DNA from: Demequina sp. NBRC 110055
GTDB taxonomy: Bacteria; Actinomycetota; Actinomycetes; Actinomycetales; Demequinaceae
Reading direction: 5' to 3'
DNA: 64,000 nucleotides
Assembly (NCBI RefSeq): GCF_002090135.1
Contig: NZ_BBRL01000007.1
Coordinates: 124,001 to 188,000 of the forward strand
Shown here: positions 1 through 64,000 of the stretch, one piece after another
Layout: each line of letters starts with the position of its first letter
Numbering within the stretch: the first letter of the stretch is position 1
The notes under the pieces: model-generated
The model's database searches: none
The model's input: only the letters and a program-made list of their open reading frames with translations
Told to the model about the DNA's origin: nothing
Translations under genes and position numbers: made by a program

Positions 1-1
1 C

Positions 2-829
2 GCCGAGCGCATCGTGGCCGCGCCGCTCGATGTCGCCGGGCTGATCCGTGAGCGGCTGATCGACGAGCGCTCGTCGGTGTTCACGTCCGCGACGCTCGCC
101 CTGGGTGGCAACTTCGACGCGATGGCGCGACACCTCGGGATCGACGACCCCGAGACCCTCGACGCGGGTAGCCCCTTCGACTACGGCAAGCAGGGCATCC
201 TCTACGTCGCCAAGCACCTGGAGCGCCCGGGCGCCGGAGGCATCTCCGCCGAGGCCCTCGACGAACTCGCGGCACTCATCGAGGCCGCGGGAGGGCGCAC
301 CCTGGGACTGTTCTCGTCCCACAGGGCCGGCCAGGCGGCCGCCGAGGCGATGCGCGAGCGACTCGACGTTCCGGTGCTCTATCAACTGGACGACCAGCTG
401 CCGACCCTTGTCGAGCAGTTCAAGGCCGACCCGCGCGCGTGCCTGTTCGGCTCGACGTCGCTATGGCAGGGCATCGACGTGCCCGGCCCCACCGCATCGC
501 TCGTCGTGATCGACCGCATCCCGTTCCCGCGCCCCGACGAGCCCATTTCGCAGGCGCGCACGGAGGCAATCGCCCAGCGCGGCGGCAACGGCTTTATGGC
601 CGTCTCCGCGACCCATGCTGCGCTCCTCATGGCGCAGGGCGCGGGCCGACTCATCCGCGCGCACGACGACAGGGGAGTCGTGGCAGTCCTGGACTCGCGC
701 CTCGCGACGGCCCGCTACGGCGGCTTCCTCGCGCGCTCCATGCCGGAACTGTGGCCCACCACGGACCGCGCCACCGTGCTAAGCGCGCTACGGCGACTCG
801 ACGAGTCCGCGAGGGCCGCCGGTCGCTAG
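2..829 (+). CDS. dinG: DinG/XPD-type ATP-dependent DNA helicase, C-terminal part (5' end outside window)
   Basis: The reading frame is open at the left edge, so only the last ~275 residues are visible. They form the C-terminal RecA-like lobe of a superfamily 2 DinG/XPD helicase: GSTSLWQGIDVPG (motif V region) is followed by the family block IDRIPFPRPDEPI, and QGAGRLIR is motif VI with its arginine finger. Enzymes of this family unwind DNA 5'-3' and act in repair and in removing R-loops or stalled structures. Walker A, any iron-sulfur cysteines and any exonuclease domain lie outside the window, so the exact subfamily is open. The gene converges on lexA with only 16 bp between stop codons and no clear terminator. 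Confidence 0.8.
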   Translation, partial: AERIVAAPLDVAGLIRERLIDERSSVFTSATLALGGNFDAMARHLGIDDPETLDAGSPFDYGKQGILYVAKHLERPGAGGISAEALDELAALIEAAGGRTLGLFSSHRAGQAAAEAMRERLDVPVLYQLDDQLPTLVEQFKADPRACLFGSTSLWQGIDVPGPTASLVVIDRIPFPRPDEPISQARTEAIAQRGGNGFMAVSATHAALLMAQGAGRLIRAHDDRGVVAVLDSRLATARYGGFLARSMPELWPTTDRATVLSALRRLDESARAAGR

Positions 830-845
830 CAGGGGCGTTGCCCGC

Positions 846-1559
846 CTAGATGCGGCGCATCACCGAGACGACCTTGCCCATGATCGAGGCGTGGGTGCCG
901 TCGATGGGGGTGTAGGCGGGGTTGTGCGGCATCAGCCACACCTGGCCGTCGCGGCGGCGGAAGGTCTTCACGGTGGCCTCGTCGTCGAGCAGCGCCGCGA
1001 CGATGTCGCCGTTCTCGGCGGTGTGCTGACGGCGCACCACCACCCAGTCGCCATCACAGATGGCGGCGTCGATCATCGAATCTCCGGTGACGTTGAGCAT
1101 GAACAGCTCGCCCTCACCCGTGAGCTGACGCGGCAGCGCGAACACATCCTCGACGGCCTGGTCTGCCAGGACCGGCCCACCGGCGGCGATGCGGCCCACG
1201 AGCGGCACCATCGAGACGTCCTCGCGGCCGTCAGGGTGGGACGCGGCAACGGGTTCGGGGGAGGAGGCCGATGCCGTGGCGGGCTCGGTCTCCGGCATCA
1301 CCACTTCGATGGCGCGGGGACGGTGGGGATCGCGACGCAGGTAGCCCTTGGTCTCGAGCGCCGTCAGCTGGTGCTTGACCGATGACGTGGACGTGAGTCC
1401 CACGGCCTGGCCGATCTCGCGCATCGACGGCGGGTAGCCGCGTGACTCGACCGAGTCGCGGATGGTCAGGAGGATGCGGCGCTGACGCTCGGTCAGCGGA
1501 CCGCCCGACGTGTCAGGGAACTCGTGGATGGTGGCGCCCGCCTCGGTTCGCTCTGCCAT
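846..1559 (-). CDS. lexA: LexA repressor, SOS regulator
   Basis: LexA represses DNA-damage genes and cuts itself when RecA filaments form. Residues 21-86 are the winged-helix DNA-binding domain, with recognition helix around [10 protein letters not shown]. Residues 118-237 are the S24 peptidase domain. The scissile Ala126-Gly127 lies in RIAAGGP, the catalytic serine is S161 in GDSM and the lysine is K198 in ATVKTF. The length of 237 residues is normal for actinobacteria. The ATG at 1559 is preferred over upstream in-frame starts because AAGGAGGAG lies just before it and the HTH follows normally; a longer frame would read through the operator region. One SOS box lies over its predicted promoter, giving autorepression. 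It is divergent from the LysM gene, as at the lexA loci of Mycobacterium and Corynebacterium. Confidence 0.97.
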
Positions 1560-1626
1560 GTCTCCTCCTTGCGCGGCGTCGTGCCCGCGGTCGATGTCAG
1601 ACCCCTCTGGTGTGCTGACACCCATG

Positions 1627-1655
1627 ACGCTAGAGCAGAACACGCACCGAATCAA
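1627..1655 (-). promoter_or_regulatory. Predicted lexA promoter
   Basis: On the minus strand, TTGATT (plus-strand 1650-1655) and TAGCGT (1627-1632) are separated by 17 bp, a good vegetative-sigma fit. The -35 element overlaps the SOS box at 1652-1667, as expected for LexA autorepression. The transcription start is inferred, not seen. Confidence 0.5.
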
Positions 1656-1667
1656 ACACATGTTCGA
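1652..1667. promoter_or_regulatory. SOS box 1 (LexA operator, lexA side)
   Basis: TCAAACACATGTTCGA matches the actinobacterial LexA operator TCGAAC-N4-GTTCGA with one mismatch. It overlaps the predicted lexA -35 element and also lies upstream of the promoter of the divergent LysM gene. Confidence 0.85.
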
Positions 1668-1674
1668 GCGTGTC

Positions 1675-1703
1675 TTGTCAGCGCAGGGTTCCAGTGCTAC
1701 AAA
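1675..1703 (+). promoter_or_regulatory. Predicted promoter of the LysM gene
   Basis: TTGTCA (1675-1680) and TACAAA (1698-1703) are spaced by 17 bp. The expected transcription start falls inside SOS boxes 2 and 3, so bound LexA would block initiation directly. Confidence 0.6.
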
Positions 1704-1719
1704 TAGAACACGTGTTCGA
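1704..1719. promoter_or_regulatory. SOS box 2 (LexA operator)
   Basis: TAGAACACGTGTTCGA has a perfect 12-bp palindrome core at 1706-1717 and one mismatch to TCGAAC-N4-GTTCGA. It abuts SOS box 3, so two LexA dimers could sit side by side at the start of the LysM transcript. Confidence 0.85.
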
Positions 1720-1734
1720 CGAACATATGTTCGA
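1719..1734. promoter_or_regulatory. SOS box 3 (LexA operator)
   Basis: ACGAACATATGTTCGA has a perfect 14-bp palindrome at 1720-1733 and shares one base with SOS box 2. It ends 2 bp before the GGAGG ribosome-binding site of the LysM gene. Confidence 0.88.
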
Positions 1735-1746
1735 ATGGAGGATGAC

Positions 1747-2154
1747 ATGACCGCGTACGCCGCTTCTTATGCACCGACCGCGTTCCGTCCCGCACGGGTG
1801 GCCACCGCGCAGCCCGCCCGCCCGGCACGTACCGAGCGCGGCTCCTCGCTGCGCCTGCACCGCATCGACACGCCCGTGGCGCGCCGTCGTCGCCGCACCC
1901 TTGCGGCCGTCGTGGTGGCGATCGCGGTCGCCATCGTCGGCCCTCAGGCCGTGGCCGGCGACGAGCCGGGCACTCCCGTCGCCTTCGATACTTACGCCGT
2001 CGCGCCTGGCGAGACCTTGTGGTCGATCGCGGCCGACCTCACCCCGGCGGGCGAGGACGTGAACGAGACGGTGTTCGCCATCCAGGAACTCAACGCGAAG
2101 TCCTCGTCGGCGTTGCGCGCAGGCGAGCAGCTGCTCATTCCCGCGCTCGACTAG
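1747..2154 (+). CDS. SOS-controlled LysM membrane protein, ChiZ/DivS-like division inhibitor candidate
   Basis: This 135-residue protein has a basic N-terminal tail, one membrane segment (about 52-69, after RRRRR) and a LysM peptidoglycan-binding domain outside the cell (about 82-133, with the motif [10 protein letters not shown]). Position, size and architecture match the lexA-divergent genes of actinobacteria: ChiZ (Rv2719c) of Mycobacterium tuberculosis, a LysM cell-wall protein, and the unrelated but equivalent DivS of Corynebacterium, which stops septation during SOS. The ATG at 1747 is chosen because GGAGG (1737-1741) is 5 nt upstream; an in-frame ATG at 1735 would lack one. Expression should be tightly LexA-repressed through tandem boxes. 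The division-inhibitor role is inferred from context, not from a catalytic motif. Confidence 0.85.
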
Positions 2155-2220
2155 GCGCGACCTCGAGGGCGCGTGATGGGCGCTGCGAGACAGCGGCGCC
2201 ATCCGTGGGAAAGTAGTGCC

Positions 2221-2694
2221 ATGCACTGCCCGTTTTGCCGGAACCCCGATTCCCGCGTGGTCGACTCTCGCACCGCCGACGACGGCGCGTCCATCCGTCG
2301 GCGCCGCGAGTGCCAGGAGTGCGGGAGGCGGTTCTCGACCGTCGAAACCGCAAGCCTGACGGTCCTGAAGCGCAACGGTGTCGCGGAGCCCTTCAGTAGG
2401 GAGAAGGTGGCGTCGGGTGTGCGCAAGGCGTGCCAGGGACGTCCCGTCTCGGATGACGACCTCGCGCTGCTTGCTCAGCGCGTCGAGGAGGCGATCCGTG
2501 CGCAGGGCACCGCGGAGATCGACGCCACCGACATCGGCCTTGCGATTCTGCCGCCCCTGCGCGACCTCGACGAGATCGCCTACCTCCGGTTTGCGAGCGT
2601 CTACCAGGGGTTCAAGACGCTCGACGACTTCGAATCGGCAATCTCGCAGTTGCGCGCGGAGGATCAGGCGGCTGAGGCCTCGTCCCACGAGTAG
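2221..2694 (+). CDS. nrdR: Transcriptional repressor NrdR
   Basis: NrdR senses ATP/dATP and represses ribonucleotide reductase genes. The 157-residue protein opens with the family zinc ribbon (Cys3, Cys6, Cys31, Cys34; MHCPFC ... CQECG) and continues with an ATP-cone domain (about 49-139, starting [15 protein letters not shown]). Length and architecture are standard. The start is fixed by the universal MxCPxC N-terminus. No NrdR box or nrd gene is visible in the window, so its targets lie elsewhere. nrdR next to lexA is a common actinobacterial arrangement. Confidence 0.97.
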
Positions 2695-2923
2695 CCGCGT
2701 GCCCGCGCAGCGGGAAGCCCGTCACGAACCGCGGCGACAGGTATCCGCGGCGGCTCGGATCGAGTTCGATGGCCCACTGCTGAGGTGAGTGCGCGTGTGC
2801 GAGCGCGGCGTAGGAGCGCACGAGGGCGTCGATAAGCGTGGCGCCGTGCAGGGTGAGCGCTGCTCCCAGGTCGCTGCGCCGCCCCCACGCGGTGCTGCGG
2901 GCGAACGGGTTGCGTGAGGCGTC
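2684..2923 (-). pseudogene. Coding-looking stretch with no start codon, possible gene remnant
   Basis: Between the nrdR stop and the DEAD-box helicase stop, one minus-strand frame reads NPFARSTAWGRRSDLG and, further on, WAIELDPSRRGYLSPRF. Its codon third positions are almost all G or C, as in real genes of this genome. The frame enters the nrdR 3' end and has no ATG, GTG or TTG after the helicase stop except an internal GTG, so it cannot be a normal complete gene. I do not recognise the family. It may be the 3' end of a gene truncated by a deletion next to the helicase tail, or chance bias in GC-rich DNA. Confidence 0.3.
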
Positions 2924-2924
2924 C

Positions 2925-4577
2925 CTAGCGCTTCTTCTTGGGGCGAGGCTTGCCCTTGCGTCCGCGCGGCGGCGGGGGAGCGGACTTCTTCGTGCCCGGC
3001 GCCTTCTTGCGCGGGTTCGGATTGGGCTTGCGTTCGCGTCCACTCGAGCCGGCCCGCTCGTCGCTCCCGGGAGGGTGTTGACGGTTGGGCGCGCCACCTG
3101 CGGTGGAGGAGCGTCCGCTAGCGGAGCGTCCGCCATTGCGGCCCGCACCACCAGACTGCCGCTCGCGCGGTTCCTCGTCGCGCCCACGCGTGGCACGCCG
3201 AGGATCGCCGGCGCCGCGCGTCGGTGCCTTGCGGTCGCCGCGTGCACTGTCGCCGCGCGCACTGCCGCCCGCGCTGTCGCCGCGCTGACGGTCACGACGA
3301 TCGTCGTTGCGGTCGCGCCGCGGCGCGGTCGTGCCATGCTCGCCACGACGTTCGCCGCCCCGCGTTCGGTCGCTCGTGCGGCGCGTGTCGTGGTCAGTGT
3401 CGTGGCGCGTGCCGCGCTGGCCCCCTCGAGCGTCAGTGACGGGCGCACCGGACGGCTCACGCGCACCGGTCAGAGCGTCGATCATCGCGAGCGTCTCCGC
3501 ATCGGCCTCGCGGACCTTGCGAAACAGCGGCTCGATGCCCGTGGCGTCCACGATGCGGTCCATGGCCTTGCGTTGGTGGGGCAGGGCAAGCGTGACCACC
3601 AGGCCCTCGGCGCCGGCGCGCGCGGTGCGCCCGGCACGGTGGGTGTAGTCCTTGAAGTCCGATGGCGGGTCCAACTGGAGCACCAGGTCGACGTCCTCGA
3701 TGTGGAGCCCCCGAGCGGCGACGTCGGTGGCGACGAGGACGGGCGCGCGGCCGGACTTGAACGCCGCGATGGCGGTATTGCGCTCGTTCTGTTCCTTGTC
3801 CCCGTGCAGAGCGATGGCGTTCACACCGGCGCTGCGCATCTGCTCGGCTACCCGGTCACAGGCCATCTTGGTGCGCACGAACACGATCGTGCGGCCCCGG
3901 CGCGCGGCAATGCGAAGGGAGACCTCGTACTTGAGGTGCGGAGCGATGTTGAACACGACGTGGCGCATGGCGGCGTCGTCGCCCGTTGTCACGTCGTGGA
4001 GCACAGGCTCGTTCATGTGCTCGTCGATCAGCCGATCCACGTCGCCGTCGAGCGTCGCGGAAAACAGCAGATGCTGGGCATCCGAGGGGACGTCGGCGAG
4101 GATCTCCTCGATCTCCGTCATGAAGCCCATCTCGGCCATGTGGTCGGCCTCGTCCAGCACCACGATCTGGGTGGCCGAGGTGTCGGCATGGCCGCGGCGC
4201 ACCAGGTCCGCGAGGCGGCCGGGCGTCGCGATGACGAGCTTCACCCCGCGCTCGAGCGCGGCGATCTGCTTGGGCATGGACAGGCCGCCTGCCACCAGCT
4301 TGAGCGATACCTCCATGGTGTGCGCGAGGGGCTCGAGGGCATCGTGAACCTGGATGGCGAGCTCACGCGTGGGCACGAGCACGATGGCGTGCGGCTTGTG
4401 GGCACGCGGGCGCCCCGTCTCGGCCAGCCGTGCGAGCACCGGCAGGCCAAACCCGAGCGTCTTGCCCGAACCGGTCCGGGCCTTGCCCAGCACGTCGAAG
4501 CCCGCCACCGCGTCGGGAATCGTCGCGGCCTGAATGGGGAAGGGCGTGGTGATGCCGGCGCCCGCGAGGGCGCGCAC
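2925..4577 (-). CDS. DEAD-box ATP-dependent RNA helicase with long basic tail
   Basis: This is an SF2 RNA helicase for RNA unwinding, probably in ribosome assembly or mRNA turnover. Numbered from the GTG at 4577, the motifs are ARTGSGKT (33-40), PTREL (69-73), ATPGR (117-121), DEAD (142-145), SAT (173-175), ATDVAARG (283-290) and HRAGRTAR (313-320). From about residue 385 the tail is low-complexity Arg/Gly/Asp/Pro-rich, with GDSARGD-type repeats, and ends in KKKR; it is probably a disordered RNA-binding tail. The GTG start cuts off the conserved Q motif: in frame upstream the sequence reads SFAELGLPDAL, and the only candidate start there is a CTG at 4640 overlapping the serA stop (CTGA). The protein is therefore probably about 21 residues longer. 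It is translationally coupled to serA. Confidence 0.9.
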   Translation of the reverse strand: MRALAGAGITTPFPIQAATIPDAVAGFDVLGKARTGSGKTLGFGLPVLARLAETGRPRAHKPHAIVLVPTRELAIQVHDALEPLAHTMEVSLKLVAGGLSMPKQIAALERGVKLVIATPGRLADLVRRGHADTSATQIVVLDEADHMAEMGFMTEIEEILADVPSDAQHLLFSATLDGDVDRLIDEHMNEPVLHDVTTGDDAAMRHVVFNIAPHLKYEVSLRIAARRGRTIVFVRTKMACDRVAEQMRSAGVNAIALHGDKEQNERNTAIAAFKSGRAPVLVATDVAARGLHIEDVDLVLQLDPPSDFKDYTHRAGRTARAGAEGLVVTLALPHQRKAMDRIVDATGIEPLFRKVREADAETLAMIDALTGAREPSGAPVTDARGGQRGTRHDTDHDTRRTSDRTRGGERRGEHGTTAPRRDRNDDRRDRQRGDSAGGSARGDSARGDRKAPTRGAGDPRRATRGRDEEPRERQSGGAGRNGGRSASGRSSTAGGAPNRQHPPGSDERAGSSGRERKPNPNPRKKAPGTKKSAPPPPRGRKGKPRPKKKR

Positions 4578-4636
4578 GAGCGCGTCGGGAAGACCGAGCT
4601 CGGCGAAGGAGACGGTGGCGGGTGAATCGGCCCCGG

Positions 4637-5842
4637 TCAGGACAGCACCCGCAGGCGCACGGTGCCGTCCATGGCTCCCAGCGCGGCGACGGCCTCATGC
4701 GTGAGGCCCGCCGCGATGTCGGTGACCACGTAGCCCAGCTCGCCGCGCGTGGCCAGCAGCTGGCCCTCGATGTTGACCGAGTGCTCCGCGAACACGCGGT
4801 TGACGGCGGCCAGCACACCGGGCACGTTGAGGTGCAGGTGCGCGATGCGGTGGATGCCAGGGGCCTGGTCCAGCTGCAGGTTGGGCAGGTTCACGCTGAG
4901 TGACGTGGAGCCCTTCTGCACGTAGTCGCGCAGGCGCGTGGCCACAAAGATGCCGATGTCGCGCTGGGCCTCCTCGGTCGAGCCGCCGATGTGGGGCGTG
5001 AGGATGACGTTGGGGATATTCTGCAGGGCCGAGGTGAAGGGATCTCCCTTCTTCTTGGGCTCCTCGGGGAACACGTCGATGGCCGCGCCGCCGATCGCGC
5101 CGGACTCCAGACCCTCGCGCAGCGAGTCGACGTCGACGATGAAGCCGCGCGAGAGGTTGAGGAAGATGGCGCCGGGCTTCATCGCCTCGAACTGCTCGCG
5201 GCCAAAGAAACCGCGGTTGCCCGAGCGGCCGTCGACGTGAAGCGTGACGACATCGGCCTCTGCCAGCAGCGCCTCGAGCGAGGGCATGCGGGTCGCGTTG
5301 CCCAGCGCGAGCTTCTCGGCGGCGTCGTAGAAGATGACGTTCATGCCCAGGGCCTCGGCGACGACGGACAACTGCGAGCCGATGTTGCCGTAGCCGACGA
5401 TGCCGAGCGTGCGGCCGCGGATCTCGTGCGCGCCGTCGGCGGACTTGTTCCACACGCCCTCGTGCATGAGCTTCTGGTGCACGGGCAGGCGACGGGTCAG
5501 CGAGATCATCTCCGCGACCGCCATCTCCACCACGGAGCGGGTGTTCGAGAAGGGCGCGTTGAAGGCGGCGATGCCCTTCTTCGCGGCGGCCTCCAGGTCG
5601 ATCTGGTTGGTGCCGATCGAGAACGCGCCGACGGCGATCAGCGAGGGCGACGCCTCGATGACGCGCTCGGTGAGCATGGTCTTGGAGCGGATGCCGAGCA
5701 GTTCGACGCCGTCGAGGGCCTCGATCAGTTCGTCCTCGTCCATCGCGCCGGCGTGGTTGATGACCTCGATACCAGCCGCCTCGAGGATCTCGGTGGCGGT
5801 GTGGGACAGGTTCTCCAGAAGAAGTGCTCGCACGGCGCCCAT
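4637..5842 (-). CDS. serA: D-3-phosphoglycerate dehydrogenase
   Basis: SerA makes 3-phosphohydroxypyruvate from 3-phosphoglycerate with NAD+, the first step of serine synthesis. Residues 149-156 hold the NAD-binding GYGNIGSQ; the catalytic Arg is in NLSRG (about 232) and the His in LTPHIGGS (about 284). An ACT domain, usually binding serine for feedback inhibition, covers about 331-400 (LHLNVPGVLAAVN). The 401-residue length is that of the short E. coli-like class, without the extra regulatory domain of the Mycobacterium enzyme. The stop codon overlaps the proposed CTG start of the downstream DEAD-box helicase, so the two are probably one transcript. Confidence 0.95.
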   Translation of the reverse strand: MGAVRALLLENLSHTATEILEAAGIEVINHAGAMDEDELIEALDGVELLGIRSKTMLTERVIEASPSLIAVGAFSIGTNQIDLEAAAKKGIAAFNAPFSNTRSVVEMAVAEMISLTRRLPVHQKLMHEGVWNKSADGAHEIRGRTLGIVGYGNIGSQLSVVAEALGMNVIFYDAAEKLALGNATRMPSLEALLAEADVVTLHVDGRSGNRGFFGREQFEAMKPGAIFLNLSRGFIVDVDSLREGLESGAIGGAAIDVFPEEPKKKGDPFTSALQNIPNVILTPHIGGSTEEAQRDIGIFVATRLRDYVQKGSTSLSVNLPNLQLDQAPGIHRIAHLHLNVPGVLAAVNRVFAEHSVNIEGQLLATRGELGYVVTDIAAGLTHEAVAALGAMDGTVRLRVLS

Positions 5843-5923
5843 CTTTGCGTACCGGACCCCCTGTTACCAACTCCACACGATCGTGACCGGGAGCGGCGGC
5901 CACCGCGTGGGAGGCTAGGCGCC

Positions 5924-6718
5924 ATGAGTCTCACGGGCCGCCTGGTGGCGTGGTGCGCCGCCGGTGCGGTGGCGATTGGTGCCGTCGCGTGGGCGGGGGG
6001 CCTCGACTGGGCCGACCTCACGCACCTTGGCCAGCCGCGCAACGTGGTCGAGATGGACGGTCAGCAGATCCGCATTCCCCACGTGGACAGCACGGGCGAG
6101 CGCCTCGCGCCCGCCGTGCCGGTGAGCACCGAAGGCGAACACACGTTCCTGTTCGACGAGGGCGGCGAACCCGTGCGCCTCGACCCCTGTGTGCCCGTCG
6201 CGTGGGTGCTGAACCCGGCGGGCATGCCCGAGGGCGTCGAGCCCCTCGTCCACGCGGCCGCGGCCGACGTGGCGGCACACTCCGGCCTGGTGTTCTCGTA
6301 CGAGGGTGCCACCGACGAGGAGGCGTCCTTCGGCCGCCTCATCGTGCAGGAGCGCTACGGCGACAGGCTCGCTCCGGTCGTGATCGGCTGGTCCGACGAG
6401 GACCACACGCCCGACCTTGCCGGTGTGACGGCGGGGCTTGGTGGCTCGACGTCCATCACGGGCGCGTACGGCGACCAGCGTTACCTCGGAGCCGGCGTCG
6501 TGATCCTCGACCGTGACGACTTCGCCGACCTGCTGTCGACGCAGAGCGGCACCGCGCTCGCGGAGGCCGTGATCCGTCACGAGCTCGCCCACGTCATCGG
6601 GCTGGGCCACGTGGAGGCAGCGACCGAGTTGATGCACGACGAGAACACCGCGATCACCGAGTGGGGGCCGGGCGATCGCCAGGGCCTCGCCATCGCGGGC
6701 GCGGGGCCCTGCGCCTAG
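5924..6718 (+). CDS. Secreted matrixin-like zinc metalloprotease
   Basis: This 264-residue protein has an N-terminal hydrophobic segment (about 7-25; signal peptide or membrane anchor) and near its end the metzincin zinc site HELAHVIGLGH (about 219-229; three His and catalytic Glu). ELMHDEN follows and fits the Met-turn. It is predicted to act outside the membrane on unknown substrates. The fold resembles peptidases M10/M57; no propeptide cysteine switch is obvious. The ATG at 5924 has GGAGG about 10 nt upstream; the much longer in-frame extension runs antisense through serA and is rejected. It is a single-gene unit converging on the helD-like gene. Confidence 0.8.
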   Translation: MSLTGRLVAWCAAGAVAIGAVAWAGGLDWADLTHLGQPRNVVEMDGQQIRIPHVDSTGERLAPAVPVSTEGEHTFLFDEGGEPVRLDPCVPVAWVLNPAGMPEGVEPLVHAAAADVAAHSGLVFSYEGATDEEASFGRLIVQERYGDRLAPVVIGWSDEDHTPDLAGVTAGLGGSTSITGAYGDQRYLGAGVVILDRDDFADLLSTQSGTALAEAVIRHELAHVIGLGHVEAATELMHDENTAITEWGPGDRQGLAIAGAGPCA

Positions 6719-6757
6719 TCCAGGCGCACCCCGCGTCCCACGCTCCTGTGGCCCGGC

Positions 6758-8962
6758 CTAGTCCAGGTCCGTGAGCCCGTCGGGCAGGGCTTCGGCGTGC
6801 ACCATCTCGAGGCGACGCGTCGGACGCGTCAACGCCACGTACAGGTCGCCGGGGCGCTCGGCGATCGCGGCGGGTTCGACCACGATCGCGACGTCGAACT
6901 CGAGCCCCTTGGACTGGCGTGCCGTCATCACCGACACGCCTTCGATCTCGCCGCCGAGCTCCTCGCGCAGCGCGGGCAGCCACGTGTGCGGCGCGATGAT
7001 CGCCACGAGTCCGCCGTCCTCGCCTGCCATCCGGTCGGCGTGGGCGCGCGCGGCAGCCGCCGCGGTCGCCGCGAGGGCATCGCGCGACGTAGCGGTGGAC
7101 GCCACGGCGTCGTCCAGGTCCCTGGCCGCCGATAGGTCGCTGACGGGAAGGCCCGCGGCCATGGCGTAGGACTGCGCGGCGCGTGCCACCGCGGAGGGGA
7201 TGCGGTATGACACGGTGAGTTCCCGCAGTTGCCACGAGGGGCCAAACAGCGGGTCCATCGCCTCGGGCCACCAGCGCGTGCCTGCGGCCGAAGCCACCTG
7301 TGCCACGTCGCCCACGATCGTGAACGACCGGGTGGGGCAGCGCCGCAGCAGCATGCGCCACGCCATCGCCGACAGCTCCTGAGCCTCGTCGACCACCACG
7401 TGGCCGTAGGTCCAGGTACGGTCCTGGGCGGCGCGTTCGGCGACCGTCAGGCGTGACGACCCGCCCTTCATGCGTGCGGCCAAGTCCTCCGCCGTCACCA
7501 TGCCGTCCCCGCCGAAGGTCTCGAGCACCTCGCGGGCGTAGTCCAACTCCTCCTCCGTGGCCTCCTGGGATGCGCGCGGCGCGCCGCCGGGCATGTCGCC
7601 CAGCAGTTCGGCGGCCTCGTCGAGCAGCGGCACGTCGGCCTCGGTGAAGGGGGCCGAGGCGGGGCGCAGCAGCAGGTCGCGTTCCGCCCGGCTGAGGCCA
7701 CGAGCGGCATGATCGATGAGGTGGGCCTTCGAGAACAGATCGCGCAGCAGCTGGGCGGGCGTGACGGGTAGCCAGCACAGGTTGAGGGCCACACGGATCG
7801 TGCGGCTGTCGCGCACGTCACGCTCGAGTTCGAGGCGGTCCTCGGCGTCGAGCTGGCTCTCGAGCTGCTCGAGCAACTGGGTCGTGAGCCTGCTGATCAT
7901 GTCCTTCGCGAAGTGTGCCCTGGCCTCGTTGTGTGGGCGCCCGTCGCGCCGGGCACGCGCCTGCGCGTCGCGGATGTCGGAGCGGCGAATGACGACGGTG
8001 CGGCCGTCGATCTTCACCTCTTGGTCGCGCCGGGGCAGGCGTTGGCGCTCGCGGACGGCGGCCTTGATGACCCCCGCCATCTCGACGCGTCCCTTGATCG
8101 CGGCCACCGCATCGGCCTCGACCGCGGACGTGTCGACGCCGCGCACCAGGCCGCTGAGGGTGGTCGACACCGCGCCGGTCTCGCCCAGCGAGGGCAGCAC
8201 ATGGTCGATGTAGCGCAGGAACTGTCCCGAGGGGCCGATGAGCAGCACGCCGCGACGCTCGAGGCGCTCGCGGTGGTGATAGAGCAAAAAGGCGGCGCGG
8301 TGGAGGGCAACGGCGGTCTTGCCGGTACCGGGGCCGCCTTGCACCACGAGCGCCCCGTCGAGGTCGGCGCGGATGACCGCGTCCTGTTCTGCCTGGATCG
8401 TGGCGACGATGTCACCCATGCGTCCGGTACGGCGCGCATCGAGCGCGGCGAGGAGGGCACCCTCGCCGGCGAGCGTGCCCTCGAGCCCCGCCTCGCGCAG
8501 CGCCTCCACGTCGAGCACGTCGTCCTCGATCGCGGCCACCCGGCGGCCTCGGGTCGTGAGGTGGCGTCGGCTCATCACGCCCGAGGGGTCGGCGGCGGTC
8601 GCGGAGTAGAAGGCGCGCGCGGCGGGGGCGCGCCAGTCGGTGAGCAGGGGAGCGTGGTCTGCATCGGAGAGGCCGATGCGGCCCACGTAGAGGCGGTCGC
8701 CGTCACGCATGTCGAGACGCCCGAAGCACAACCGGTCCTCGACGGCGTCGAGTTGCGCGATGCGGTCCTCGTACAGCGTGGCGAAGGCGTCGCGCTCGGA
8801 GCGATTCTGGGGCGATCCGGACGGCCCGTCGCGCCTGATCGAGACGAGGCGACGGTCGGTTTCGTCGCGCAACTCGTCGAGCCGTGCGTACAGCCCATCG
8901 ACTACCCGCTGCTCGGCATCCAGGCCCTCCTTGAGAGCGGTCCGGGTGCTGTCCTCCTGCAT
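6758..8962 (-). CDS. helD: HelD-like UvrD-family ATPase, RNA polymerase recycling factor
   Basis: This 734-residue SF1 protein has an N-terminal coiled coil (about 12-40 and 55-80), Walker A GGPGTGKT (209-216), a DEAQ Walker B in VVDEAQELSAM, and C-terminal helicase motifs TARQSKGLEFD and LYVALTRPTRR. This is the layout of HelD, which in Bacillus and Mycobacterium inserts arms into RNA polymerase and uses ATP to free it from DNA. A general UvrD/PcrA helicase is less likely given the coiled-coil N-terminus. The start at 8962 is chosen over in-frame starts up to 9106 because the coiled coil begins immediately and the longer form would run into the promoter region of the divergent PAC2 gene. Confidence 0.85.
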   Translation of the reverse strand: MQEDSTRTALKEGLDAEQRVVDGLYARLDELRDETDRRLVSIRRDGPSGSPQNRSERDAFATLYEDRIAQLDAVEDRLCFGRLDMRDGDRLYVGRIGLSDADHAPLLTDWRAPAARAFYSATAADPSGVMSRRHLTTRGRRVAAIEDDVLDVEALREAGLEGTLAGEGALLAALDARRTGRMGDIVATIQAEQDAVIRADLDGALVVQGGPGTGKTAVALHRAAFLLYHHRERLERRGVLLIGPSGQFLRYIDHVLPSLGETGAVSTTLSGLVRGVDTSAVEADAVAAIKGRVEMAGVIKAAVRERQRLPRRDQEVKIDGRTVVIRRSDIRDAQARARRDGRPHNEARAHFAKDMISRLTTQLLEQLESQLDAEDRLELERDVRDSRTIRVALNLCWLPVTPAQLLRDLFSKAHLIDHAARGLSRAERDLLLRPASAPFTEADVPLLDEAAELLGDMPGGAPRASQEATEEELDYAREVLETFGGDGMVTAEDLAARMKGGSSRLTVAERAAQDRTWTYGHVVVDEAQELSAMAWRMLLRRCPTRSFTIVGDVAQVASAAGTRWWPEAMDPLFGPSWQLRELTVSYRIPSAVARAAQSYAMAAGLPVSDLSAARDLDDAVASTATSRDALAATAAAAARAHADRMAGEDGGLVAIIAPHTWLPALREELGGEIEGVSVMTARQSKGLEFDVAIVVEPAAIAERPGDLYVALTRPTRRLEMVHAEALPDGLTDLD

Positions 8963-9098
8963 GCGCCTGCCCTTCTGCGCCTCGTGACGGAACTGACGAG
9001 GCAGTCGTCCATTATCCCCATTCCTGGCGTCGTGCGCTACAGCCGTCACGGAAACGTCACGCGGGGAATCGTCCGCGCGCGGGAGGCGTTGACGAGCG

Positions 9099-9120
9099 GA
9101 GCGCATCAGCCGATGCGCTC
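9099..9120. promoter_or_regulatory. Perfect 9-bp inverted repeat in the helD/PAC2 divergent region
   Basis: GAGCGCATC-AGCC-GATGCGCTC forms a perfect 9-bp palindrome with a 4-nt spacer, ending 25 bp before the PAC2 start codon. It could be an operator for a dimeric regulator or a 5'-leader hairpin. No T-run follows, so a terminator is unlikely. Confidence 0.5.
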
Positions 9121-9145
9121 GCGGGCGTGAAACAATGACGGGATT

Positions 9146-10069
9146 ATGACTTCACCACTGATCACCTGGGATGCGGACGGCGTTCAGGCGTGGGCCGAGA
9201 CGGCTCCGAAGGAAGGTGCCGTGCTGCTGCACTCGCTGCGCGGCTTCATCGATGCAGGGAAGGCGGGCCTGCTGGTCGCCCAGCAGATCCTGGAGGCAGG
9301 CGAGCCGCAGCGCGTCGCGACGTTCGACATTGACCAGTTGCTGGACTATCGCTCGCGCAGGCCTGAGATGACGTTCTCCGTGAACCAATGGACGGCCTAC
9401 GACGAGCCGCACCTGGCGCTCGACCTGGTGCGCGACACCGAGGGCACGGCGTTCCTGCTGCTCCACGGCTTCGAGCCGGACATCCGCTGGGAGCAGTACA
9501 TCGCCACGGTCAAGGAGATCGTCACGCGCACGGGTGTGGGCCTCACCCTCGGCACCTACGGCATTCCGATGGCCGCGCCTCACACCCGCCCCCTGACGGC
9601 CACCGTGCACGGCACGCCCCAGGACCTGCTGCCGGACTCCGCGTCGTTCTTCGGAACCGTGAACGTTCCGGCGAGCGCGCAAAACCTCATGGAGTACCGC
9701 TTCGCACAGTGGGACCTGCCGGCGATCAACATTGCCGTGCACGTCCCGCACTACCTGTCGCAGAGCTCCTACCCGCAGGCCGCGGAGCGGGCGATCGAGA
9801 GCATCGAGGACATCTCGGGCCTGCTGATCGACACCACCGGGCTGGACGAGGACGCGGAGCGGGCCGAGGAGGAAATCGCCCGTCAGACCGCCGAGTCCGA
9901 CGAGGTACAGGCGTTGGTGGCCGGCCTCGAGCGCCAGTACGACGCGTACATGGAGCAGCGCGACGAGGGCCTCGATATTCAAGGTCCGCTGCCCTCGGCC
10001 GACGAATTGGGCGCCGAATTTGAGAAATTCCTGCAACAACAGCGTGGAGACACTCCCCCTGGAGCATGA
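9146..10069 (+). CDS. PAC2 family protein
   Basis: This 307-residue protein belongs to the PAC2 family, named after a eukaryotic proteasome assembly chaperone and widespread in actinobacteria with no settled function. Supporting features are the N-terminal LLHSLRGFIDAGKAG, the central FLLLHGFEPDIRW and the conserved LGTYGIPMAAPHTRP loop, all of which resemble family members. The C-terminal third is acidic and probably helical (about 230-300). There is no membrane segment, so it is predicted cytoplasmic. The start at 9146 has no strong ribosome-binding site. Whether this genome has a proteasome cannot be told from the window. Confidence 0.85.
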   Translation: MTSPLITWDADGVQAWAETAPKEGAVLLHSLRGFIDAGKAGLLVAQQILEAGEPQRVATFDIDQLLDYRSRRPEMTFSVNQWTAYDEPHLALDLVRDTEGTAFLLLHGFEPDIRWEQYIATVKEIVTRTGVGLTLGTYGIPMAAPHTRPLTATVHGTPQDLLPDSASFFGTVNVPASAQNLMEYRFAQWDLPAINIAVHVPHYLSQSSYPQAAERAIESIEDISGLLIDTTGLDEDAERAEEEIARQTAESDEVQALVAGLERQYDAYMEQRDEGLDIQGPLPSADELGAEFEKFLQQQRGDTPPGA

Positions 10070-10212
10070 TTTCGTGTCATGCTTGACCCGGTTGCAAGAA
10101 CGTAGTGTGCATGAACCGGTCTGACCAGACCCGGGACGCGGCATTGCGGCGACGAGCGGGGACACGGTGTCCGCGCTTCCCGTCACCCGGGCAGTACAGA
10201 TAGGAAATACTC

Positions 10213-10416
10213 ATGGCACAGGGTTCTGTGAAGTGGTTCAACGCCGAAAAGGGCTACGGCTTCATCGCCCAGGACGGCGGCGGCGCCGACGTCTTCGTCC
10301 ACTACTCGGCGATCGAGACCGACGGCTACAAGTCGCTCGAAGAGGCGCAGCGCGTCGAGTTCGAGGTCACCGACGGCCCCAAGGGCCCCCAGGCTGCTGC
10401 GGTTCGCCCGCTGTAA
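10213..10416 (+). CDS. cspA: Cold-shock protein CspA family
   Basis: This 67-residue single-OB-fold nucleic-acid chaperone carries RNP1 KGYGFI (13-18) and RNP2 VFVHY (27-31), with the standard opening [11 protein letters not shown]. It binds single-stranded RNA and DNA and keeps mRNA unfolded. It is monocistronic: 143 bp separate it from the PAC2 gene, and a GC-rich hairpin follows the stop. A TTGACC at 10083-10088 may be the -35 of its promoter, but the -10 is poor. The resulting long 5' untranslated region would be typical of cold-shock genes. Its ribosome-binding site is AGGAAA. Confidence 0.97.
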
Positions 10417-10443
10417 GGCTTCACCGGTCTCACGACTGGTCTT

Positions 10444-10473
10444 GGCCGCCGTCCCCGCGAGGGGGCGGCGGCC
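10444..10473 (+). terminator. Hairpin terminator after cspA
   Basis: GGCCGCCGTCCCC-GCGA-GGGGGCGGCGGCC is a 13-bp stem with one G-T wobble and a 4-nt loop, 28 bp after the cspA stop codon. It is followed by TTCGCC rather than a clean T-run, as is usual for actinobacterial terminators. Confidence 0.65.
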
Positions 10474-10500
10474 TTCGCCGTCTCTGACGGCATGTCAGCT

Positions 10501-10515
10501 GGCCGATGCCGTGGC
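10501..10515 (+). repeat. Intergenic copy of the GGCCGATGCCGTGGC repeat
   Basis: This is one of nine exact copies of this 15-mer in the window. It lies between the cspA terminator and the convergent spermidine-synthase-like gene, outside any coding frame I accept. Confidence 0.7.
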
Positions 10516-10545
10516 TGGCGTTCGTCGCGGCCTGTCCCTGTCGGG

Positions 10546-11325
10546 CTATCGCGCCCAGGCGGCGTCGACGACGGTGGGCAGGGGAGCCGACGCCGCGTAG
10601 CGACGCAGCTCGTCGACGTTCAGTCCCGCACCGGCGGCGAGCACCACGTTGCCCCGCCGCTTGCCTTTAAGTACCGCCGGTTCGCCGATCGCGACTACGT
10701 CACCGAAGGCCGCACGCGCCGCCGCCGCATCGGCCACGTGTGCGGCCGAGCCCGGCACGGTGCCCACATTCGCGACCACCACGCCCCCCGCACGCACCGT
10801 GCGACGGGCGTGCGACCACCACACGGCATCGGCCAAGGTCGGCGGCGTCAGCGCCTCGGAGAACGCGTCGCGCACCAGCACATCGAGGCTGTCGTCATGG
10901 CGAGACGCGACGGCGTCGAGACCGTCCTGGGCCCGCACCCGCAACTGAGGCGACCGTGGGAGGTCCCACCACTGACGGGCGAGCTCGGGCAGGGCGGTGT
11001 CGATGTCGACCGCGATATGGCGACTGTCCGGATATGCGTGCACCAGATAGCGCGCCATGGTGCACACGCCCGCACCCACATGCAGGGCGAGCATCCGTGC
11101 GGGACGCTGCCATGCCTCGATCACGGCCGCGATATGACGCATGTACTCGAAGTCGAGCACATCTTTTTCGACGCGCATCGAGGAACTGGGAACACCACGC
11201 ACCCATACGGTCGTTGAACCACCAGGCTCGTCCGTGAGCCGCACCACCCCGGTGGAGATCGGCATGTCGACGCCGCGAGCGACGCCCTCAGCCACTGCGG
11301 GGGACGTCGTTGATCTGCGTGACAT
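10546..11325 (-). CDS. Spermidine-synthase-like Rossmann-fold protein
   Basis: This 259-residue protein has the aminopropyl/methyltransferase fold: glycine motif LHVGAGVCTMARYL, an acidic end of strand 2 in HIAVDIDTALPELAR, and DGLDAVASRHDDSLDVLVRDAF matching the catalytic-loop region of the spermine/spermidine synthase family. The N-terminal beta region (VWVRGVPSSSMRVE ... LDFEYMRHIA) is also typical. Many actinobacterial members lack polyamine synthase activity, so the substrate is open. The start at 11325 is tentative; an internal ATG at 11265 would trim a 20-residue, poorly conserved leader. It is divergent from the DUF3040 gene. Confidence 0.75.
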   Translation of the reverse strand: MSRRSTTSPAVAEGVARGVDMPISTGVVRLTDEPGGSTTVWVRGVPSSSMRVEKDVLDFEYMRHIAAVIEAWQRPARMLALHVGAGVCTMARYLVHAYPDSRHIAVDIDTALPELARQWWDLPRSPQLRVRAQDGLDAVASRHDDSLDVLVRDAFSEALTPPTLADAVWWSHARRTVRAGGVVVANVGTVPGSAAHVADAAAARAAFGDVVAIGEPAVLKGKRRGNVVLAAGAGLNVDELRRYAASAPLPTVVDAAWAR

Positions 11326-11409
11326 GGGTCGTGGACACCTCGGGGTAGTGGAAGCGGGCGGTCCTGACTAGACTAGGTGCCTACTGCGCACCGCACGAAA
11401 GAGGAGGGC

Positions 11410-11790
11410 ATGATGCCGCTGTCGGAGTACGAGCAGCGCGTGCTGGACCAGCTCGAGCACGACCTCGGGCAGGACCCCTCGCTGCACCGCGCCATGAACC
11501 GCGGACCGCGCACCCCCGGCCGGGTCATTGCGGCCATCGCCGGAGTGGTCGTCGGACTCGGTGTCGTGCTCCTCGGCGTCGTCACCCAGATCCCGCTGGT
11601 AGGCATCCTCGGCTTCGTGATCATGGCAGGCGTGGCGCTGTGGGCGCTGCTGACTCCCCGCAAGGGACAGGGCGACGCCGCACAGGCCGCCCGTCCCGCC
11701 GCGGGACCCGCTCCGCAGAAGCCCAAGAAGGACTTCATGCAGACCTTCGAGGAGCGCTTCGACCGTCGCCGCGAGAACGGCGACCTCTAG
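11410..11790 (+). CDS. DUF3040 small membrane protein
   Basis: This 126-residue protein starts with the DUF3040 signature PLSEYEQRVLDQLEHDL, followed by a short basic stretch and two hydrophobic helices (about 39-60 and 63-80), then a charged cytoplasmic tail. The family is actinobacteria-specific and its function is unknown; members often sit near dcw or transglutaminase genes, as here. GAGGAGG lies immediately before two consecutive ATG codons (11410 and 11413), and either could be used. It converges on the transglutaminase gene with 3 bp between stops. Confidence 0.9.
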   Translation: MMPLSEYEQRVLDQLEHDLGQDPSLHRAMNRGPRTPGRVIAAIAGVVVGLGVVLLGVVTQIPLVGILGFVIMAGVALWALLTPRKGQGDAAQAARPAAGPAPQKPKKDFMQTFEERFDRRRENGDL

Positions 11791-11793
11791 CCT

Positions 11794-13965
11794 CTAGCGC
11801 CGAGTAGGCTGCTCGGCCGCCGCATCACGCCCCGCCTCCGTGGTGAGGGCCGCTGACCACTCCCGCATCTGCGCGTCGCTGTGGGCCGTGCCCTCCGGCG
11901 CGTAACGGTGGTCGGCAACCGCCTGTGCGAGGTTCACCAGAGCCGCGTCGCCTGCAGGCGATAGCCCGCGGCCCGACTCCGACAGCGTGGCCCTCACGTG
12001 CTCGACGGCCTCGTCGGGCGTGTGAGCGAGGGACCAGCGGGCGTGCTCCGGCAGCCCGTCACGCGCCCTGAGCCAGGCACGCTCGGCGGGATCGAGCGGT
12101 GCCGGGGCGTCGGTGCGCCGGCGGCGCATCATGACGACGGCGAACGTCGAGCCCGCGAGGAGGATGGCCGCGGCGATCGCGAACCACCACCAGTCGAGGC
12201 CGGACTGCTCCGCCTCGCCGCCCGACAGGTTGGGCACGTCGGGGGTGTCCGGGCGCTCCGGTTGCTGCTGGGGAGCCGTGGTCGGCTGCTGCGCCGGGTC
12301 GCTGGTCTCGGACACCGCCGGCTCATCAGGCTCCTCCGCGTACACCGGCGCGCTCCCCGTTTGCACGGCAGGCGTGGGCTCGAATCGCACCCATCCCACC
12401 TCGGGGAACCACAGTTCCGGCCACGCGTGCGCGTCGCCGCCCTGCACCACGTACGTGTCGCCCTCGCCCTCGGAACCGGGCAGGAACCCGATGGCCATCC
12501 GTGCGGGGATGTCGAGCGTCCTGGCCATCATGACCATGGTGGTGGCGAACTGCACGCAGTAGCCGACGCGGTCGTCGAGGAACGTGCTGACCGCGTCGCC
12601 TCCACTCGGGCTCACCGAGGTGTCGTAGTCGAATTCCGCCGGATCGCGCAGGTAGTCCTGCATCGCGACGGCCTGCGCGAAGCGGGACGTGGCACCGCTC
12701 GTGACGTCGGCGGCGAGATCACTCACGCGAGCGGCATTCATGGCCGCGGGCAGGTTGAGGTAGCGAGCGCCCACCCCGGCATCGGACGCGGGATCGCTGG
12801 GCGCGGCGAGCAGCCGCTCGGCGGACAGGAAGTCCGTCGCCGCCGTGACGGTGTAGCTCAGCCCCAGCGTCGAGTCGGAGGGAGACACCACCTCGTCCGT
12901 GCCGGGCGAATACCCCCAATCGCCCTCGACATCCACGGAGCGCGGCGCCGAGGGAAGCGCGAGGTTGTTTTCCGCCGAGTCGACCGCCTCGATCTCGTAG
13001 GTCGCGGTCGTCGCGTCGGTCACATCGATATCAAGCGGCCATAACAGGCCCTCGGTGCTGGTGATCTCATCGTCGGAGGGGGCTCCGTAGGCCCACGCGA
13101 CGCCGTCGAACTCCGAGTAGCTGTACAGCCGCAACACGTCGGGACGGCGGCCGTCGGCCGTGTAGACCAGGGCGGGCGCGGTCGAGTTCGTGGTGAGCGA
13201 CGTGCGCAGGTCGAGGTCGAGGTTCAGCCGCGTCGTCGAGCTCAGTGAGGACGGGGCGTCGATGCGCGGAATGATTCCCCAGCCGTGACCACCGAGCGCG
13301 GACGGCACGACCAGGAGCGAGACCCCGAGCGTCGCGGCGGTGGCGGCGACGGCACCGCCCAGCGTCGACGGCGGCTGCGTCGCGTCGCCGCGACGCGCGA
13401 GGGCGAGGGTGAGGAGCCAGGCTGCCAGCGCGACGAGTAGCCATGCGACCGAGACGCGCTGTTGGAAGATCGCGGCCGGCAGCCACGGCAGCATCAGCAC
13501 CAGGCCCGCGCTCGCGGCGGCGCGCCAGGACACCGCGATGTGTTCGGCGACGAGGAAGAGGCCCATGACGCCGGCGCACACCAGGCTCAGCAGCGCAGGC
13601 GTCATCTCGGCGGGGGCCACGGTGGTGGCGGCGTAGTTCACGCCATCGCCCATGACGGTCAGGAGGTCGCGTAGCGCGCCGGGGGTCGGGAGGAGGTGGC
13701 CGTCGCCCTCCTCGCTGACGGAGAACTGCAGGACCAGGGCCTCGACGGTGACCGCGAGTCCCACGACGGTGGGCCACCAGCGCGAGCGCGTCACGACGCG
13801 GGCGACGACGACCGTCGCGGTAAGCGCCGCGAGCGATGCCGCGACGGTGAGGATCCACGCACCCGTCACCACCATCGAGGTGAGCGCGAACAGGCTTGCC
13901 ATGGTGGCGGCCGCGACGGTGAGCGACGCGGGCCACGGGGCCTTGGCGCGGGCGGGGGCGCTCAT
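11794..13965 (-). CDS. Transglutaminase-like (TgpA/DUF3488-type) membrane protein
   Basis: This 723-residue protein has an N-terminal set of about six membrane helices (to ~240), an extracytoplasmic transglutaminase-like domain, a Pro/Gln/Glu-rich linker, another membrane helix (WWWFAIAAAILLAGSTF) and a cytoplasmic tail. Cys470 (VGYCVQF) and His513 (DAHAWPE) give the papain-like pair; the third position reads FEPTP (Glu529), common in actinobacterial members. The physiological reaction is unknown. It is the last gene of a MoxR > DUF58 > transglutaminase operon; its ATG overlaps the DUF58 stop (ATGA), so the upstream in-frame start at 14043 is rejected. Confidence 0.9.
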   Translation of the reverse strand: MSAPARAKAPWPASLTVAAATMASLFALTSMVVTGAWILTVAASLAALTATVVVARVVTRSRWWPTVVGLAVTVEALVLQFSVSEEGDGHLLPTPGALRDLLTVMGDGVNYAATTVAPAEMTPALLSLVCAGVMGLFLVAEHIAVSWRAAASAGLVLMLPWLPAAIFQQRVSVAWLLVALAAWLLTLALARRGDATQPPSTLGGAVAATAATLGVSLLVVPSALGGHGWGIIPRIDAPSSLSSTTRLNLDLDLRTSLTTNSTAPALVYTADGRRPDVLRLYSYSEFDGVAWAYGAPSDDEITSTEGLLWPLDIDVTDATTATYEIEAVDSAENNLALPSAPRSVDVEGDWGYSPGTDEVVSPSDSTLGLSYTVTAATDFLSAERLLAAPSDPASDAGVGARYLNLPAAMNAARVSDLAADVTSGATSRFAQAVAMQDYLRDPAEFDYDTSVSPSGGDAVSTFLDDRVGYCVQFATTMVMMARTLDIPARMAIGFLPGSEGEGDTYVVQGGDAHAWPELWFPEVGWVRFEPTPAVQTGSAPVYAEEPDEPAVSETSDPAQQPTTAPQQQPERPDTPDVPNLSGGEAEQSGLDWWWFAIAAAILLAGSTFAVVMMRRRRTDAPAPLDPAERAWLRARDGLPEHARWSLAHTPDEAVEHVRATLSESGRGLSPAGDAALVNLAQAVADHRYAPEGTAHSDAQMREWSAALTTEAGRDAAAEQPTRR

Positions 13966-15233
13966 CGGCGTTCCTCCATCGCGACCAGGGAACGCCATAC
14001 CCCGGCGATGTCGTCGCCGGCGCGCACCACGGACGCGTGCCACCCCGCGCGACTCAGGCGGGCAGCAGTCGCCTGCGCGTCGGCGGGGTCGTCGGGATCG
14101 GCGCGCACGATGGCCCAGGCCCGCCCGGCGGCGCCGATGGGGGCGAGGTCCTCCAGCACGTCGTCGGTGGTGGGGTCGATGATCGCTACGGTGACCTCGC
14201 CCTCGACGGAACCCTCCGCGGCCGCACGCGCGGCCTCACGCAGACGAGCATCTCCCGCCGCGCGGGTCACCGGAGACGTGAGGTCCACCGTGAGGTCGAG
14301 CAGCTCGGCGCGTGCGAGGTCGCCGCCGCGCTGCCCCAGGTGTGCGGCGCTTGCCGCAGGCCCGGCACCCAGGAGCCGGACGGGGTGACCCGTATCGAGG
14401 ACGGAGACGCCGATCGACGCCGCCGCGGAGATCGACCATTCGAGCGCCTCGTGCCCCAGCGGAAGGTCAAGGATGACGGTAGCCGGTCGTCTTCCCGCAT
14501 GCTCATCGGAGCGCACCAGCATGGTGCCTCGGCGGGCGGAACTCGCCCAGTGGATGCGGCGCAGATCGTCGCCGTCGCGGTAGTCGCGCAGTGCGGCGTC
14601 GTCCGCGGACGGGGTGCGCGAGCCGACGACGACGCGCTCCGCCTGGCCCATCAGCGCGCCCGCCGTACCGACCAGGTCGGTCACCTGCGGCCAGACCGAG
14701 ACCGATTCGGCCGAGCCGAAGGCGGTGTCCGACGCGAGCAGGCCGAAGGGATCCGCGGTGTGCATGAGGGCCGGACCTACTTCCCACCGGCCACGCCGCA
14801 CGGGGTTCAGGGCGTATTCGAGGACCAGGGCGTCGGGGGAGCGGGTGACGGCCGCGCGGGTTGACCCGCCCCCGGTGAGTTCGGACGCGGCCTGCTCGCG
14901 CACCTGGAGCCGCGAGATCACGCCCTTGCCGGGCGCGCGACGCGCGCGGGTGGCTCTGATGGCCACCGTGACCGTGCCGGGGACTCCCACGGTGAGTGGG
15001 CGCGGGCGGATGGTGCGCTCCGCGTGCGGGAACCGGCGTACAAACGAACCCAGGGCCAGCATCATCCATACCCATGCGAGGGCGACCGCGCACGTCATGG
15101 CGACGCCCACGTACACCATCACGGGGGTGGACAGGCCTACCCCGAGTGCGCCGATGACGATGCCGCACGCCAGCATGCCCACACCGCGCGAGGTGAGGCT
15201 CATGCGGGCGTTGACGGCTGTCGCGGGGTGCAC
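13962..15233 (-). CDS. DUF58 domain protein
   Basis: This 423-residue membrane protein has two N-terminal hydrophobic helices (about 15-60), then a beta-rich region and the DUF58 signature RDYRDGDDLRRIHWASSAR. DUF58 proteins resemble von Willebrand A folds and accompany MoxR ATPases; their role is unclear, perhaps in assembly or maturation of envelope complexes. The GTG at 15233 is 2 nt after the MoxR stop, suggesting translational coupling; an ATG at 15203 is an alternative. Its stop overlaps the transglutaminase start. Confidence 0.92.
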   Translation of the reverse strand: MHPATAVNARMSLTSRGVGMLACGIVIGALGVGLSTPVMVYVGVAMTCAVALAWVWMMLALGSFVRRFPHAERTIRPRPLTVGVPGTVTVAIRATRARRAPGKGVISRLQVREQAASELTGGGSTRAAVTRSPDALVLEYALNPVRRGRWEVGPALMHTADPFGLLASDTAFGSAESVSVWPQVTDLVGTAGALMGQAERVVVGSRTPSADDAALRDYRDGDDLRRIHWASSARRGTMLVRSDEHAGRRPATVILDLPLGHEALEWSISAAASIGVSVLDTGHPVRLLGAGPAASAAHLGQRGGDLARAELLDLTVDLTSPVTRAAGDARLREAARAAAEGSVEGEVTVAIIDPTTDDVLEDLAPIGAAGRAWAIVRADPDDPADAQATAARLSRAGWHASVVRAGDDIAGVWRSLVAMEERR

Positions 15234-15235
15234 GG

Positions 15236-16264
15236 TCAGCGAGTCGCGTCGGCGTGGGCGGCGCCCGCCGTGGCGCGGTGCGGGACGCTCGCGCGGGCCT
15301 CGGTGGGCACGGGGGTGCGCTCGACGATGTCGCGCACCACCTCCTGGGCCGCGCGTCCGCTGAGGCGTGCCTCCGTCGAGACCACCAGGCGGTGCGACAG
15401 CACGGGCACGGCGAGCGCCTTCACGTCATCGGGCAGGACATGGTTACGCCCCGCCATCGCGGCACGCGCCTTGGCTGCGGCCAACAACTGCAGCGAGGCA
15501 CGCGGCGACGCGCCCAGGCGAAGCGACGCGTCCTCACGCGTCTGTGCGACGAGGTCGACGATGTGCTGCTTGACCGCGGGCGCGGCATAGATGCGTCGCG
15601 CCACATCGATCAGACGCCCGAGGGTCGCGGTGTCGGTCACGGGGTGCACGTGGGCGAGGGGGTCGGTGCCGTCATGGCTGTCGAGCATCGCCATTTCGTC
15701 GGCCGGCTGCGGGTAGCCCACCGACACCTGCGCCATGAAGCGGTCGCGCTGCGCCTCGGGCAGGGGATAGGTGCCCTCCATGTCGATGGGGTTCTGGGTG
15801 GCCACCACGAGGAAGGGCTCGGGGAGGCGGCGCGTGACGCCGTCGACGGTGACCGCGTGTTCCTGCATGGCCTCGAGCAGCGCGGACTGTGTCTTGGGTG
15901 ACGCCCGGTTGATCTCGTCGGCGATCACCACCTGCGCGAAGATTGGCCCCGGCCGGAACTCGAAGCGGTGGTCGTCGGAGCGGAAGATGCTGACGCCGGT
16001 CACGTCCGCGGGCATCAGGTCTGGCGTGAACTGGATCCGGCCCAATGAGCAGTCGACCGAGGCCGCGAAGGCGCGCGCCAGCGTCGTCTTACCCACCCCT
16101 GGCACGTCCTCCATCAGGAGGTGACCCCCGGCGAGTGCGGTAGCCAGCGTCGCGGTGATCGCACCGTCCAACCCCGACAAGACGGACCCAATCGACGCAC
16201 GGATGGCCTGCGTGACCTCCGCCACTTCCGCCAGCTCGTCCTCGGTGGGCAGGGGGTGCGTCAT
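15236..16264 (-). CDS. MoxR-family AAA+ ATPase
   Basis: This 342-residue AAA+ chaperone has Walker A DVPGVGKTT (53-61), Walker B VVIADEIN (112-119), the sensor stretch VVATQNPIDMEGTYPLPEAQRDRF and a C-terminal lid. MoxR ATPases remodel or insert cofactors into partner proteins, often those with von Willebrand-like folds; the adjacent DUF58 gene supplies a likely partner. The ATG at 16264 has AAGGAG upstream. A longer open frame to 17077 runs antisense through mraZ and is rejected. It is the first gene of the operon, divergent from the dcw cluster. Confidence 0.95.
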   Translation of the reverse strand: MTHPLPTEDELAEVAEVTQAIRASIGSVLSGLDGAITATLATALAGGHLLMEDVPGVGKTTLARAFAASVDCSLGRIQFTPDLMPADVTGVSIFRSDDHRFEFRPGPIFAQVVIADEINRASPKTQSALLEAMQEHAVTVDGVTRRLPEPFLVVATQNPIDMEGTYPLPEAQRDRFMAQVSVGYPQPADEMAMLDSHDGTDPLAHVHPVTDTATLGRLIDVARRIYAAPAVKQHIVDLVAQTREDASLRLGASPRASLQLLAAAKARAAMAGRNHVLPDDVKALAVPVLSHRLVVSTEARLSGRAAQEVVRDIVERTPVPTEARASVPHRATAGAAHADATR

Positions 16265-16434
16265 GGGTGCTCCTTCGCGCTTTTTGCCGAGCCTAGGGGA
16301 TTCGCGGCGCGTTGGGCAGGCGCCACTCGCATCTGGGGAGGTATCGTGCGAAAATCCCTCCACCCCATTGTCTTGCAATTTACCTGGATATTTAGCTGCG
16401 CATGGGGAAGATTTCAGGCCGAGAGTCTCGATAT

Positions 16435-16460
16435 GTGGAGTGAAGTGGAGTAAAGTGGGG
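16435..16460 (+). promoter_or_regulatory. MraZ operator: three direct repeats, 10-bp period
   Basis: GTGGAG recurs at 16435, 16445 and (as GTGGGG) 16455, giving GTGGAGTGAA, GTGGAGTAAA and GTGGGGACAT. Tandem GTGG/TGGG repeats with 10-bp spacing just upstream of mraZ are the known binding pattern of the MraZ regulator, which autoregulates the dcw operon. The AT-rich stretch at 16368-16394 may hold the promoter (TTGTCT plus TATTTA with a short 15-bp spacer), but this is weak. Confidence 0.8.
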
Positions 16461-16495
16461 ACATCGGGCGAGTCGTGGCGCTGGGAGGTGATCGG

Positions 16496-16963
16496 GTGTC
16501 GGATGCACTGACGCACGGTCTGGGCCCCACCGGGGTCTTCCTGGGCACGTTCACGCCTCGCCTCGATGACAAGGGCCGGCTGATCCTTCCCGCGAAGTTC
16601 CGCGGGAGGCTCGCGTCGGGCCTCGTCGCCACGCGCGGGCTTGACCGCTGCGTGTTCCTGTTCCCGCTGGACGAGTTCGCGGTCATCCACGACCGACTGC
16701 GACGCGCGCCCCTCGAGAACAAGAACGCGCGTGACTACCTGCGCAACTTCCTCGGCCACGCCTCGGACGACATCCCGGACAAGCAGGGGCGCATCCTCAT
16801 CAGCGCCCCGCTGCGCAAGTACGCGGGTCTCGAGCGCGACGTGGCCGTGGTGGGCATGGGATCCCGGGTCGAGATCTGGGACGCCCAGGCCTGGGAGGAC
16901 TACCTCGAGCGCGGCGAAGACGACTATGCGGCGACCGCCGCGGAGGTCTTCGACGCCATGTAA
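16496..16963 (+). CDS. mraZ: Transcriptional regulator MraZ
   Basis: MraZ is a DNA-binding repressor with two SpoVT/AbrB-like halves. This 155-residue protein shows the first in FLGTFTPRLDDKGRLILPAKF and the second in SDDIPDKQGRILISAPLR. It is a little longer than the usual ~143 residues because of about 12 extra N-terminal residues. The GTG at 16496 is chosen because GGGAGG (16483-16488) lies 7 nt upstream; a GTG at 16475 is in frame but has no such site. It is the first gene of the dcw cluster, with its own three-repeat operator upstream. Confidence 0.95.
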   Translation: MSDALTHGLGPTGVFLGTFTPRLDDKGRLILPAKFRGRLASGLVATRGLDRCVFLFPLDEFAVIHDRLRRAPLENKNARDYLRNFLGHASDDIPDKQGRILISAPLRKYAGLERDVAVVGMGSRVEIWDAQAWEDYLERGEDDYAATAAEVFDAM

Positions 16964-17075
16964 ACCCTCGCGCCCCGCGGCCTCCTCCCGCGCGACTCTG
17001 ACGGACTTCCCCCCGCCAGAGAGCCGGTGGGAGACCGAGGGGCACGAAGGACCACAGCAAGGAAGGGAGCGGGAC

Positions 17076-18059
17076 ATGACCGATGCGGCCTCGCGTCACC
17101 AGCCGGTGATGCTCGACCGTTGCGTCGACCTGCTCGCTCCCGCGCTCGACCACGACGGCGCACTCGTCGTCGACGGCACCCTGGGGATGGGCGGCCACAC
17201 CGAGGCCATCCTCGAGCGGTGTCCGCGGGCTCGCGTGGTCGGCATCGACCGCGACCCGCAGGCCATCGCTCTGGCCAGCGCCCGCCTGGAGCGCTTTGGC
17301 GACCGCTTCATCGCTCACCACGCGGAGTACGACGACATTGCCGGCGCCGTCGCCGCCGCCGGGGCCAGCCGCGCCGACGGCGTGCTGCTCGACCTCGGCG
17401 TCAGCTCGCTGCAGATCGACGAGGCCGAACGTGGGTTCTCGTACGCGCAGGACGCGCCCCTGGACATGCGTATGAACCCCGAGGACCCCGTGACGGCGGC
17501 CGACCTCCTGCGCGACGCCGATCAGCGCGAACTGGCCCGCATCCTCAAGGTCTATGGCGAGGAGCGCTACGCGGCGCGCATCGCCGAGTCGATCGTCAAG
17601 CGCCGCGACGAGGCGCCGCTGACGCGCTCGGCCGACCTCGTCGACCTGGTGCGCGCGTGCATCCCGGCCGCAAGCCGCACGCCGGGCTCCAACCCGGCCA
17701 AGCGCACCTTTCAGGCCCTGCGCATCGCGGTCAACCGCGAGCTCGAGGTGCTCGAGGACGCGCTTCCCGCGGCCATCGAGGCTGTGGGGATCGGCGGTCG
17801 CGTGGTCATCGAGTCGTACCACTCGCTCGAGGACAAGCTCGTGAAGGCCGCCTTCGCCGCCGGCACCGAGTCGACGGCCCCGCCGGGGCTGCCCATCGTG
17901 CCCGAGGAACACCAGCCGTATCTGCGCGCGCTCACCCGTGGCGCAGAGAAGGCGTCGGCCGCTGAGGCCGAGGCCAACCCCCGCTCGAAGCCGGTCCGCC
18001 TGCGGGCCGTCGAGCGGATCCGTCTGACCCCGCCATCGCGCCTGAGGAGGCCCGCATGA
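17076..18059 (+). CDS. rsmH: 16S rRNA m4C1402 methyltransferase RsmH (MraW)
   Basis: RsmH methylates N4 of C1402 in the ribosomal P site using S-adenosylmethionine. The 327-residue protein starts with HQPVMLDRCVDLL, has the SAM motif VDGTLGMGGHTEAIL (about 32-46), then DLGVSSLQIDEAERGFSY and PAKRTFQALRIAVNREL, all diagnostic. The start at 17076 has AAGGAAGGGAG upstream. The 112-bp gap to mraZ shows no convincing terminator. The stop codon overlaps the ftsL start (ATGA). Confidence 0.97.
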   Translation: MTDAASRHQPVMLDRCVDLLAPALDHDGALVVDGTLGMGGHTEAILERCPRARVVGIDRDPQAIALASARLERFGDRFIAHHAEYDDIAGAVAAAGASRADGVLLDLGVSSLQIDEAERGFSYAQDAPLDMRMNPEDPVTAADLLRDADQRELARILKVYGEERYAARIAESIVKRRDEAPLTRSADLVDLVRACIPAASRTPGSNPAKRTFQALRIAVNRELEVLEDALPAAIEAVGIGGRVVIESYHSLEDKLVKAAFAAGTESTAPPGLPIVPEEHQPYLRALTRGAEKASAAEAEANPRSKPVRLRAVERIRLTPPSRLRRPA

Positions 18060-18469
18060 GCGCCGCTCCCGTCCGCCAGCACCGCCCCGCCACGCTGGGA
18101 GCGCCGAGTCGGCGGACGTCCGCCACCCCCGCCGGCCAGCCGCATCGCCACCTGCGCGCCGTCTCGGCCCCGGAGCAAGGGCGGTCGATCGCGCCGTTCG
18201 CGTGGACGTGCATCCTCATCGTGCTGGCGGCGATGGCGGCCGTGCTGGTGATCAACACCCAGATGGCGAAGGGTGCCTATGAGCGTCGCGACCTCAAGAT
18301 CGAGATCGCGTCGCTACACACCCAGGCTGAGTCGCTCAGCAGCGTCCTCGAACGCAACGCCGCGCCGTCGTACCTTGCGCAGCGTGCCTCCGCACTGGGG
18401 ATGGAACTCGCGCCTACGCTCGGTTCTATCTCGATCGCCGATGGGGCGGTGCTGGAGCAGGGGGAGTAA
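18056..18469 (+). CDS. ftsL: Cell division protein FtsL-like
   Basis: This 137-residue bitopic membrane protein has a basic cytoplasmic N-terminus, one membrane helix (about 46-66, APFAWTCILIVLAAMAAVLV) and a short extracellular coiled coil (YERRDLKIEIASLHTQAESL). FtsL proteins diverge in sequence; the call rests on topology and its invariant place between rsmH and ftsI. With the FtsB/DivIC partner and FtsQ it forms the divisome subcomplex that activates FtsWI. Start and stop codons overlap both neighbours. Confidence 0.85.
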   Translation: MSAAPVRQHRPATLGAPSRRTSATPAGQPHRHLRAVSAPEQGRSIAPFAWTCILIVLAAMAAVLVINTQMAKGAYERRDLKIEIASLHTQAESLSSVLERNAAPSYLAQRASALGMELAPTLGSISIADGAVLEQGE

Positions 18470-20433
18470 TGGGCGACTCAGACGACCGGCGTCCCTCGTC
18501 CGGCAGGCGCGAGACTGGCCCTCGCCCCGGCACCGGACGCCAGCCCGGCGCCCGGCGCCAGCCGGGCACCGGAAGCCAGGCCGGCCGCCGCCCCCAGGGG
18601 GGCGCCGCGACGGGCCGTGCCACGGCATCGGCCCACCGCCCCGCATCGCGGCGCCGGCGTGCCCTCAGCATCGGCCGCCCGCAGGTGCGCCAGCAGGCCA
18701 TCACCCTGGGGGCGCTGGGCATCCTCACCGTCTTCGCCGCGCGGCTTGTGATGATTCAGGGCATTGACCCCGATGACCTCGCCACGCAGGCTCTCGAGAG
18801 CCGCCTGGCGACGTCGACCGTGACGACGGATCGCGCCGACATCGTGGACCGCAATGGTGAGGTGCTGGCCACCTCCGTCAACCGCTATCACGTTTGGGTC
18901 AACCAGCAGAAGCTCGCGGACTTCAAGCGCGTCGAGGACGGCACCGTGGTTGCGGAGGGAGCCCTCGACGCGGCCGCGATCCTCGCGCCCATCCTCGACT
19001 TGGACGAGTCGGAGCTCGCGGCCAAGCTCGTCGGCGACGACACGTTCGTCTACATCGCGAAGTACGTCACGCCAGAGACGTGGAGCCTCATCAGCGACGA
19101 GGGCATCTACGGTGTCGAGCCCGAGGCCGTGTCGGAGCGCATCTACCCCAACGGCGACCTCGCGGGAAACCTGGTCGGCTTCGTCGGCGGCGCCGCGGAC
19201 AAGCAGGGCGTCAACTGGGGCCTTGCCGGCATGGAAAAGTCGCAGGAGGACAGCCTCCTGGGCACCGACGGTTCGCTCACCTACGAGCGTGGCGGCAACG
19301 GCACGGCCATCCCTACTGGCGTGCTCGAGGAGACCCCCGCGGAGCCCGGCCAGGACGTGGTCCTCACCATCGACCGCGACATTCAGTACTACGCGCAGTC
19401 GCGGCTCGAGGAGGCGCTGTCGGTGACGGGCGCGAGCCACGGGTTCGTCACCGTCGAGGACACGCGCACGGGCGAGGTGTATGCGCTGGCCGACTCCGGC
19501 ACCGTTGACCCCAACGACCCCGGTGCGACGGACAACGAGAGCCGCAGCTCGCGGGCCATCGAGGACGTGTTCGAGCCCGGCTCGACCGCCAAGGCGATCA
19601 CCATGGCGGCCGCGATCGAGGAGGGCGTCATCACGCCGGGTAGCCGCTTCGAGGTGCCCTACGAGTACACGACCTCCAACGGCCAGACCTTCAAGGACTC
19701 CCACGAGCACGGCCTCGAGAAGATGACCGCGGCCGGCATCCTCGTGGACTCGTCCAACACGGGCACCGTGATGATCGGCGAGCAGCTGAGCACCGAGCAG
19801 CGCTACGAGTACCTCAAGGCGTTTGGCTTCGGCGAGGCCACCGGCATCGGCATGCCCTCGGAGTCCTCAGGAATCCTCAGCCACTGGGAAAACTGGGACG
19901 GGCGTTCGAAGTACGCGGTGCTGTACGGGCAGGCGGTCGCCGTGACGGCGCTGCAGACCTCGCAGGTTTACCAGACCCTCGCGAATGGCGGCGAGCGCGT
20001 GTCACCGAGCCTCATCAAGGGCTACCGCAACGCCGACGGCACCGTGACCCCGCGCGAGCAGTCCGAGCCGGTGCGCGTCGTGTCCGAGGAGACCGCCGAC
20101 CAGGTGATGCTCATGCTGGAGGACGTGACCGAGGAGGGCACCGGAACGCTCGCCAAGATCGACGGCTACCGCGTCGCGGGCAAGACCGGAACGGCGCAGG
20201 CGGTGGGCTCGAGCGGCAAGCTCGACTCGATCGTCGCGTCGTTCGTGGGTGTCGCGCCCGCGGATGATCCCGCCATCGTGGTCTCCGTGAGCCTCTTCGA
20301 CCCTAAGAGCTCGATCTGGGGCGGCGAGGTGGCCGCGCCGGTCTTCTCGGATGTGGCAACCTTCGCATTGCAGACTCTTCGGGTCCCTCCCTCGGGACCG
20401 GCCGAGGAGCTTTACCCGACGACCTGGGAGTAA
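18469..20433 (+). CDS. ftsI: Septal peptidoglycan transpeptidase (class B PBP), FtsI
   Basis: FtsI cross-links septal peptidoglycan and is a beta-lactam target. The 654-residue protein has a Gly/Arg/Pro-rich cytoplasmic tail (1-70), one membrane anchor (about 77-97), a dimerisation domain (TTDRADIVDRNGEVLATS) and the transpeptidase domain: S372-T-A-K375 (EPGSTAK), S428-S-N430 and K572-T-G574 (AGKTGTA). No PASTA domain follows. The ATG overlaps the ftsL stop (TAATG). It is predicted to work with FtsW, encoded in the same cluster. Confidence 0.96.
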   Translation: MGDSDDRRPSSGRRETGPRPGTGRQPGARRQPGTGSQAGRRPQGGAATGRATASAHRPASRRRRALSIGRPQVRQQAITLGALGILTVFAARLVMIQGIDPDDLATQALESRLATSTVTTDRADIVDRNGEVLATSVNRYHVWVNQQKLADFKRVEDGTVVAEGALDAAAILAPILDLDESELAAKLVGDDTFVYIAKYVTPETWSLISDEGIYGVEPEAVSERIYPNGDLAGNLVGFVGGAADKQGVNWGLAGMEKSQEDSLLGTDGSLTYERGGNGTAIPTGVLEETPAEPGQDVVLTIDRDIQYYAQSRLEEALSVTGASHGFVTVEDTRTGEVYALADSGTVDPNDPGATDNESRSSRAIEDVFEPGSTAKAITMAAAIEEGVITPGSRFEVPYEYTTSNGQTFKDSHEHGLEKMTAAGILVDSSNTGTVMIGEQLSTEQRYEYLKAFGFGEATGIGMPSESSGILSHWENWDGRSKYAVLYGQAVAVTALQTSQVYQTLANGGERVSPSLIKGYRNADGTVTPREQSEPVRVVSEETADQVMLMLEDVTEEGTGTLAKIDGYRVAGKTGTAQAVGSSGKLDSIVASFVGVAPADDPAIVVSVSLFDPKSSIWGGEVAAPVFSDVATFALQTLRVPPSGPAEELYPTTWE

Positions 20434-20436
20434 GAC

Positions 20437-22002
20437 GTGCCCGACATGGCGCTGCGTCCCTCGCGAGCGCTGACCTGCACGCTCGCCGAGGCCGCCACCC
20501 GCATCGGCGCCACCGCGCCTGACGATGCCGCTGACCTGACCCTCACGGGTGCCACCGTCGACTCGCGCGACGTGCGCGCAGGCGACCTTTTCGGCGCCTT
20601 TCCCGGCTTCACGGTGCACGGGGCCAGATTTGCGGCCGATGCCGTGGCGGCCGGGGCGGTCGCCCTCCTTACCGACGGCGAGGGTGAGCAGATGGCCCGC
20701 AAGGCCGGGCTCACCGTGCCCATCCTGGTGGTCGACGACCCGCGGGCGGCGATGGGCGAGGCGGCCGCCGCGATCTACGGCGACCCCAGCCGTGCGCTGA
20801 CGTTTGTCGGCGTGACGGGCACCAACGGGAAAACCACCACGAGTTACTTCATCGAAAACGCCCTCGCGCGCGTGCACGAGCACACCGGAATCATGGGCAC
20901 CGTCGAGCTGCGCTTGGGCAACGAGCGGATCGATTCGCCGCGCACCACGGTCGAGTCGCCCGTCCTGCACGGGTTGCTGGCGAGGATGCGTGAGGAGGGC
21001 GTCAGCGCCGCCGTCACGGAGGTCAGCTCCCACGCGGCCGCGCTCGAGCGCATCGCCGGCGTCGACTTCGCGGTCGCGGTGTTCACCAACCTGCAGTGGG
21101 ACCACCTGGACTTCCACGGCACCATGGAGGCCTACCTCGACGCCAAGGCGAGGCTTTTCGAGCCCGGCAGAGCGCGTCGCGGCGTTATCAACGTCGACGA
21201 CGAGTGGGGCCGCAGGCTCGCGGCGCGCGTCGAGATCCCCGCGTGGACGGTGTCGACCCACGTGGACGACCCACACGAGGCCGACTGGACCGTCGTGGAG
21301 GCCGAGATCGGCCTCGACGGCGTGGGCTCCTCGTTTGTCTTCACCGACCCGGACGGGACGCGTCACGAGGCGACCTCGCCGCTGCCGGGCCTCGTCAACG
21401 TGTCCAACGCCATCGTGGCCATCGTCGCGGCCCACGCCGCAGGGCTCACGCTTGAGCAGGCCATCGCCGGCGTCGCCTCGGCGCATGGTGTGCCGGGCCG
21501 CATGGAGCGCGTCATCGAGCGTTCGAGCGACACGCCGCTCGCGATCGTCGACTATGCCCACACGCCCGACGCGCTGACGCTCGCGCTCGAGGGGGTGCGC
21601 CCCATCACCCCTGGCCGCCTCATCCTCATCTTCGGCTCGGACGGCGACCGCGACCAGGGCAAGCGTCCCGTGATGGGGGAGATCGCCGCGAACCTCGCCG
21701 ACGTCATCGTGCTGACCGACGAGAACCCCCGCTCCGAGGAGCCCGCCGCGGTGCGCGCCATGATCCGCGCGGGCATCGAGAAGGTCCGCCCCGACCTCGC
21801 CGACGTGCACGAGGTCGAGCCCCGCCTGCTCGCGGTCGAGACGGGCCTGCGCCTGGCCGGGCCCGAGGACACCGTCATCGTCACGGGCAAGGGCCACGAG
21901 CCGTACCAGGAGATCGCCGGGGTGTTCCACCCCTACAACGACCGCGACGCGTACCTGCAGGCGCAGGCGCGGATTGCGGCCGAGAGGAAGGGCACGGCAT
22001 GA
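20437..22002 (+). CDS. murE: UDP-MurNAc-dipeptide ligase adding the third residue, MurE
   Basis: MurE adds the diamino acid at position 3 of the peptidoglycan stem with ATP. The ATP loop is GVTGTNGKTTT (about 125-135), with the Mur-ligase stretches TEVSSHA and WDHLDFHG. The specificity loop reads D428-E-N-P-R432, which resembles the DNPR motif of meso-diaminopimelate-adding enzymes. Some Micrococcales put ornithine or lysine here, so the substrate should not be assumed. The GTG at 20437 (GGGAG upstream) and an ATG at 20446 are both possible starts. The stop overlaps the murF start. Confidence 0.95.
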   Translation: MPDMALRPSRALTCTLAEAATRIGATAPDDAADLTLTGATVDSRDVRAGDLFGAFPGFTVHGARFAADAVAAGAVALLTDGEGEQMARKAGLTVPILVVDDPRAAMGEAAAAIYGDPSRALTFVGVTGTNGKTTTSYFIENALARVHEHTGIMGTVELRLGNERIDSPRTTVESPVLHGLLARMREEGVSAAVTEVSSHAAALERIAGVDFAVAVFTNLQWDHLDFHGTMEAYLDAKARLFEPGRARRGVINVDDEWGRRLAARVEIPAWTVSTHVDDPHEADWTVVEAEIGLDGVGSSFVFTDPDGTRHEATSPLPGLVNVSNAIVAIVAAHAAGLTLEQAIAGVASAHGVPGRMERVIERSSDTPLAIVDYAHTPDALTLALEGVRPITPGRLILIFGSDGDRDQGKRPVMGEIAANLADVIVLTDENPRSEEPAAVRAMIRAGIEKVRPDLADVHEVEPRLLAVETGLRLAGPEDTVIVTGKGHEPYQEIAGVFHPYNDRDAYLQAQARIAAERKGTA

Positions 22003-23396
22003 GGCCGCTGACCGCCCAATGGGTCGCGAACGCCGTCCGCGGCGAGCTCGCCGCCGACGTCACCGCAACCGTCACGTCCGTCGAGAAGGATTCGCGCGCC
22101 GTCACCGCCGGCGCACTGTATGTGGCATTCATCGGTGAGAGGGTCGACGGCCACGACTATGCGGCCCAGGCCTTCGAGGCGGGCGCCACCCTCGCGCTGG
22201 TCAGCCAGCCCGTGCCGGGTCCCCACGTCCTCGTGGACGATGTGGTCGCGGCGCTCGGCCACCTGGCGCAGGCCTACCTCGCGTTGCTGCGCACCGAGGG
22301 TGACATCACGGTGATCGGCATCACCGGCTCGAACGGCAAGACCACCACCAAGGACCTGCTCGCGCAGGTGTTGCCGGACTCGGTCGCGCCCGTGGGCTCG
22401 TTCAATAACGAGATCGGCCTGCCGCTGACGGTGCTCGGCGCGGATGCGGGCACACGTCACCTCGTTCTCGAGATGGGGGCCTCCGCGCCCGGCGACCTCG
22501 CCTACCTCACGGGCATCGCGCCGCTCGATGTGGCCGTCGAGCTCACGGTCGGTTCGGCCCACCTCGGCGGCTACGGCTCGCCCGAGGCGCTCGCCGAGGA
22601 AAAGGCGAGCCTCATCGACGGGCTGGTGCCCGGTGGCGTCGCCGTGCTCAACGCCGACGACCCGCGCGTCGCGGCGATGGCCGCTCGCCCCGCTCTCGCG
22701 GCCGAGGGCCGGCGCACCCGCACCTTCGGGGTAGGCGCGCGTGGGGGAGTCGACGTGTGTGCGACCGAGCTCACCAGCGACCGTGGCCGCGCCTCCTTCA
22801 TCCCCGAGGCCGATGGCGTCGTCACCGACCGCATCACCCTCGCGCTCGTGGGCGAGCACCACGCGACCAATGCGTTGGCCGCGCTGACGACGGCCCTCGC
22901 GTGCGGCATCGGCCTCGCGGACGCCGCCGCCGCGGTGGCGTCCGCCTCGCCCCTGAGCCCCCACCGCATGGCGCTCACCGAGCGCCCTGACGGCGTGTGG
23001 ATCCTCGACGACGCCTACAATGCGTCGCCCGAGTCCATGCGCGCCGCCCTGCGTGCCCTGAAGGACGTCGCCGTGGACGGCCGTTCCTTCGCGGTCGTGG
23101 GAGAGATGCTCGAGATGGGCGACGCGTCCCTGGCCGCGCACGAGGAGGTCGGCCTCGACGCGGTGCGCCTGCGCATCGACCACCTCGTCGTCGTTGGGGC
23201 GGGGGCGCGCGCCGCCTACGTCTCGGCTGTGCGCGAGGGCTCGTGGGGTGACGAGGCCGCCTTCGTCGCTACCATTGACGAGGCCCGCGCGTTCCTCGAC
23301 GGGCGCCTCACGCGTGGCGACACCGTGCTCGTCAAGGCGTCCCACGGCTCCGGGCTGTGGAAGCTGGCCGACGACCTGGTGGGAGAAACTGCATGA
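21999..23396 (+). CDS. murF: UDP-MurNAc-tripeptide:D-Ala-D-Ala ligase MurF
   Basis: MurF joins D-Ala-D-Ala to the tripeptide, completing the soluble pentapeptide precursor. The 465-residue protein has the ATP loop [12 protein letters not shown] (about 106-117), EMGAS (metal region), [12 protein letters not shown] (central ligase motif) and the [11 protein letters not shown] stretch typical of MurF. The ATG overlaps the murE stop (ATGA) and its own stop overlaps the mraY start, so the translation of these genes is chained. Confidence 0.96.
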
Positions 23397-24490
23397 GAGC
23401 CGTGGTGTTCGCGGGAGGAATCTCGCTCGTCATCGCGCTGCTGGGTACGCCGCTGTTTATCCGCTACCTCACCCGCCACCAGTACGGGCAGTTCATCCGT
23501 CATGATGGGCCCGCGTCCCACCTCGTGAAGCGCGGCACCCCCACCATGGGTGGCGTCGTCATCATCATCGCCCTCGTCTTGGGCTGGCTGGGCGGCAACC
23601 TGCTAACCGGCCGCACGCCCTACGCCTCGTCGATGCTCGTGGTCTTCCTCATCGTCGGGCTCGGCTTCGTGGGCTTCCTCGACGACTACATCAAGATCCG
23701 CCAGGAACGCTCGCTAGGCCTCAGAGCCCGCTACAAGATCCTGGGCCAGGCCGTCGTGGGCATCGCGTTCGCCGTGCTGGTGCTGCAGTTTCCCAACGAC
23801 CACGGTGACACCCCGGCGTCGACGGCGATCTCCTTCCTGCGCGACACGGTCATCGACCTGGCCTACTGGGGACCGGCTGTCGGCATCATCCTGTTCGTGA
23901 TCTGGTCCAACTTCCTCATCACGGCCTGGTCGAACGCGGTGAACCTCACCGACGGCCTCGACGGCCTCGCGACGGGCGCCTCGCTGATCTTCTTCGGCGC
24001 CTACACGCTGATCTGCATCTGGCAGTACAACCAGTGGTGTGGCTTCACCTCCGCCGCGGCGCAGTGCTACGAGGTCCGCGACCCGCGTGACCTGGCGATT
24101 CTGGCCGCCGCGATCGCCGGAGCCTGCTTCGGGTTCCTGTGGTGGAACGCCTCGCCCGCCAAGATCTTCATGGGCGACACCGGCTCGCTCGCGCTGGGCG
24201 GCGCGATCGCGGGCATCACCATCATGTCCCGCACGGAGCTCCTGGGTGTCATCATCGGCGGGCTGTTCGTCATCATCGTCGCCTCGTCGGTCATCCAGAT
24301 CGGCTACTTCAAGATCTCGGGCGGTAAACGCGTCTTCAAGATGGCGCCGCTGCATCACCACTTCGAGCTCATGGGCTGGGGAGAGGTGACGATCGTCATC
24401 AGATTCTGGATCATCGCGGGCCTGTGCGCCGCGGTGGGTGGCGGCATCTTCTACGCCGAATGGGTGGCATCGCTACCCTCGGGCGCGTGA
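23393..24490 (+). CDS. mraY: Phospho-MurNAc-pentapeptide transferase MraY
   Basis: MraY transfers phospho-MurNAc-pentapeptide to undecaprenyl phosphate, making lipid I at the inner membrane face. The 365-residue polytopic protein shows the Mg2+ and nucleotide motifs [18 protein letters not shown] and [11 protein letters not shown], plus the HHH motif PLHHHFE, with about ten membrane helices. The ATG at 23393 overlaps the murF stop; the longer in-frame start at 23357 is inside murF and lacks a membrane-compatible N-terminus. Confidence 0.97.
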
Positions 24491-24497
24491 GCGGCGC

Positions 24498-25871
24498 ATG
24501 ACGGGCCGGCTCGACGGCCTGACCGTCCTGATCCTGGGGTTCGGGGTGGCGGGCCGCTCCGCGCGTGAGGCGGCGCTCGCCGAGGGTGCCACCGCCGTGG
24601 TGGTCGACCCGCACGCGGCCGATGCGGACCATGCCTCGCTCGACGGCCTCGCCCTGGGTGCATTCGACCTGTGTATGTCGTCGCCAGGCTTCGCACCCCA
24701 CCACCCGTGGGTGGTGGCGGTGGCCGATGCCGGGGTGGAGATCGTCTCCGAGATGGAGTTCGCGTGGCGCGTGCGTCGCGAGGGCATCCCGTGGGTGCTC
24801 GTCACCGGCACCAACGGCAAGACGACGACCACACAGATGGTGGGAGCCATCGCCGAGGCCGGCGGACTCGACGTGGCGGTGTGCGGCAACATGGGCATCC
24901 CTGTCATTGGCGCCGCGCGCGAGCAGCACGATCTTGTGGCCGTGGAGATCGCCTCGCTCCAGTTGCACTTCACCACGACCCTGTCGCCGCACGCCGCCGT
25001 GTGTCTCAACGCCGACGAGGACCACCTCGACTGGCACGGCTCCGTCGAGGCCTACCGCGCGGACAAGGCGCGGGTGTACCGGCACGTGCAGGTCGCGTGC
25101 GTGTACGGCGCCCACGACGCGCTCGTCGAGGAGATGGTCGGCGAGGCGGACGTCGTCGACGGCGCCCGGGCGGTCGGCGTCACGCTCGGCAGCCCGGCGG
25201 TCAGCCAGGTGGGCGTCGTCGAGGGGGTCCTCGTCGACCGCGCCTTCCACGACGACCGGCGCCGCGAGGCCCTCGAGCTGGGCCACGTCGACGACCTGGC
25301 ACACCTGGTGGCCGGAGCCGTGCCGCCCTATCTGGTGTTTAACGCGCTGGCCGCCGCGGCCCTGTGTCGGGCGGTGGGGGTGGCACCCGAGGCGGTCGCC
25401 CGCGGACTGGCGGGCTTCTCTCTCGACGCGCACCGCACGGCGTTCGTGGCTCGGGTCGACGACGTCGACTACGTCGACGACTCGAAGGCCACCAATGCTC
25501 ACGCCGCCATCGCGGCGTTCGGCGGACGTGCCCCGTCATCGGTCGTATGGCTCGCCGGGGGACAGGCCAAGGGCCAGGAGTTCGACGCGCTCGTGCGGTC
25601 CGTCAGGGACCGGGTGCGACACGTGGTGCTGCTCGGCGAGGACCCCGAGCCGCTCGCGAGCGCACTCGCGGGACACGCCCCCGATATCCCGGTGACCCGC
25701 ATCGAGCCGGGAGACACTGTGATGCAGCGGGCGGTCCAGGCGGCCCGTGAGGTTGCTCGCGCTGGGGACACCGTGTTGTTGTCGCCGGCGTGCGCATCGT
25801 TTGACCAGTTCCGCTCCTACGCGGACCGAGGAGAGACCTTCGCTCGCGCGGTGGAGGCGCTCAAGGCCTAA
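24498..25871 (+). CDS. murD: UDP-MurNAc-L-Ala:D-Glu ligase MurD
   Basis: MurD adds D-glutamate to UDP-MurNAc-L-alanine. The 457-residue protein has an N-terminal Rossmann motif LILGFGVAGRSA (UDP binding), the ATP loop VTGTNGKTTTT (102-112), NADEDHLDWHG and DDSKATNAHA, the last a MurD hallmark. It lies 7 bp after mraY and 11 bp before ftsW. The start at 24498 is the first ATG after the mraY stop and puts the Rossmann motif at the usual distance. Confidence 0.96.
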   Translation: MTGRLDGLTVLILGFGVAGRSAREAALAEGATAVVVDPHAADADHASLDGLALGAFDLCMSSPGFAPHHPWVVAVADAGVEIVSEMEFAWRVRREGIPWVLVTGTNGKTTTTQMVGAIAEAGGLDVAVCGNMGIPVIGAAREQHDLVAVEIASLQLHFTTTLSPHAAVCLNADEDHLDWHGSVEAYRADKARVYRHVQVACVYGAHDALVEEMVGEADVVDGARAVGVTLGSPAVSQVGVVEGVLVDRAFHDDRRREALELGHVDDLAHLVAGAVPPYLVFNALAAAALCRAVGVAPEAVARGLAGFSLDAHRTAFVARVDDVDYVDDSKATNAHAAIAAFGGRAPSSVVWLAGGQAKGQEFDALVRSVRDRVRHVVLLGEDPEPLASALAGHAPDIPVTRIEPGDTVMQRAVQAAREVARAGDTVLLSPACASFDQFRSYADRGETFARAVEALKA

Positions 25872-25882
25872 GAGGAGGCGTC

Positions 25883-27103
25883 ATGACGGCCACGGCCCCG
25901 CGACGCACCCAGGCTGAGCCCGCGCCCAGCGGGTCGCCCGTCGCGACCTATTACCTGTTGATCGCGTCGACGTCGATCCTGGTCCTCGTCGGCCTGGCGG
26001 GCGTCCTGTCGGCGTCCTCCAACGCGGCGCTGCGCGCCGACTCGGGCGCCAACCCCTACCGCCTGTTCTTCATTCAGCTCATCGCGCTCGGCATCGGCGT
26101 GACCGCCGCGGCCATCGGCTCGCGCCTATCTGTGACGATGTGGAAGCGGCTCGCGCCCTGGGCGCTGGCCGCGTCGATCGCGTTGCTCATCGTCGTGCTG
26201 GTCGCCGGTGAAGCCGTGGGCGGTAACCGCAACTGGATCCGCTTCGCCGGGATGAGCTTCCAGCCCTCCGAGGCCGCCAAGCTGGGCCTCGCCCTCTTCC
26301 TCGGTGTCGTGCTCTCGACGTTTAGGCGTGAACTCACCACGTTCAAGGGCATCCTCGTGCCCGGCGGCATCGCCTCCGGCATCGTGCTCCTTCTCGTCGG
26401 CGCCGGTGGCGACCTCGGCACCGCCATGGCCATCGGCCTGGTCATCGGCGCCTGCTACTGGGTGGCCGGCGTGCCGCTGCGCTACTTCGCGATCATTGCC
26501 GGTATCGGCGTCGCGGGCGTCCTGTACATGCTCGAGAAGGGTCAGACCCGCGGCAGCCGCATCGACGTGTGGCTCAACCCCGAGAATTGCGACCCGCAGG
26601 GCTCGTGCATGCAGGCCATCCACGGGCTGTGGGCCCTCGCCTCTGGCGGCGTGTGGGGGCTTGGCCCCGGCATGAGCCGCGAGAAGTGGGGCGGCCTGCC
26701 CGTCGCGGACTCGGACTTCGTGTTTGCCGTGTGGGGCGAGGAGTTCGGCCTCATCGGTGCCCTTGTCGTCCTCGTCGCGTTCGGCATGATGGCCGTCGCG
26801 ATCAACCGCCTCGTCAAGCGCCACCGCGACCCGTTCGTGCAGATTGCTGCCGCGGGCATCGGCGCGTGGCTCGTGGGCCAGGCTCTCATCAACATCGCGG
26901 TGGTCATCGGACTGCTGCCCGTCACGGGCGTGCCGCTGCCGCTCGTGTCTTCCGGAGGATCGTCACTCATCATGTCCCTGACCGCCGTCGGTGTGTTGCT
27001 GGCCTTTGCGCGTCACGAGCCGGGCGCGGAGGAGGCGTTCGCCGCGCGCCCCGGCCTCATCAAGCGGTCCGTCGCCGTGGTCTCGCGAGGCCGCCGTGGC
27101 TAA
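25883..27103 (+). CDS. ftsW: Septal peptidoglycan polymerase FtsW (SEDS family)
   Basis: FtsW polymerises lipid II at the septum together with FtsI. The 406-residue protein has about ten membrane helices and SEDS hallmarks: GGNRNWIRF, FQPSEAAKL, the FVFAVWGEEFG region, and LLPVTGVPLPLVSSGGSS near the C-terminus. In the gene order it stands between murD and murG, as FtsW rather than the elongation protein RodA would. GAGGAGG precedes the ATG. The last 8 bp overlap murG. Confidence 0.96.
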   Translation: MTATAPRRTQAEPAPSGSPVATYYLLIASTSILVLVGLAGVLSASSNAALRADSGANPYRLFFIQLIALGIGVTAAAIGSRLSVTMWKRLAPWALAASIALLIVVLVAGEAVGGNRNWIRFAGMSFQPSEAAKLGLALFLGVVLSTFRRELTTFKGILVPGGIASGIVLLLVGAGGDLGTAMAIGLVIGACYWVAGVPLRYFAIIAGIGVAGVLYMLEKGQTRGSRIDVWLNPENCDPQGSCMQAIHGLWALASGGVWGLGPGMSREKWGGLPVADSDFVFAVWGEEFGLIGALVVLVAFGMMAVAINRLVKRHRDPFVQIAAAGIGAWLVGQALINIAVVIGLLPVTGVPLPLVSSGGSSLIMSLTAVGVLLAFARHEPGAEEAFAARPGLIKRSVAVVSRGRRG

Positions 27104-28205
27104 CTTCCTCGTCGCCGGCGGAGGTACCGCCGGGCACGTCAATCCGATGCTCGCCACCGCTCACGAGCTCGTCTCCCGAGGCCACGAGGTCGCCGCGTTC
27201 GGCACCTCTGTGGGGCTCGAGGCCGACCTGGTGCCGCGGGCGGGCTTCACGCTGCACGAGGTGCCCAAGGTGCCGCTGCCGCGCCGGCCGTCGATGGATC
27301 TGCTGCGCCTGCCCCAGAACTGGGCGGCCGCGGTGGGCGCCGCCAGCCGGGCCATCGAGGCGAGTGGGGCCGATGCCGTCATCGGTTTCGGTGGCTACGT
27401 CTCCACCCCCGCGTATCGCGCCGCGCGCAAGGCGGGCATTCCGATCATCGTGCACGAGGCGAACGCGAAGCCCGGCCTCGCCAACCGCCTCGGCGCGCGC
27501 TGGACCGCGCATGTGGCCGTTACTGCGCCCGGCACGCCGCTGCCGCATGCGACCGTGACCGGCATGCCGCTGCTGCCGCCGGTGCGCGACCTTGCCGGCG
27601 ACCTGGCCGACCCCGCCACCGCCGCGGCCCTGCGCCGCGACGCCCGCCTCGCGCTCGACTGGGACGAGGACGCGGTCGTGTTGGTCGTTACGGGCGGCTC
27701 CTTGGGGGCCGCGAGCCTGAACGCCGCGACGGTGGGTGCCGTCGGCGACCTGGTGGCCGCGGGCGTGCACGTGTGGCACCTCACGGGCCGCGACAAGGCC
27801 GACGATGCCCTGGCGGCGCGCGACGCGCTGCCGGCGGACGTGCGCGAGCGCTACCGCGTGGAGGAGTACAGCCACGACATGGCACAGGTCTTCGCCGCGG
27901 CCTCGGCCGTGGTGTGCCGCTCGGGAGCCGGAGCGGTCGCCGAGGCGACCGCGATGCGCCTCCCCACCCTGTATGTTCCCCTGCCGCACGGCAACGGCGA
28001 ACAGGCCCTCAACGCACGCCCGGCCGTCGAGGCCGGCGCGGCAGCGCTCGTGGATGACGCGGACCTCACCCCCGCGCGCTTGCTCGAGGAGGCGACCCGA
28101 ATCCTCGAACCCGGCACCGCCCGCACCATGAGCGAGGCCGCCGCCGACTTCGGCATCACGGACGGTGCCGCGCGACTCGCGTCGATGGCGGAGGCGGCAC
28201 TGTGA
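27096..28205 (+). CDS. murG: UDP-GlcNAc transferase MurG
   Basis: MurG adds GlcNAc to lipid I to give lipid II on the cytoplasmic membrane face. The 369-residue GT28 enzyme opens with the donor/acceptor loop VAGGGTAGHVNP (6-17) and has VIGFGGYVSTP and VTGGSLGAASLN, plus the C-terminal YSHDM ... CRSGAGAVAEA UDP-GlcNAc site. The GTG at 27096 overlaps the ftsW end by 8 bp; in-frame starts further upstream lie within ftsW and would put the glycine loop too far from the N-terminus. The stop overlaps the murC start (GTGA). Confidence 0.96.
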   Translation: MANFLVAGGGTAGHVNPMLATAHELVSRGHEVAAFGTSVGLEADLVPRAGFTLHEVPKVPLPRRPSMDLLRLPQNWAAAVGAASRAIEASGADAVIGFGGYVSTPAYRAARKAGIPIIVHEANAKPGLANRLGARWTAHVAVTAPGTPLPHATVTGMPLLPPVRDLAGDLADPATAAALRRDARLALDWDEDAVVLVVTGGSLGAASLNAATVGAVGDLVAAGVHVWHLTGRDKADDALAARDALPADVRERYRVEEYSHDMAQVFAAASAVVCRSGAGAVAEATAMRLPTLYVPLPHGNGEQALNARPAVEAGAAALVDDADLTPARLLEEATRILEPGTARTMSEAAADFGITDGAARLASMAEAAL

Positions 28206-29545
28206 GCCGGGTGCACTTCATCGGCGTGGGCGGCTCCGGTATGTCGGCCGTGGCGCGCCTGACCGCCGCGCGCGGCCACGTGGTCTCCGGCTCGGACCAG
28301 CGCGAGTCCCACTACTTCCTGGCGCTGCGCGACGCCGGCATGGATGTGCGCATCGGTCACGACGCCGCCTACGTCGAGGGCGTCGACACGGTGGTCATCT
28401 CGTCGGCCGTGCGCGAGACGAACCCCGAGCTGGCGCGGGCGCGCGAGCTCGGCGTCGAGGTCATCCATCGCTCGGAGGCCCTGGCGCGTGCGCTCGATGA
28501 TCAGCGCCTCATCGCGGTGGCCGGCACTCACGGCAAGACCACCACATCGGCGATGGTCGCGCACGTGCTCCACGGTGCGGGCATCGACGCCGGCTTCGCC
28601 GTGGGGGCTCGCGTGTTCGGCGTCGAGGGCGCCGTCGCCGGCGGCTACCCGGGCACCGCGGGGATCAGCGCGGTCGAGGCCGACGAGTCGGACGGCTCGT
28701 TCCTGCGCTACCACCCCGAGGTCGCGATCCTGCTGAACGTCGAGCCCGATCACTTGGACCACTACGGCACCGTCGAGGCGATGCATGAGGCGTTCGTCCA
28801 GTTCGCGAGCGACTGCCGCGTCCTGGTCGCCTGCGCCGACGACGCCGTCGTCATGGCGATCGCCGGGCGCGCCGCCGACGCGGGCGTCGACGTCATCACG
28901 TATGGCACGGGCGAGGCGGACGTGGTCGTCACCGATCGCGCACTGGTGCGCGACGGCGACGCCTTCCCCCTCCACGTGCCCGTGCCCGGAGCGCACATGC
29001 GGCTGAACGCCGCTGCCGCCTGGGCGGCAGCGGTGGCCGTGGGCGCCGATCCCCACCGTGCCGCGGGCGCCGTCTCGACGTTCGCCGGTACGGGCCGGCG
29101 GTACCAGGTGCGCGGTGAGGTCCACGGCGTTACCGTGGTCGACGACTACGCGCACCATCCGACGGAGGTCGCCGCGCTTCTCGCGGCGGCGCGCTCGACG
29201 GGGGCGAAGCGCCTGGTCGTGTTGTTCCAGCCCGCGCTGTTTACGCGCACGCAATTGCACGCCGCCGCCTTCGGCGAGGCGCTGTCGATTCCCGACGCGG
29301 ACATCGTGATCGCGGGCGTGCACGGCGACCGCGAGGACCCCATCCCCGGTGTCACCAGCCAGTCCATCCTCGACGCCGTCACGCCGCGCGACGGCGCGAC
29401 CGCACGTGTGGTCGAGGACCTTGCCGAGGCCGCCGCGACCGCGGCAAGCCTGGCACGCGACGGCGACCTGGTGCTGACGGTCGGTTCGGGCCCCGTCACG
29501 TACGCGGCGGACTGGATCCTGGACGCGCTGCGGGAGCGCGCGTGA
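28202..29545 (+). CDS. murC: UDP-MurNAc:L-alanine ligase MurC
   Basis: MurC adds the first stem-peptide residue, L-alanine, to UDP-MurNAc. The 447-residue protein has HFIGVGGSGMSAVA (UDP-binding), the ATP loop GTHGKTTTSAM (108-118), VEADESDGSFL and VVDDYAHHPTE, all MurC hallmarks. The GTG start overlaps the murG stop, and the TGA stop overlaps the ftsQ GTG. murB and ddl, often nearby, are not in this cluster. Confidence 0.96.
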   Translation: MSRVHFIGVGGSGMSAVARLTAARGHVVSGSDQRESHYFLALRDAGMDVRIGHDAAYVEGVDTVVISSAVRETNPELARARELGVEVIHRSEALARALDDQRLIAVAGTHGKTTTSAMVAHVLHGAGIDAGFAVGARVFGVEGAVAGGYPGTAGISAVEADESDGSFLRYHPEVAILLNVEPDHLDHYGTVEAMHEAFVQFASDCRVLVACADDAVVMAIAGRAADAGVDVITYGTGEADVVVTDRALVRDGDAFPLHVPVPGAHMRLNAAAAWAAAVAVGADPHRAAGAVSTFAGTGRRYQVRGEVHGVTVVDDYAHHPTEVAALLAAARSTGAKRLVVLFQPALFTRTQLHAAAFGEALSIPDADIVIAGVHGDREDPIPGVTSQSILDAVTPRDGATARVVEDLAEAAATAASLARDGDLVLTVGSGPVTYAADWILDALRERA

Positions 29546-30681
29546 GCGACCAGCGTCGTCCCCAGCCGCCGACCGTCCCGCCGCGTCGGCCGGCGACGCC
29601 GCGGCGCGCGTCCGCGGGCACGACGACGCAGGAGCGCCCGACGTCGGCGACGACCCCCACGCGCACCGGGCCTCGCGCCGCGCCCCCGGCCCCCCGTTCT
29701 CCCGCGACGGGCGCCACCGCGCGCACGACGCCCTCACCCCGCGCTGGCGCGACGCCGCGCCCCACCTCCACCTCGGCCACACCGGACGCGGGCTGGCTGA
29801 AGAGCTGGACCAGGCGCGTGACGCGCCGAGGCGACCACGAGACCGTCCCGGCCCCGGCATCGGCCATCCGCAAAGACGTGGGCGACGGCACCATCGCCAC
29901 CCCATGGGCGCGGGTCAGCGCACGCCTGCGCCCCGACACCGTCACGCAGCGACTCCAGGAGCGCCTGCGCGAGCGCCGCAGCGCGGACAGGCGCCTGTTC
30001 CTCAAGCGCTGGAGCATCCGGCTCGGCATTGCGGCGGTCATCGCCGCCGCGGTCTGGGCGCTGCTCATGTCGCCGCTGTTCGCGTTCGACGACTCCAAGG
30101 TGCAGACCTCGGGCTACGGCACGGTCGTGGACCCTACGGACGTCGAGGCGATCCTCGCGCCCTATGCGGGTGAGTCGCTCGCGCTCGTGAACACGTCACA
30201 CGTCGAGAACCAACTCACGGAGCTCGTGGGCGTGCAGTCGGCGCAGATCGAGAAGGTATGGCCCCAGGGGCTGCGCGTGACCCTCACACCGTCGGAGCCC
30301 GTCGCGGCGATTCCGGACGACGAGGAGGGCTTCCGGCTGGTGAACCTTGCGGGGGAGCAGGTGAGCTCCTCAGAGGAGGCCCCGGCCGACCTTCCCGTGA
30401 TCGACATCCCGGTGGGCGAGGAGCACGAGCGGATCCTGTCCGGCGTGCTCGCGGTCGTCGAGGAGATCCCGCTCGAGCTGCGCGAGTCGGTCGAGGGCGT
30501 CGAGGCCGAGACCGAAGACTCGATCCGTTTCACGCTGCGTGACGGGCCCGCGGTCGAGTGGGGAAGTGGCGAGGACTCCGCCACCAAGGCCGCCGTCCTC
30601 GGGGTGCTGCTAGCGGACGACGCCTCGAAGGATGCGTCGCTCATCGACGTCTCCGCGCCCACGTTCCCCACCGTGTCCTGA
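29542..30681 (+). CDS. ftsQ: Cell division protein FtsQ
   Basis: FtsQ is a bitopic divisome protein linking early and late assembly steps. The 379-residue protein has a very long Pro/Thr/Arg-rich disordered cytoplasmic tail (1-~140), one membrane helix (about 160-180) and an external POTRA domain (about 182-250: FAFDDSKVQTSG ... VWPQGLRVTLTPSEPVA), followed by the FtsQ beta domain. The GTG overlaps the murC stop. The tail is unusually long and low-complexity, as in several Micrococcales. Confidence 0.93.
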   Translation: MSDQRRPQPPTVPPRRPATPRRASAGTTTQERPTSATTPTRTGPRAAPPAPRSPATGATARTTPSPRAGATPRPTSTSATPDAGWLKSWTRRVTRRGDHETVPAPASAIRKDVGDGTIATPWARVSARLRPDTVTQRLQERLRERRSADRRLFLKRWSIRLGIAAVIAAAVWALLMSPLFAFDDSKVQTSGYGTVVDPTDVEAILAPYAGESLALVNTSHVENQLTELVGVQSAQIEKVWPQGLRVTLTPSEPVAAIPDDEEGFRLVNLAGEQVSSSEEAPADLPVIDIPVGEEHERILSGVLAVVEEIPLELRESVEGVEAETEDSIRFTLRDGPAVEWGSGEDSATKAAVLGVLLADDASKDASLIDVSAPTFPTVS

Positions 30682-30767
30682 CGCGACTCGCCGCGATTAT
30701 CCGCGACACGCGCGCGCCGCTGACGGGAAATGTGCACCGTGCCCGTACCGTCATGCGTGGAAACAAG

Positions 30768-30799
30768 TTGACATAACTATAACCCTCAAGTAGAGGGTT
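30768..30799 (+). promoter_or_regulatory. Predicted ftsZ promoter with inverted repeat
   Basis: TTGACA (30768-30773) is followed 17 bp later by TAGAGG (30791-30796). The -10 region lies in a perfect 7-bp inverted repeat AACCCTC-AAGTA-GAGGGTT (30781-30799), which could be an operator or a leader hairpin. The AT-rich patch contrasts with the surrounding sequence. ftsZ is thus likely to have its own promoter in addition to read-through from the dcw operon. Confidence 0.6.
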
Positions 30800-30818
30800 A
30801 AGGTTGGGAGAGGGTCTC

Positions 30819-31991
30819 ATGGCCGCACCGCAGAATTACATCACCGCCATCAAGGTCGTCGGCGTGGGCGGCGGCGGCGTGAACGCCGTCAACCGCATGA
30901 TCGACGTCGGGCTGAAGGGCGCCGAGTTCATCGCGATCAACACCGACGCTCAGGCGCTGCTGATGTCCGATGCCGACGTCAAGCTGGACATCGGCCGCGA
31001 GCTCACCCGTGGGCTCGGCGCCGGCGCCGACCCCGAGGTGGGCCGCCAGGCCGCCGAGGACCACGCCGACGAGATCGCCGAGGCGCTCAAGGGCGCCGAC
31101 ATGGTCTTCGTCACCGCGGGTGAGGGCGGCGGCACCGGCACCGGCGGCGCACCCGTCGTGGCCCGCATCGCCCGCGAGCTCGACGCGCTGACCGTTGGCG
31201 TCGTCACCCGCCCGTTCGGCTTCGAGGGCCGCCGCCGTGCCGACCAGGCCGATGCCGGTATCCAGACGCTGCGCGAAGAGGTCGACACCCTCATCGTCAT
31301 CCCCAATGACCGCCTGCTCGACATCTCGGACGCGCAGCTCAGCGTGCTGGGCGCGTTCGCGGCGGCCGACCAGGTGCTCCAGGGCGGCGTCCAGGGCATC
31401 ACCGACCTCATCACCACCCCCGGCCTCATCAATGTCGACTTCAACGACGTGAAGTCGGTCATGAAGGGCGCCGGCACGGCACTCATGGGTGTCGCGAGCT
31501 CGCGCGGCGAGTCCCGTGCACTCGAGGCGGCCGAGGGTGCGATCGCGTCGCCGCTGCTCGAGGCGTCCATCGAGGGCGCGCACGGCGTGCTGCTGTCGAT
31601 CGCCGGTGGCTCGAACCTGGGCATCAAGGAGGTCGAGAACGCCGCCCGCCTGGTGCGCGAGGCGGCTCACCCCGAGGCCAACATCATCTTCGGAACCGTC
31701 ATCGACGACTCGCTGGGCGACGAGCTGCGCATCACCGTGATCGCGGCCGGTTTCGACGGTGGCGCGCCGACCACCCGTCGTCACGAGGGCGCGATCGGCG
31801 GCTACGAGAACGCCTCGGCCGCCCCCGCCGCCGCGGAGAAGGAGCCGGTCCAGGCCCCCGTCGAGCCCTCGAGCGCGCAGGCCGTGCCGCAGGCGCTCGA
31901 TGCCGACGAGCCCGAGCCCGACACCGACGCGATTCCCGTGCGCCCGTCACGTTCCGACGACGTGCTGGACGTTCCCGAGTTCCTGCGATAA
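30819..31991 (+). CDS. ftsZ: Cell division GTPase FtsZ
   Basis: FtsZ is the tubulin homologue that polymerises into the Z ring. The 390-residue protein has [16 protein letters not shown] at the N-terminus, the tubulin signature [12 protein letters not shown] (about 102-113), the T7-loop region [17 protein letters not shown], an acidic Ala/Pro/Glu-rich linker, and the C-terminal peptide DVPEFLR that binds SepF and other tethers. The ATG at 30819 has GGGAGAGGG upstream; the in-frame start at 30804 would add only five residues. Confidence 0.98.
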
Positions 31992-31996
31992 CCCGC

Positions 31997-32710
31997 ATGA
32001 TCGACGCCGGGCTTCCCGTCCGCGCGTTCTTCACCACCCGTGACGGGGGAGTCTCCCTCGCCCCGTTCGACACGCTCAACGTCGCCGACCATGTGGGCGA
32101 CGACCCGGCGGCGGTTCGCGAGAACCGCCGCCGGGTGGAGCGGATGGCCGATGCCCCCGTCACCTTTCTGACGGCCGAGCACGGCATCACGGTCGCCAGG
32201 GTCGACGCACCCGGCGCGCCGTCGCCGCGCGCCGACGTGCTGGTCACCACGACCCCTGGCGTGGCGCTCGCCGCGATCGCCGCCGACTGCGTGCCGGTGG
32301 TGTTGCACGATGCCGTGACGGGCGCCGTGGCTGCGGTGCACGCGGGGCGCCCCGGAGTTTTTGCCGGCGTCATCGATGCGGCCTGGGCCGCACTGCTCGA
32401 CCTGCGCCCGCGAGACGCGGCGCGCGACGCCATCCGTGCCGCCATCGGCCCCGCGATCTGTGGCCGCTGCTATGAGGTCCCCGACGAGATGCGGGCGGCC
32501 GTCGCCAGGCGCCACCCGCTGGCGTTCTCCCAGACCTCCTGGGGCACTCCCGCGCTGGACCTGCCTCGGGCCATCGAGGCACGCCTGGGCGAGCTGGGGG
32601 CACGTGACATCACCCGCATCCCGGTATGCACCCTCGAGGATGAGCGGGTGTTCTCGTACCGCGGCGAGCGCGTCACCGGGCGCCATGCCGGCGTCATCGT
32701 CCATCCGTGA
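31997..32710 (+). CDS. pgeF: PgeF/YfiH family (DUF152, laccase-domain) protein
   Basis: This 237-residue protein of the YfiH/LACC1 family has the zinc site in AADCVPVVL and AVHAGRPGV with a second cysteine region AICGRCYEV. E. coli YfiH (PgeF) edits peptidoglycan precursors, and human LACC1 acts on purine nucleosides, so both roles are documented for relatives. Its place between ftsZ and sepF is the usual one in Gram-positive bacteria. It begins 5 bp after ftsZ with no ribosome-binding site of its own that I can see, suggesting coupling. Confidence 0.9.
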   Translation: MIDAGLPVRAFFTTRDGGVSLAPFDTLNVADHVGDDPAAVRENRRRVERMADAPVTFLTAEHGITVARVDAPGAPSPRADVLVTTTPGVALAAIAADCVPVVLHDAVTGAVAAVHAGRPGVFAGVIDAAWAALLDLRPRDAARDAIRAAIGPAICGRCYEVPDEMRAAVARRHPLAFSQTSWGTPALDLPRAIEARLGELGARDITRIPVCTLEDERVFSYRGERVTGRHAGVIVHP

Positions 32711-32797
32711 TGAGGCGCGGCGTGTCGCTCCCGATCCTCGGCATCCTCGGCCCGTACCTTGAGAGGGAACTTCAGGTGACCACCGGCAGGAGAAACC

Positions 32798-33271
32798 ATG
32801 AGCGCCATGCGTAAGGCGATCCAGTACCTCGGCTTCGACACGAGCCAGCACGAGGACTACGACTACACGGATGAGGAGCTCGCTCCCGTGACCCACCTGC
32901 ACGAGGTTTCCGAGGTGCGCGAGAAGGCCGAGGCCCCGGCGGCGCGCGAGCGCCACCGCACCCCCGCATCGGCCATGTCGGACAGCGACCTGCGCCGCAT
33001 CCAGACCATCAAGCCGCGCACCTACAACGACGCGCGCCTGATCGGCGAGGCGTTCCGTCAGGGCGTGCCGGTCATCATGAACCTCACCGAGATGTCGGAC
33101 GCCGACGCCAAGCGCCTGGTGGACTTCTCCGCAGGCCTGTCGTTCGGCCTGCACGGGTCCATCGAGCGCGTCACCACCTCGGTGTTCCTGCTGTCGCCCG
33201 CGCACGTCGAGATCGGCGTGGACGAGGAGCCTCCCGCTCGCAAGGACAGTGAGTTCTTCAACGAGCGCTGA
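32798..33271 (+). CDS. sepF: Cell division protein SepF
   Basis: SepF tethers FtsZ to the membrane in actinobacteria, which lack FtsA. The 157-residue protein has an N-terminal amphipathic helix (MSAMRKAIQYLGF), an acidic linker, and the SepF core (about 67-145: TIKPRTYNDARLIGEAFR, then VIMNLTEMSDADAKRLVDF). Its ribosome-binding site CAGGAG is well placed. The partner is the FtsZ C-terminal peptide encoded upstream. Confidence 0.96.
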   Translation: MSAMRKAIQYLGFDTSQHEDYDYTDEELAPVTHLHEVSEVREKAEAPAARERHRTPASAMSDSDLRRIQTIKPRTYNDARLIGEAFRQGVPVIMNLTEMSDADAKRLVDFSAGLSFGLHGSIERVTTSVFLLSPAHVEIGVDEEPPARKDSEFFNER

Positions 33272-33278
33272 CGTCGGT

Positions 33279-33290
33279 TAGGCTCACCGC
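33279..33290 (+). promoter_or_regulatory. TANNNT box placing yggT on a leaderless transcript
   Basis: TAGGCT (33279-33284) is exactly 6 nt before the GTG at 33291, and there is no Shine-Dalgarno. This spacing is that expected for a leaderless mRNA. Confidence 0.5.
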
Positions 33291-33581
33291 GTGTCAGCAG
33301 CTATCTCCGTGGTGCAGTTCGCCCTGTTCTTGTTCATGATGGCGCTCATCGGCCGCATGATCTTGGGCTTTGTGATGTCGTTCTCGCGCGACTGGCGTCC
33401 TGCCGGCGCGATGCTGGTCGTGACGGAGTCGATCTTCACCGTCACGGACCCTCCGCTCAAGGCGCTTCGGAAGGTCATTCCTCCGCTCCAGCTCGGTCAG
33501 ATCCGCTTCGATCTGGCCTTCCTGGTGCTGTTCCTTGGCTGCTCGATTCTTAGCAACCTGCTCAATGTCTTTGTCGCGTGA
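33291..33581 (+). CDS. YggT family membrane protein
   Basis: This 96-residue protein has two hydrophobic helices (about 5-30 and 75-95) and the YggT stretch TDPPLKALRKVIPPLQLGQIR between them. The family is conserved between sepF and divIVA in Gram-positive bacteria and may help in membrane remodelling or K+ homeostasis; neither role is settled. The GTG start has no Shine-Dalgarno but sits 6 nt after a TAGGCT box, pointing to leaderless translation. Confidence 0.93.
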   Translation: MSAAISVVQFALFLFMMALIGRMILGFVMSFSRDWRPAGAMLVVTESIFTVTDPPLKALRKVIPPLQLGQIRFDLAFLVLFLGCSILSNLLNVFVA

Positions 33582-33675
33582 CTCATGTGCGCGTCGATAG
33601 ACATGTGAGTACAGTGAAAACTCATCAGCCCTGGTCGGCGTCCGCCGGCCGCGACTTAACCCGAGGTGGTCACCC

Positions 33676-34551
33676 ATGGCACTTCTGACGGCAGAGGACG
33701 TCCTCAACAAGGCGTTCTCCAAGACCAAGTACCGCGAAGGTTTCGACCAGGACGAGGTCGACGACTTCCTGGATGAGGTCGCGCACACCATCTCGTCGCT
33801 CATCGCCGAGCGTGACGACCTCGCGCAGCGCCTCGCGCAGGCACAGGCCGGTCAGCCCGCCGCCGAGGCCCCCGCACAGGGCGACAACCTCCTGCAGGCC
33901 GCCACCGACCCGACGCCTCCGAGCGCCACCGGCATGCTGGCCATGGCGCAGAAGCTGCACGACGAGTACGTCGCCGCCGGTGAGGAAGAGCGCGACCGTC
34001 TCATCGACGAGGCCAAGACCAAGGCCGAGTCGATCGTCGAGCAGGCCGAGACCGATGCCAAGAGCCGCATGGATGACCTCGCGACCGAGCGCAGCGCCCT
34101 TGAGTCGAAGATCGACGACCTGCGCCGCTTCGAGCGCGACTACCGCGGCCGTCTCAAGAGCTACCTCGAGAACCTGTTGGGAGACCTCGACCACGGTGGC
34201 GACGAGACCCCCGCGGCCCCCGCTGCGTCGTCGGCCGCTCCGGCCGTTGCCGGTGGCTTCGGCCTGGCGAGCGCAGCGGCAGCCGTGAACTCGGCCGCCG
34301 ATGCCCCCGCCGAGGAGCCCGTCGAGGAGTCCTCCGACGAGGTCGAGCGCCCCGAGCCCACCCCGAGCCCGTGGGCCCAGGTGCGCGACCAGTCCGCCGC
34401 ATCGGCCGTGTCCGCGCAGGAGTCCGGCGAGGCGGAGGTGCCCGCATGGGGCGCCTCGCAGTACACCCCGCGCCTCGAGCCCCGCGACGACGTCGAGCAG
34501 TCGAACGTCGCTCGTACTTTTGGTGCCGACGCCGAGGGCGAGCAGCACTAA
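33676..34551 (+). CDS. divIVA: Polar growth and septum-site protein DivIVA (Wag31)
   Basis: DivIVA binds curved membrane and recruits the polar elongation machinery in actinobacteria. The 291-residue protein opens with the DivIVA N-domain (ALLTAEDVLNKAFSKTKYRE, then GFDQDEVDDFLDEV), has coiled coils about 35-60 and 90-175, and then a long Ala/Pro/Glu-rich tail. The spacer between the first coiled coil and the main rod (about 60-90) is Ala/Pro-rich, as in Wag31. A 94-bp gap from yggT may hold its promoter. A GC hairpin follows. Confidence 0.96.
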   Translation: MALLTAEDVLNKAFSKTKYREGFDQDEVDDFLDEVAHTISSLIAERDDLAQRLAQAQAGQPAAEAPAQGDNLLQAATDPTPPSATGMLAMAQKLHDEYVAAGEEERDRLIDEAKTKAESIVEQAETDAKSRMDDLATERSALESKIDDLRRFERDYRGRLKSYLENLLGDLDHGGDETPAAPAASSAAPAVAGGFGLASAAAAVNSAADAPAEEPVEESSDEVERPEPTPSPWAQVRDQSAASAVSAQESGEAEVPAWGASQYTPRLEPRDDVEQSNVARTFGADAEGEQH

Positions 34552-34562
34552 GACCACACCGC

Positions 34563-34599
34563 GAGGGGCGCCGCGTCGGCTGAGGCCGGGCGGCGCCTC
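34563..34599 (+). terminator. Hairpin after divIVA
   Basis: GGCGCCGC (34567-34574) and GCGGCGCC (34590-34597) form a perfect 8-bp stem, flanked by GAGG and TC that can extend it. It begins about 12 bp after the divIVA stop and probably ends the dcw transcript. No T-run follows. Confidence 0.5.
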
Positions 34600-34676
34600 G
34601 TCGTGTGCCGCGTGGCGCTTTGCTCGCGCGCCGGAATCGGACTAACATCGCTCCACTACCCGAAACGAGGATGGGC

Positions 34677-35129
34677 ATGACCAGTACAGACCTGACGGTG
34701 GTGGTGATCGACCCCGCCGATCTGAAGGCCTCCGACGCGAAGGCCATGCCCGTGCGCGACGGCGACGAGCCGTGGAAGATCGCGGAGTTGCGCGACATCG
34801 TCACGACACTCAACGAAGACGTCGAGCGCCTGGTAGCCGAGTTCGAGGGCGCCGAGAGCGAGCTCGACGATCTGCTGCACACCTCCGAGGGTGCCGGTGA
34901 CGACCAGGCCGACGCCGGCTCGACCGCGCTGGAGCGCGAGCAGGAGATGTCGATCGTCAAGAACACCCGCGAGATGCTTGAGCAGAGCATCGACGCGCTG
35001 CGCCGCGTCAAGGCCGGCCACTTCGGTGCCTGCCAGGTGTGCGGGCAGGGCATCGGCAAGGCCCGCCTGCAGGCGTTCCCCCGTGCCACCCACTGCGTCA
35101 CCTGCAAGCAGCGCGAGGAGCGTCGTTGA
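34677..35129 (+). CDS. TraR/DksA-type zinc-finger protein
   Basis: This 150-residue protein has a helical, acidic N-terminal part with a predicted coiled coil (about 35-115) and a C4 zinc finger, Cys119, Cys122, Cys140, Cys143 (CQVCG ... HCVTC), as in DksA/TraR. DksA proteins enter the RNA polymerase secondary channel; whether this one does is inferred. The ATG at 34677 is chosen because GAGG (34667-34670) lies 6 nt upstream; an ATG at 34671 is also in frame. Its stop overlaps the lspA TTG (TTGA). Confidence 0.88.
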   Translation: MTSTDLTVVVIDPADLKASDAKAMPVRDGDEPWKIAELRDIVTTLNEDVERLVAEFEGAESELDDLLHTSEGAGDDQADAGSTALEREQEMSIVKNTREMLEQSIDALRRVKAGHFGACQVCGQGIGKARLQAFPRATHCVTCKQREERR

Positions 35130-35785
35130 CCTGGCGGCCAGCCTTTTGGCTGGTCGCTGCCGCCGTCGTAGCCGTTGACCAGGCCACCAAGATCTGGTCG
35201 CTCAATAGCCTGGTGCCGTACGAGAAGCACGAGATTATCGGCGAGTGGCTGCAACTCCAGTTGGTATTCAACTCGGGTGCCGCCTTCTCGCTGGGAGCCG
35301 ACTACACGTGGATCGTGACGCTCGTCATGATCGCGATCACCGTCGGCATCGTCTGGTACGCGCGGCGCGCACAGTCGACCCTGGCGATCTGGCTCTTCGG
35401 CTTGGGCCTCGGCGGGGCGATCGGCAACCTCATTGATCGCGTGTTCCGGGAGCCGGGCTTCATGCACGGTCACGTGGTCGACATGATCAACTACAACAAC
35501 TGGTTCGTGGGCAACGTCGCGGACATCGCCATCGTCGGCGTCGCCGTGGTGTTCCTGATCGCGGCGTTCGCCGGTCGCACGGTGCTGGCGCCGTTGCAAG
35601 GTGGCGATGCTGGCAGTGCCGCTGCGGGCAGTGCCGATGGGGGCAGTGCCGATGCGGGCGACGCCACCCCCGCGGGTGACGCCGATCCTTCCACCACCGC
35701 ATCGGCCTCCGGCACCGCAGCAGACGCGCCCTCGCCGGCCGCGCCGTCACCCGCGACCCCGGACGCCGGGGCCCACCGTGGGTGA
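35126..35785 (+). CDS. lspA: Lipoprotein signal peptidase with an unusual Ala/Asp-rich tail
   Basis: LspA removes signal peptides from prolipoproteins in the membrane. The four-helix core shows VDQATK (17-22), NSGAAFSLG (49-57), [10 protein letters not shown], and the catalytic Asp pair in HVVDMI (Asp119) and NVADIAI (Asp133). After residue ~155 comes a 64-residue cytoplasmic Ala/Gly/Ser/Asp-rich tail, encoded partly by near-perfect 15-bp repeats (GGCAGTGCCGATGSG, 35625-35660), far beyond the usual end. The start is TTG at 35126, overlapping the upstream stop with GAGGAG before it. Confidence 0.94.
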
Positions 35786-36695
35786 GACGCGCTACCTTCC
35801 CGTTCCCGACGCGCTGATCGGCGACCGCGCCGACGCCGCGCTGTCGCGCATGCTGGGCCTGTCGCGCACGAAGGCGGCCGATGTGCTCGCCGCGGGCGGC
35901 GTCATGCAGGACGGACGCACGCTCGCGAAGTCGGACCGCGTGGGCGACGGAATGCTCATCGTGGACCTGCCCGACGAACGCTCCGCGGCGCCGGAACCCG
36001 AGGTCCCCGGCGGCCTCGCGCTGGTGTACGAGGACGATGACCTGGCCGTCGTGGATAAGCCCGTCGGCGTCGCCGCGCATCCTTCGCCCGGCTGGACCGG
36101 CCCGACCGTGGTGGGGGCGTTGGCATCGGCGGGCGTGACGCTCGCGTCCTCGGGCGCCGCCGAGCGCCAGGGGATCGTGCATCGCCTCGACGTCGGAACG
36201 TCCGGCCTGATGGTCGTCGCGAAGTCCGACATCGCGTACTCGCACCTCAAGCGTGCGTTCAAGGAGCGCACAGTCGAGAAGATCTACCACGCGGTCGCGC
36301 AGGGCCACCTGGACCCCACCGCGGGCACCATCGATGCGCCGATCGGCCGCCACCCCAGCTCCGACTGGAAGTTCGCGGTGACGCAGGACGGCCGCCCGTC
36401 CATCACCCATTACGAGGTGCTGGAGATGTTCCCTGCGGCGTCGCTGCTGGAGATCCACCTCGAGACCGGGCGCACGCACCAGATCCGCGTCCACATGTCC
36501 GCGATGCGCCACCCGCTCGCGGGCGACCTCACGTATGGCGCCGACCCCACGCTGGCCACGCGCCTGGGCCTCACCCGCCAGTGGCTCCATGCCCGTGAGC
36601 TCGCGTTTGCTCACCCCACCCGTGACGGCGAGGTGCGGGTCACCTCCGAGTACCCGGCGGACCTTGCCGCGGCGCTGGAGACCCTGCGCGGCTAA
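35778..36695 (+). CDS. rluD: 23S rRNA pseudouridine synthase, RluD/RluA family
   Basis: This enzyme isomerises uridine to pseudouridine in 23S rRNA. The 305-residue protein has an N-terminal S4 RNA-binding domain (about 12-65: [20 protein letters not shown]) and the synthase domain with catalytic Asp138 in [15 protein letters not shown], then [13 protein letters not shown]. Its place right after lspA is conserved. The GTG at 35778 overlaps the lspA end by 8 bp and gives the normal domain spacing; longer in-frame starts lie inside lspA. Confidence 0.94.
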
Positions 36696-36728
36696 CCCCT
36701 CCGGCATCGGTTTGGCCCACGGTTGTGA

Positions 36729-36776
36729 CTGATGTGGCTGATGCGACGCGTGGGTGCGTCACATCAGCCACATCAG
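36729..36776. terminator. Long 21-bp inverted repeat between convergent genes, likely bidirectional terminator
   Basis: The left arm 36729-36749 (CTGATGTGGCTGATGCGACGC) and right arm 36756-36776 pair over 21 bp with a single mismatch at 36744 and a 6-nt loop GTGGGT. Within each arm CTGATG occurs twice. It lies between the rluD stop (36695) and the convergent hydrolase stop (36815), fitting a two-way terminator, though there is no T-run on either side and the arm is longer than most. Confidence 0.65.
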
Positions 36777-36814
36777 CGTGTACGAGCCCCATGTGTGGGC
36801 CACACCGATGGGAG

Positions 36815-37762
36815 TCAGGGGAGGGTCGCCAGGAAGTCCAGCATCGCTGTGCTGATCTGCGCGCGGGCCTCGTCGTCGCCGAGCGTGGGCGTGCCGTCGC
36901 CCGGCTGCACCCCGTAGTCGCCGAAGGACGCGTGGCTCGCGCCCTCGATCACGGTGAACACGGTGTCCTCGGGCAGGTCCGCGCGGGACGCCTCGATCTT
37001 GTCCGGAGTCGACAGCCCGTCCTCGGACGCGGAGATCGACAGCACCGGGACGGTGAGCGACTCGGAAATATCGTCGGCGGGGTAGGAGCCCAAGAGGATC
37101 AGCCCCGCCGTCCCGCCCAGGTCGTCGCCGTCGTGGTCGTCCGCCTGCATGGCCGCGACCGTGCCCCCGAGTGAGTGCCCGGCGACCACCCATTGCGCGA
37201 CATACGGCTCGCGCAGCGGGTCGGGCCAGCGCGACAGCGCCGTGAAGGCAATGCCAAGGGGCTGCTTGATGATGACGACCGGATACCCGGCCTCGGCGAG
37301 AGGCGTGAGCTCCGCGACGTAGGCGCGGGCGTCGACCCGCGCGCCCGGCTGGAACAGCACGCCGGTGCCGTCCACGGTAGTGCTGTCGACCCGGCTAAGG
37401 GTGATCTGCGTGGCCGTTTCCTCGACGGTGACGGTGTCGGTGCCGTCCATCGCGCTCAGCGAGGGCTCGGTCGCGCCGAACGGCGTGAGCCACACCAGGA
37501 ACGCCACCCACGCAAGGGTCGCGACGTAGCCGACGAGACGCAGCGCCAGGCGCCAGCCCCGCGGGCCGTCGTCGGACATCGGCCGTCGCCACGACCACAC
37601 GAGCATCGCGAGGCCCAGGAGCGCGGTAAGGCCCAGCAGGCCCGGGTACAGGGGGCTACCGTGGACGACCGGGCTCCATGCCGTCGCCAGGACCCAGGCG
37701 GGCCCCGCGACAGCGACGACCGCCACGATCCGGGTGACCCACCGGGGCCAGGTGCGCGTCAT
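36815..37762 (-). CDS. Membrane-anchored alpha/beta hydrolase
   Basis: This 315-residue protein has three N-terminal membrane helices (about 10-30, 38-57, 73-93) and an external alpha/beta-hydrolase domain. The nucleophile elbow is GHSLGG (Ser197), a likely acid is in SASEDGLST and the His in GASHASFGDYG near the C-terminus. The opening FQPGARVDARAYV resembles hydrolase family 5 members of actinobacteria. The substrate is unknown. Its ATG overlaps the stop of the upstream TetR gene, so the two form one operon. Confidence 0.85.
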   Translation of the reverse strand: MTRTWPRWVTRIVAVVAVAGPAWVLATAWSPVVHGSPLYPGLLGLTALLGLAMLVWSWRRPMSDDGPRGWRLALRLVGYVATLAWVAFLVWLTPFGATEPSLSAMDGTDTVTVEETATQITLSRVDSTTVDGTGVLFQPGARVDARAYVAELTPLAEAGYPVVIIKQPLGIAFTALSRWPDPLREPYVAQWVVAGHSLGGTVAAMQADDHDGDDLGGTAGLILLGSYPADDISESLTVPVLSISASEDGLSTPDKIEASRADLPEDTVFTVIEGASHASFGDYGVQPGDGTPTLGDDEARAQISTAMLDFLATLP

Positions 37763-38361
37763 CGGCGTTCCTGGTCAGGCGCGCTCAGCGTATCGAGGTA
37801 CGGGCCAAGGAGGCGCAGCACGGTGCGCTCGACGTCTTCGAGGCTCTCACCGGATTCGAGGCGTCGCGAGGCATGCACGACGACGGTGTTGATCATCGCG
37901 CCGATCCGCTGGGGTTCCTGCTCACCGCCGCGGGTCAGCGCATCGAGCAGCGGCTCCATGAGGGTCCGATGGAACTGGCTGGCGCGCGCGCCCAGGGCCT
38001 CAGCCGGGCCTACCGACGACAGCGCCTTGGCGAGCGCATGCTGGCCGCCCGCGACCATCGCGAGGTTCTCGTGGATGAACGCGCGGACGATGTCGCCCGG
38101 CTCGCTGAGTGGCGCGTACGCGTCCTCGAATCGCCGCTCCCACTGCGGGAAGGCGTGGGCGATCACGGCCTCGAGCAGGGCATCGCTCGACGAGAAGTAG
38201 TGATAAACGCTCGAACGTGACAGCCCCGCGCGCTGGCCCACGTCGGCCAACGAGGGAGTGGACTCCGGGTGCTCGTGCAGAGCCTCGATGGCGGCGTCGA
38301 GGAGGGCCTGGAGGCGTGCGGCGCGATGCTCGGCCACGGTGGCCTCGTCGATCTTCGGCAT
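37759..38361 (-). CDS. TetR-family transcriptional regulator
   Basis: This 200-residue repressor has an N-terminal helix-turn-helix (about 18-60: PSLADVGQRAGLSRSSVYHYF) and a ligand-binding helical domain. It overlaps the hydrolase gene by 4 bp (ATGA) and probably controls it; the inducer is unknown. The start at 38361 has GGGAGGGAG upstream. I saw no clear operator palindrome in the 62 bp between this gene and hrpA. Confidence 0.92.
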   Translation of the reverse strand: MPKIDEATVAEHRAARLQALLDAAIEALHEHPESTPSLADVGQRAGLSRSSVYHYFSSSDALLEAVIAHAFPQWERRFEDAYAPLSEPGDIVRAFIHENLAMVAGGQHALAKALSSVGPAEALGARASQFHRTLMEPLLDALTRGGEQEPQRIGAMINTVVVHASRRLESGESLEDVERTVLRLLGPYLDTLSAPDQERR

Positions 38362-38423
38362 ATCTCCCTCCCCAGTGTCGTCGCTGGTGTGCGTGGGTTG
38401 CGCTGCTCAGGGTAGCGCGACTG

Positions 38424-41400
38424 CTAGCCCAATTCCTTGAGGATGCGCTTGGCGGACACGGGCTCCGAGGTGCCCAGGCGCTGCGCGAACAGCGACACCC
38501 GTAACTCCTCGATCAGCCAGCGGGCTCTCTCCAGCCGGGCCGCCCTCTCGGGGTCGGGGCGCCCGCGCTCGTACGCCGCTGTCGCCTCCGCGACGGTGTC
38601 CGCGACGTCGCGCACCTGGCCCGCGAGGACCGCGTCCTGGTGCGGGTTCGCGGCGGCCTTGTCGAGCCGCTGCGTCAGCGCGGTGAGGTAGCGCGCGAGG
38701 TGCGGAAGGCGCTGGTGCGGGGTCGCGGCGATGAAGCCGTCATAGATCAGCGTTCCGGCGACCGCGCGCAGGTCCGCGAGCGTGGTGAGGAGGGCGAGGG
38801 AGTTGGCACCGCCGATCGCGACGTCGAGTTCGCGATACGCCGTGAGTGCCTGGGCGGCGACCGCTGCCACCGCGAGGACCTCGTCCTCGAGCGCAGCGCG
38901 GACGCGCTCGCGCAGGGACTCGTAGGCGGGGCGGTCGCGCACCGCGGCGAGATCGTCGTCTGCCGTGAGCCGCGCGATGGCCGCGCGCTGCAGGTCTGTC
39001 GCGAGGGCATCGGTGGTGCGGTACGGCGAGGCACCCAGCGCCATCGCCTGCTGAGCGTTCCATCGCGTGGTGATGCGCTTGGTCGCGAGGGCGCACTCGG
39101 TCAGCAGCAGGGCGGCCACGCCACCCGCGTGGGACGGCGCGATGGCCTCGGCATGCGCGAGCACACGCAGCGACACCACGTCCTTGTCGGCGGCGAGGGC
39201 GGGATAGCCCCGTACCGTCGCGGTGCCCGCCTGGACGGTGACCTCGGACGGGAGCGCGTCGGAGGGCGAGCCCTCGATCTCCGGCCAGCCGGCGAGGTCG
39301 CCTTGCTCGATGGTGCCGGTGAGCACGGAAGATCCATGCCGTGCGGAGGTGTCCGGCGCGGGCCCACCGGCGCGCGGCTCGGCCTCGGGCCCGGCCTTCC
39401 CTGATCCGCGGCGCGCCACGCCAGCGGGAGTCCCGATGGCCGCCGCGACGGCCGCCTGCGCCTCGGGCGCGAGACGACGTTGCAGCGACAACAAGGACGT
39501 GGACTCGCCCAACACCTCGCGCCCGTCCTCGACGCGGAAGGTCATGCGCAGGTGGTCGGGCAGGCGCTCCTCGTAGCCGTCCCACGACTCGGCGGGGATC
39601 TCGACGTCGCGTAGCTCACGGACCGCACGCGTGAAGGCCTCGCGGTAGGGCTCGGCCATGTCGCCCGCGCGGGCCACGTCCTCCCACGCGGGGGACTCGG
39701 CGCGTAGCCACGCGACGATCGCGCGCGCGGCGTCGGGCGCGGGCACGAGGAGCCTGCGCACCGTCTTCGGCAGCGCCCTGATGGTGGCGGTCGCGAGGTC
39801 GTCGGCCATACCCGGCACCATCCAGTCGAACCCGTCGGGCACCACACGGGCGAGGACCGCAACGGGGATGTGGACCGTCACGCCGTCCGCCGCGGAGCCG
39901 GGGGAGAGCTGGTACGTCAGCGGCAGCGTGAGGTCGCCTTGGGGCCAGGCATCCGGGAAGGCGTCGAGGTCGAGGTCCTCGTGCTCGGGCGCGACGTCAT
40001 CGAGGGAAAACGTCAGCAGCCGCGGGGAGCGGCGGCGCTCGCGGTCCCACCACCGGTCGAAGTGGCGCTGGGACACGATCGACTCGGGGAGGCGCTCGTC
40101 GTAAAAGTCGAACAGCGTGTCCTCGTCGACGATGAGCCCGCGCGAGCGCGTGCGCGCCTCGAGTTCCTCGGCCTCCGCGAGCACGCGCTGGTTGTCCTTC
40201 CAGAACCGATGATGCGTGCGCCACTCGCCCTGGACCAGGGCGTGCCGGATGAACAGCTCGCGCGCCTCCTCGGGGTGCAGGCGTCCCCACAACACCGTGC
40301 GGTCGGTGACGATCGGCACGCCGTAGAGCAGCACGCGTTCAGTCGCGACGGCCGCGCCGCGCTTGGCCGACCACACGGGCTCCGAGTGGGTGCGCTTGGC
40401 GAGGTCGCCCGCGAGCTCCTCAGCCCATTCGGGCTGGATCGCCGCGACGTCGCGCGCCCACAGCCGCGAGGTCTCGACCAGCTCGGCAGCCATCACGAAG
40501 GCAGGCGGTTTCTTGGACAGCGCAGAGCCGGGGAAGATCGCGAACCTGGTGCCACGCGAGCCCAGGTACTCGTTGCGCGCCTGCTTCTTGGCGCGACGCA
40601 TGGCCGCCTCGCGGGCGCCGCCGCTGAGGTGAGAGAACTGCGAGGCCTTGGGCTCGCCCGTCTCCTGCATGCCGATCTGGCTGAGCAGGCCGGACAGGAC
40701 GGAGCGATGGATCGCCTCCTCGTCCCACACGTAGCGCACCGAACCCGCGCGCGGGCCGTCGCCAGGGCGACCACCGCCCGAGGCTCCCTCGCCATCCGAC
40801 CCAGCCGCGGCATCGGCCGCCACCGCATCCTTGCGCGCCCATTCAATGCCCAGCGGCTTCGCGGCGATGCGGATCTGCTCGACCACGTCCTGCCACTCAC
40901 GAATGCGCAGGTAGTTCAGGTGCTCGGAGCGCACCTCGCGGCGGAACTGATTCCCGGAAAGCGAGCGCCGGCGCGCGCGCAGGTGCTCCCACAGGTTCAG
41001 ATAGGTGAGCACGTCGGAGGTCGGGTCCGCGAAGCGGCGGTGCAGGGCGTCGGCGGTCTCGCGCACCTCGGCGGGGCGCTCGCGGGGGTCCTGGATCGAC
41101 AGCGCGGCCGCGACGATCGCGACCTCGCGGGCCACGCCGCGGCGCGAACCCTCGACCACCATGCGGGCGGCGCGCGGGTCCATGGGCAGGCGCGACAGCG
41201 ACCGGCCGGTGGCCGTGAGCCGGGTGACGCCGCCGGACACCTCGATCGCGCCCAGCTCGCTCAGCAGCTGCACGCCGTCGCGGATGGCGCGCGTGTCCGG
41301 CGGCTCCACGAACGGGAACGCGGCGACGTCATCCGGCGACGAGACCACGCCCACGGCGATCATCTGCAGCAACACGGAGGCGAGCGACGTGCGCAGGATC

Positions 41401-42758
41401 TCGGGCTCCGTGAAGGCGGGTCGGCCCTCGAAGTCCTCCTCCGAGTACAGCCGGATCGCGATGCCGTCGGCCAGGCGCCCCGCGCGGCCCGAGCGCTGGT
41501 TGGCGCTGGCCCGCGAGATGGGCTCGATGGGCAGGCGCTGCACCTTGGTGGCCTTCGAGTAGCGCGAGATGCGCGCCGTGCCGGGGTCCACCACGTAGTG
41601 GATGCCGGGAACGGTCAGGGATGTCTCGGCGACGTTGGTCGCCAGCACGATGCGCCTGGCGCTGTGCGCCTCGAACACCCGATGCTGCTCGGCGGCGCTC
41701 AGGCGGCTGTACAGCGGCAGGATCTCGACGCGCCGGGCATGCTTGGGGTCGCGGGCGCGCGGGCCCAGGTGGCCCTCGAGCGCGTCGGCGGCGTCGCGGA
41801 TCTCGCGCTCGCCCGAGAGGAACACGAGGATGTCGCCCGCGCCCTCGGTCAGCAGCTCTTCACACGCCGCGACGATTCCTGTCGCCTGGTCGACCTCGTC
41901 GCCGCGCGTCTCGCCCGCGAGGGGGCGATAGCGGATCTCCACGGGGTACGTCCGGCCCGTCACCTCGACCACGGGCGCCGTCTCTTGGGCGGCCGATGCG
42001 TCGGCTGGCTCGGGTACGGCAGGCGCCATGGCATCGGGCGCCGCCTCGAGCGGCGGCAGCGGGCCGCCGGGGGCGAAGTGGCGGGCGAAGCGCTCGGAGT
42101 CGATGGTGGCCGACGTGATGATGATCTTGAGATCGGGGCGGCGCGGCAGCAGGTTGGTCAGGTAGCCGAGCAGGAAGTCGATGTTGAGGCTGCGCTCGTG
42201 TGCCTCGTCGATGATGAGGGTGTCGTAGGCGAGCAGGTCGGGATCGCGCTGGATCTGGGCCAGCAGGATGCCGTCGGTCATGACCTTGACGAGGGTCTTC
42301 TCCGAGCTCTCGTCGGTGAATCGCACCTGGTAGCCGACGATGTCGCCGAGCGTGGTGCCCAGTTCTTCCGCGATGCGTTCTGCGACGGAGCGGGCGGCGA
42401 TGCGGCGCGGCTGGGTGTGGCCGATCTGCCCCTCGCGGCCCCGACCGAGGTCCAGGCAGATCTTGGGCAGCTGGGTGGTCTTTCCCGATCCGGTCTCGCC
42501 CGCGACGATGACGACCTGGTTGTCGCGGATCGCGGCGGCGATGTCCTCGCGGCGTGCGCTCACGGGCAGCTCGGCGGGGTACGAGATGGGCGCGACGGTG
42601 ACGGCTCGCCTGGCCGATGCCGCGGCCTCAAGCTCGCGTCGGTTCACCTTGCGGTGGGGGTCGCGGGGATTCGGCTTCTTGCCTTGGCGACCCCGACGGG
42701 AGCCGCGCCCGCGCGGCTGGCCGGCACCGGCATCGGCCGTCGGGGACTCGTCACTCAC
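38424..42758 (-). CDS. hrpA: DEAH-box ATP-dependent RNA helicase HrpA
   Basis: HrpA is a very large DEAH helicase; in E. coli it rescues stalled or collided ribosomes. The 1444-residue protein has a basic disordered start, Walker A AGETGSGKTTQ (86-96), DEAH (184-187), ITSATID, TNVAETSLTVPG and QRSGRAGR, then HA2 and OB-fold regions. The long C-terminal part has the DUF3418-type sequence seen in HrpA. An Ala/Pro-rich insert (about 235-260) interrupts the helicase core after HFAPGGPLPP. The GTG at 42758 is the start; dnaE is divergent 76 bp away. Confidence 0.96.
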   Translation of the reverse strand: MSDESPTADAGAGQPRGRGSRRGRQGKKPNPRDPHRKVNRRELEAAASARRAVTVAPISYPAELPVSARREDIAAAIRDNQVVIVAGETGSGKTTQLPKICLDLGRGREGQIGHTQPRRIAARSVAERIAEELGTTLGDIVGYQVRFTDESSEKTLVKVMTDGILLAQIQRDPDLLAYDTLIIDEAHERSLNIDFLLGYLTNLLPRRPDLKIIITSATIDSERFARHFAPGGPLPPLEAAPDAMAPAVPEPADASAAQETAPVVEVTGRTYPVEIRYRPLAGETRGDEVDQATGIVAACEELLTEGAGDILVFLSGEREIRDAADALEGHLGPRARDPKHARRVEILPLYSRLSAAEQHRVFEAHSARRIVLATNVAETSLTVPGIHYVVDPGTARISRYSKATKVQRLPIEPISRASANQRSGRAGRLADGIAIRLYSEEDFEGRPAFTEPEILRTSLASVLLQMIAVGVVSSPDDVAAFPFVEPPDTRAIRDGVQLLSELGAIEVSGGVTRLTATGRSLSRLPMDPRAARMVVEGSRRGVAREVAIVAAALSIQDPRERPAEVRETADALHRRFADPTSDVLTYLNLWEHLRARRRSLSGNQFRREVRSEHLNYLRIREWQDVVEQIRIAAKPLGIEWARKDAVAADAAAGSDGEGASGGGRPGDGPRAGSVRYVWDEEAIHRSVLSGLLSQIGMQETGEPKASQFSHLSGGAREAAMRRAKKQARNEYLGSRGTRFAIFPGSALSKKPPAFVMAAELVETSRLWARDVAAIQPEWAEELAGDLAKRTHSEPVWSAKRGAAVATERVLLYGVPIVTDRTVLWGRLHPEEARELFIRHALVQGEWRTHHRFWKDNQRVLAEAEELEARTRSRGLIVDEDTLFDFYDERLPESIVSQRHFDRWWDRERRRSPRLLTFSLDDVAPEHEDLDLDAFPDAWPQGDLTLPLTYQLSPGSAADGVTVHIPVAVLARVVPDGFDWMVPGMADDLATATIRALPKTVRRLLVPAPDAARAIVAWLRAESPAWEDVARAGDMAEPYREAFTRAVRELRDVEIPAESWDGYEERLPDHLRMTFRVEDGREVLGESTSLLSLQRRLAPEAQAAVAAAIGTPAGVARRGSGKAGPEAEPRAGGPAPDTSARHGSSVLTGTIEQGDLAGWPEIEGSPSDALPSEVTVQAGTATVRGYPALAADKDVVSLRVLAHAEAIAPSHAGGVAALLLTECALATKRITTRWNAQQAMALGASPYRTTDALATDLQRAAIARLTADDDLAAVRDRPAYESLRERVRAALEDEVLAVAAVAAQALTAYRELDVAIGGANSLALLTTLADLRAVAGTLIYDGFIAATPHQRLPHLARYLTALTQRLDKAAANPHQDAVLAGQVRDVADTVAEATAAYERGRPDPERAARLERARWLIEELRVSLFAQRLGTSEPVSAKRILKELG

Positions 42759-42820
42759 GCCTCTATTGTTTCAGGCCTGAGCCGCGGCCCGGCGCGGCCC
42801 GCGATGTCGGCGGGCGGTCC

Positions 42821-42834
42821 TAGAATCTTGTGCC
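42821..42834 (+). promoter_or_regulatory. TANNNT box placing dnaE on a leaderless transcript
   Basis: TAGAAT (42821-42826) lies 8 nt before the dnaE ATG with no Shine-Dalgarno between them. It is the best -10 hexamer in the hrpA/dnaE divergent region. Confidence 0.5.
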
Positions 42835-45800
42835 ATGCCGGGCTCCGATTTTGTTCACCTCCATGTCCACACCGAGTACTCGATGCTGGACGGTGCGGCG
42901 AGGCTGAACGATCTGTTTGAGCACGCCAAGGAACTGGGTCAAACCGCGATCGCGACGACCGACCACGGCTACATCTTTGGCGCCTACGACTTCTGGGCCA
43001 AGGGCCAGCAGTACGGCGTGAAGCCCATCATCGGCGTCGAGGCGTACCTGACCCCTGGCACCGCGCGTCAGGACAAGACGCGTGTGCGGTGGGGCGAACG
43101 CGGCCAGGAGTCGGACGACGTCTCGGCCGGTGGTGCGTACACCCACATGACCATGTGGGCGCAGAACACCGTCGGCATGCACAACCTGTTCCGCATGTCC
43201 TCCTACGCGTCGCTCGAAGGACAGTTCCACAAGCCCCGCATGGACCGTGACCTGCTGCAGCGCTACGGCAAGGGCATCATCGCGACCACGGGCTGCCCGT
43301 CGGGTGAGGTCCAGACACGCCTGCGCCTGGGCCAGTACGACGAGGCACTCAAGGCCGCCGGCGAGTTCCAGGACATCTTCGGCGCCGAGAACTTCTACGT
43401 CGAGCTCATGGACCACGGCCTTCTGCTGGAAAAGCGTGTGCGCGAGGACCTGCTGCGCCTGGCCCACCAGCTGGGCGCGCCGCTGGTCGCGACCAACGAC
43501 TCGCACTACGTGCGCAAGGAAGACTCGGTCGCGCACGAGGCGCTGCTGTGTGTGCAGTCCGGCTCGAACCTCAACGAGCCCACCTACGAGCAGGGCGGCA
43601 AGCGCTTCGCCTTCAACGGCGACGGCTACTACCTCAAGAGCGCCGCGGAGATGCGCGAGCTGTGGCGCGAGCTGCCCGAGGCGTGCGACTCCACGCTCGA
43701 GATCGCCGAAAAGTGCGAAGTCGAGTTCAACACCAAGGCCGACTACATGCCGGTCTACGACGTCCCCGCGGGCGAGGACGAGCATTCGTGGTTCGTGAAG
43801 GAGGTCCAGAAGGGCCTGCACGAGCGCTTCGGCGAGACCATCCCGGCCGAGGTGCAGGAGCGCGCCGACTTCGAGATCGAGGTCATCGCTGGCAAGGGCT
43901 ACCCGGGCTACTTCCTGGTCGTGGCCGACTTCATCCAGTGGGCCAAGGACAACGGCATCCGCGTGGGGCCGGGCCGTGGTTCCGGTGCGGGCTCCATGGC
44001 CGCGTACGCCATGAAGATCACGGACATCGATCCGCTGGTCCACGAGCTGTACTTCGAGCGCTTCCTCAACCCTGAACGCGAATCCAAGCCCGACTTCGAT
44101 ATCGACTTCGACGAGCGCCGTCGCTCCGAGGTCATTCGCTATGTAAGCGACAAGTACGGCGAGGAGAAGGTCGCGATGATCGCGACCTACGGCACCATTA
44201 AGGCCAAGCAGTCGCTCAAGGACGCGGCACGAGCGCTCGGCAAGCCGTTCTCCGTGGGTGAGACGCTGACCAAGGCGTACCCCGAGGCGATCATGGGCAA
44301 GGACATGCCCCTGGTCGGCATCACCGATGCCAGCCACGCACGCCACCATGAGGGTGCGGACTTCCGGGCGCTGCTCGAGACCGATCCCGAGGCACAGGAG
44401 GTCTTCGAGCTCGCGCAGGGCCTCGAGGGGCTGAAGCGCCAGTGGGGCGTGCACGCCGCCGGCGTCATCATGTCCAGCCATCCGCTGATCGACATCATCC
44501 CGATCATGCGGCGCGAGCAGGACGGCGCGGTCATCACGCAGTTCGACTACCCGACCTGCGAGGGTCTGGGACTGGTCAAGATGGACTTCCTGGGGCTGCG
44601 CAACCTCACGATTCTCGACGACGCCCTCGACAACATCGTCGACAACGGCAAGGAGCCGCTGGTCCTCGAGGAGCTCGAGCTCGCCGATGAGGCGACGTTC
44701 GATTTGCTGGGCCGAGGCGACACCCTCGGCGTCTTCCAGCTCGATGGCACGGCCATGCGCCAGCTGCTGCGCCAGATGAAGCCCGACACGTTCGAGGACA
44801 TCTCCGCCGTCCTGGCGCTGTATCGCCCGGGCCCGATGGGCATGAACTCGCACACCAACTACGCGGAGCGCAAGAACGGGCGCCAGGAGATCTCGCCCAT
44901 TCACCCCGAGCTCGACGAGCCGCTGCGCGAGGTGCTGGGGATCACGTACGGCCTCATCGTGTACCAGGAGCAGGTGCAGCGCATCGCGCAGATCGTCGCC
45001 GGCTACACGCTGGGCGCGGCCGACCTGCTGCGCCGCGCAATGGGTAAGAAGAAGAAGGAGATTCTCGACAAGGAGTTCGGGAACTTCGAGGCCGGCATGA
45101 AGGCCAATGGCTACTCCGACGCCGCCATCAAGGCGCTGTGGGACACGCTGCTGCCGTTCGCCGACTACGCCTTCAACAAGGCGCACACCGCGGCGTATGG
45201 CGTGCTGTCGTTCTGGACCGCTTACCTCAAGGCGCATTACCCGACCGAGTACATGGCGGCGCTGCTGACCTCGGTCGGCACCGACAAGGACAAGTCCGCG
45301 CTGTACCTCGCCGAGTGCCGCCGCATGGGCATTACGGTGCTGCCGCCGGACGTCAACGAGTCCAAGGGCCTGTTCTCGGCCGTCGGCACCGACATCCGCT
45401 TCGGTATGACCGCCGTGCGTAACGTGGGCTCCAACGTGGTCGAGGCGATCGTGAAGACTCGCGAGGATAAGGGCGCCTTCACGTCCTTCCAGGACTTCCT
45501 CGACAAGGTGCCCGCGTCGGTGTGCAACAAGCGCACCATCGACTCGCTGATTAAGGCCGGAGCGTTTGACTCCCTGGGCCACACGCGGCGCTCCCTCAAC
45601 GCCGTCCACGAGCAGGCCATCGACTCGGTGGTCGGCGTGAAGCGCCAAGAGGCCACCGGCCAGTTCGACCTGTTCGGCATGGACGAGGAGATCGGCTCGG
45701 GCGTCAAGGTCACCGTCCCCGAACTCGAGGAGTGGGACAAGAAGACCAAACTCAACCTCGAGCGCGACATGCTGGGCCTCTATGTGTCCGACCATCCGCT

Positions 45801-46377
45801 GTCGGGCCTTGACCACATCATCCGGTCCGAGGCCTCGCACCAGATCCTCAACGCCACCCCCGCCAACGGCGTCTCTGATGGGGGACAGGTCTCGTTCGCC
45901 GGGCTGCTGACGCGCGTCGACCGACGCGTCGCGAAGTCCGGTAACGCGTACGCGATCGTCACCCTCGAGGACCTCACCGGTGAGACGGAGATCTCCTTCT
46001 TCGGCAAGACCTACGAGACCTACGCGCGCGACCTGGTCGATGACGCGGTCGTGGCGATTAAGGTGCGTGCGCGTGAACGCGGCGACGGTGGCCTGCAGTT
46101 CTCTGCCGTCGAGCTGCGTGTGCCGAACCTCAATGTTCAGGACACCTCGCCGGTGGCGATCACGATTCCCGCCGCGCGCGTAAACCCGCCGATGGTCGAG
46201 GAGATCAAGTCGATCCTGCGCTCGCACCCCGGCAACATCGAGGTACGGATGGTGCTCACCGGCACCGGCGACCCCATCACGATGCGCCTGGGTGACGAGT
46301 TCCGGGTGGCGCGCTCCTCGGCGCTCTATGGCGACCTCAAGGCCGCGTTCGGCGCGGGCTGCCTGGTCCCGGTCTAG
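42835..46377 (+). CDS. dnaE: DNA polymerase III alpha subunit DnaE
   Basis: DnaE1 is the replicative polymerase. The 1180-residue protein opens with an intact PHP domain (FVHLHVHTEYSMLDGAAR, about 5-22), which in actinobacteria is the proofreading exonuclease. The polymerase active site is PDFDIDF (419-425), with the palm motif GPGRGSGAGSMAAYAM before it. The thumb/fingers and tandem HhH regions follow, then an OB fold (about 1000-1085: SFAGLLTRVDRRV). Length and order match the mycobacterial enzyme. Start context and a TAGAAT box suggest leaderless translation. Confidence 0.98.
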   Translation: MPGSDFVHLHVHTEYSMLDGAARLNDLFEHAKELGQTAIATTDHGYIFGAYDFWAKGQQYGVKPIIGVEAYLTPGTARQDKTRVRWGERGQESDDVSAGGAYTHMTMWAQNTVGMHNLFRMSSYASLEGQFHKPRMDRDLLQRYGKGIIATTGCPSGEVQTRLRLGQYDEALKAAGEFQDIFGAENFYVELMDHGLLLEKRVREDLLRLAHQLGAPLVATNDSHYVRKEDSVAHEALLCVQSGSNLNEPTYEQGGKRFAFNGDGYYLKSAAEMRELWRELPEACDSTLEIAEKCEVEFNTKADYMPVYDVPAGEDEHSWFVKEVQKGLHERFGETIPAEVQERADFEIEVIAGKGYPGYFLVVADFIQWAKDNGIRVGPGRGSGAGSMAAYAMKITDIDPLVHELYFERFLNPERESKPDFDIDFDERRRSEVIRYVSDKYGEEKVAMIATYGTIKAKQSLKDAARALGKPFSVGETLTKAYPEAIMGKDMPLVGITDASHARHHEGADFRALLETDPEAQEVFELAQGLEGLKRQWGVHAAGVIMSSHPLIDIIPIMRREQDGAVITQFDYPTCEGLGLVKMDFLGLRNLTILDDALDNIVDNGKEPLVLEELELADEATFDLLGRGDTLGVFQLDGTAMRQLLRQMKPDTFEDISAVLALYRPGPMGMNSHTNYAERKNGRQEISPIHPELDEPLREVLGITYGLIVYQEQVQRIAQIVAGYTLGAADLLRRAMGKKKKEILDKEFGNFEAGMKANGYSDAAIKALWDTLLPFADYAFNKAHTAAYGVLSFWTAYLKAHYPTEYMAALLTSVGTDKDKSALYLAECRRMGITVLPPDVNESKGLFSAVGTDIRFGMTAVRNVGSNVVEAIVKTREDKGAFTSFQDFLDKVPASVCNKRTIDSLIKAGAFDSLGHTRRSLNAVHEQAIDSVVGVKRQEATGQFDLFGMDEEIGSGVKVTVPELEEWDKKTKLNLERDMLGLYVSDHPLSGLDHIIRSEASHQILNATPANGVSDGGQVSFAGLLTRVDRRVAKSGNAYAIVTLEDLTGETEISFFGKTYETYARDLVDDAVVAIKVRARERGDGGLQFSAVELRVPNLNVQDTSPVAITIPAARVNPPMVEEIKSILRSHPGNIEVRMVLTGTGDPITMRLGDEFRVARSSALYGDLKAAFGAGCLVPV

Positions 46378-46498
46378 CCAGGGGGCGTCCCGGGGCGTCG
46401 TCCGCGCGCCTCTTCGGCACGTCCCTTCGCCCAGTGGACCGTGAGAGTGCCCCCATGCACGTCGGCGTCTCCCAGTGGACATCTGCGGAGGTGCGGTG

Positions 46499-46507
46499 TT
46501 GTCCACA
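46499..46507 (+). promoter_or_regulatory. DnaA-box-like nonamer upstream of the DUF6318 gene
   Basis: TTGTCCACA matches the high-GC Gram-positive DnaA box exactly. It stands alone, so it is not an origin, but it could allow DnaA control of the downstream lipoprotein gene, or be chance. Confidence 0.4.
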
Positions 46508-46545
46508 GATGCGGACTTGCCCGCGCACGGCGGCGACGACGTCGG

Positions 46546-46559
46546 TAGTGTCCCTAGAC
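46546..46559 (+). promoter_or_regulatory. TANNNT box placing the DUF6318 gene on a leaderless transcript
   Basis: TAGTGT (46546-46551) is 8 nt before the ATG at 46560. No Shine-Dalgarno is present. Confidence 0.4.
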
Positions 46560-47204
46560 ATGGGTGCAGACCGGGGGCTTCTGCAGACCGCCACGCGGGC
46601 CGTGGCGGGGCTCGGAGTGCTCGTCGCAGTCCTGGCGGGGTGTACCAACGACCCCGAGCCGATCGTCACCACGACCCCGACGCTCTCTCCGACGGCTTCT
46701 CCCGCCGCTTCGTCGAGCCCCTCGCCGACTCCCACGCCCTCTCCAAGCGCGACAGCGCTCACGGAGGAGGAAGTGCTGGCGCAGATCCCCGAGAATGCGC
46801 GCAACGAATCGCTCGGCGACGCTTTTGCCTTCGCTCAGTTCTTCGTCATCGAATCGCAGCGCATGATGATCGGGTTCGACACGGAACTGTTTGCTGCGCT
46901 CTCGTCGACGGAGTGCGTTTTCTGCAACAACTCGCTTGAACTCGCCGATGATCTCCAGCAGAAGGATCTACGGATCGAGGGCGGTGAAATTGAGATCTCA
47001 GACGCACTTCCCGACGGTGGATTGCAGGCTGATGGGACGTGGCGCATTGAGTTCGAGATCGACGTCGGCGAGCAACGCACACTTGACGCTGATGGCTCGG
47101 TGGTCGAAACGGTGCCGCCAAATCACCTTGTGGCATCGGTCGTTCTCAACCACGACGGCTCGCGGTGGCAGGTAGAAGGTGTCGGCGCCAAGGAGTCGAC
47201 ATGA
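46560..47204 (+). CDS. DUF6318-like secreted lipoprotein
   Basis: This 214-residue protein has a lipoprotein signal peptide with lipobox VLAGC (Cys at about 27), a Ser/Thr/Pro linker (35-65) and a domain beginning IPENARNESLGDAFAFAQFF. It includes a conserved-looking STECVFCNNSL Cys pair. This pattern resembles DUF6318, found in actinobacterial lipoproteins of unknown role, often beside PKD-type secreted proteins as here. The ATG at 46560 places the lipobox correctly. The stop overlaps the next gene (ATGA), so the two are co-translated. Base composition is lower in GC than the flanking genes, suggesting an accessory or acquired unit. Confidence 0.7.
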   Translation: MGADRGLLQTATRAVAGLGVLVAVLAGCTNDPEPIVTTTPTLSPTASPAASSSPSPTPTPSPSATALTEEEVLAQIPENARNESLGDAFAFAQFFVIESQRMMIGFDTELFAALSSTECVFCNNSLELADDLQQKDLRIEGGEIEISDALPDGGLQADGTWRIEFEIDVGEQRTLDADGSVVETVPPNHLVASVVLNHDGSRWQVEGVGAKEST

Positions 47205-48250
47205 TTGAACTTGCTCTGGCGATTGCAGTCTTGATCGCTCCGCAGACGTCTAGCCCATCCACTCTCGAGTCTGTGCCGGGATGTGGTCGTCCGGATGCTT
47301 CTAGTTCGGGATGGGCGGGACGTACCTGTGGTGACACTGTGGGTGCAGGTCAGGGGAACGTGTCTAACGCTCCGTCCGCCGCGACTGACTCGGCGGCGTC
47401 GGGCAACGTTGGTTACCAGGACCGCTATGAGCGCCACCCGATCTGTGGAGACTGGGACGCTGGTGGGAGCCCCTTTGCGTGGCTCTCGTTGCGGTTCACG
47501 GAAGAAGTTCCTGGGTGCAATGGTCCGACAGTCGTTCTCCCCGACATTCTGTGCCCCGACGGTCAGATTCTGGTCGATCCTCTGTGGGTAAGTCGCGTCA
47601 CCGACGCGGGCGAGTATGGGCCATGGGTCATCGCCGACGCTGACTTGTGCGCCACCGACACCGACGCCCTCTACGCCGCCGCGGTTGACGCCTGGCGCTC
47701 GATGGACATCACGCCCAGCGGCTACGAGATTCAACCCGACACCGGCTACGCGATCGCCAGTCTTGGCGTAGTCCCCGTCGCCGAAGGCGGCCCACAGACC
47801 CGCACGGTCACCCTCCTCGGCGCTAACGTCCAACTCCGCGCCACCCCGCAGAGCTTCACGTGGGCGACCAGCGACGGTGACTCGTGGACCACCACCAGCC
47901 CCGGCGCCACCTACGCGAACGGCGGTGAGCCCTACGTGTTCGACCCCGGCGAGCGCCGCATCCAACTCACGCTCGCGACGGAGTGGACTGGCGAGTTCTC
48001 CCTGAACGGCGGCGCTACCTGGATCGATGCTCCAGGCACGGCCACCACGACGTCGACGACCACCAGCATCCACATCTACAGTCCGCGCTCACGGCTGGTC
48101 GATTGCGACCTCAACGGCGACTGCGGCAGCAGCCAGCGAGCGGCGAACACAGATGTACCCACGGTCCTGGATCCCGATGGTGACGGCACCGACAACTACA
48201 CGGTCCCGGACGGCCAGATCGCTGACTACCTTGCGGCTCGCAAGGACTGA
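47201..48250 (+). CDS. Secreted PKD-like protein paired with the DUF6318 lipoprotein
   Basis: This 349-residue protein has a short hydrophobic start (about 3-14), a low-complexity cysteine-containing region, and a beta-sandwich-like segment (about 205-290) with VTLLGANVQLRATPQSFTW, then SDGDSWTTTSPGATYANG. This resembles the degenerate PKD domains of secreted Micrococcales proteins. The C-terminus has an Asp-rich stretch (DPDGDGTDNY). It has no catalytic motif and its function is unknown. AAGGAG precedes the ATG, which overlaps the upstream stop. GC content is visibly below that of neighbours, as in the first gene of the pair. Confidence 0.6.
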   Translation: MIELALAIAVLIAPQTSSPSTLESVPGCGRPDASSSGWAGRTCGDTVGAGQGNVSNAPSAATDSAASGNVGYQDRYERHPICGDWDAGGSPFAWLSLRFTEEVPGCNGPTVVLPDILCPDGQILVDPLWVSRVTDAGEYGPWVIADADLCATDTDALYAAAVDAWRSMDITPSGYEIQPDTGYAIASLGVVPVAEGGPQTRTVTLLGANVQLRATPQSFTWATSDGDSWTTTSPGATYANGGEPYVFDPGERRIQLTLATEWTGEFSLNGGATWIDAPGTATTTSTTTSIHIYSPRSRLVDCDLNGDCGSSQRAANTDVPTVLDPDGDGTDNYTVPDGQIADYLAARKD

Positions 48251-48276
48251 AACAGCAACCCGCAGCCCCACCTCGC

Positions 48277-49116
48277 TCAGTAAAGCGACAGCCCACCATC
48301 GGACTTGATGACCTGGCCGACCACCCATGCGCCCTCGTCCGAGCACAGCCAGGCGATGAGTCGTGCGGGATCCGCGGGCTCGCCGAACCGCCCGAACGGC
48401 GTCCGCGCCCGCCACTCGTCGATCGGGCCCAGGTCGCGGTCCGTGGAATCAGAGTCCAGATAGCCCGTATTGACGGGTCCGGGGTTGATCGTGTTGAGGA
48501 TGATGCCCAGCTCGAGCAATTCCGCCGCCACCGTCGCCGTCACACCGGACAACGCGGCCTTGGATGCGGCGTAGGCAACCTCGCCGCGCATGGCGCCATC
48601 GCCCTGACCGGACGTCATCCAGATCACGCGACCCACAGGGCCAGGGAGGGGAGTGCGCTCGCCGTGGTCGCCCGGACGTGCCCCGCCAGCGACGCCACCG
48701 TGGAGCGCCGCAAACGCCGACGTCATGAGCAGCGTGGCCCGCGTGTTGGCCTCCCAGAACGCGGTGAGCCGCTCGGCGGTCATGTCGTGGATCGAGCCAT
48801 CGTCGCCGCTCTTGGCCTGGTTGCACACCAGCACATCGAGCGTTCCGGTGAGGCCCGCAGCCTCAGCCACGAGCGCCTCGGGCGCTCCCGGCAAACGGAG
48901 GTCGACGCCCGCCTCTCCGACCATCGCGCCGGGCGCCGCGAACGTCCGCAATTCGGCGACGACCTCGTCAATGTCGTCGCCGCCCCACGGCTGGTCGAGG
49001 TCGTGAGGCCGGTGATGCTGGATGAAGACGGACGCGCCGTCCTCGAGGAAGCTCCTGGCCACGGCAAAGCCGATGCCGCGGCGGCGTGAAACTCCGGTCA
49101 CAAGTGCGGTGTGCAT
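48277..49116 (-). CDS. Short-chain dehydrogenase/reductase
   Basis: This 279-residue NAD(P)-dependent oxidoreductase of the SDR superfamily has the nucleotide-binding glycine motif TGVSRRRGIG (about 6-15), the strand-4 motif LVCNQAK (in place of the usual NNAG), and the catalytic Y-x3-K in YAASK. The C-terminus has the family's DGGLSLY ending. The substrate is unknown. The ATG at 49116 places the Rossmann motif at the N-terminus; an in-frame start at 49173 would lie in the promoter region shared with the divergent DUF4260 gene. It converges on the PKD-like gene. Confidence 0.9.
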   Translation of the reverse strand: MHTALVTGVSRRRGIGFAVARSFLEDGASVFIQHHRPHDLDQPWGGDDIDEVVAELRTFAAPGAMVGEAGVDLRLPGAPEALVAEAAGLTGTLDVLVCNQAKSGDDGSIHDMTAERLTAFWEANTRATLLMTSAFAALHGGVAGGARPGDHGERTPLPGPVGRVIWMTSGQGDGAMRGEVAYAASKAALSGVTATVAAELLELGIILNTINPGPVNTGYLDSDSTDRDLGPIDEWRARTPFGRFGEPADPARLIAWLCSDEGAWVVGQVIKSDGGLSLY

Positions 49117-49190
49117 GACGGTGAGCGTCCCACAGGACGCACAGAATTGCTGACAACGACGGTGAGTGTCCAATGAGGGGAGGTACTAGC

Positions 49191-49571
49191 GTGGCACCCA
49201 TGAGCACAGCCATGTGGCAGCGGGTTGAATCCATCGCCATCGCAGCAGGCATCGTGCTGGTGACCGTCATGGGCTTCGGCTACGCGTGGTGGTGGCTGCT
49301 CGCCCTCTTCCTGGTCTTCGACCTCAGCGCGCTTGGTTACCTCGCGGGTCCGCGCGTGTGTGCCGTGCTCTACAACGCCGGTCACTCGTACATTGGTCCC
49401 GTCCTTGCGGCCGGGCTTTTCGCCCTGTCGGGGGCCGATGCCGTGATGATTGCCGCTCTTGCCTGGGCTTTCCATGTCGCGGCGGACCGGGCGTTGGGGT
49501 ACGGGCTGAAGGAGAACGACGACTTTCAACATACCCACCTGGGTTGGATCGGCAAGCGCGAGGCGCACTGA
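49191..49571 (+). CDS. DUF4260 membrane protein
   Basis: This 126-residue protein has about four membrane helices and the DUF4260 signature GYLAGPRVCAVLYNAGHSY, then HVAADRALGYGLK. The function is unknown. The GTG at 49191 is chosen because GGGGAGG (49177-49183) lies 7 nt upstream; an ATG at 49200 is the alternative. The gene stands between a divergent SDR gene and hisD. Confidence 0.88.
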   Translation: MAPMSTAMWQRVESIAIAAGIVLVTVMGFGYAWWWLLALFLVFDLSALGYLAGPRVCAVLYNAGHSYIGPVLAAGLFALSGADAVMIAALAWAFHVAADRALGYGLKENDDFQHTHLGWIGKREAH

Positions 49572-49682
49572 GGGTCCACGACGACACGGCCAGGTGCGCC
49601 AGAGCACACTGGCCGTCCACCACGGCGCAGGGGAAGGCCGAGGGGGGAGCGCAGGGCAGACAGGCAGGTGGGGTCAGCCCGA

Positions 49683-49694
49683 TAGGCTGGGCGG
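49683..49694 (+). promoter_or_regulatory. TANNNT box placing hisD on a leaderless transcript
   Basis: TAGGCT (49683-49688) is exactly 6 nt before the GTG at 49695. No Shine-Dalgarno is visible. Confidence 0.5.
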
Positions 49695-51002
49695 GTGCTG
49701 AGCCGCATCGATCTCCGTGACCGTGACCTCACCGCCCGCGAGCTGCTCCAGGTGGTGCCCCGAGCTGACCTCGACGTCAGCCACGCCATCGAGATCGTGA
49801 CGCCCATCATCAACGATGTGCGCGAACGCGGAGCCGCGGCGCTGCGCGAGTACGCCGCGAAGTTCGACGGCGTCGAGATCGAACACCTGCGGGTGCCGCG
49901 CGAGCGCATCGACCAGGCGCTTGAGACGCAGGACCAGGCGGTGATCGACGCGCTGCGCGAGGCCATCGCCCGCGTGCGCACGTTCCACGAGGCCACGGTC
50001 CCGCCGCCCGTCGCGGTCGAGGTGGCAGCTGGTGCTCAGCTCGCGCAACGCTGGGTGCCCGTGGGCCGAGTAGGTCTCTACGTGCCCGGCGGACTGGCGG
50101 TCTACCCGAGTTCCGTGGTGATGAATGTGGTGGCGGCCCAAGCGGCGGGCGTGCCGTCCATCGCGGTCGCGACGCCCCCGCAGAAGGAGTTCGGTGGCGA
50201 ACCGCACCCCACGATCTTGGCCGCGTGCGCGCTGCTGGGCGTCGACGAGGTTTACGCCGCCGGAGGCGCCCAGGCGGTGGCGATGCTCGCCTATGGCGTC
50301 GACGACTTATGCGACCCGGTCGACATCATCACGGGTCCCGGCAATGTCTACGTCGCGGCCGCCAAGCGCGCGGTCAACGGCGTGGTGGGCATCGACGCCG
50401 AGGCTGGTCCCACCGAGATCGCGATCATCGCGGACGACTCTGCCGACCCTGAGTTTGTGGCCGCCGACCTGCTGAGCCAGGCCGAGCACGATCCCCTCGC
50501 GGGATCCGTCCTCATCACCGACTCCGAGGTTTTTGCCGAGCGCGTGGAGCAGGCCCTGGGCCGCCGCGCCGACGACACCAAGCACCTCGCCCGCACCAAG
50601 GAGGCCCTCACCGGCGTGCAGTCGGCCGTGATCCTCACCAAGAACATCGCGCAGTCCATCCAGGTTGCCGATGCCTACGGTGCCGAGCACCTCGAGATCC
50701 ACACGCGTGACGCCGACGACGTCGCCGGCCGCATCCGCAGCGCCGGCGCGATCTTCGTGGGCCCGTACAGCCCCGTGCCACTCGGCGACTACATGGCCGG
50801 CTCCAACCACGTGCTCCCCACCGGTGGCACCGCACGGTTCGCGAGCGGCCTCAACACCACGAGCTTCCTCAAGGCGATCCAGTACATCCGCTACAGCGAG
50901 AGCGCGCTGAAGGAGATCGGCCACAAGGTTGTCGCGCTCGCGAACGCCGAGGATCTACCGGCCCACGGGCAGGCCATTCAGGCTCGTCTCGAGCGTTCAT
51001 AG
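49695..51002 (+). CDS. hisD: Histidinol dehydrogenase
   Basis: HisD oxidises histidinol to histidine in two NAD+-dependent steps. The 435-residue protein shows GRVGLYVPGGLAVYPSSV, GAQAVAMLAYG, the TGPGNVYVAAAKR motif, the Zn/substrate region DLLSQAEHDP, and the C-terminal GLNTTSFLK. It starts with GTG and no ribosome-binding site, 6 nt after a TAGGCT box. It opens the histidine cluster but is separated from hisC by a lipoprotein and a minus-strand recQ. Confidence 0.97.
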   Translation: MLSRIDLRDRDLTARELLQVVPRADLDVSHAIEIVTPIINDVRERGAAALREYAAKFDGVEIEHLRVPRERIDQALETQDQAVIDALREAIARVRTFHEATVPPPVAVEVAAGAQLAQRWVPVGRVGLYVPGGLAVYPSSVVMNVVAAQAAGVPSIAVATPPQKEFGGEPHPTILAACALLGVDEVYAAGGAQAVAMLAYGVDDLCDPVDIITGPGNVYVAAAKRAVNGVVGIDAEAGPTEIAIIADDSADPEFVAADLLSQAEHDPLAGSVLITDSEVFAERVEQALGRRADDTKHLARTKEALTGVQSAVILTKNIAQSIQVADAYGAEHLEIHTRDADDVAGRIRSAGAIFVGPYSPVPLGDYMAGSNHVLPTGGTARFASGLNTTSFLKAIQYIRYSESALKEIGHKVVALANAEDLPAHGQAIQARLERS

Positions 51003-51019
51003 AGCAACGGCCAAGGTCG

Positions 51020-51481
51020 ATGCGCGTCTCAGGTGTCGTCGTGAGCATTGTGGCGGCAGGGATGGCGCTCGCGGCGTGCGACACGACTGACGAGGCCCTG
51101 GGCGAAGCACAGGCGGGCTTTGGTGTGCCGCGGCAGCCCGATGACGCCCCGATCGAGGGCGAGCGCACCGACATCTCGGGCGTGGTGCGGGTGCGAGGCA
51201 ACGACTGCGTCGACCTCGAAGTCGATGGCTTGCAACGCTGGGCCGTCTGGCCGGCCGATTCTGGCGCCGTTGACGGCGGTGCGATGCCCGAACTTGACGG
51301 TGTGGCCGTGGACGCGGGCGACGGGATCACGGGTACGGGCGCGCTGGTGACCGCCGATGCGTTGCCCGATTGGGGTGGCGACGGCTACTTCGCGGCTTTC
51401 GGAGGCTTCTGCGACGCGGACAAGGTCGGCGTGGTGGTTCTCGACCACGCGACGATCTCCCCACGGCGCGCCCAACGCTGA
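51020..51481 (+). CDS. Small predicted lipoprotein
   Basis: This 153-residue protein has a signal peptide ending in lipobox LAAC (Cys at about 20). I do not recognise the mature domain; it is acidic and contains two further Cys (about 67 and 134) that could pair outside the cell, and repeated Asp/Gly-rich turns. It follows hisD by 17 bp and may be co-transcribed. AAGG precedes the ATG. It converges on recQ. Confidence 0.65.
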   Translation: MRVSGVVVSIVAAGMALAACDTTDEALGEAQAGFGVPRQPDDAPIEGERTDISGVVRVRGNDCVDLEVDGLQRWAVWPADSGAVDGGAMPELDGVAVDAGDGITGTGALVTADALPDWGGDGYFAAFGGFCDADKVGVVVLDHATISPRRAQR

Positions 51482-51489
51482 GGCGACTC

Positions 51490-53724
51490 CTACCGCACCC
51501 CAAGCACAAACGGGTAGACGGCGGAGGCCCCGGCCTGCTGAAGCAGCCGCGCCGCCACCGTGAGTGTCCAGCCGGAGTCCGTGTAGTCGTCGACCAGCAG
51601 CACCGCGCGCCCGCCAAGCGACGCGGCCGCCGCGTCCTCGAGCCGCAGCCGCCGCGCCACCACGGCGAGCCGCTGCGCCGAGTTCAGGTCATGCCGTCCC
51701 GGCTCCTCGAGCCCGGCCGCGGGCGACAGCCAGCCCAGGAACGGCATCTGCAGATACCTGGCTAGCCCGGGCGCGAGGTGGCCCATGAGCTGCGGCCGCG
51801 TCGTGGACCGCACCCCGACCACCGCGTCGATGGTCCGTACCCGGGTGAGGCCCGCGCCCGTCCACAGTCCGTCCCAGTCGTCGAGCACACGGGTCGCCGC
51901 TCCGCGCAGCGGCACCGGCGTCTCGCCGTCCACCGGCGCGCCCGACGCGTCGCGCGACTCCAACAGCTCGCGCAACTGCACGGCCCACCCCAGCCCGTCC
52001 AGGCGGGCCACGGCGCGTCCCGTCTCGGCCTGTTCGCCGGCGGGGATGCGCCCGCGTAGGTCCAGCCCCATGCGGTCCACGCCGCTGGGCCACTGCTTGC
52101 GGGCCACGACCTCCACGCCGACGCGGTCCATTTGCGTGCGAGTGGCCGCGACGGCATCGGCCGTCGGCACGGCGGGTAGCGACACCCCTCCACACACGTC
52201 GCACCGCCCGCACTGCCACCCATCGACCAGCTCCGGATCGTCGAGAACCCGCCGCAGGAACGCCATCCGGCACGTTTCCAGCCGCTCGTACTCGAGCATC
52301 GTGTCCTGCTCCGCCGCCCGCGCCGCCGCCACCCGCGCATACCGCTCGGCGTCGTACGCCCACGGCTCGCCCGTCGCGACCCAGCCGCCCTGGACTCGGC
52401 GCACCGCGCCGTCCACATCGAGCACCTTGAGCATCGACTCGAGCCGGCCGCGGCGCAGGTCCACAGCGGTCTCCAACGCGGGCACGGACGTGGACCTTTC
52501 TGCCGACAACGCACCCAGCGCGGCACGTACCTGCTCCTCGGGCGGGAATGCCTGGGAGCCGAACCACTCCCAGATCGCGCGATCCTCGGATCCCGGCAGC
52601 AGCACCACCGTCGCCCGGTCCACGCCGCGCCCCGCTCGCCCCACCTGCTGGTAGTACGCGATGGGGGAGGACGGCGCGCCCAGGTGCACTACGAAGGCGA
52701 GGTCGGGCTTGTCGAAGCCCATACCCAAAGCGGACGTCGCGATGAGCGCCTTCACGCGATTGGCCTTGAGGTCCTCCTCGAGGCTCTCGCGCTCGGTCGG
52801 ATCCGTGCGCCCCGTGTACGCCGCGACCTCGAGCCCGGCGGAGCGGAGTTGCGACGCCACCTCCTCCGCCGCGGAGACCGTGAGGCAGTACACGATCCCC
52901 GAGCCGTCGATCTCAGTGAGCGCCCCCGCGAGCCATGCCACCCGCGCGGCCGGATCTGGCAGCGACACCACCGCGAGGTGCAGCGACTCGCGGTCCAGCT
53001 CTCCGCGCAGCACCAGGACCTCCTCGCGGAGGGCGGTCTCGTCGCCTCCCGCCACGGCATCGGCCACCGCCGCGGGCGCCCGCACGCCCAGCTGCTCGGC
53101 CACATCCGCCGTCACCCGCGCGTTCGCGGTCGCCGTCGTGGCGAGCACCGGGATGCCCTCGGGTAGGTCCGCCAACAGCGTCCGAATGCGCCGGTAGTCG
53201 GGCCGGAAGTCGTGACCCCAGTCGGAGATGCAGTGCGCCTCGTCGATCACCACCAGGCCGGCATCGGCCGCGAGCCGGGGCAGCACCTCGTCGCGAAAGC
53301 CAGGGTTGTTGAGGCGCTCGGGCGAGCACAGCAGCACGTCGATCTCTCCACGGGCAATCGCGGCGTGCACGTCGTCCCACTCGGTTACGTTCGCGGAATT
53401 CACCGTCGCCGCCCGCGCCCCGGCGCGCGAGGCCGCCGCGATCTGATCGCGCATGAGCGCGAGCAGGGGGGAGACGATGACCGTCGGGCCCGCCCCACGC
53501 GCCCGCAGCAGCATGGTCGCCACGAAGTACACCGCGGACTTTCCCCACCCAGTGCGCTGCACCACGAGTGCCCGCGCATGCCTCGACACCAGCGCCTCGA
53601 TCGCGGTCCACTGGTCGTCGCGCAGTGCCACCTCGTCGCGGCCCACCAGGCGGCGCAGCGAGGCCTCGGCCTCCTCGCGGAGCGAGGTCTCGGTGGCCGA
53701 TGCGACAGCGGGCTGCGTACTCAT
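51490..53724 (-). CDS. RecQ-family DNA helicase with C-terminal phosphoribosyltransferase-like domain
   Basis: This 744-residue protein has an SF2 RecQ core: Walker A QRTGWGKS (56-63), DEAHCISDWGHDFRPDY (161-177), motif V ALGMGFDKPD, motif VI QQVGRAGRG, and a zinc-binding cluster ending WQCGRCDVCGG. No HRDC domain is evident. The last ~190 residues differ: they contain FLGWLSPAAG and end in VLLVDDYTDSGWT (about 708-720), the PRPP-loop motif of type I phosphoribosyltransferases. Such fusions occur in actinobacteria and their role is unknown. The start at 53724 gives a normal N-terminus; the gene is inserted between hisD and hisC on the opposite strand. Confidence 0.9.
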   Translation of the reverse strand: MSTQPAVASATETSLREEAEASLRRLVGRDEVALRDDQWTAIEALVSRHARALVVQRTGWGKSAVYFVATMLLRARGAGPTVIVSPLLALMRDQIAAASRAGARAATVNSANVTEWDDVHAAIARGEIDVLLCSPERLNNPGFRDEVLPRLAADAGLVVIDEAHCISDWGHDFRPDYRRIRTLLADLPEGIPVLATTATANARVTADVAEQLGVRAPAAVADAVAGGDETALREEVLVLRGELDRESLHLAVVSLPDPAARVAWLAGALTEIDGSGIVYCLTVSAAEEVASQLRSAGLEVAAYTGRTDPTERESLEEDLKANRVKALIATSALGMGFDKPDLAFVVHLGAPSSPIAYYQQVGRAGRGVDRATVVLLPGSEDRAIWEWFGSQAFPPEEQVRAALGALSAERSTSVPALETAVDLRRGRLESMLKVLDVDGAVRRVQGGWVATGEPWAYDAERYARVAAARAAEQDTMLEYERLETCRMAFLRRVLDDPELVDGWQCGRCDVCGGVSLPAVPTADAVAATRTQMDRVGVEVVARKQWPSGVDRMGLDLRGRIPAGEQAETGRAVARLDGLGWAVQLRELLESRDASGAPVDGETPVPLRGAATRVLDDWDGLWTGAGLTRVRTIDAVVGVRSTTRPQLMGHLAPGLARYLQMPFLGWLSPAAGLEEPGRHDLNSAQRLAVVARRLRLEDAAAASLGGRAVLLVDDYTDSGWTLTVAARLLQQAGASAVYPFVLGVR

Positions 53725-53759
53725 GCCCACCACGGTAGGGGGAGCCTGTGACAAGGTCG

Positions 53760-53774
53760 GCCACGGCATCGGCC
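53760..53774 (-). repeat. Intergenic copy of the GGCCGATGCCGTGGC repeat
   Basis: This is an exact reverse-strand copy of the 15-mer, located between the divergent recQ and hisC start codons, 30 bp before the hisC -10 box. Confidence 0.7.
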
Positions 53775-53803
53775 GCCCGCACGGAACAGAACCGCGCGAC
53801 TAC

Positions 53804-53816
53804 TAGACTTCCGGCC
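53804..53816 (+). promoter_or_regulatory. TANNNT box placing hisC on a leaderless transcript
   Basis: TAGACT (53804-53809) is 7 nt before the hisC ATG at 53817 with no Shine-Dalgarno, so hisC probably starts a new transcript. Confidence 0.5.
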
Positions 53817-54911
53817 ATGACCCTGCCCCTGCGCCCCGACCTCGCGGGGCTCGAGCCGTACGGCGCCCCGCAGCTGTCCGTCGCAGCGCGCCTCAACGTC
53901 AACGAGAATCCGTACTCGCCGCCGCCCGTGGTCGTCGACGCGATCACGCAGGCCGTGCGCAAGGTCTCCGAGGGACTCAACCGCTACCCAGATCGTGACT
54001 TCACGCTGCTGCGTCAGGACCTCGCGACGTACCTGGCAGCGGAGTCCTATGTCGACTTCGTCGAGGCGCGCAACATCTGGGCCGCGAACGGCTCGAACGA
54101 GGTCATGCTGCACCTCCACCAGGCCTTCGGCGGTCCTGGCCGCACCATCATGAGCTTTGCGCCCACGTATTCGATGTACCCCGAGTACGCGCGCGACTCG
54201 CTCACCGAGTACGTCGCCGTGCCGCGCAATGACGACTTCACGATCGACGTCGAGGCCGCCGTCGCGGCCATCCGGGAGCGCCAGCCCAGCCTCGTCATTG
54301 TCGCGAGCCCCAATAACCCCACGGGCACCGCGCTCACGCTCGACGAGGTGGAGGCCCTGTACGCCGCGACCGAGGACGTCGAGGGCGGCTGCGTGCTGGT
54401 GATCGACGAGGCGTACGCGGAGTTCAGGCGCGCCGGCGTGCCGAGCGCCGCGAGCCTCATCCCCACGCACCCCAACCTCGCCGTGAGTCGCACCATGTCC
54501 AAGGCGTTTGCCCTGGCAGGCGGCCGTCTGGGATACCTCGTCGCGCACGAGCCGCTGATCGACGCGCTGCGCGTGGTGCGCCTGCCGTACCACCTGAGCG
54601 CGGTGACCCAGGCGGTCGCGCGCGCCGCGCTGGCCCACCACCGCGAGCTCCAGGCGCAGGTCGACGAGATCCGCGCCGAGCGCGACGACACCGTCGAGTG
54701 GCTGCGAGAGCAGGGCTACACGGTCGCGGACACGGACGCGAACTTCTGCCTGTTCGGGCCCTTCGAGGACCGTGAGAAGGTATTTGAAGGGCTGCTCGCG
54801 CGCGGAGTGCTGATCCGCGTCACGGGTCCCGAAGGATGGCTGCGAGTGTCGATCGGCACCGCGACGGAGATGGCGCTGTTCCGCAGCGCCCTGATGGAGG
54901 TCACTGCATGA
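53817..54911 (+). CDS. hisC: Histidinol-phosphate aminotransferase
   Basis: HisC converts imidazole-acetol phosphate to histidinol phosphate with PLP. The 364-residue fold-type I enzyme has the N-terminal [23 protein letters not shown], the PLP Asp in VIDEAYAEF, and the PLP lysine in [17 protein letters not shown]. The ATG at 53817 is preferred over in-frame starts back to 53748, which would overlap the intergenic repeat and promoter. Its stop overlaps the hisB start (ATGA). Confidence 0.96.
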
Positions 54912-55507
54912 GCCGCACCGGACGCATCGAGCGCGCCACGAGCGAGTCGCAGGTGCTCGTCGAACTCGACCTGGACGGCTCGGGCGAGACGGACATCGAC
55001 ACCGGCGTCCCGTTCTACGACCACATGCTCACCGCGCTGGGCAAGCACTCGCTGATGAATCTCACGGTCAAGGCGACCGGGGACGTGCACATCGACTCGC
55101 ACCACACGGTCGAGGACATCGCCATCTGCATCGGCGAGGCGCTCAAGATCGCGCTGGGCGACAAGGCTGGTATTTCCCGCTTTGGCGACGCCTTGGTGCC
55201 GCTCGACGAGGCCCTGGCGCAGTGCGTGGTCGACGTCTCGGGCCGCCCGTACTTCGTGCACGTCGGCGAGCCCGTCGGTCAGGCCACGCACCTGATCGGC
55301 GGCAACTTCGCGGGCTCACTGACCGGCCACGCGCTGGAGTCGATCGCCCACCACGCCGGCATCTGCGTCCACATGCGCGTGCTCGCCGGGCGCGACCCTC
55401 ACCACATTGTCGAGGCCCAGTTCAAGGCCCTCGCCCGGGCGCTGCGCTTCGCAGTGACGGCCGATGCGAGGGTCAAGGGCATCCCATCCACGAAGGGCGC
55501 GCTGTGA
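54908..55507 (+). CDS. hisB: Imidazoleglycerol-phosphate dehydratase
   Basis: HisB dehydrates imidazole-glycerol phosphate to imidazole-acetol phosphate with two Mn2+. The 199-residue monofunctional enzyme has [18 protein letters not shown], the metal motif [11 protein letters not shown] and its repeat [13 protein letters not shown]. It starts at the ATG overlapping the hisC stop and overlaps the next gene (GTGA). Confidence 0.97.
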
Positions 55508-56118
55508 CGCAGGACAGCCACGGCGGCAACGACGACCTGGGCGGCATCGAGATTCCTGACGACCTGTCGAGCCTCGACAGCGCCGCGCCCCAGGGCGAGA
55601 CCGGCCGCCATGTCGAGGAGGACACGGTCGCGATCTTCACGCCCATCCAGAACGGTCGCGTGCTGGCCGCGGTGTGCGCGCTCAACGGCGTGCAGGGCCG
55701 CTGCATCGAGACCTCCGCGGGTGCCTTTGCGGTGCTTGACGACACCTCGCGCGGCGCGACCGATGCCGCCGGCCAGGTGGTCAGTGCGTTCGTGAAGCAG
55801 CAGCCCATCCTCGCGATGGAGCGCCGCGCGGGCCAGATCACCATTCACCGCTGGATGGCAGGCGTGAAGGGCGACAAGCTGCCCCCGGGCCTCGCGCTCG
55901 ACGAGGCTCCCGGCGTCATCACGACCCTCATGAGCGGCGTGCAGACCATGGACGAACTTGCCATGACGCACCCCGGCAAGGTCTTCGACGCCCGCATGAG
56001 CAAGTTCCAGGCCTTCCGTGAGTTGCGCGCCGCGTCCAAGGACGCGAAGAAGGCCTACAAGGCTCAGCAGGAGAACAAGAAGAACTCCGACCCGAACCCC
56101 GACGGCTCGGGGGAGTAG
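55504..56118 (+). CDS. Uncharacterised protein encoded within the his operon
   Basis: This 204-residue protein's GTG start overlaps the hisB stop, so it is translated with it. I do not recognise a named domain. It has an acidic N-terminus, a compact central part ([31 protein letters not shown]) and a Lys-rich helical tail ([16 protein letters not shown]). There is no signal peptide or membrane segment, so it should be cytoplasmic. Tight coupling suggests a link to histidine synthesis or a nearby process; nothing in the sequence shows which. Confidence 0.75.
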
Positions 56119-56122
56119 GGGC

Positions 56123-56137
56123 GGCCGATGCCGTGGC
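56123..56137 (+). repeat. Intergenic copy of the GGCCGATGCCGTGGC repeat
   Basis: This is an exact copy of the 15-mer, 4 bp after the stop codon of the his-operon protein gene. Together with the following bases (TGGC, then TCG) it also resembles the copy at 10501 over about 30 bp. Confidence 0.7.
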
Positions 56138-56180
56138 TGGCTCGGTCGCGGCGCTCACCGCTCGGAGGGCGTAGGCCCTG

Positions 56181-56897
56181 TTAGCGCACCCTGCTGTCGC
56201 GTAGGCGGGCCTCGGCGTCGCGCACCTTGGCCTCGGACTCGGCGATGCCCTTGTCGTAGCGCACCTGGGCGTCGTTGAGGCGGACCGTTGCCTGCTCATT
56301 GGCGGTGGCCACGGCCTGTTCGGCCTCGCGCGTGGCCTCGTCGCGCTGGCGGGTGACCTCGTCGACGTGCTCGCCGGCGCTCGTGATGCGCGCCGCAAGC
56401 CCTCGCACGGCGGACTCCTGATCGGGCTTGAAATCGATGGTCTCGCGGTGCTCGCCGTCCTCGATGGTGAGCGTCGTTCGGCGGGTGTCGTCGTCGCCCT
56501 CGGCCACGGGCGCGGCGCCGGCCGCCTCGGCGGTGGCGCTGAGTTGAGGCGTCACGGCGCGCGTCCCGCCAGGCGTGGTGAGCTCGAGCGAGGTGAGCGT
56601 GACGGTGCCAGCCGGCCCCTTGACCTGGTCGAGGCGGTCCGAGCCGATGGCGAGCGCACCGTCCAGTCGCGACTTCGCGTCCTTGACGGCGCGGTCGGTG
56701 TCCTTTTCCACGGCCTTGAAGTCGCTCTTGAGCTCGGAGACGCACTTCTTGTGTGCCTGCTGGGCGTAGTGGAGGTCGCGCTGTTCGGGGCTCATGGCGT
56801 TGACCTTGCGCCGGCGACTGAGCCGCAACGCGATTGTGATGAGCAGGAGCGCCACGGCAACCGCGGCGACAATGATCAGGATCTGCGTCATGTTCAT
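56181..56897 (-). CDS. Membrane-anchored coiled-coil protein of unknown function
   Basis: This 238-residue protein has one N-terminal membrane helix (about 4-24) followed by a basic stop-transfer patch (RLSRRRKV), a helical region (35-90), a short beta-like middle (TLTSLELTTPGG ... TLTIEDGEH) and a long C-terminal coiled coil (about 165-238), rich in Ala/Glu/Arg heptads. I do not recognise the family. The strong CAGGAGG before the ATG makes it a well-translated gene. It is divergent from hisH. Confidence 0.75.
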   Translation of the reverse strand: MNMTQILIIVAAVAVALLLITIALRLSRRRKVNAMSPEQRDLHYAQQAHKKCVSELKSDFKAVEKDTDRAVKDAKSRLDGALAIGSDRLDQVKGPAGTVTLTSLELTTPGGTRAVTPQLSATAEAAGAAPVAEGDDDTRRTTLTIEDGEHRETIDFKPDQESAVRGLAARITSAGEHVDEVTRQRDEATREAEQAVATANEQATVRLNDAQVRYDKGIAESEAKVRDAEARLRDSRVR

Positions 56898-56949
56898 GGG
56901 TGTACCTCCTGGTAGGGCAACGACGTTGGGGCGCCGTTCATGCCCTCGG

Positions 56950-56961
56950 TAGGCTTGCGGG
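56950..56961 (+). promoter_or_regulatory. TANNNT box placing hisH on a leaderless transcript
   Basis: TAGGCT (56950-56955) is 6 nt before the GTG at 56962, which argues for that GTG rather than the ATG directly following it. Confidence 0.5.
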
Positions 56962-57618
56962 GTGATGACCCCCGTCGTAACCGTCCTTGACTATGGCTTT
57001 GGCAACGTCCGTTCCGCGGTCCGTGCGCTCGAGCACGTGGGGGCGCGCGTCACCCTCACGGCAGACCGCGAGATCGCCGAGAATGCCGACGGCCTCGTGG
57101 TACCCGGCGTCGGAGCGTTCGAGGCCGTGATGGGTGGGCTGCGCTCCGTGCGCGGCGACCAGATCGTGGGCCGGCGCCTGTCGGGCGGACGCCCGGTGCT
57201 GGGGATTTGCGTGGGTCTTCAGGTCATGTTTGAGCGCGGCGTGGAGCACGGTGTCGAGGCCGAGGGCCTCGATCAGTGGCCCGGCACCGTCGAGCTGTTG
57301 CAGGCTCCCGTGGTGCCCAACATGGGCTGGGCCCCAGTCGATGTGCCGGAGGGTTCCACACTGTTCGATGGCGTCGAGGACGAGCGCTTCTACTTCGTGC
57401 ACTCGTACGGCGTGCGGGAGTTCCCGCTGGGCACGACGGAAGACACGGGCCGCTTCGCGGCGCCGCTCGTGACGTGGTCGGAGGCCGGGCCGGAGGGGCA
57501 CTCGGATCGATTTGTGGCGGCCGTCGAGAACGGGCCCCTCACGGCTACCCAGTTCCACCCCGAGAAGTCAGGCGAGGCGGGCCTGCACCTGCTGAAGAAC
57601 TGGGTGGAGTCGCTCTAG
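56962..57618 (+). CDS. hisH: Imidazole glycerol phosphate synthase glutaminase subunit
   Basis: HisH releases ammonia from glutamine for HisF. The 218-residue class I glutamine amidotransferase has the nucleophile Cys in VLGICVGLQ, the oxyanion region [10 protein letters not shown], and the catalytic His/Glu in [11 protein letters not shown] (56962) and ATG (56965) are adjacent starts; the -10 box spacing favours GTG. hisF, its obligate partner, is not in the window. Confidence 0.96.
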
Positions 57619-57647
57619 CGCTGGCCGCCTCTCGCCGCCACACTGAG

Positions 57648-58112
57648 ATGGTGAGGACGATCTCGGGCGGTGGCATCGCGGCGGTGGCGCTGGTGCTCGC
57701 AGGTTGCGCGGGCGCCGCAGATCCCGCGCCGGGCGCCGAGGAGACGGGTGCCGGCGGCGAAGCCGCATGCGCCGCACCGATGGTGCTCTTCGCGCCGCTC
57801 GAGGCGGCTCCAGGTGACACCGTCACAGTGACGCTCGAGGGTATGTCGGACGACTGCTACGACACCGGACAGTACGGCGCCGGACCGGCGGGGGAACCCG
57901 AACCGATCGCTGAGGTCATGGAAGCGATTCTCGTCCCAGTCGACGGTGGGGCCGAGCTCGTGTCGGTGGACGTCTCGCTGGGCGAGTGGAACACCGGCAG
58001 CGCGGATTTGGTGCTCCCCGAAGGTGCGCCCGCCGGCGAGTACACGGCGACCGTCACGCCGGCGCCTGCAGTGTTGGATGTTCCCTCAACCCTGACCGTC
58101 ACCGCCGACTGA
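57648..58112 (+). CDS. Small predicted lipoprotein with beta-rich domain
   Basis: This 154-residue protein has a signal peptide with lipobox LAGC (Cys about 20), a Gly/Ala/Glu linker and a domain in which beta strands alternate (TVTVTLEGMSDDCYDTG ... GEYTATVTPAPAV), like an Ig-type fold. Two Cys (about 41 and 67) may form a disulfide. I do not recognise a family. Start ATG 57648; a GTG directly after it is also possible. Confidence 0.65.
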   Translation: MVRTISGGGIAAVALVLAGCAGAADPAPGAEETGAGGEAACAAPMVLFAPLEAAPGDTVTVTLEGMSDDCYDTGQYGAGPAGEPEPIAEVMEAILVPVDGGAELVSVDVSLGEWNTGSADLVLPEGAPAGEYTATVTPAPAVLDVPSTLTVTAD

Positions 58113-58159
58113 GGCCGGCTCGCCTCATCGCGGGCCGACCGTACTCCCGTATCACCGGA

Positions 58160-58846
58160 TTACCGCGAGCTTGCGTCGGCGCAGCAGTCGTCCTCGCAGG
58201 TGGTTTCGCTGCCGTGGAGCAGAGCACCTGAGGTCGTCGCGCAGCCGTCCCCGCGCCACGCCTCGAGCCCCTCGCGCACCGCGAAGCCGGCGATGACCAG
58301 CGCGGCGAGAGGGTCGGCCCACCACCAGCCGAGCGCGGCGTTGAGGACGAGCCCCACGAGAAGCGCCGCCGAAAGGTAGCTACACAGCACCAGCTGCCGA
58401 GAGTCGGCGATGGCCGTCGGGGAGCCGAGCTCACGGCCCGTGCGCCGCTCGAACCACGCGACACCGGGCATGATCGCGAGGGAGGCCGCCGCAAGCGCGA
58501 TGCCCACGGGCGAGACTTCTGCGGCTTCGGCACCCAGGAGCGCACGCCCCGCGTCGAACGTCACGACGAGGGCGAGGGCAAAGAACGCCCCCGCGATGAG
58601 GCGCAGCGTGACGCGCTCGCGCGTCCGTGGGTCGGGGGCGGCGAACTGCCAGGCAACAAAGGCGGCCGATGCCACTTCTACGACGGAGTCCAGCCCAAAC
58701 CCGAGAAGCGCGCTTGACGATGCCGCCGCACCCGCGGCCAGAGCAATGGCCGCCTCGGCGATGTTGTAGACGATGGTGCCCGCGACGATCAGCCGGATGC
58801 GCCGGCGCAGCACTGCGGCGCGGTCGGGCAGGAGTGTGGTCGTCAT
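58160..58846 (-). CDS. Cation transporter (CDF-like), ArsR-linked
   Basis: This 228-residue protein has about five to six membrane helices and CDF-family features: GFGLDSVVEVASAAFVAWQF in helix 2 (acidic pair), and ADSRQLVLCSYLSAALL, then WWWADPLAALVIAGFAVREG. The C-terminus is Cys-rich (DGCATTSG ... TCEDDCCAD), possibly binding the exported metal. It is predicted to export a divalent or heavy metal ion. The ATG overlaps the ArsR stop (TGATG), so the regulator and pump form one operon. No cytoplasmic CDF dimer domain follows, as in other short members of this group. Confidence 0.87.
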   Translation of the reverse strand: MTTTLLPDRAAVLRRRIRLIVAGTIVYNIAEAAIALAAGAAASSSALLGFGLDSVVEVASAAFVAWQFAAPDPRTRERVTLRLIAGAFFALALVVTFDAGRALLGAEAAEVSPVGIALAAASLAIMPGVAWFERRTGRELGSPTAIADSRQLVLCSYLSAALLVGLVLNAALGWWWADPLAALVIAGFAVREGLEAWRGDGCATTSGALLHGSETTCEDDCCADASSR

Positions 58847-59238
58847 CAGCAGGTGCATCCTTCCGAGTCGCAGCAGGCGGGGTTCAGTGTGACCGTGAGG
58901 GCGAGCATCGCGTCGAGGGCTTCGGCGAGCGCGGGGTGGGCGAGCGAATAGTGCATGTGGCGACCCCGCCGTTCGGCCACGACGAGCCCGCATCCACGCA
59001 AGTGGGAGAGGTGGTTGGACATCGACTGGCGGCTCACGCCGAGCTCGGATGCCAGGTCCGCAGGGCAGTGGCTGCCGTGACGCAGCGCCAGCACGATCGC
59101 GGCGCGGGTGGCGTCCGACAGGGCGTGGCCGATGTGGGCGACCGCGGCTGTGTGCTCGGGACGCGCGCAGCGGATGTGGTCACGCGGTTCCGTCGCGATG
59201 GTGGTCGCGGTGGTCGAGGTCGGTACGGCGATCGTCAT
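58846..59238 (-). CDS. ArsR/SmtB-family metal sensor, CmtR-like
   Basis: This 130-residue winged-helix repressor has its recognition helix in SRQSMSNHLSHLRGCGLV and the wing at RRGRHMHYSL. Candidate metal ligands are Cys24, Cys58, Cys83 (RGCGLV, equivalent to a CmtR ligand) and the C-terminal ACCDSEGCTC. The mycobacterial Cd/Pb sensor CmtR has an extra Cys in its recognition helix where this protein has His79. The exact metal is therefore open. The start at 59238 has a candidate operator 15 bp upstream; very long in-frame extensions run antisense through priA. Confidence 0.9.
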   Translation of the reverse strand: MTIAVPTSTTATTIATEPRDHIRCARPEHTAAVAHIGHALSDATRAAIVLALRHGSHCPADLASELGVSRQSMSNHLSHLRGCGLVVAERRGRHMHYSLAHPALAEALDAMLALTVTLNPACCDSEGCTC

Positions 59239-59252
59239 GTCCACGACGTTAA

Positions 59253-59268
59253 TACATCGTCCGCTGTA
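59253..59268. promoter_or_regulatory. Candidate ArsR operator
   Basis: TACA-TCGTCCGC-TGTA is a short inverted repeat 15 bp upstream of the arsR-like start and within the divergent region to priA. Its size and place suit autoregulation by the ArsR protein. Confidence 0.4.
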
Positions 59269-59346
59269 CTGTCGAGGAGTGGGGCCGGACCCGGTGAGCC
59301 ACACAACCCCGCGCCCCGGTAGCCTGGACCCGCCGCGCACGACGCG

Positions 59347-59361
59347 GCCACGGCATCGGCC
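59347..59361 (-). repeat. Intergenic copy of the GGCCGATGCCGTGGC repeat
   Basis: This is an exact reverse-strand copy of the 15-mer, located in the priA 5' leader 37 bp before its start codon. Confidence 0.7.
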
Positions 59362-59397
59362 GCCCTCGCCGGTGCGACACGACTTGAAAGCGAGACC

Positions 59398-60135
59398 ATG
59401 ACCGACTCCCCGCGCCTCGAGCTCCTTCCCGCCGTCGACGTCGCCGACGGCCAGGCCGTCCGCCTCACGCAGGGCGAGGCCGGCTCGGAGACCAGCTACG
59501 GCTCGCCGCTGAAGGCGGCTCAGGACTGGGTCGACGGCGGAGCGGAATGGATCCACCTCGTGGACCTCGACGCGGCCTTCGGACGCGGCTCGAACGCCGA
59601 CCTGCTGGCCGAGGTGGTCAGGAGCGTCGACATCAAGGTCGAGATGAGCGGCGGCATCCGCGACGACGAGTCGCTCGAGGCGGCGCTCGCGACCGGCTGC
59701 CACCGCGTCAACATCGGCACCGCCGCCCTCGAGAACCCCGAGTGGACCCGCGCGGCGATCGCCAAGCACGGCGACCGCGTCGCGGTGGGCCTCGACGTGC
59801 GCGGCACGACCTTGTCTGGCCGTGGCTGGACGCGCGACGGGGGAGACCTGTGGGAGGTGCTCGCACGCCTGGACGCCGAGGGCTGCGCGCGCTACGTGGT
59901 CACCGACGTGAAGAAGGACGGCATGCTCTCGGGCCCGAACCTCGAGCTGCTGGGCCAGGTTGCGGAGGCGACGAGCGCGCCCGTGGTGGCCTCGGGCGGC
60001 ATCTCCTCCCTCGACGACATCGCGGCGATTCGCACGCTCGTCGGCACGGGCGTCGAGGGCGCGATCGTGGGCAAGGCGCTGTACAACGGCAACTTCACCC
60101 TGCCGCAGGCGCTCGACATCGCCGGTCGCCCGTAG
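59398..60135 (+). CDS. priA: Phosphoribosyl isomerase A (HisA, possibly bifunctional with TrpF)
   Basis: The 245-residue TIM-barrel enzyme isomerises ProFAR to PRFAR in histidine synthesis. The catalytic Asp residues are in [10 protein letters not shown] (strand 1) and [14 protein letters not shown] (strand 5), and phosphate is bound by [10 protein letters not shown] and [10 protein letters not shown]. In actinobacteria this protein is usually PriA and also does the TrpF reaction of tryptophan synthesis; this is inferred from lineage, since trp genes are not in the window. hisF does not follow. Confidence 0.93.
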
Positions 60136-60159
60136 GCGAGACTCCGGGCCCGGTCCTGC

Positions 60160-60255
60160 CTGCACTCCGGCACGTCATGCGGCCGACTGACGGGCGCGTA
60201 CGCCGATATCTGCACCCCCATACGTCATGTGGCGGATCGACGTGCGCGAGTGCAG
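60160..60255 (+). repeat. Imperfect tandem repeat bounded by an 8-bp inverted repeat
   Basis: A unit starting CTGCACTCCGGCACGTCATG (60160) recurs, diverged, 50 bp later (CTGCACCCCCATACGTCATG at 60210), at roughly 70% identity over ~44 bp. The whole block starts with CTGCACTC and ends with GAGTGCAG. It sits in the 200-bp gap between priA and the SseB-like gene. Confidence 0.5.
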
Positions 60256-60323
60256 GTGGCCTGGGGCGCCGTAGCCACGCGGCCCCTCGCGCGCCTCGCG
60301 TGAGCCGCGTCACCGCCACCCCG

Positions 60324-60336
60324 TAGCATCGATGGC
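60324..60336 (+). promoter_or_regulatory. TANNNT box placing the SseB-like gene on a leaderless transcript
   Basis: TAGCAT (60324-60329) is 7 nt before the ATG at 60337 with no Shine-Dalgarno. Confidence 0.45.
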
Positions 60337-61062
60337 ATGAGCGACGCCGAGCCCTCCAAGGAGATCCCCGAGTCGATCTTTGCCGACGACGACGGTTCGG
60401 CCGATGCCCACCTGGCGCAGGCGCTGATCCGCCACTCGCGCGGCAAGGCGCCATTGGCCGATGTCGTCGACGCGCTCGCGTACGCGCGCGTGCTGATCCC
60501 GGTCCTCGCCCAGGGCGAGCAGCGCCACATGGGCAAGCACGGGCTCGAGCAGGACGCGGTCGCCTCGACGGGCGTGGTCGCGGTGCAGATGCCCGACGGT
60601 CGCGCGGCGCTGCCCGTCTTCACCGACGTCGACGCCGTGCAGGCGTGGAACGCCCAGGCGCGGCCCATCCCCGCCGAGGGTCCGCGTGCCGCGCTCGCCG
60701 CGATCGCCGAGGGCTGGTCGTCGCTCGTAGTGAACCCCGGCATGGAGACCGTCCTGATCCCACGCCCGGCGGTGTGGGCGCTCGGTCAGGGACAGCCGTG
60801 GCAGCCTGCGATCGAGGACGGCGTGGTGAGCGACGCGATCCGGGACGCGATCGTGACGGCCGTGACCCTCGACGAGGCCCTCCGAGCGGTCGATGCCGTC
60901 CCGGGCAGGGGAGCGGAGATCGCCGTGGTGCTCACGCTCGTGGGCGGCCTCACCCGGCCCGAGGTCGATGCCGTGGTGGAGAGGGTCCAGCGCGAGCTCT
61001 CGCACTCCGACGTCGTGGCCCAGCGCATCGACTCGCTCGAGCTGCGCCTTGCGACGGCCTAG
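60337..61062 (+). CDS. SseB-family protein
   Basis: This 241-residue cytoplasmic protein has the SseB N-terminal domain (about 25-140: LAQALIRHSRGKAPLADV, LIPVL, ALPVFTDVDAVQAWN) and a second alpha/beta half (SDAIRDAIVTAV ... LTLVGGLTRPEVD). SseB-type proteins are widespread and poorly understood; in actinobacteria they often lie between priA and infC, as here. No catalytic motif is seen. It converges on the trypsin-like gene with 6 bp between stops. Confidence 0.83.
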   Translation: MSDAEPSKEIPESIFADDDGSADAHLAQALIRHSRGKAPLADVVDALAYARVLIPVLAQGEQRHMGKHGLEQDAVASTGVVAVQMPDGRAALPVFTDVDAVQAWNAQARPIPAEGPRAALAAIAEGWSSLVVNPGMETVLIPRPAVWALGQGQPWQPAIEDGVVSDAIRDAIVTAVTLDEALRAVDAVPGRGAEIAVVLTLVGGLTRPEVDAVVERVQRELSHSDVVAQRIDSLELRLATA

Positions 61063-61068
61063 CGCAGG

Positions 61069-61851
61069 CTAGTTGAGCCCGGCGGCCGCGCCGGAGCCTC
61101 CCAAGGCAGCGGCGCACGCCGACGACTGCGGCACCAGCAGTTTGGGCTGTGCCAGCAGCGAGTTCAGCATGGAGACGGGAACGATATAACTCTGATCCGT
61201 CGTGTTCGAGCGCGCGTAGACCACACCCACCACGTCGCCGTCCTCATTCAAGACGGGCGAGCCGGAGGAGCCAGGCTGCACGACCGCGGTGGTCGCGAGC
61301 ACGGTGCCCACGGCGCCGCCGTCGTTGTTCTCGACCGGGTCCTTGGTCGCTCCCAGGACCACGCCGGTGGTGGTGGTGAGGCGGCCGCCGTTGGGGTAGC
61401 CCACGACGGTGATGGCGTCGCCCTCCGCGGGGTCCTCCTGCGCGAGCGCGGCGAAGGCGCCGCCCATCGCGGTGGTGGTCTTGAGGATGGCGAGGTCGGC
61501 CACGGTCGTGACCTCGGCTGCCTCGACCTCGATCACCCGGCCATCGTGGGTCGACACCTCGAGTGTCGCCGAGTCGTTGATGACGTGCCGGTTCGTCACG
61601 AGCGTGAACGCGTCGAGGGCGAAGCCGGACCCGGTCGTGACGGCGCCGCAGCCGCTGTTGCGCACGCGCACCGTCATGCGCTGAGCCGCGGAGAAACCGT
61701 CGGGAGACAGGGCGACGTTGTTCTGCTCCGGTGCGGCCGAGGGCGCGGGCACCCAGTTCGTGGGCATCGCGCCAGGGGTCGCGGGCAGGGCCGCGCAGCC
61801 GGTCAGCGCGAGGGCTCCGGCGGCGAGGGTGACGGCGAGCGCGCGCCTCAC
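61069..61851 (-). CDS. Trypsin-like serine protease lipoprotein
   Basis: This 260-residue protein has a lipoprotein signal (lipobox LTGC, Cys19) and a trypsin-fold protease domain with His89 (VTNRHVIN), Asp119 (TVADLAIL) and Ser196 (PGSSGSPV). It lacks a PDZ domain, so it is not a full HtrA/DegP. It is predicted to act on the outer face of the membrane. The GTG at 61851 overlaps the stop of the upstream coiled-coil gene (GTGA), which fixes the start and shows co-translation. Confidence 0.88.
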   Translation of the reverse strand: MRRALAVTLAAGALALTGCAALPATPGAMPTNWVPAPSAAPEQNNVALSPDGFSAAQRMTVRVRNSGCGAVTTGSGFALDAFTLVTNRHVINDSATLEVSTHDGRVIEVEAAEVTTVADLAILKTTTAMGGAFAALAQEDPAEGDAITVVGYPNGGRLTTTTGVVLGATKDPVENNDGGAVGTVLATTAVVQPGSSGSPVLNEDGDVVGVVYARSNTTDQSYIVPVSMLNSLLAQPKLLVPQSSACAAALGGSGAAAGLN

Positions 61852-62747
61852 TCCGTCAACGCTCCCTGGAACCGCGCGGTCGCGGCGTCCGCGTTGTCGC
61901 ACAGGTCGGACACGTTGGAGGCGTACTCGGTGATCTGCTCGGGCTCGTACTCATCCTCGGGGGCCTGGAGGTAGGCCGTGAGCTGTTCGAGGCCGTCGAT
62001 GCACGAGTTGAGGGTCGCCGTCGCGGCCTGGCCGAGGCTCAGCGTCTCCTCGAGTGTGGTGATGACCTGGCTGGTCAGTTCCTGAGAATCGAGGGCCGCG
62101 GCCTTCTCGGCGGACACGTCGGTGAGGCGATCGTTCGAGGTGGCCAACTGCTGCGAGAGCAGGTCCACCTCCTGTTGCTTCTCGGTGAGGTTCTGCTGCA
62201 CGCCGGCAATCTGCTCGCCCAGGTCGTAGTTCGCCGACGTCACGTCGTCGGCGTACGCCTGCCACTCCTCATTGATCTGCCACATGCGCCACCCCAGGTA
62301 GCCCGCGCCGATGAGCGCAAGGGCAAGCACGCTCGTGGCGATGATCCACGGGCGGCGCGACTTCGGGGGGTACACGGGGCCGATGACCGGCATGGCTCCC
62401 GTAATGGGGTTCGCCTCGCCCACAATCGGAATCGAGCCGGTCGGGGTGTAGCGGGCCAGGCCGCCGAGCGGGATGTCGCCCTCGGCGGTGACCTCGGCGG
62501 CCTTCGGGCGCGCGGGGGCCGCCGGCTCAGCGACGGCATCGGCCTCAGTTACGGCATCGGCCTCATCGTCGATAAACGGATCGGGGTCGTCGTCGCGCGG
62601 CGGTTCGACGGGTTCGTCGGCGGGGTCACGCCGGGGCAGGATGACCGTGTCTTCGTCGTCGCGGTCCAGATCCTCGTCGAGCGCAGGGTCGCCAGGGACA
62701 GCGGGAGTGGTCCCGTCGTTGGTGGTGGCGTCCTGCGGACGAATCAT
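61848..62747 (-). CDS. Membrane coiled-coil protein encoded with a serine protease
   Basis: This 299-residue bitopic protein has a long acidic, disordered cytoplasmic half (1-~130; Asp/Glu/Pro-rich, with a duplicated EADAV encoded by two copies of the 9-bp repeat core), one membrane helix (about 133-153: PWIIATSVLALALIGAGYL) and an external coiled coil (about 155-240). The C-terminal part has a Cys pair (C247 and C283, approximately). I recognise no family. It is translated between a DUF1844 gene (adjacent stop and start) and the protease (overlapping), so a role with the protease is plausible but unproven. Confidence 0.75.
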   Translation of the reverse strand: MIRPQDATTNDGTTPAVPGDPALDEDLDRDDEDTVILPRRDPADEPVEPPRDDDPDPFIDDEADAVTEADAVAEPAAPARPKAAEVTAEGDIPLGGLARYTPTGSIPIVGEANPITGAMPVIGPVYPPKSRRPWIIATSVLALALIGAGYLGWRMWQINEEWQAYADDVTSANYDLGEQIAGVQQNLTEKQQEVDLLSQQLATSNDRLTDVSAEKAAALDSQELTSQVITTLEETLSLGQAATATLNSCIDGLEQLTAYLQAPEDEYEPEQITEYASNVSDLCDNADAATARFQGALTE

Positions 62748-63149
62748 CTAACTCACAGCCCCCGTGTACTTCTCTCCCGGGCCGTCACCCGGTGCGTCGG
62801 GGACCACTGAGGCCTCCCGGAACGCCAACTGTACGCTTCGTAGTCCGTCACGCAGCGCTCGTGCATGAGTGTCGCCAAGATCCGGTGCGGCAGCCGTGAT
62901 GAGGCCAGCCAGGGCGTTGATGAGGGTGCGCGCCTCGTCCAGGTCCTGGTGCTCCTCGCCGTCCTCGGCAAGGCCGCAGCGGAGCGCGGCGGCGCTCAAC
63001 AGATGAACGCTTACCGTAGAGATAAGTTCCACCGCGTTGACCTCGGCCAGGTCTCGGGCGGCCGATGCCGTGGCGGCGGCCGTAGCGGAGGGCACCTGCG
63101 AGGCGGCGACGGCGCCGTCTGCATCGGCGGCGGGCATGTCAGAGGTCAT
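62748..63149 (-). CDS. DUF1844 protein
   Basis: This 133-residue protein matches DUF1844, found next to infC in many actinobacteria: [30 protein letters not shown] and [13 protein letters not shown] are typical. It is small, helical, with no membrane segment. Function unknown. The ATG at 63149 is the best start (AAGGA upstream); a frame extending to 63290 overlaps the infC leader and is rejected. Its stop (TAG) directly abuts the next gene's ATG. Confidence 0.88.
63060..63074 (+). repeat. Coding copy of the GGCCGATGCCGTGGC repeat
   Basis: This is an exact copy of the 15-mer lying antisense to the DUF1844 coding frame, where it encodes part of an Ala/Thr-rich linker. Confidence 0.65.
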
Positions 63150-63297
63150 CGTGCTATCCTTGTGAGTCGACCGGCTGGGGAATGGATCCCCGGCGCGCAA
63201 GCGGAGTCCACCTCCCACCCTAGGGCCAGTCATTGGGCCGGGGTTCCAGGTCGCGGCACAGGTGGTGTGACAAGACCGCAGGCGCCGCAATCATGGT

Positions 63298-63329
63298 GGC
63301 CCTCGTCTGCGTTCGGACGAGGGCCTTTT
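63298..63329 (+). terminator. Attenuator-like intrinsic terminator in the infC leader
   Basis: GGCCCTCGTC (63298-63307) pairs perfectly with GACGAGGGCC (63316-63325), 8-nt loop, and TTTTC follows: the strongest intrinsic terminator shape in the window. It lies 45 bp before the proposed infC start and is on the infC strand, where a terminator would block infC unless regulated. It is probably a transcription attenuator for the infC-rpmI-rplT operon, though ending an upstream leader RNA is possible. Confidence 0.7.
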
Positions 63330-63374
63330 CCTATGTCCGGCGAGCGAACAGGTACTCGACAAGAAGGAGCCACC

Positions 63375-63998
63375 ATCAACGAGCCCCGCATCAACGATCG
63401 CATCCGCGTTCCGGAAGTCCGCCTCGTGGGCCCCCAGGGCGAACAGGTCGGCATTGTCCGTATCGAGGATGCGCTCCGTCTGGCGCAGGAGTCTGAGCTC
63501 GACCTGGTCGAGGTCGCTCCGAACTCGCGACCCCCGGTCGCCAAGCTCATGGACTACGGCAAGTTCAAGTACGAGGCGGCGGTGAAGGCGCGCGAGGCGC
63601 GTCGTAACCAGGCCAACACCGAGATCAAGGAAATGCGTTTCCGTCTCAAGATCGATGAGCACGACTACGAGACCAAGAAGGGCCACGTCATCCGCTTCCT
63701 CAAGGGCGGCGACAAGGTCAAGGTCACGATCATGTTCCGCGGTCGTGAGCAGTCCCGTCCCGAGATGGGCCGCCGCCTGCTGCTGAAGCTGGCGGAGGAG
63801 CTCGAGGAGTACGGCGTCGTGGAGAACATGCCCTCGCAGGAGGGACGCAACATGTCGCTCGTCCTCGGTCCTCTGAAGAAGAAGTCGGAAGCCAAGGAAG
63901 AGCAGCGTGTCGCACGGGAGGCCAAGAAGGCCGCCGATCGTGCCGACCGTGAGCAGCGCGCCGCGGCGAAGACGGCCAAGCAGACGTCCGGCGAGTAA
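63375..63998 (+). CDS. infC: Translation initiation factor IF-3
   Basis: IF-3 checks the start codon-anticodon pair and keeps ribosomal subunits apart. The 207-residue frame starts [20 protein letters not shown], followed by DYGKFKYE (linker), [14 protein letters not shown] and the C-domain [10 protein letters not shown], with a Lys/Glu/Ala-rich tail of ~35 residues. The proposed start is ATC at 63375, because AAGGAG lies 5 nt upstream and the conserved protein begins exactly there; non-ATG starts on infC are known and enable autoregulation by IF-3. An ATG at 63333 adds 14 unconserved residues directly behind the hairpin and is less likely. Confidence 0.95.
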
Positions 63999-64000
63999 GC

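Follow-up and report, generated by a model that had tools for sequence, protein, structure and literature searches.

What kind of element is a 15-mer that recurs exactly nine times within 64,000 nucleotides of Demequina DNA? The window (the whole 64-kb stretch analysed here) had initially been annotated as carrying nine copies of the 15-mer GGCCGATGCCGTGGC and about 35 copies of its 9-bp core, GGCCGATGC, where roughly 2 were expected. All nine 15-mers are confirmed position by position (5 on the + strand, 4 on the - strand; 0 expected from 100 dinucleotide shuffles), and the core occurs 38 times (18 + / 20 -), compared with an expectation of 2.75 and a maximum of 9 in 100 shuffles. The equal use of both strands, noted earlier by eye, thus stands, as does the presence of copies both inside and between genes: 31 of the 38 cores and three of the nine 15-mers lie in called genes, leaving six 15-mers intergenic, three of which (10501, 56123 and 59347) stay so when genes are stretched to their most upstream start. 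The copies are as follows.

1266..1280, + strand, 15-mer, in called gene 846-1559 (-)
10501..10515, + strand, 15-mer, convergent called genes on either side
18619..18633, - strand, 15-mer, outside called genes yet within longer ORF 18469-20433 (+)
20634..20648, + strand, 15-mer, in called gene 20437-22002 (+)
53051..53065, - strand, 15-mer, in called gene 51490-53733 (-), RecQ-like helicase
53760..53774, - strand, 15-mer, divergent called genes on either side; touches longer ORF 51490-53769 (-)
56123..56137, + strand, 15-mer, convergent called genes on either side; 5 bp past the end of 55504-56118 (+)
59347..59361, - strand, 15-mer, divergent called genes on either side
63060..63074, + strand, 15-mer, outside called genes yet within longer ORF 62865-63998 (+)
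3499..3507, - strand, 9-bp core
8109..8117, - strand, 9-bp core
8671..8679, + strand, 9-bp core
10727..10735, - strand, 9-bp core
10826..10834, - strand, 9-bp core
18668..18676, - strand, 9-bp core
22906..22914, - strand, 9-bp core
24617..24625, + strand, 9-bp core
24722..24730, + strand, 9-bp core
27368..27376, + strand, 9-bp core
29857..29865, - strand, 9-bp core
31247..31255, + strand, 9-bp core
32146..32154, + strand, 9-bp core
32966..32974, - strand, 9-bp core
34399..34407, - strand, 9-bp core
35699..35707, - strand, 9-bp core
40810..40818, - strand, 9-bp core
41991..41999, + strand, 9-bp core
42612..42620, + strand, 9-bp core
42730..42738, - strand, 9-bp core
49433..49441, + strand, 9-bp core
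52154..52162, - strand, 9-bp core
53261..53269, - strand, 9-bp core
53695..53703, + strand, 9-bp core
55459..55467, + strand, 9-bp core
58664..58672, + strand, 9-bp core
60399..60407, + strand, 9-bp core
62536..62544, - strand, 9-bp core
62554..62562, - strand, 9-bp core

Genome-wide excess, coding copies and inverted pairs

The genome to which the window belongs (G000; 2.82 Mb, 70% GC) holds 1,732 cores (869 + / 863 -), or one per 1.6 kb, and 208 15-mers (108 + / 100 -), compared with 92 (37 + 55) and 0, respectively, for reversed-pattern controls. Measured against a Markov expectation, a comparison proposed in the initial annotation, a 464-kb sample of G000 contains 276 cores instead of 31.5, an 8.8-fold excess. 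In the same sample, none of the 27 one-base variants of the core exceeded 1.75 times its own expectation, and several fell below it. The extended form of the motif approximates G-A/G-C-GGCCGATGC-CGTGGCC, with a 3' extension that is graded to about position +18, and strong similarity around the copies fades within ~20 bp. The core is not palindromic, as its complement, GCATCGGCC, differs. Neither the whole-genome strand counts nor the GC skew of 20 stretches of G000 (125 cores on the G-rich strand, 113 on the C-rich) reveals a replication-related orientation bias of the Chi or KOPS style, in agreement with what the window had suggested. A viral scan gave one match per locus among the matches listed (at least 120 loci). 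A scan of genome contigs likewise gave one match per stretch among those listed (at least 117 stretches), spread over many unrelated species.

Codon bias alone had been judged insufficient to explain the copies, and a codon-aware control bears this out: the sample contains 209 coding cores, whereas 200 synonymous-codon shuffles yielded a mean of 29.9 and a maximum of 41 (0 of 200 as high). These cores are read mostly as Ala-Asp-Ala, Ala-Ser-Ala or x-Ile-Gly. Within GCC-Asp-GCC, GAT encodes the Asp 120 times out of 152, compared with 1,488 of 9,091 Asp codons overall, and the Ala-Asp-Ala tripeptide is itself enriched (296 vs 176). The assertion that copies fall in different frames holds, with five of the six frames occupied, although 131 of the 209 cores share a single one. 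Neither of the outcomes named beforehand as counter-evidence, a missing codon-aware excess or confinement to one frame, was therefore observed.

Because the gene caller trims some starts, intergenic counts in the G000 sample were redone with longest ORFs, and the real values lie between the two limits. By called genes, 67 of 276 cores and 29 of 55 copies of the 14-mer are intergenic, in 12.4% of the sequence; by longest ORFs, the counts are 44 of 276 (binomial P = 8e-5) and 20 of 55 (binomial P = 2e-8), in 8.7%. Close pairs of cores in any order (≤60 bp apart) are in modest excess in G000, with 17 found and 10.1 expected from random spacing, and 11 of these 17 stand in the +- order that forms a stem-loop (P = 0.0006 at an expectation of 1/4). 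Ten of the 11 +- pairs lie outside called genes (eight outside longest ORFs), six extragenic ones being located 5-27 bp past a stop codon. Six +- hairpins folded at -40 to -52 kcal/mol, and those inspected are not followed by a T run. Nine other genomes pooled gave 8 +-, 7 --, 3 -+ and 3 ++ pairs (8 of 21 +-; P = 0.13), so that G000 alone shows a clear surplus of inverted pairs.

Dialects and the competence machinery

Comparison with relatives, likewise suggested at the outset, revealed that the motif is respelled within the genus. Among 44 genus genomes, the preferred core is GGCCGATGC (GGC) in 18, GGACGATGC (GGA) in 16 and CCCGACGCTG (CCC-type) in two, while eight are weak or give no clear dialect. 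The dialects are not strictly exclusive, as the 16 GGA genomes carry 134 to 664 copies of GGCCGATGC, with controls at 77 to 139. On the metE tree they cluster, requiring 7 changes compared with a shuffled mean of 12.7. No related motif was found within 120 kb of a same-family genus (G192); a second family carries a related motif, CCCGATGCCGT. In five orthologous columns (metE in 28 genomes, aroE in 19), presence and absence of a site differ by substitution; G009 is gapped at one of them, and just past another the aroE rows of several genomes are a residue shorter. Motif sites thus change in place by substitution. Of 354 plasmid records that match MetE, the eight listed are all actinobacterial, at 52-55% identity, and together with the 70% GC this points to Actinomycetota.

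ComEC was found in 43 of the 44 genus genomes, its match being split across two frames in G009, G027 and G061 (possibly through faulty genes or assemblies), and type IV (N-methyl) pilins were found in all 44. In G000, the one genome in which comEA and the whole pilus operon were examined, comEA adjoins comEC; pilB and pilT are present there and in all 19 of the further pilus loci retrieved. A conserved orphan pilin encoded outside the operon tracks the dialect among G000, G024, G015 and G061, which is not true of the operon pilins in G024 and G015. As these two genomes share the G000 dialect despite a divergent operon, we rejected the operon minor pilins as sole dialect determinant: pilB, pilT and pilC are 68-84% identical to those of G000, but pilA, pilX, pilD, pilM and pilN reach just 24-43%, and the minor pilins and pilO fall below the cut-off. 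Genomes with other extensions or dialects (G008, G014, G035 and G060) are closer to G000 in pilD (56-59%) and pilM (49-61%), and G061, which shares both core and orphan pilin with G000, has a similar operon too (pilM 58%). We retain the orphan pilin as a candidate receptor only, because its head is acidic (charge -9 in G000, -2 to -16 over 17 sequences) and because no clear copy outside the pilus operon was found in nine of the 44 genomes; a profile search beside metE did recover a copy in G018. The G000 operon pilins are likewise acidic. In each of the nine genomes without a clear orphan pilin, a dialect core still occurs 584 times or more.

A putative DNA uptake sequence

The motif has most of the genomic features expected of a DNA uptake sequence. 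Of the readings listed in the initial annotation (HIP1-like, uptake-like, a methylase or repair-linked site, or a spreading repeat), the uptake-like one is favoured by the sharp core, the intergenic excess, the inverted pairs behind genes in G000, the dialects, and the presence of pilus genes and comEA-comEC. Judging from these genomic patterns, GGCCGATGC is very likely a DNA uptake sequence that serves as a self-DNA tag in a Gram-positive lineage. It would probably also represent a third class of uptake sequence, evolved independently, and the first from a Gram-positive phylum. Three or more core dialects would then occur within a single genus, another family would have a related motif, and the receptor would be none of the ordinary operon pilins and perhaps not a basic ComP-like pilin at all.

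A passage in a 2025 paper calls Neisseriaceae and Pasteurellaceae "the only families known" with such tags (PMC12616744). In the literature we found no uptake or transformation data for the genus; the open-access literature yielded no uptake sequence for this group and, among the matches listed for GGCCGATGC, no title on genome signatures. The DUS of Neisseriaceae resembles the motif in its short core, its copy number (about a thousand to several thousand, coding and intergenic), its inverted terminator-like pairs (clear here in G000), its dialects that follow phylogeny with few-base differences, and its type IV pilus plus ComEC machinery, known here from genes; dialects, inverted pairs and permissive intergenic sites are described in an excerpt of a DUS study (PMC3630211). 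It differs in that its sequence is unrelated to GGCCGATGC, its receptor is ComP where here there is a candidate receptor only, and the present host is a high-GC Gram-positive lineage with, presumably, no outer membrane to cross. The USS of Pasteurellaceae, with the proposed receptor ComN/PpdA, shares a 9-bp core with graded extension, an intergenic excess and uneven reading-frame use. Its sequence is again unrelated, and its flank is AT-rich, whereas the extension of the GGCCGATGC motif is GC-rich. An excerpt of one USS study places 65% of copies within ORFs, compared with ~86% of the sequence being coding (PMC2346458).

If the motif is such a tag, a surface receptor of the type IV pilus/ComEA/ComEC machine would prefer it in a species-specific manner during natural transformation, so that tagged DNA from kin would be taken up and recombined more often and tags would therefore accumulate. 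Tags arising by point mutation would build up where coding tolerates them and most strongly in intergenic DNA, in which inverted pairs would yield terminator-like hairpins that may terminate transcription. A shift in receptor specificity would then cause the tags of a genome to be rewritten into a new dialect, in a cycle of drift and drive. We infer that the organism is naturally transformable and that its uptake is biased by the motif.

A binding site for a protein that organises, repairs or recombines the chromosome (of the Chi, KOPS or nucleoid type), with a specificity that has drifted between species, would also produce a genome-wide and sharply defined motif, and dialects could track a coevolving protein. 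Chi and KOPS sites are polar, however, whereas the motif shows no strand bias, and the hairpin pairs behind genes in G000 are unexpected for such sites; we regard this explanation as unlikely. A methyltransferase or restriction target, or a HIP1-like signature maintained by methylation and repair, appears very improbable. Restriction sites are usually avoided rather than enriched, whereas this motif is enriched. HIP1 of cyanobacteria is likewise a short word, highly over-represented over the whole genome, but it is a palindrome, which GGCCGATGC with its graded 3' extension is not, and we are aware of neither dialects nor hairpin pairs in HIP1.

Many near-identical copies, some of them arranged as inverted pairs, could be expected if a small mobile or REP-like repeat had spread by insertion, but strong similarity stops within some 20 bp, coding copies lie in intact frames, and the metE and aroE columns differ by substitutions with one gap (in G009), which leaves the spreading repeat of the initial annotation hardly credible. 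A terminator of transcription, or some other RNA element, of which single copies also exist is equally hard to credit: the eleven +- pairs are strong hairpins, mostly behind genes, but the majority of the 276 copies in the sample have no partner, 209 lie in called genes, and the T run is missing from the hairpins inspected.

Should GGCCGATGC indeed be an uptake sequence, sequence-marked self-preference would not be tied to the Gram-negative envelope, having arisen in a third lineage that presumably has no outer membrane; natural competence would be predicted in the genus, and a route to designing transforming DNA for it would open. Dozens of species with differing dialects, together with relatives that share a dialect but have different pilus operons, would provide a natural experiment through which the receptor could be sought and species isolation by uptake tags tested. 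Core density also varies locally in G000: one 20-kb sugar-utilisation stretch, a single case, contains 1 core, where 20 stretches average 11.9, and may be recently acquired DNA.

Abundance and placement of the motif

The initial annotation had described nine 15-mers and about 35 cores in the window; all nine copies of the 15-mer GGCCGATGCCGTGGC were recovered at their positions, and the 9-bp core GGCCGATGC occurs 38 times (18 on the plus and 20 on the minus strand), against 2.75 expected and a maximum of 9 in 100 dinucleotide shuffles. Across the whole genome (G000; 2,821,661 bases in 14 contigs), we counted 208 copies of the 15-mer and 1,732 of the core, compared with 0 and 92 for the reversed control patterns. 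The absence of strand bias or polarity holds genome-wide (869 versus 863 cores), and orientation relative to GC skew is 125 versus 113 over 20 stretches. A 464-kb sample, made up of the window and twenty 20-kb stretches of contig C4, contains 276 cores (142 plus, 134 minus; 595 per Mb), where an order-4 Markov model expects 31.5. Under this model, none of the 27 single-base variants exceeded 1.75 times its own expectation in the sample and several fell below expectation. The informative flanks extend from about -3 to +18, giving approximately G-A/G-C-GGCCGATGC-C-G-T-G-G-C-C-A/G-n-C. The enrichment is therefore that of one exact 9-mer, whose 3' extension is graded.

Genes in the sample were predicted with our own simple caller (395 genes, 87.6% coding), which placed 209 of the 276 cores inside genes and 67 between them, where 1.6 are expected; for the 14-mer, 29 of 55 copies were intergenic. 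Because the caller trims some starts, we recounted with genes extended to the most upstream start. Intergenic sequence then makes up 8.7% of the sample and holds 44 of 276 cores (binomial P 8e-5) and 20 of 55 14-mers (binomial P 2e-8), so that the intergenic share is lowered and the conclusion unchanged. Codon bias is indeed insufficient to explain the copies, as had been proposed: the 209 coding cores (frame usage 131, 55, 19, 3, 1, 0) compare with a mean of 29.9 and a maximum of 41 in 200 within-gene synonymous-codon shuffles. Of 152 Ala-Asp-Ala stretches written GCC-Asp-GCC, 120 use GAT for Asp, an otherwise rare codon. Ala-Asp-Ala is also enriched at the protein level (296 versus 176); the motif thus seems to influence protein sequence a little.

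Neighbouring cores at most 60 bp apart number 17 in the sample, versus 10.1 expected from random spacing, and 11 of these pairs are in the plus-minus order that can form a hairpin (P 0.0006 at one in four). Ten of the 11 lie outside called genes (8 by longest ORFs), and six begin 5 to 27 bp past a stop codon. The RNA folds computed for six such pairs have energies of -40 to -52 kcal/mol, with no T-rich sequence seen behind these hairpins. Hairpin examples in two other genomes, G026 and G009, are spelled in their own genome's dialect; the plus-minus excess outside G000 was not significant (8 of 21 pairs in nine pooled genomes, G014 supplying 3 of its 4).

Dialects and origin of sites

Of 44 genomes of the genus, 18 favour the GGC form GGCCGATGC (584 to 2,018 copies; GGACGATGC there at most 275), 16 the GGA form GGACGATGC (929 to 1,864 copies) and two the CCC-type CCCGACGCTG (663 and 209). 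Separation is incomplete, as the 16 GGA genomes hold 134 to 664 copies of GGCCGATGC (controls 77 to 139). Eight genomes are weak or without clear dialect (G001, G003, G005, G007, G013, G018, G028 and G033); of these, G007 and G018 lean to the GGC form (472 and 409 copies; controls 74 and 46), and k-mer discovery suggests GCCGACGCTG for G003. The core forms have CGA-T/C-GC in common. Genomes differ in the extension too: counts of the 14-mer are high in G024 (444), G000 (325), G015 (141), G059 (80) and G010 (77), and low in G014 (3), G035 (5) and G034 (5); the base after the core is G in 88% (G014) and 83% (G035).

At five columns, aligned across as many as 28 genomes for metE and 19 for aroE, sites were gained or lost via base changes; at one metE position, G000 carries GGCCGATGC (Ala-Asp-Ala) and G025 and G026 carry GGACGATGC (Asp-Asp-Ala). 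Other GGA genomes retain the GGC form there, and the site at metE column 23 is common to different dialects, so the pattern partly reflects protein conservation. On a metE tree (28 genomes, one gene), dialects are clustered, with 7 changes versus 12.7 for shuffled labels, and the GGA label needs two changes.

In G000, the 20-kb stretch L014 (G000:C4:404001-424000) has one core only and a lower GC of 0.66; encoding GH115, mannonate dehydratase, mannitol dehydrogenase and ABC transporter parts, it looks like an accessory glucuronate/xylan-utilisation island. Another 20-kb stretch, L015 (G000:C4:468001-488000), holds six TTTCACGTGAAA sites, which we take to be parS-like, and presumably lies near the replication origin.

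Outside the genus, no genome among 396 of the order has more than 20 copies of the 14-mer, and none of 197 other genomes of the phylum more than 3 of the 15-mer. In a second family, f20, the related form is CCCGATGCCGT: among 18 genomes, the five with most copies have 289, 259, 219, 216 and 142, against 1 to 5 for the controls, and two of the 18 (G174, G276) show no excess. One genome from each of 18 other families gave 1 to 20 copies, and G192, the only other genus sampled from the family of G000, 12 (control 1). Another genome, G122 (L160, L323-L325), shows a different, GTTACAGGGGACGGTTCC-like repeat, its commonest 12-mer occurring 14 times in 44 kb.

Proposed uptake reading and candidate receptor

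The motif shows most of the marks by which uptake sequences can be recognised in genome data, and in the functional sense we consider GGCCGATGC a putative uptake sequence. A paper on DUS dialects (PMC3630211) describes most of the features seen here. Flp-pilus-dependent transformation occurs in the actinobacterium Micrococcus luteus according to the review PMC6370729, whose consulted passages name no uptake motif for this species; among the open-access papers listed by our literature searches, none concerned an uptake sequence in Actinomycetota.

ComEC was matched in 43 of the 44 genomes (the other is 85% complete), split over two frames in G009, G027 and G061; in G000 it is preceded by ComEA with SLBB and helix-hairpin-helix domains. 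N-methyl pilins occur in all 44. The type IV pilus operon of G000, between aroE and aroC, comprises pilB, pilT, pilC, pilA, two minor pilins, a PilX-like gene, pilD, pilM, pilN and pilO (Pfam families secretion ATPase, T2SSF and N-methyl; names from gene order and sequence reading), and all 19 other pilus loci retrieved also matched pilB and pilT. Between this operon (L189, G000:C10:1-20000) and those of close relatives (L190, L191), aroC is 92-97% identical and pilM 38-39%, as if the operon had been swapped or were fast-evolving.

Outside the operon, between metE and an acetyltransferase gene, G000 and others encode an orphan pilin, roughly 140 residues long:

L249:3975-4460, minus strand: orphan type IV pilin, with orthologues in alignment A1

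All 17 sequences in A1 have two invariant cysteines and an acidic head. With operon membership judged by coordinates, a profile search found the orphan clearly outside the operon in 30 of 44 genomes, and beside metE in one more, G018. Matches were partial in G014 and G007 and ambiguous in G005 and G013; the G014 pilin beside metE (L305) matches over its N-terminal half only and may be truncated. No clear copy was found at E 1e-12 in nine (G011, G019, G020, G021, G027, G032, G059, G062, G063), all rich in a dialect core.

Operon pilins are disfavoured as the motif receptor, since the close relatives G024 and G015, of G000's dialect, do not share its pilins and PilM-O, and operons more similar to that of G000 occur in genomes that differ in extension or dialect. 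Their orphan pilins are 78 and 68% identical to that of G000, which argues for the orphan, although species kinship also explains this sharing. The orphan pilin is a candidate receptor, with its acidic head and its absence from nine core-rich genomes standing against it. By eye, the orphan of G004 (GGA) is closest to that of G001 and not to those of other GGA genomes.

An unusual arrangement was seen at L333:2833-3369 (minus strand) and in similar frames (L334, L336, L339, L340, L342-L344), where, in the encoded proteins, a hydrophobic stretch separates an N-terminal GWYxDP...RYWDG segment from a C-terminal portion that matches the orphan-pilin profile.
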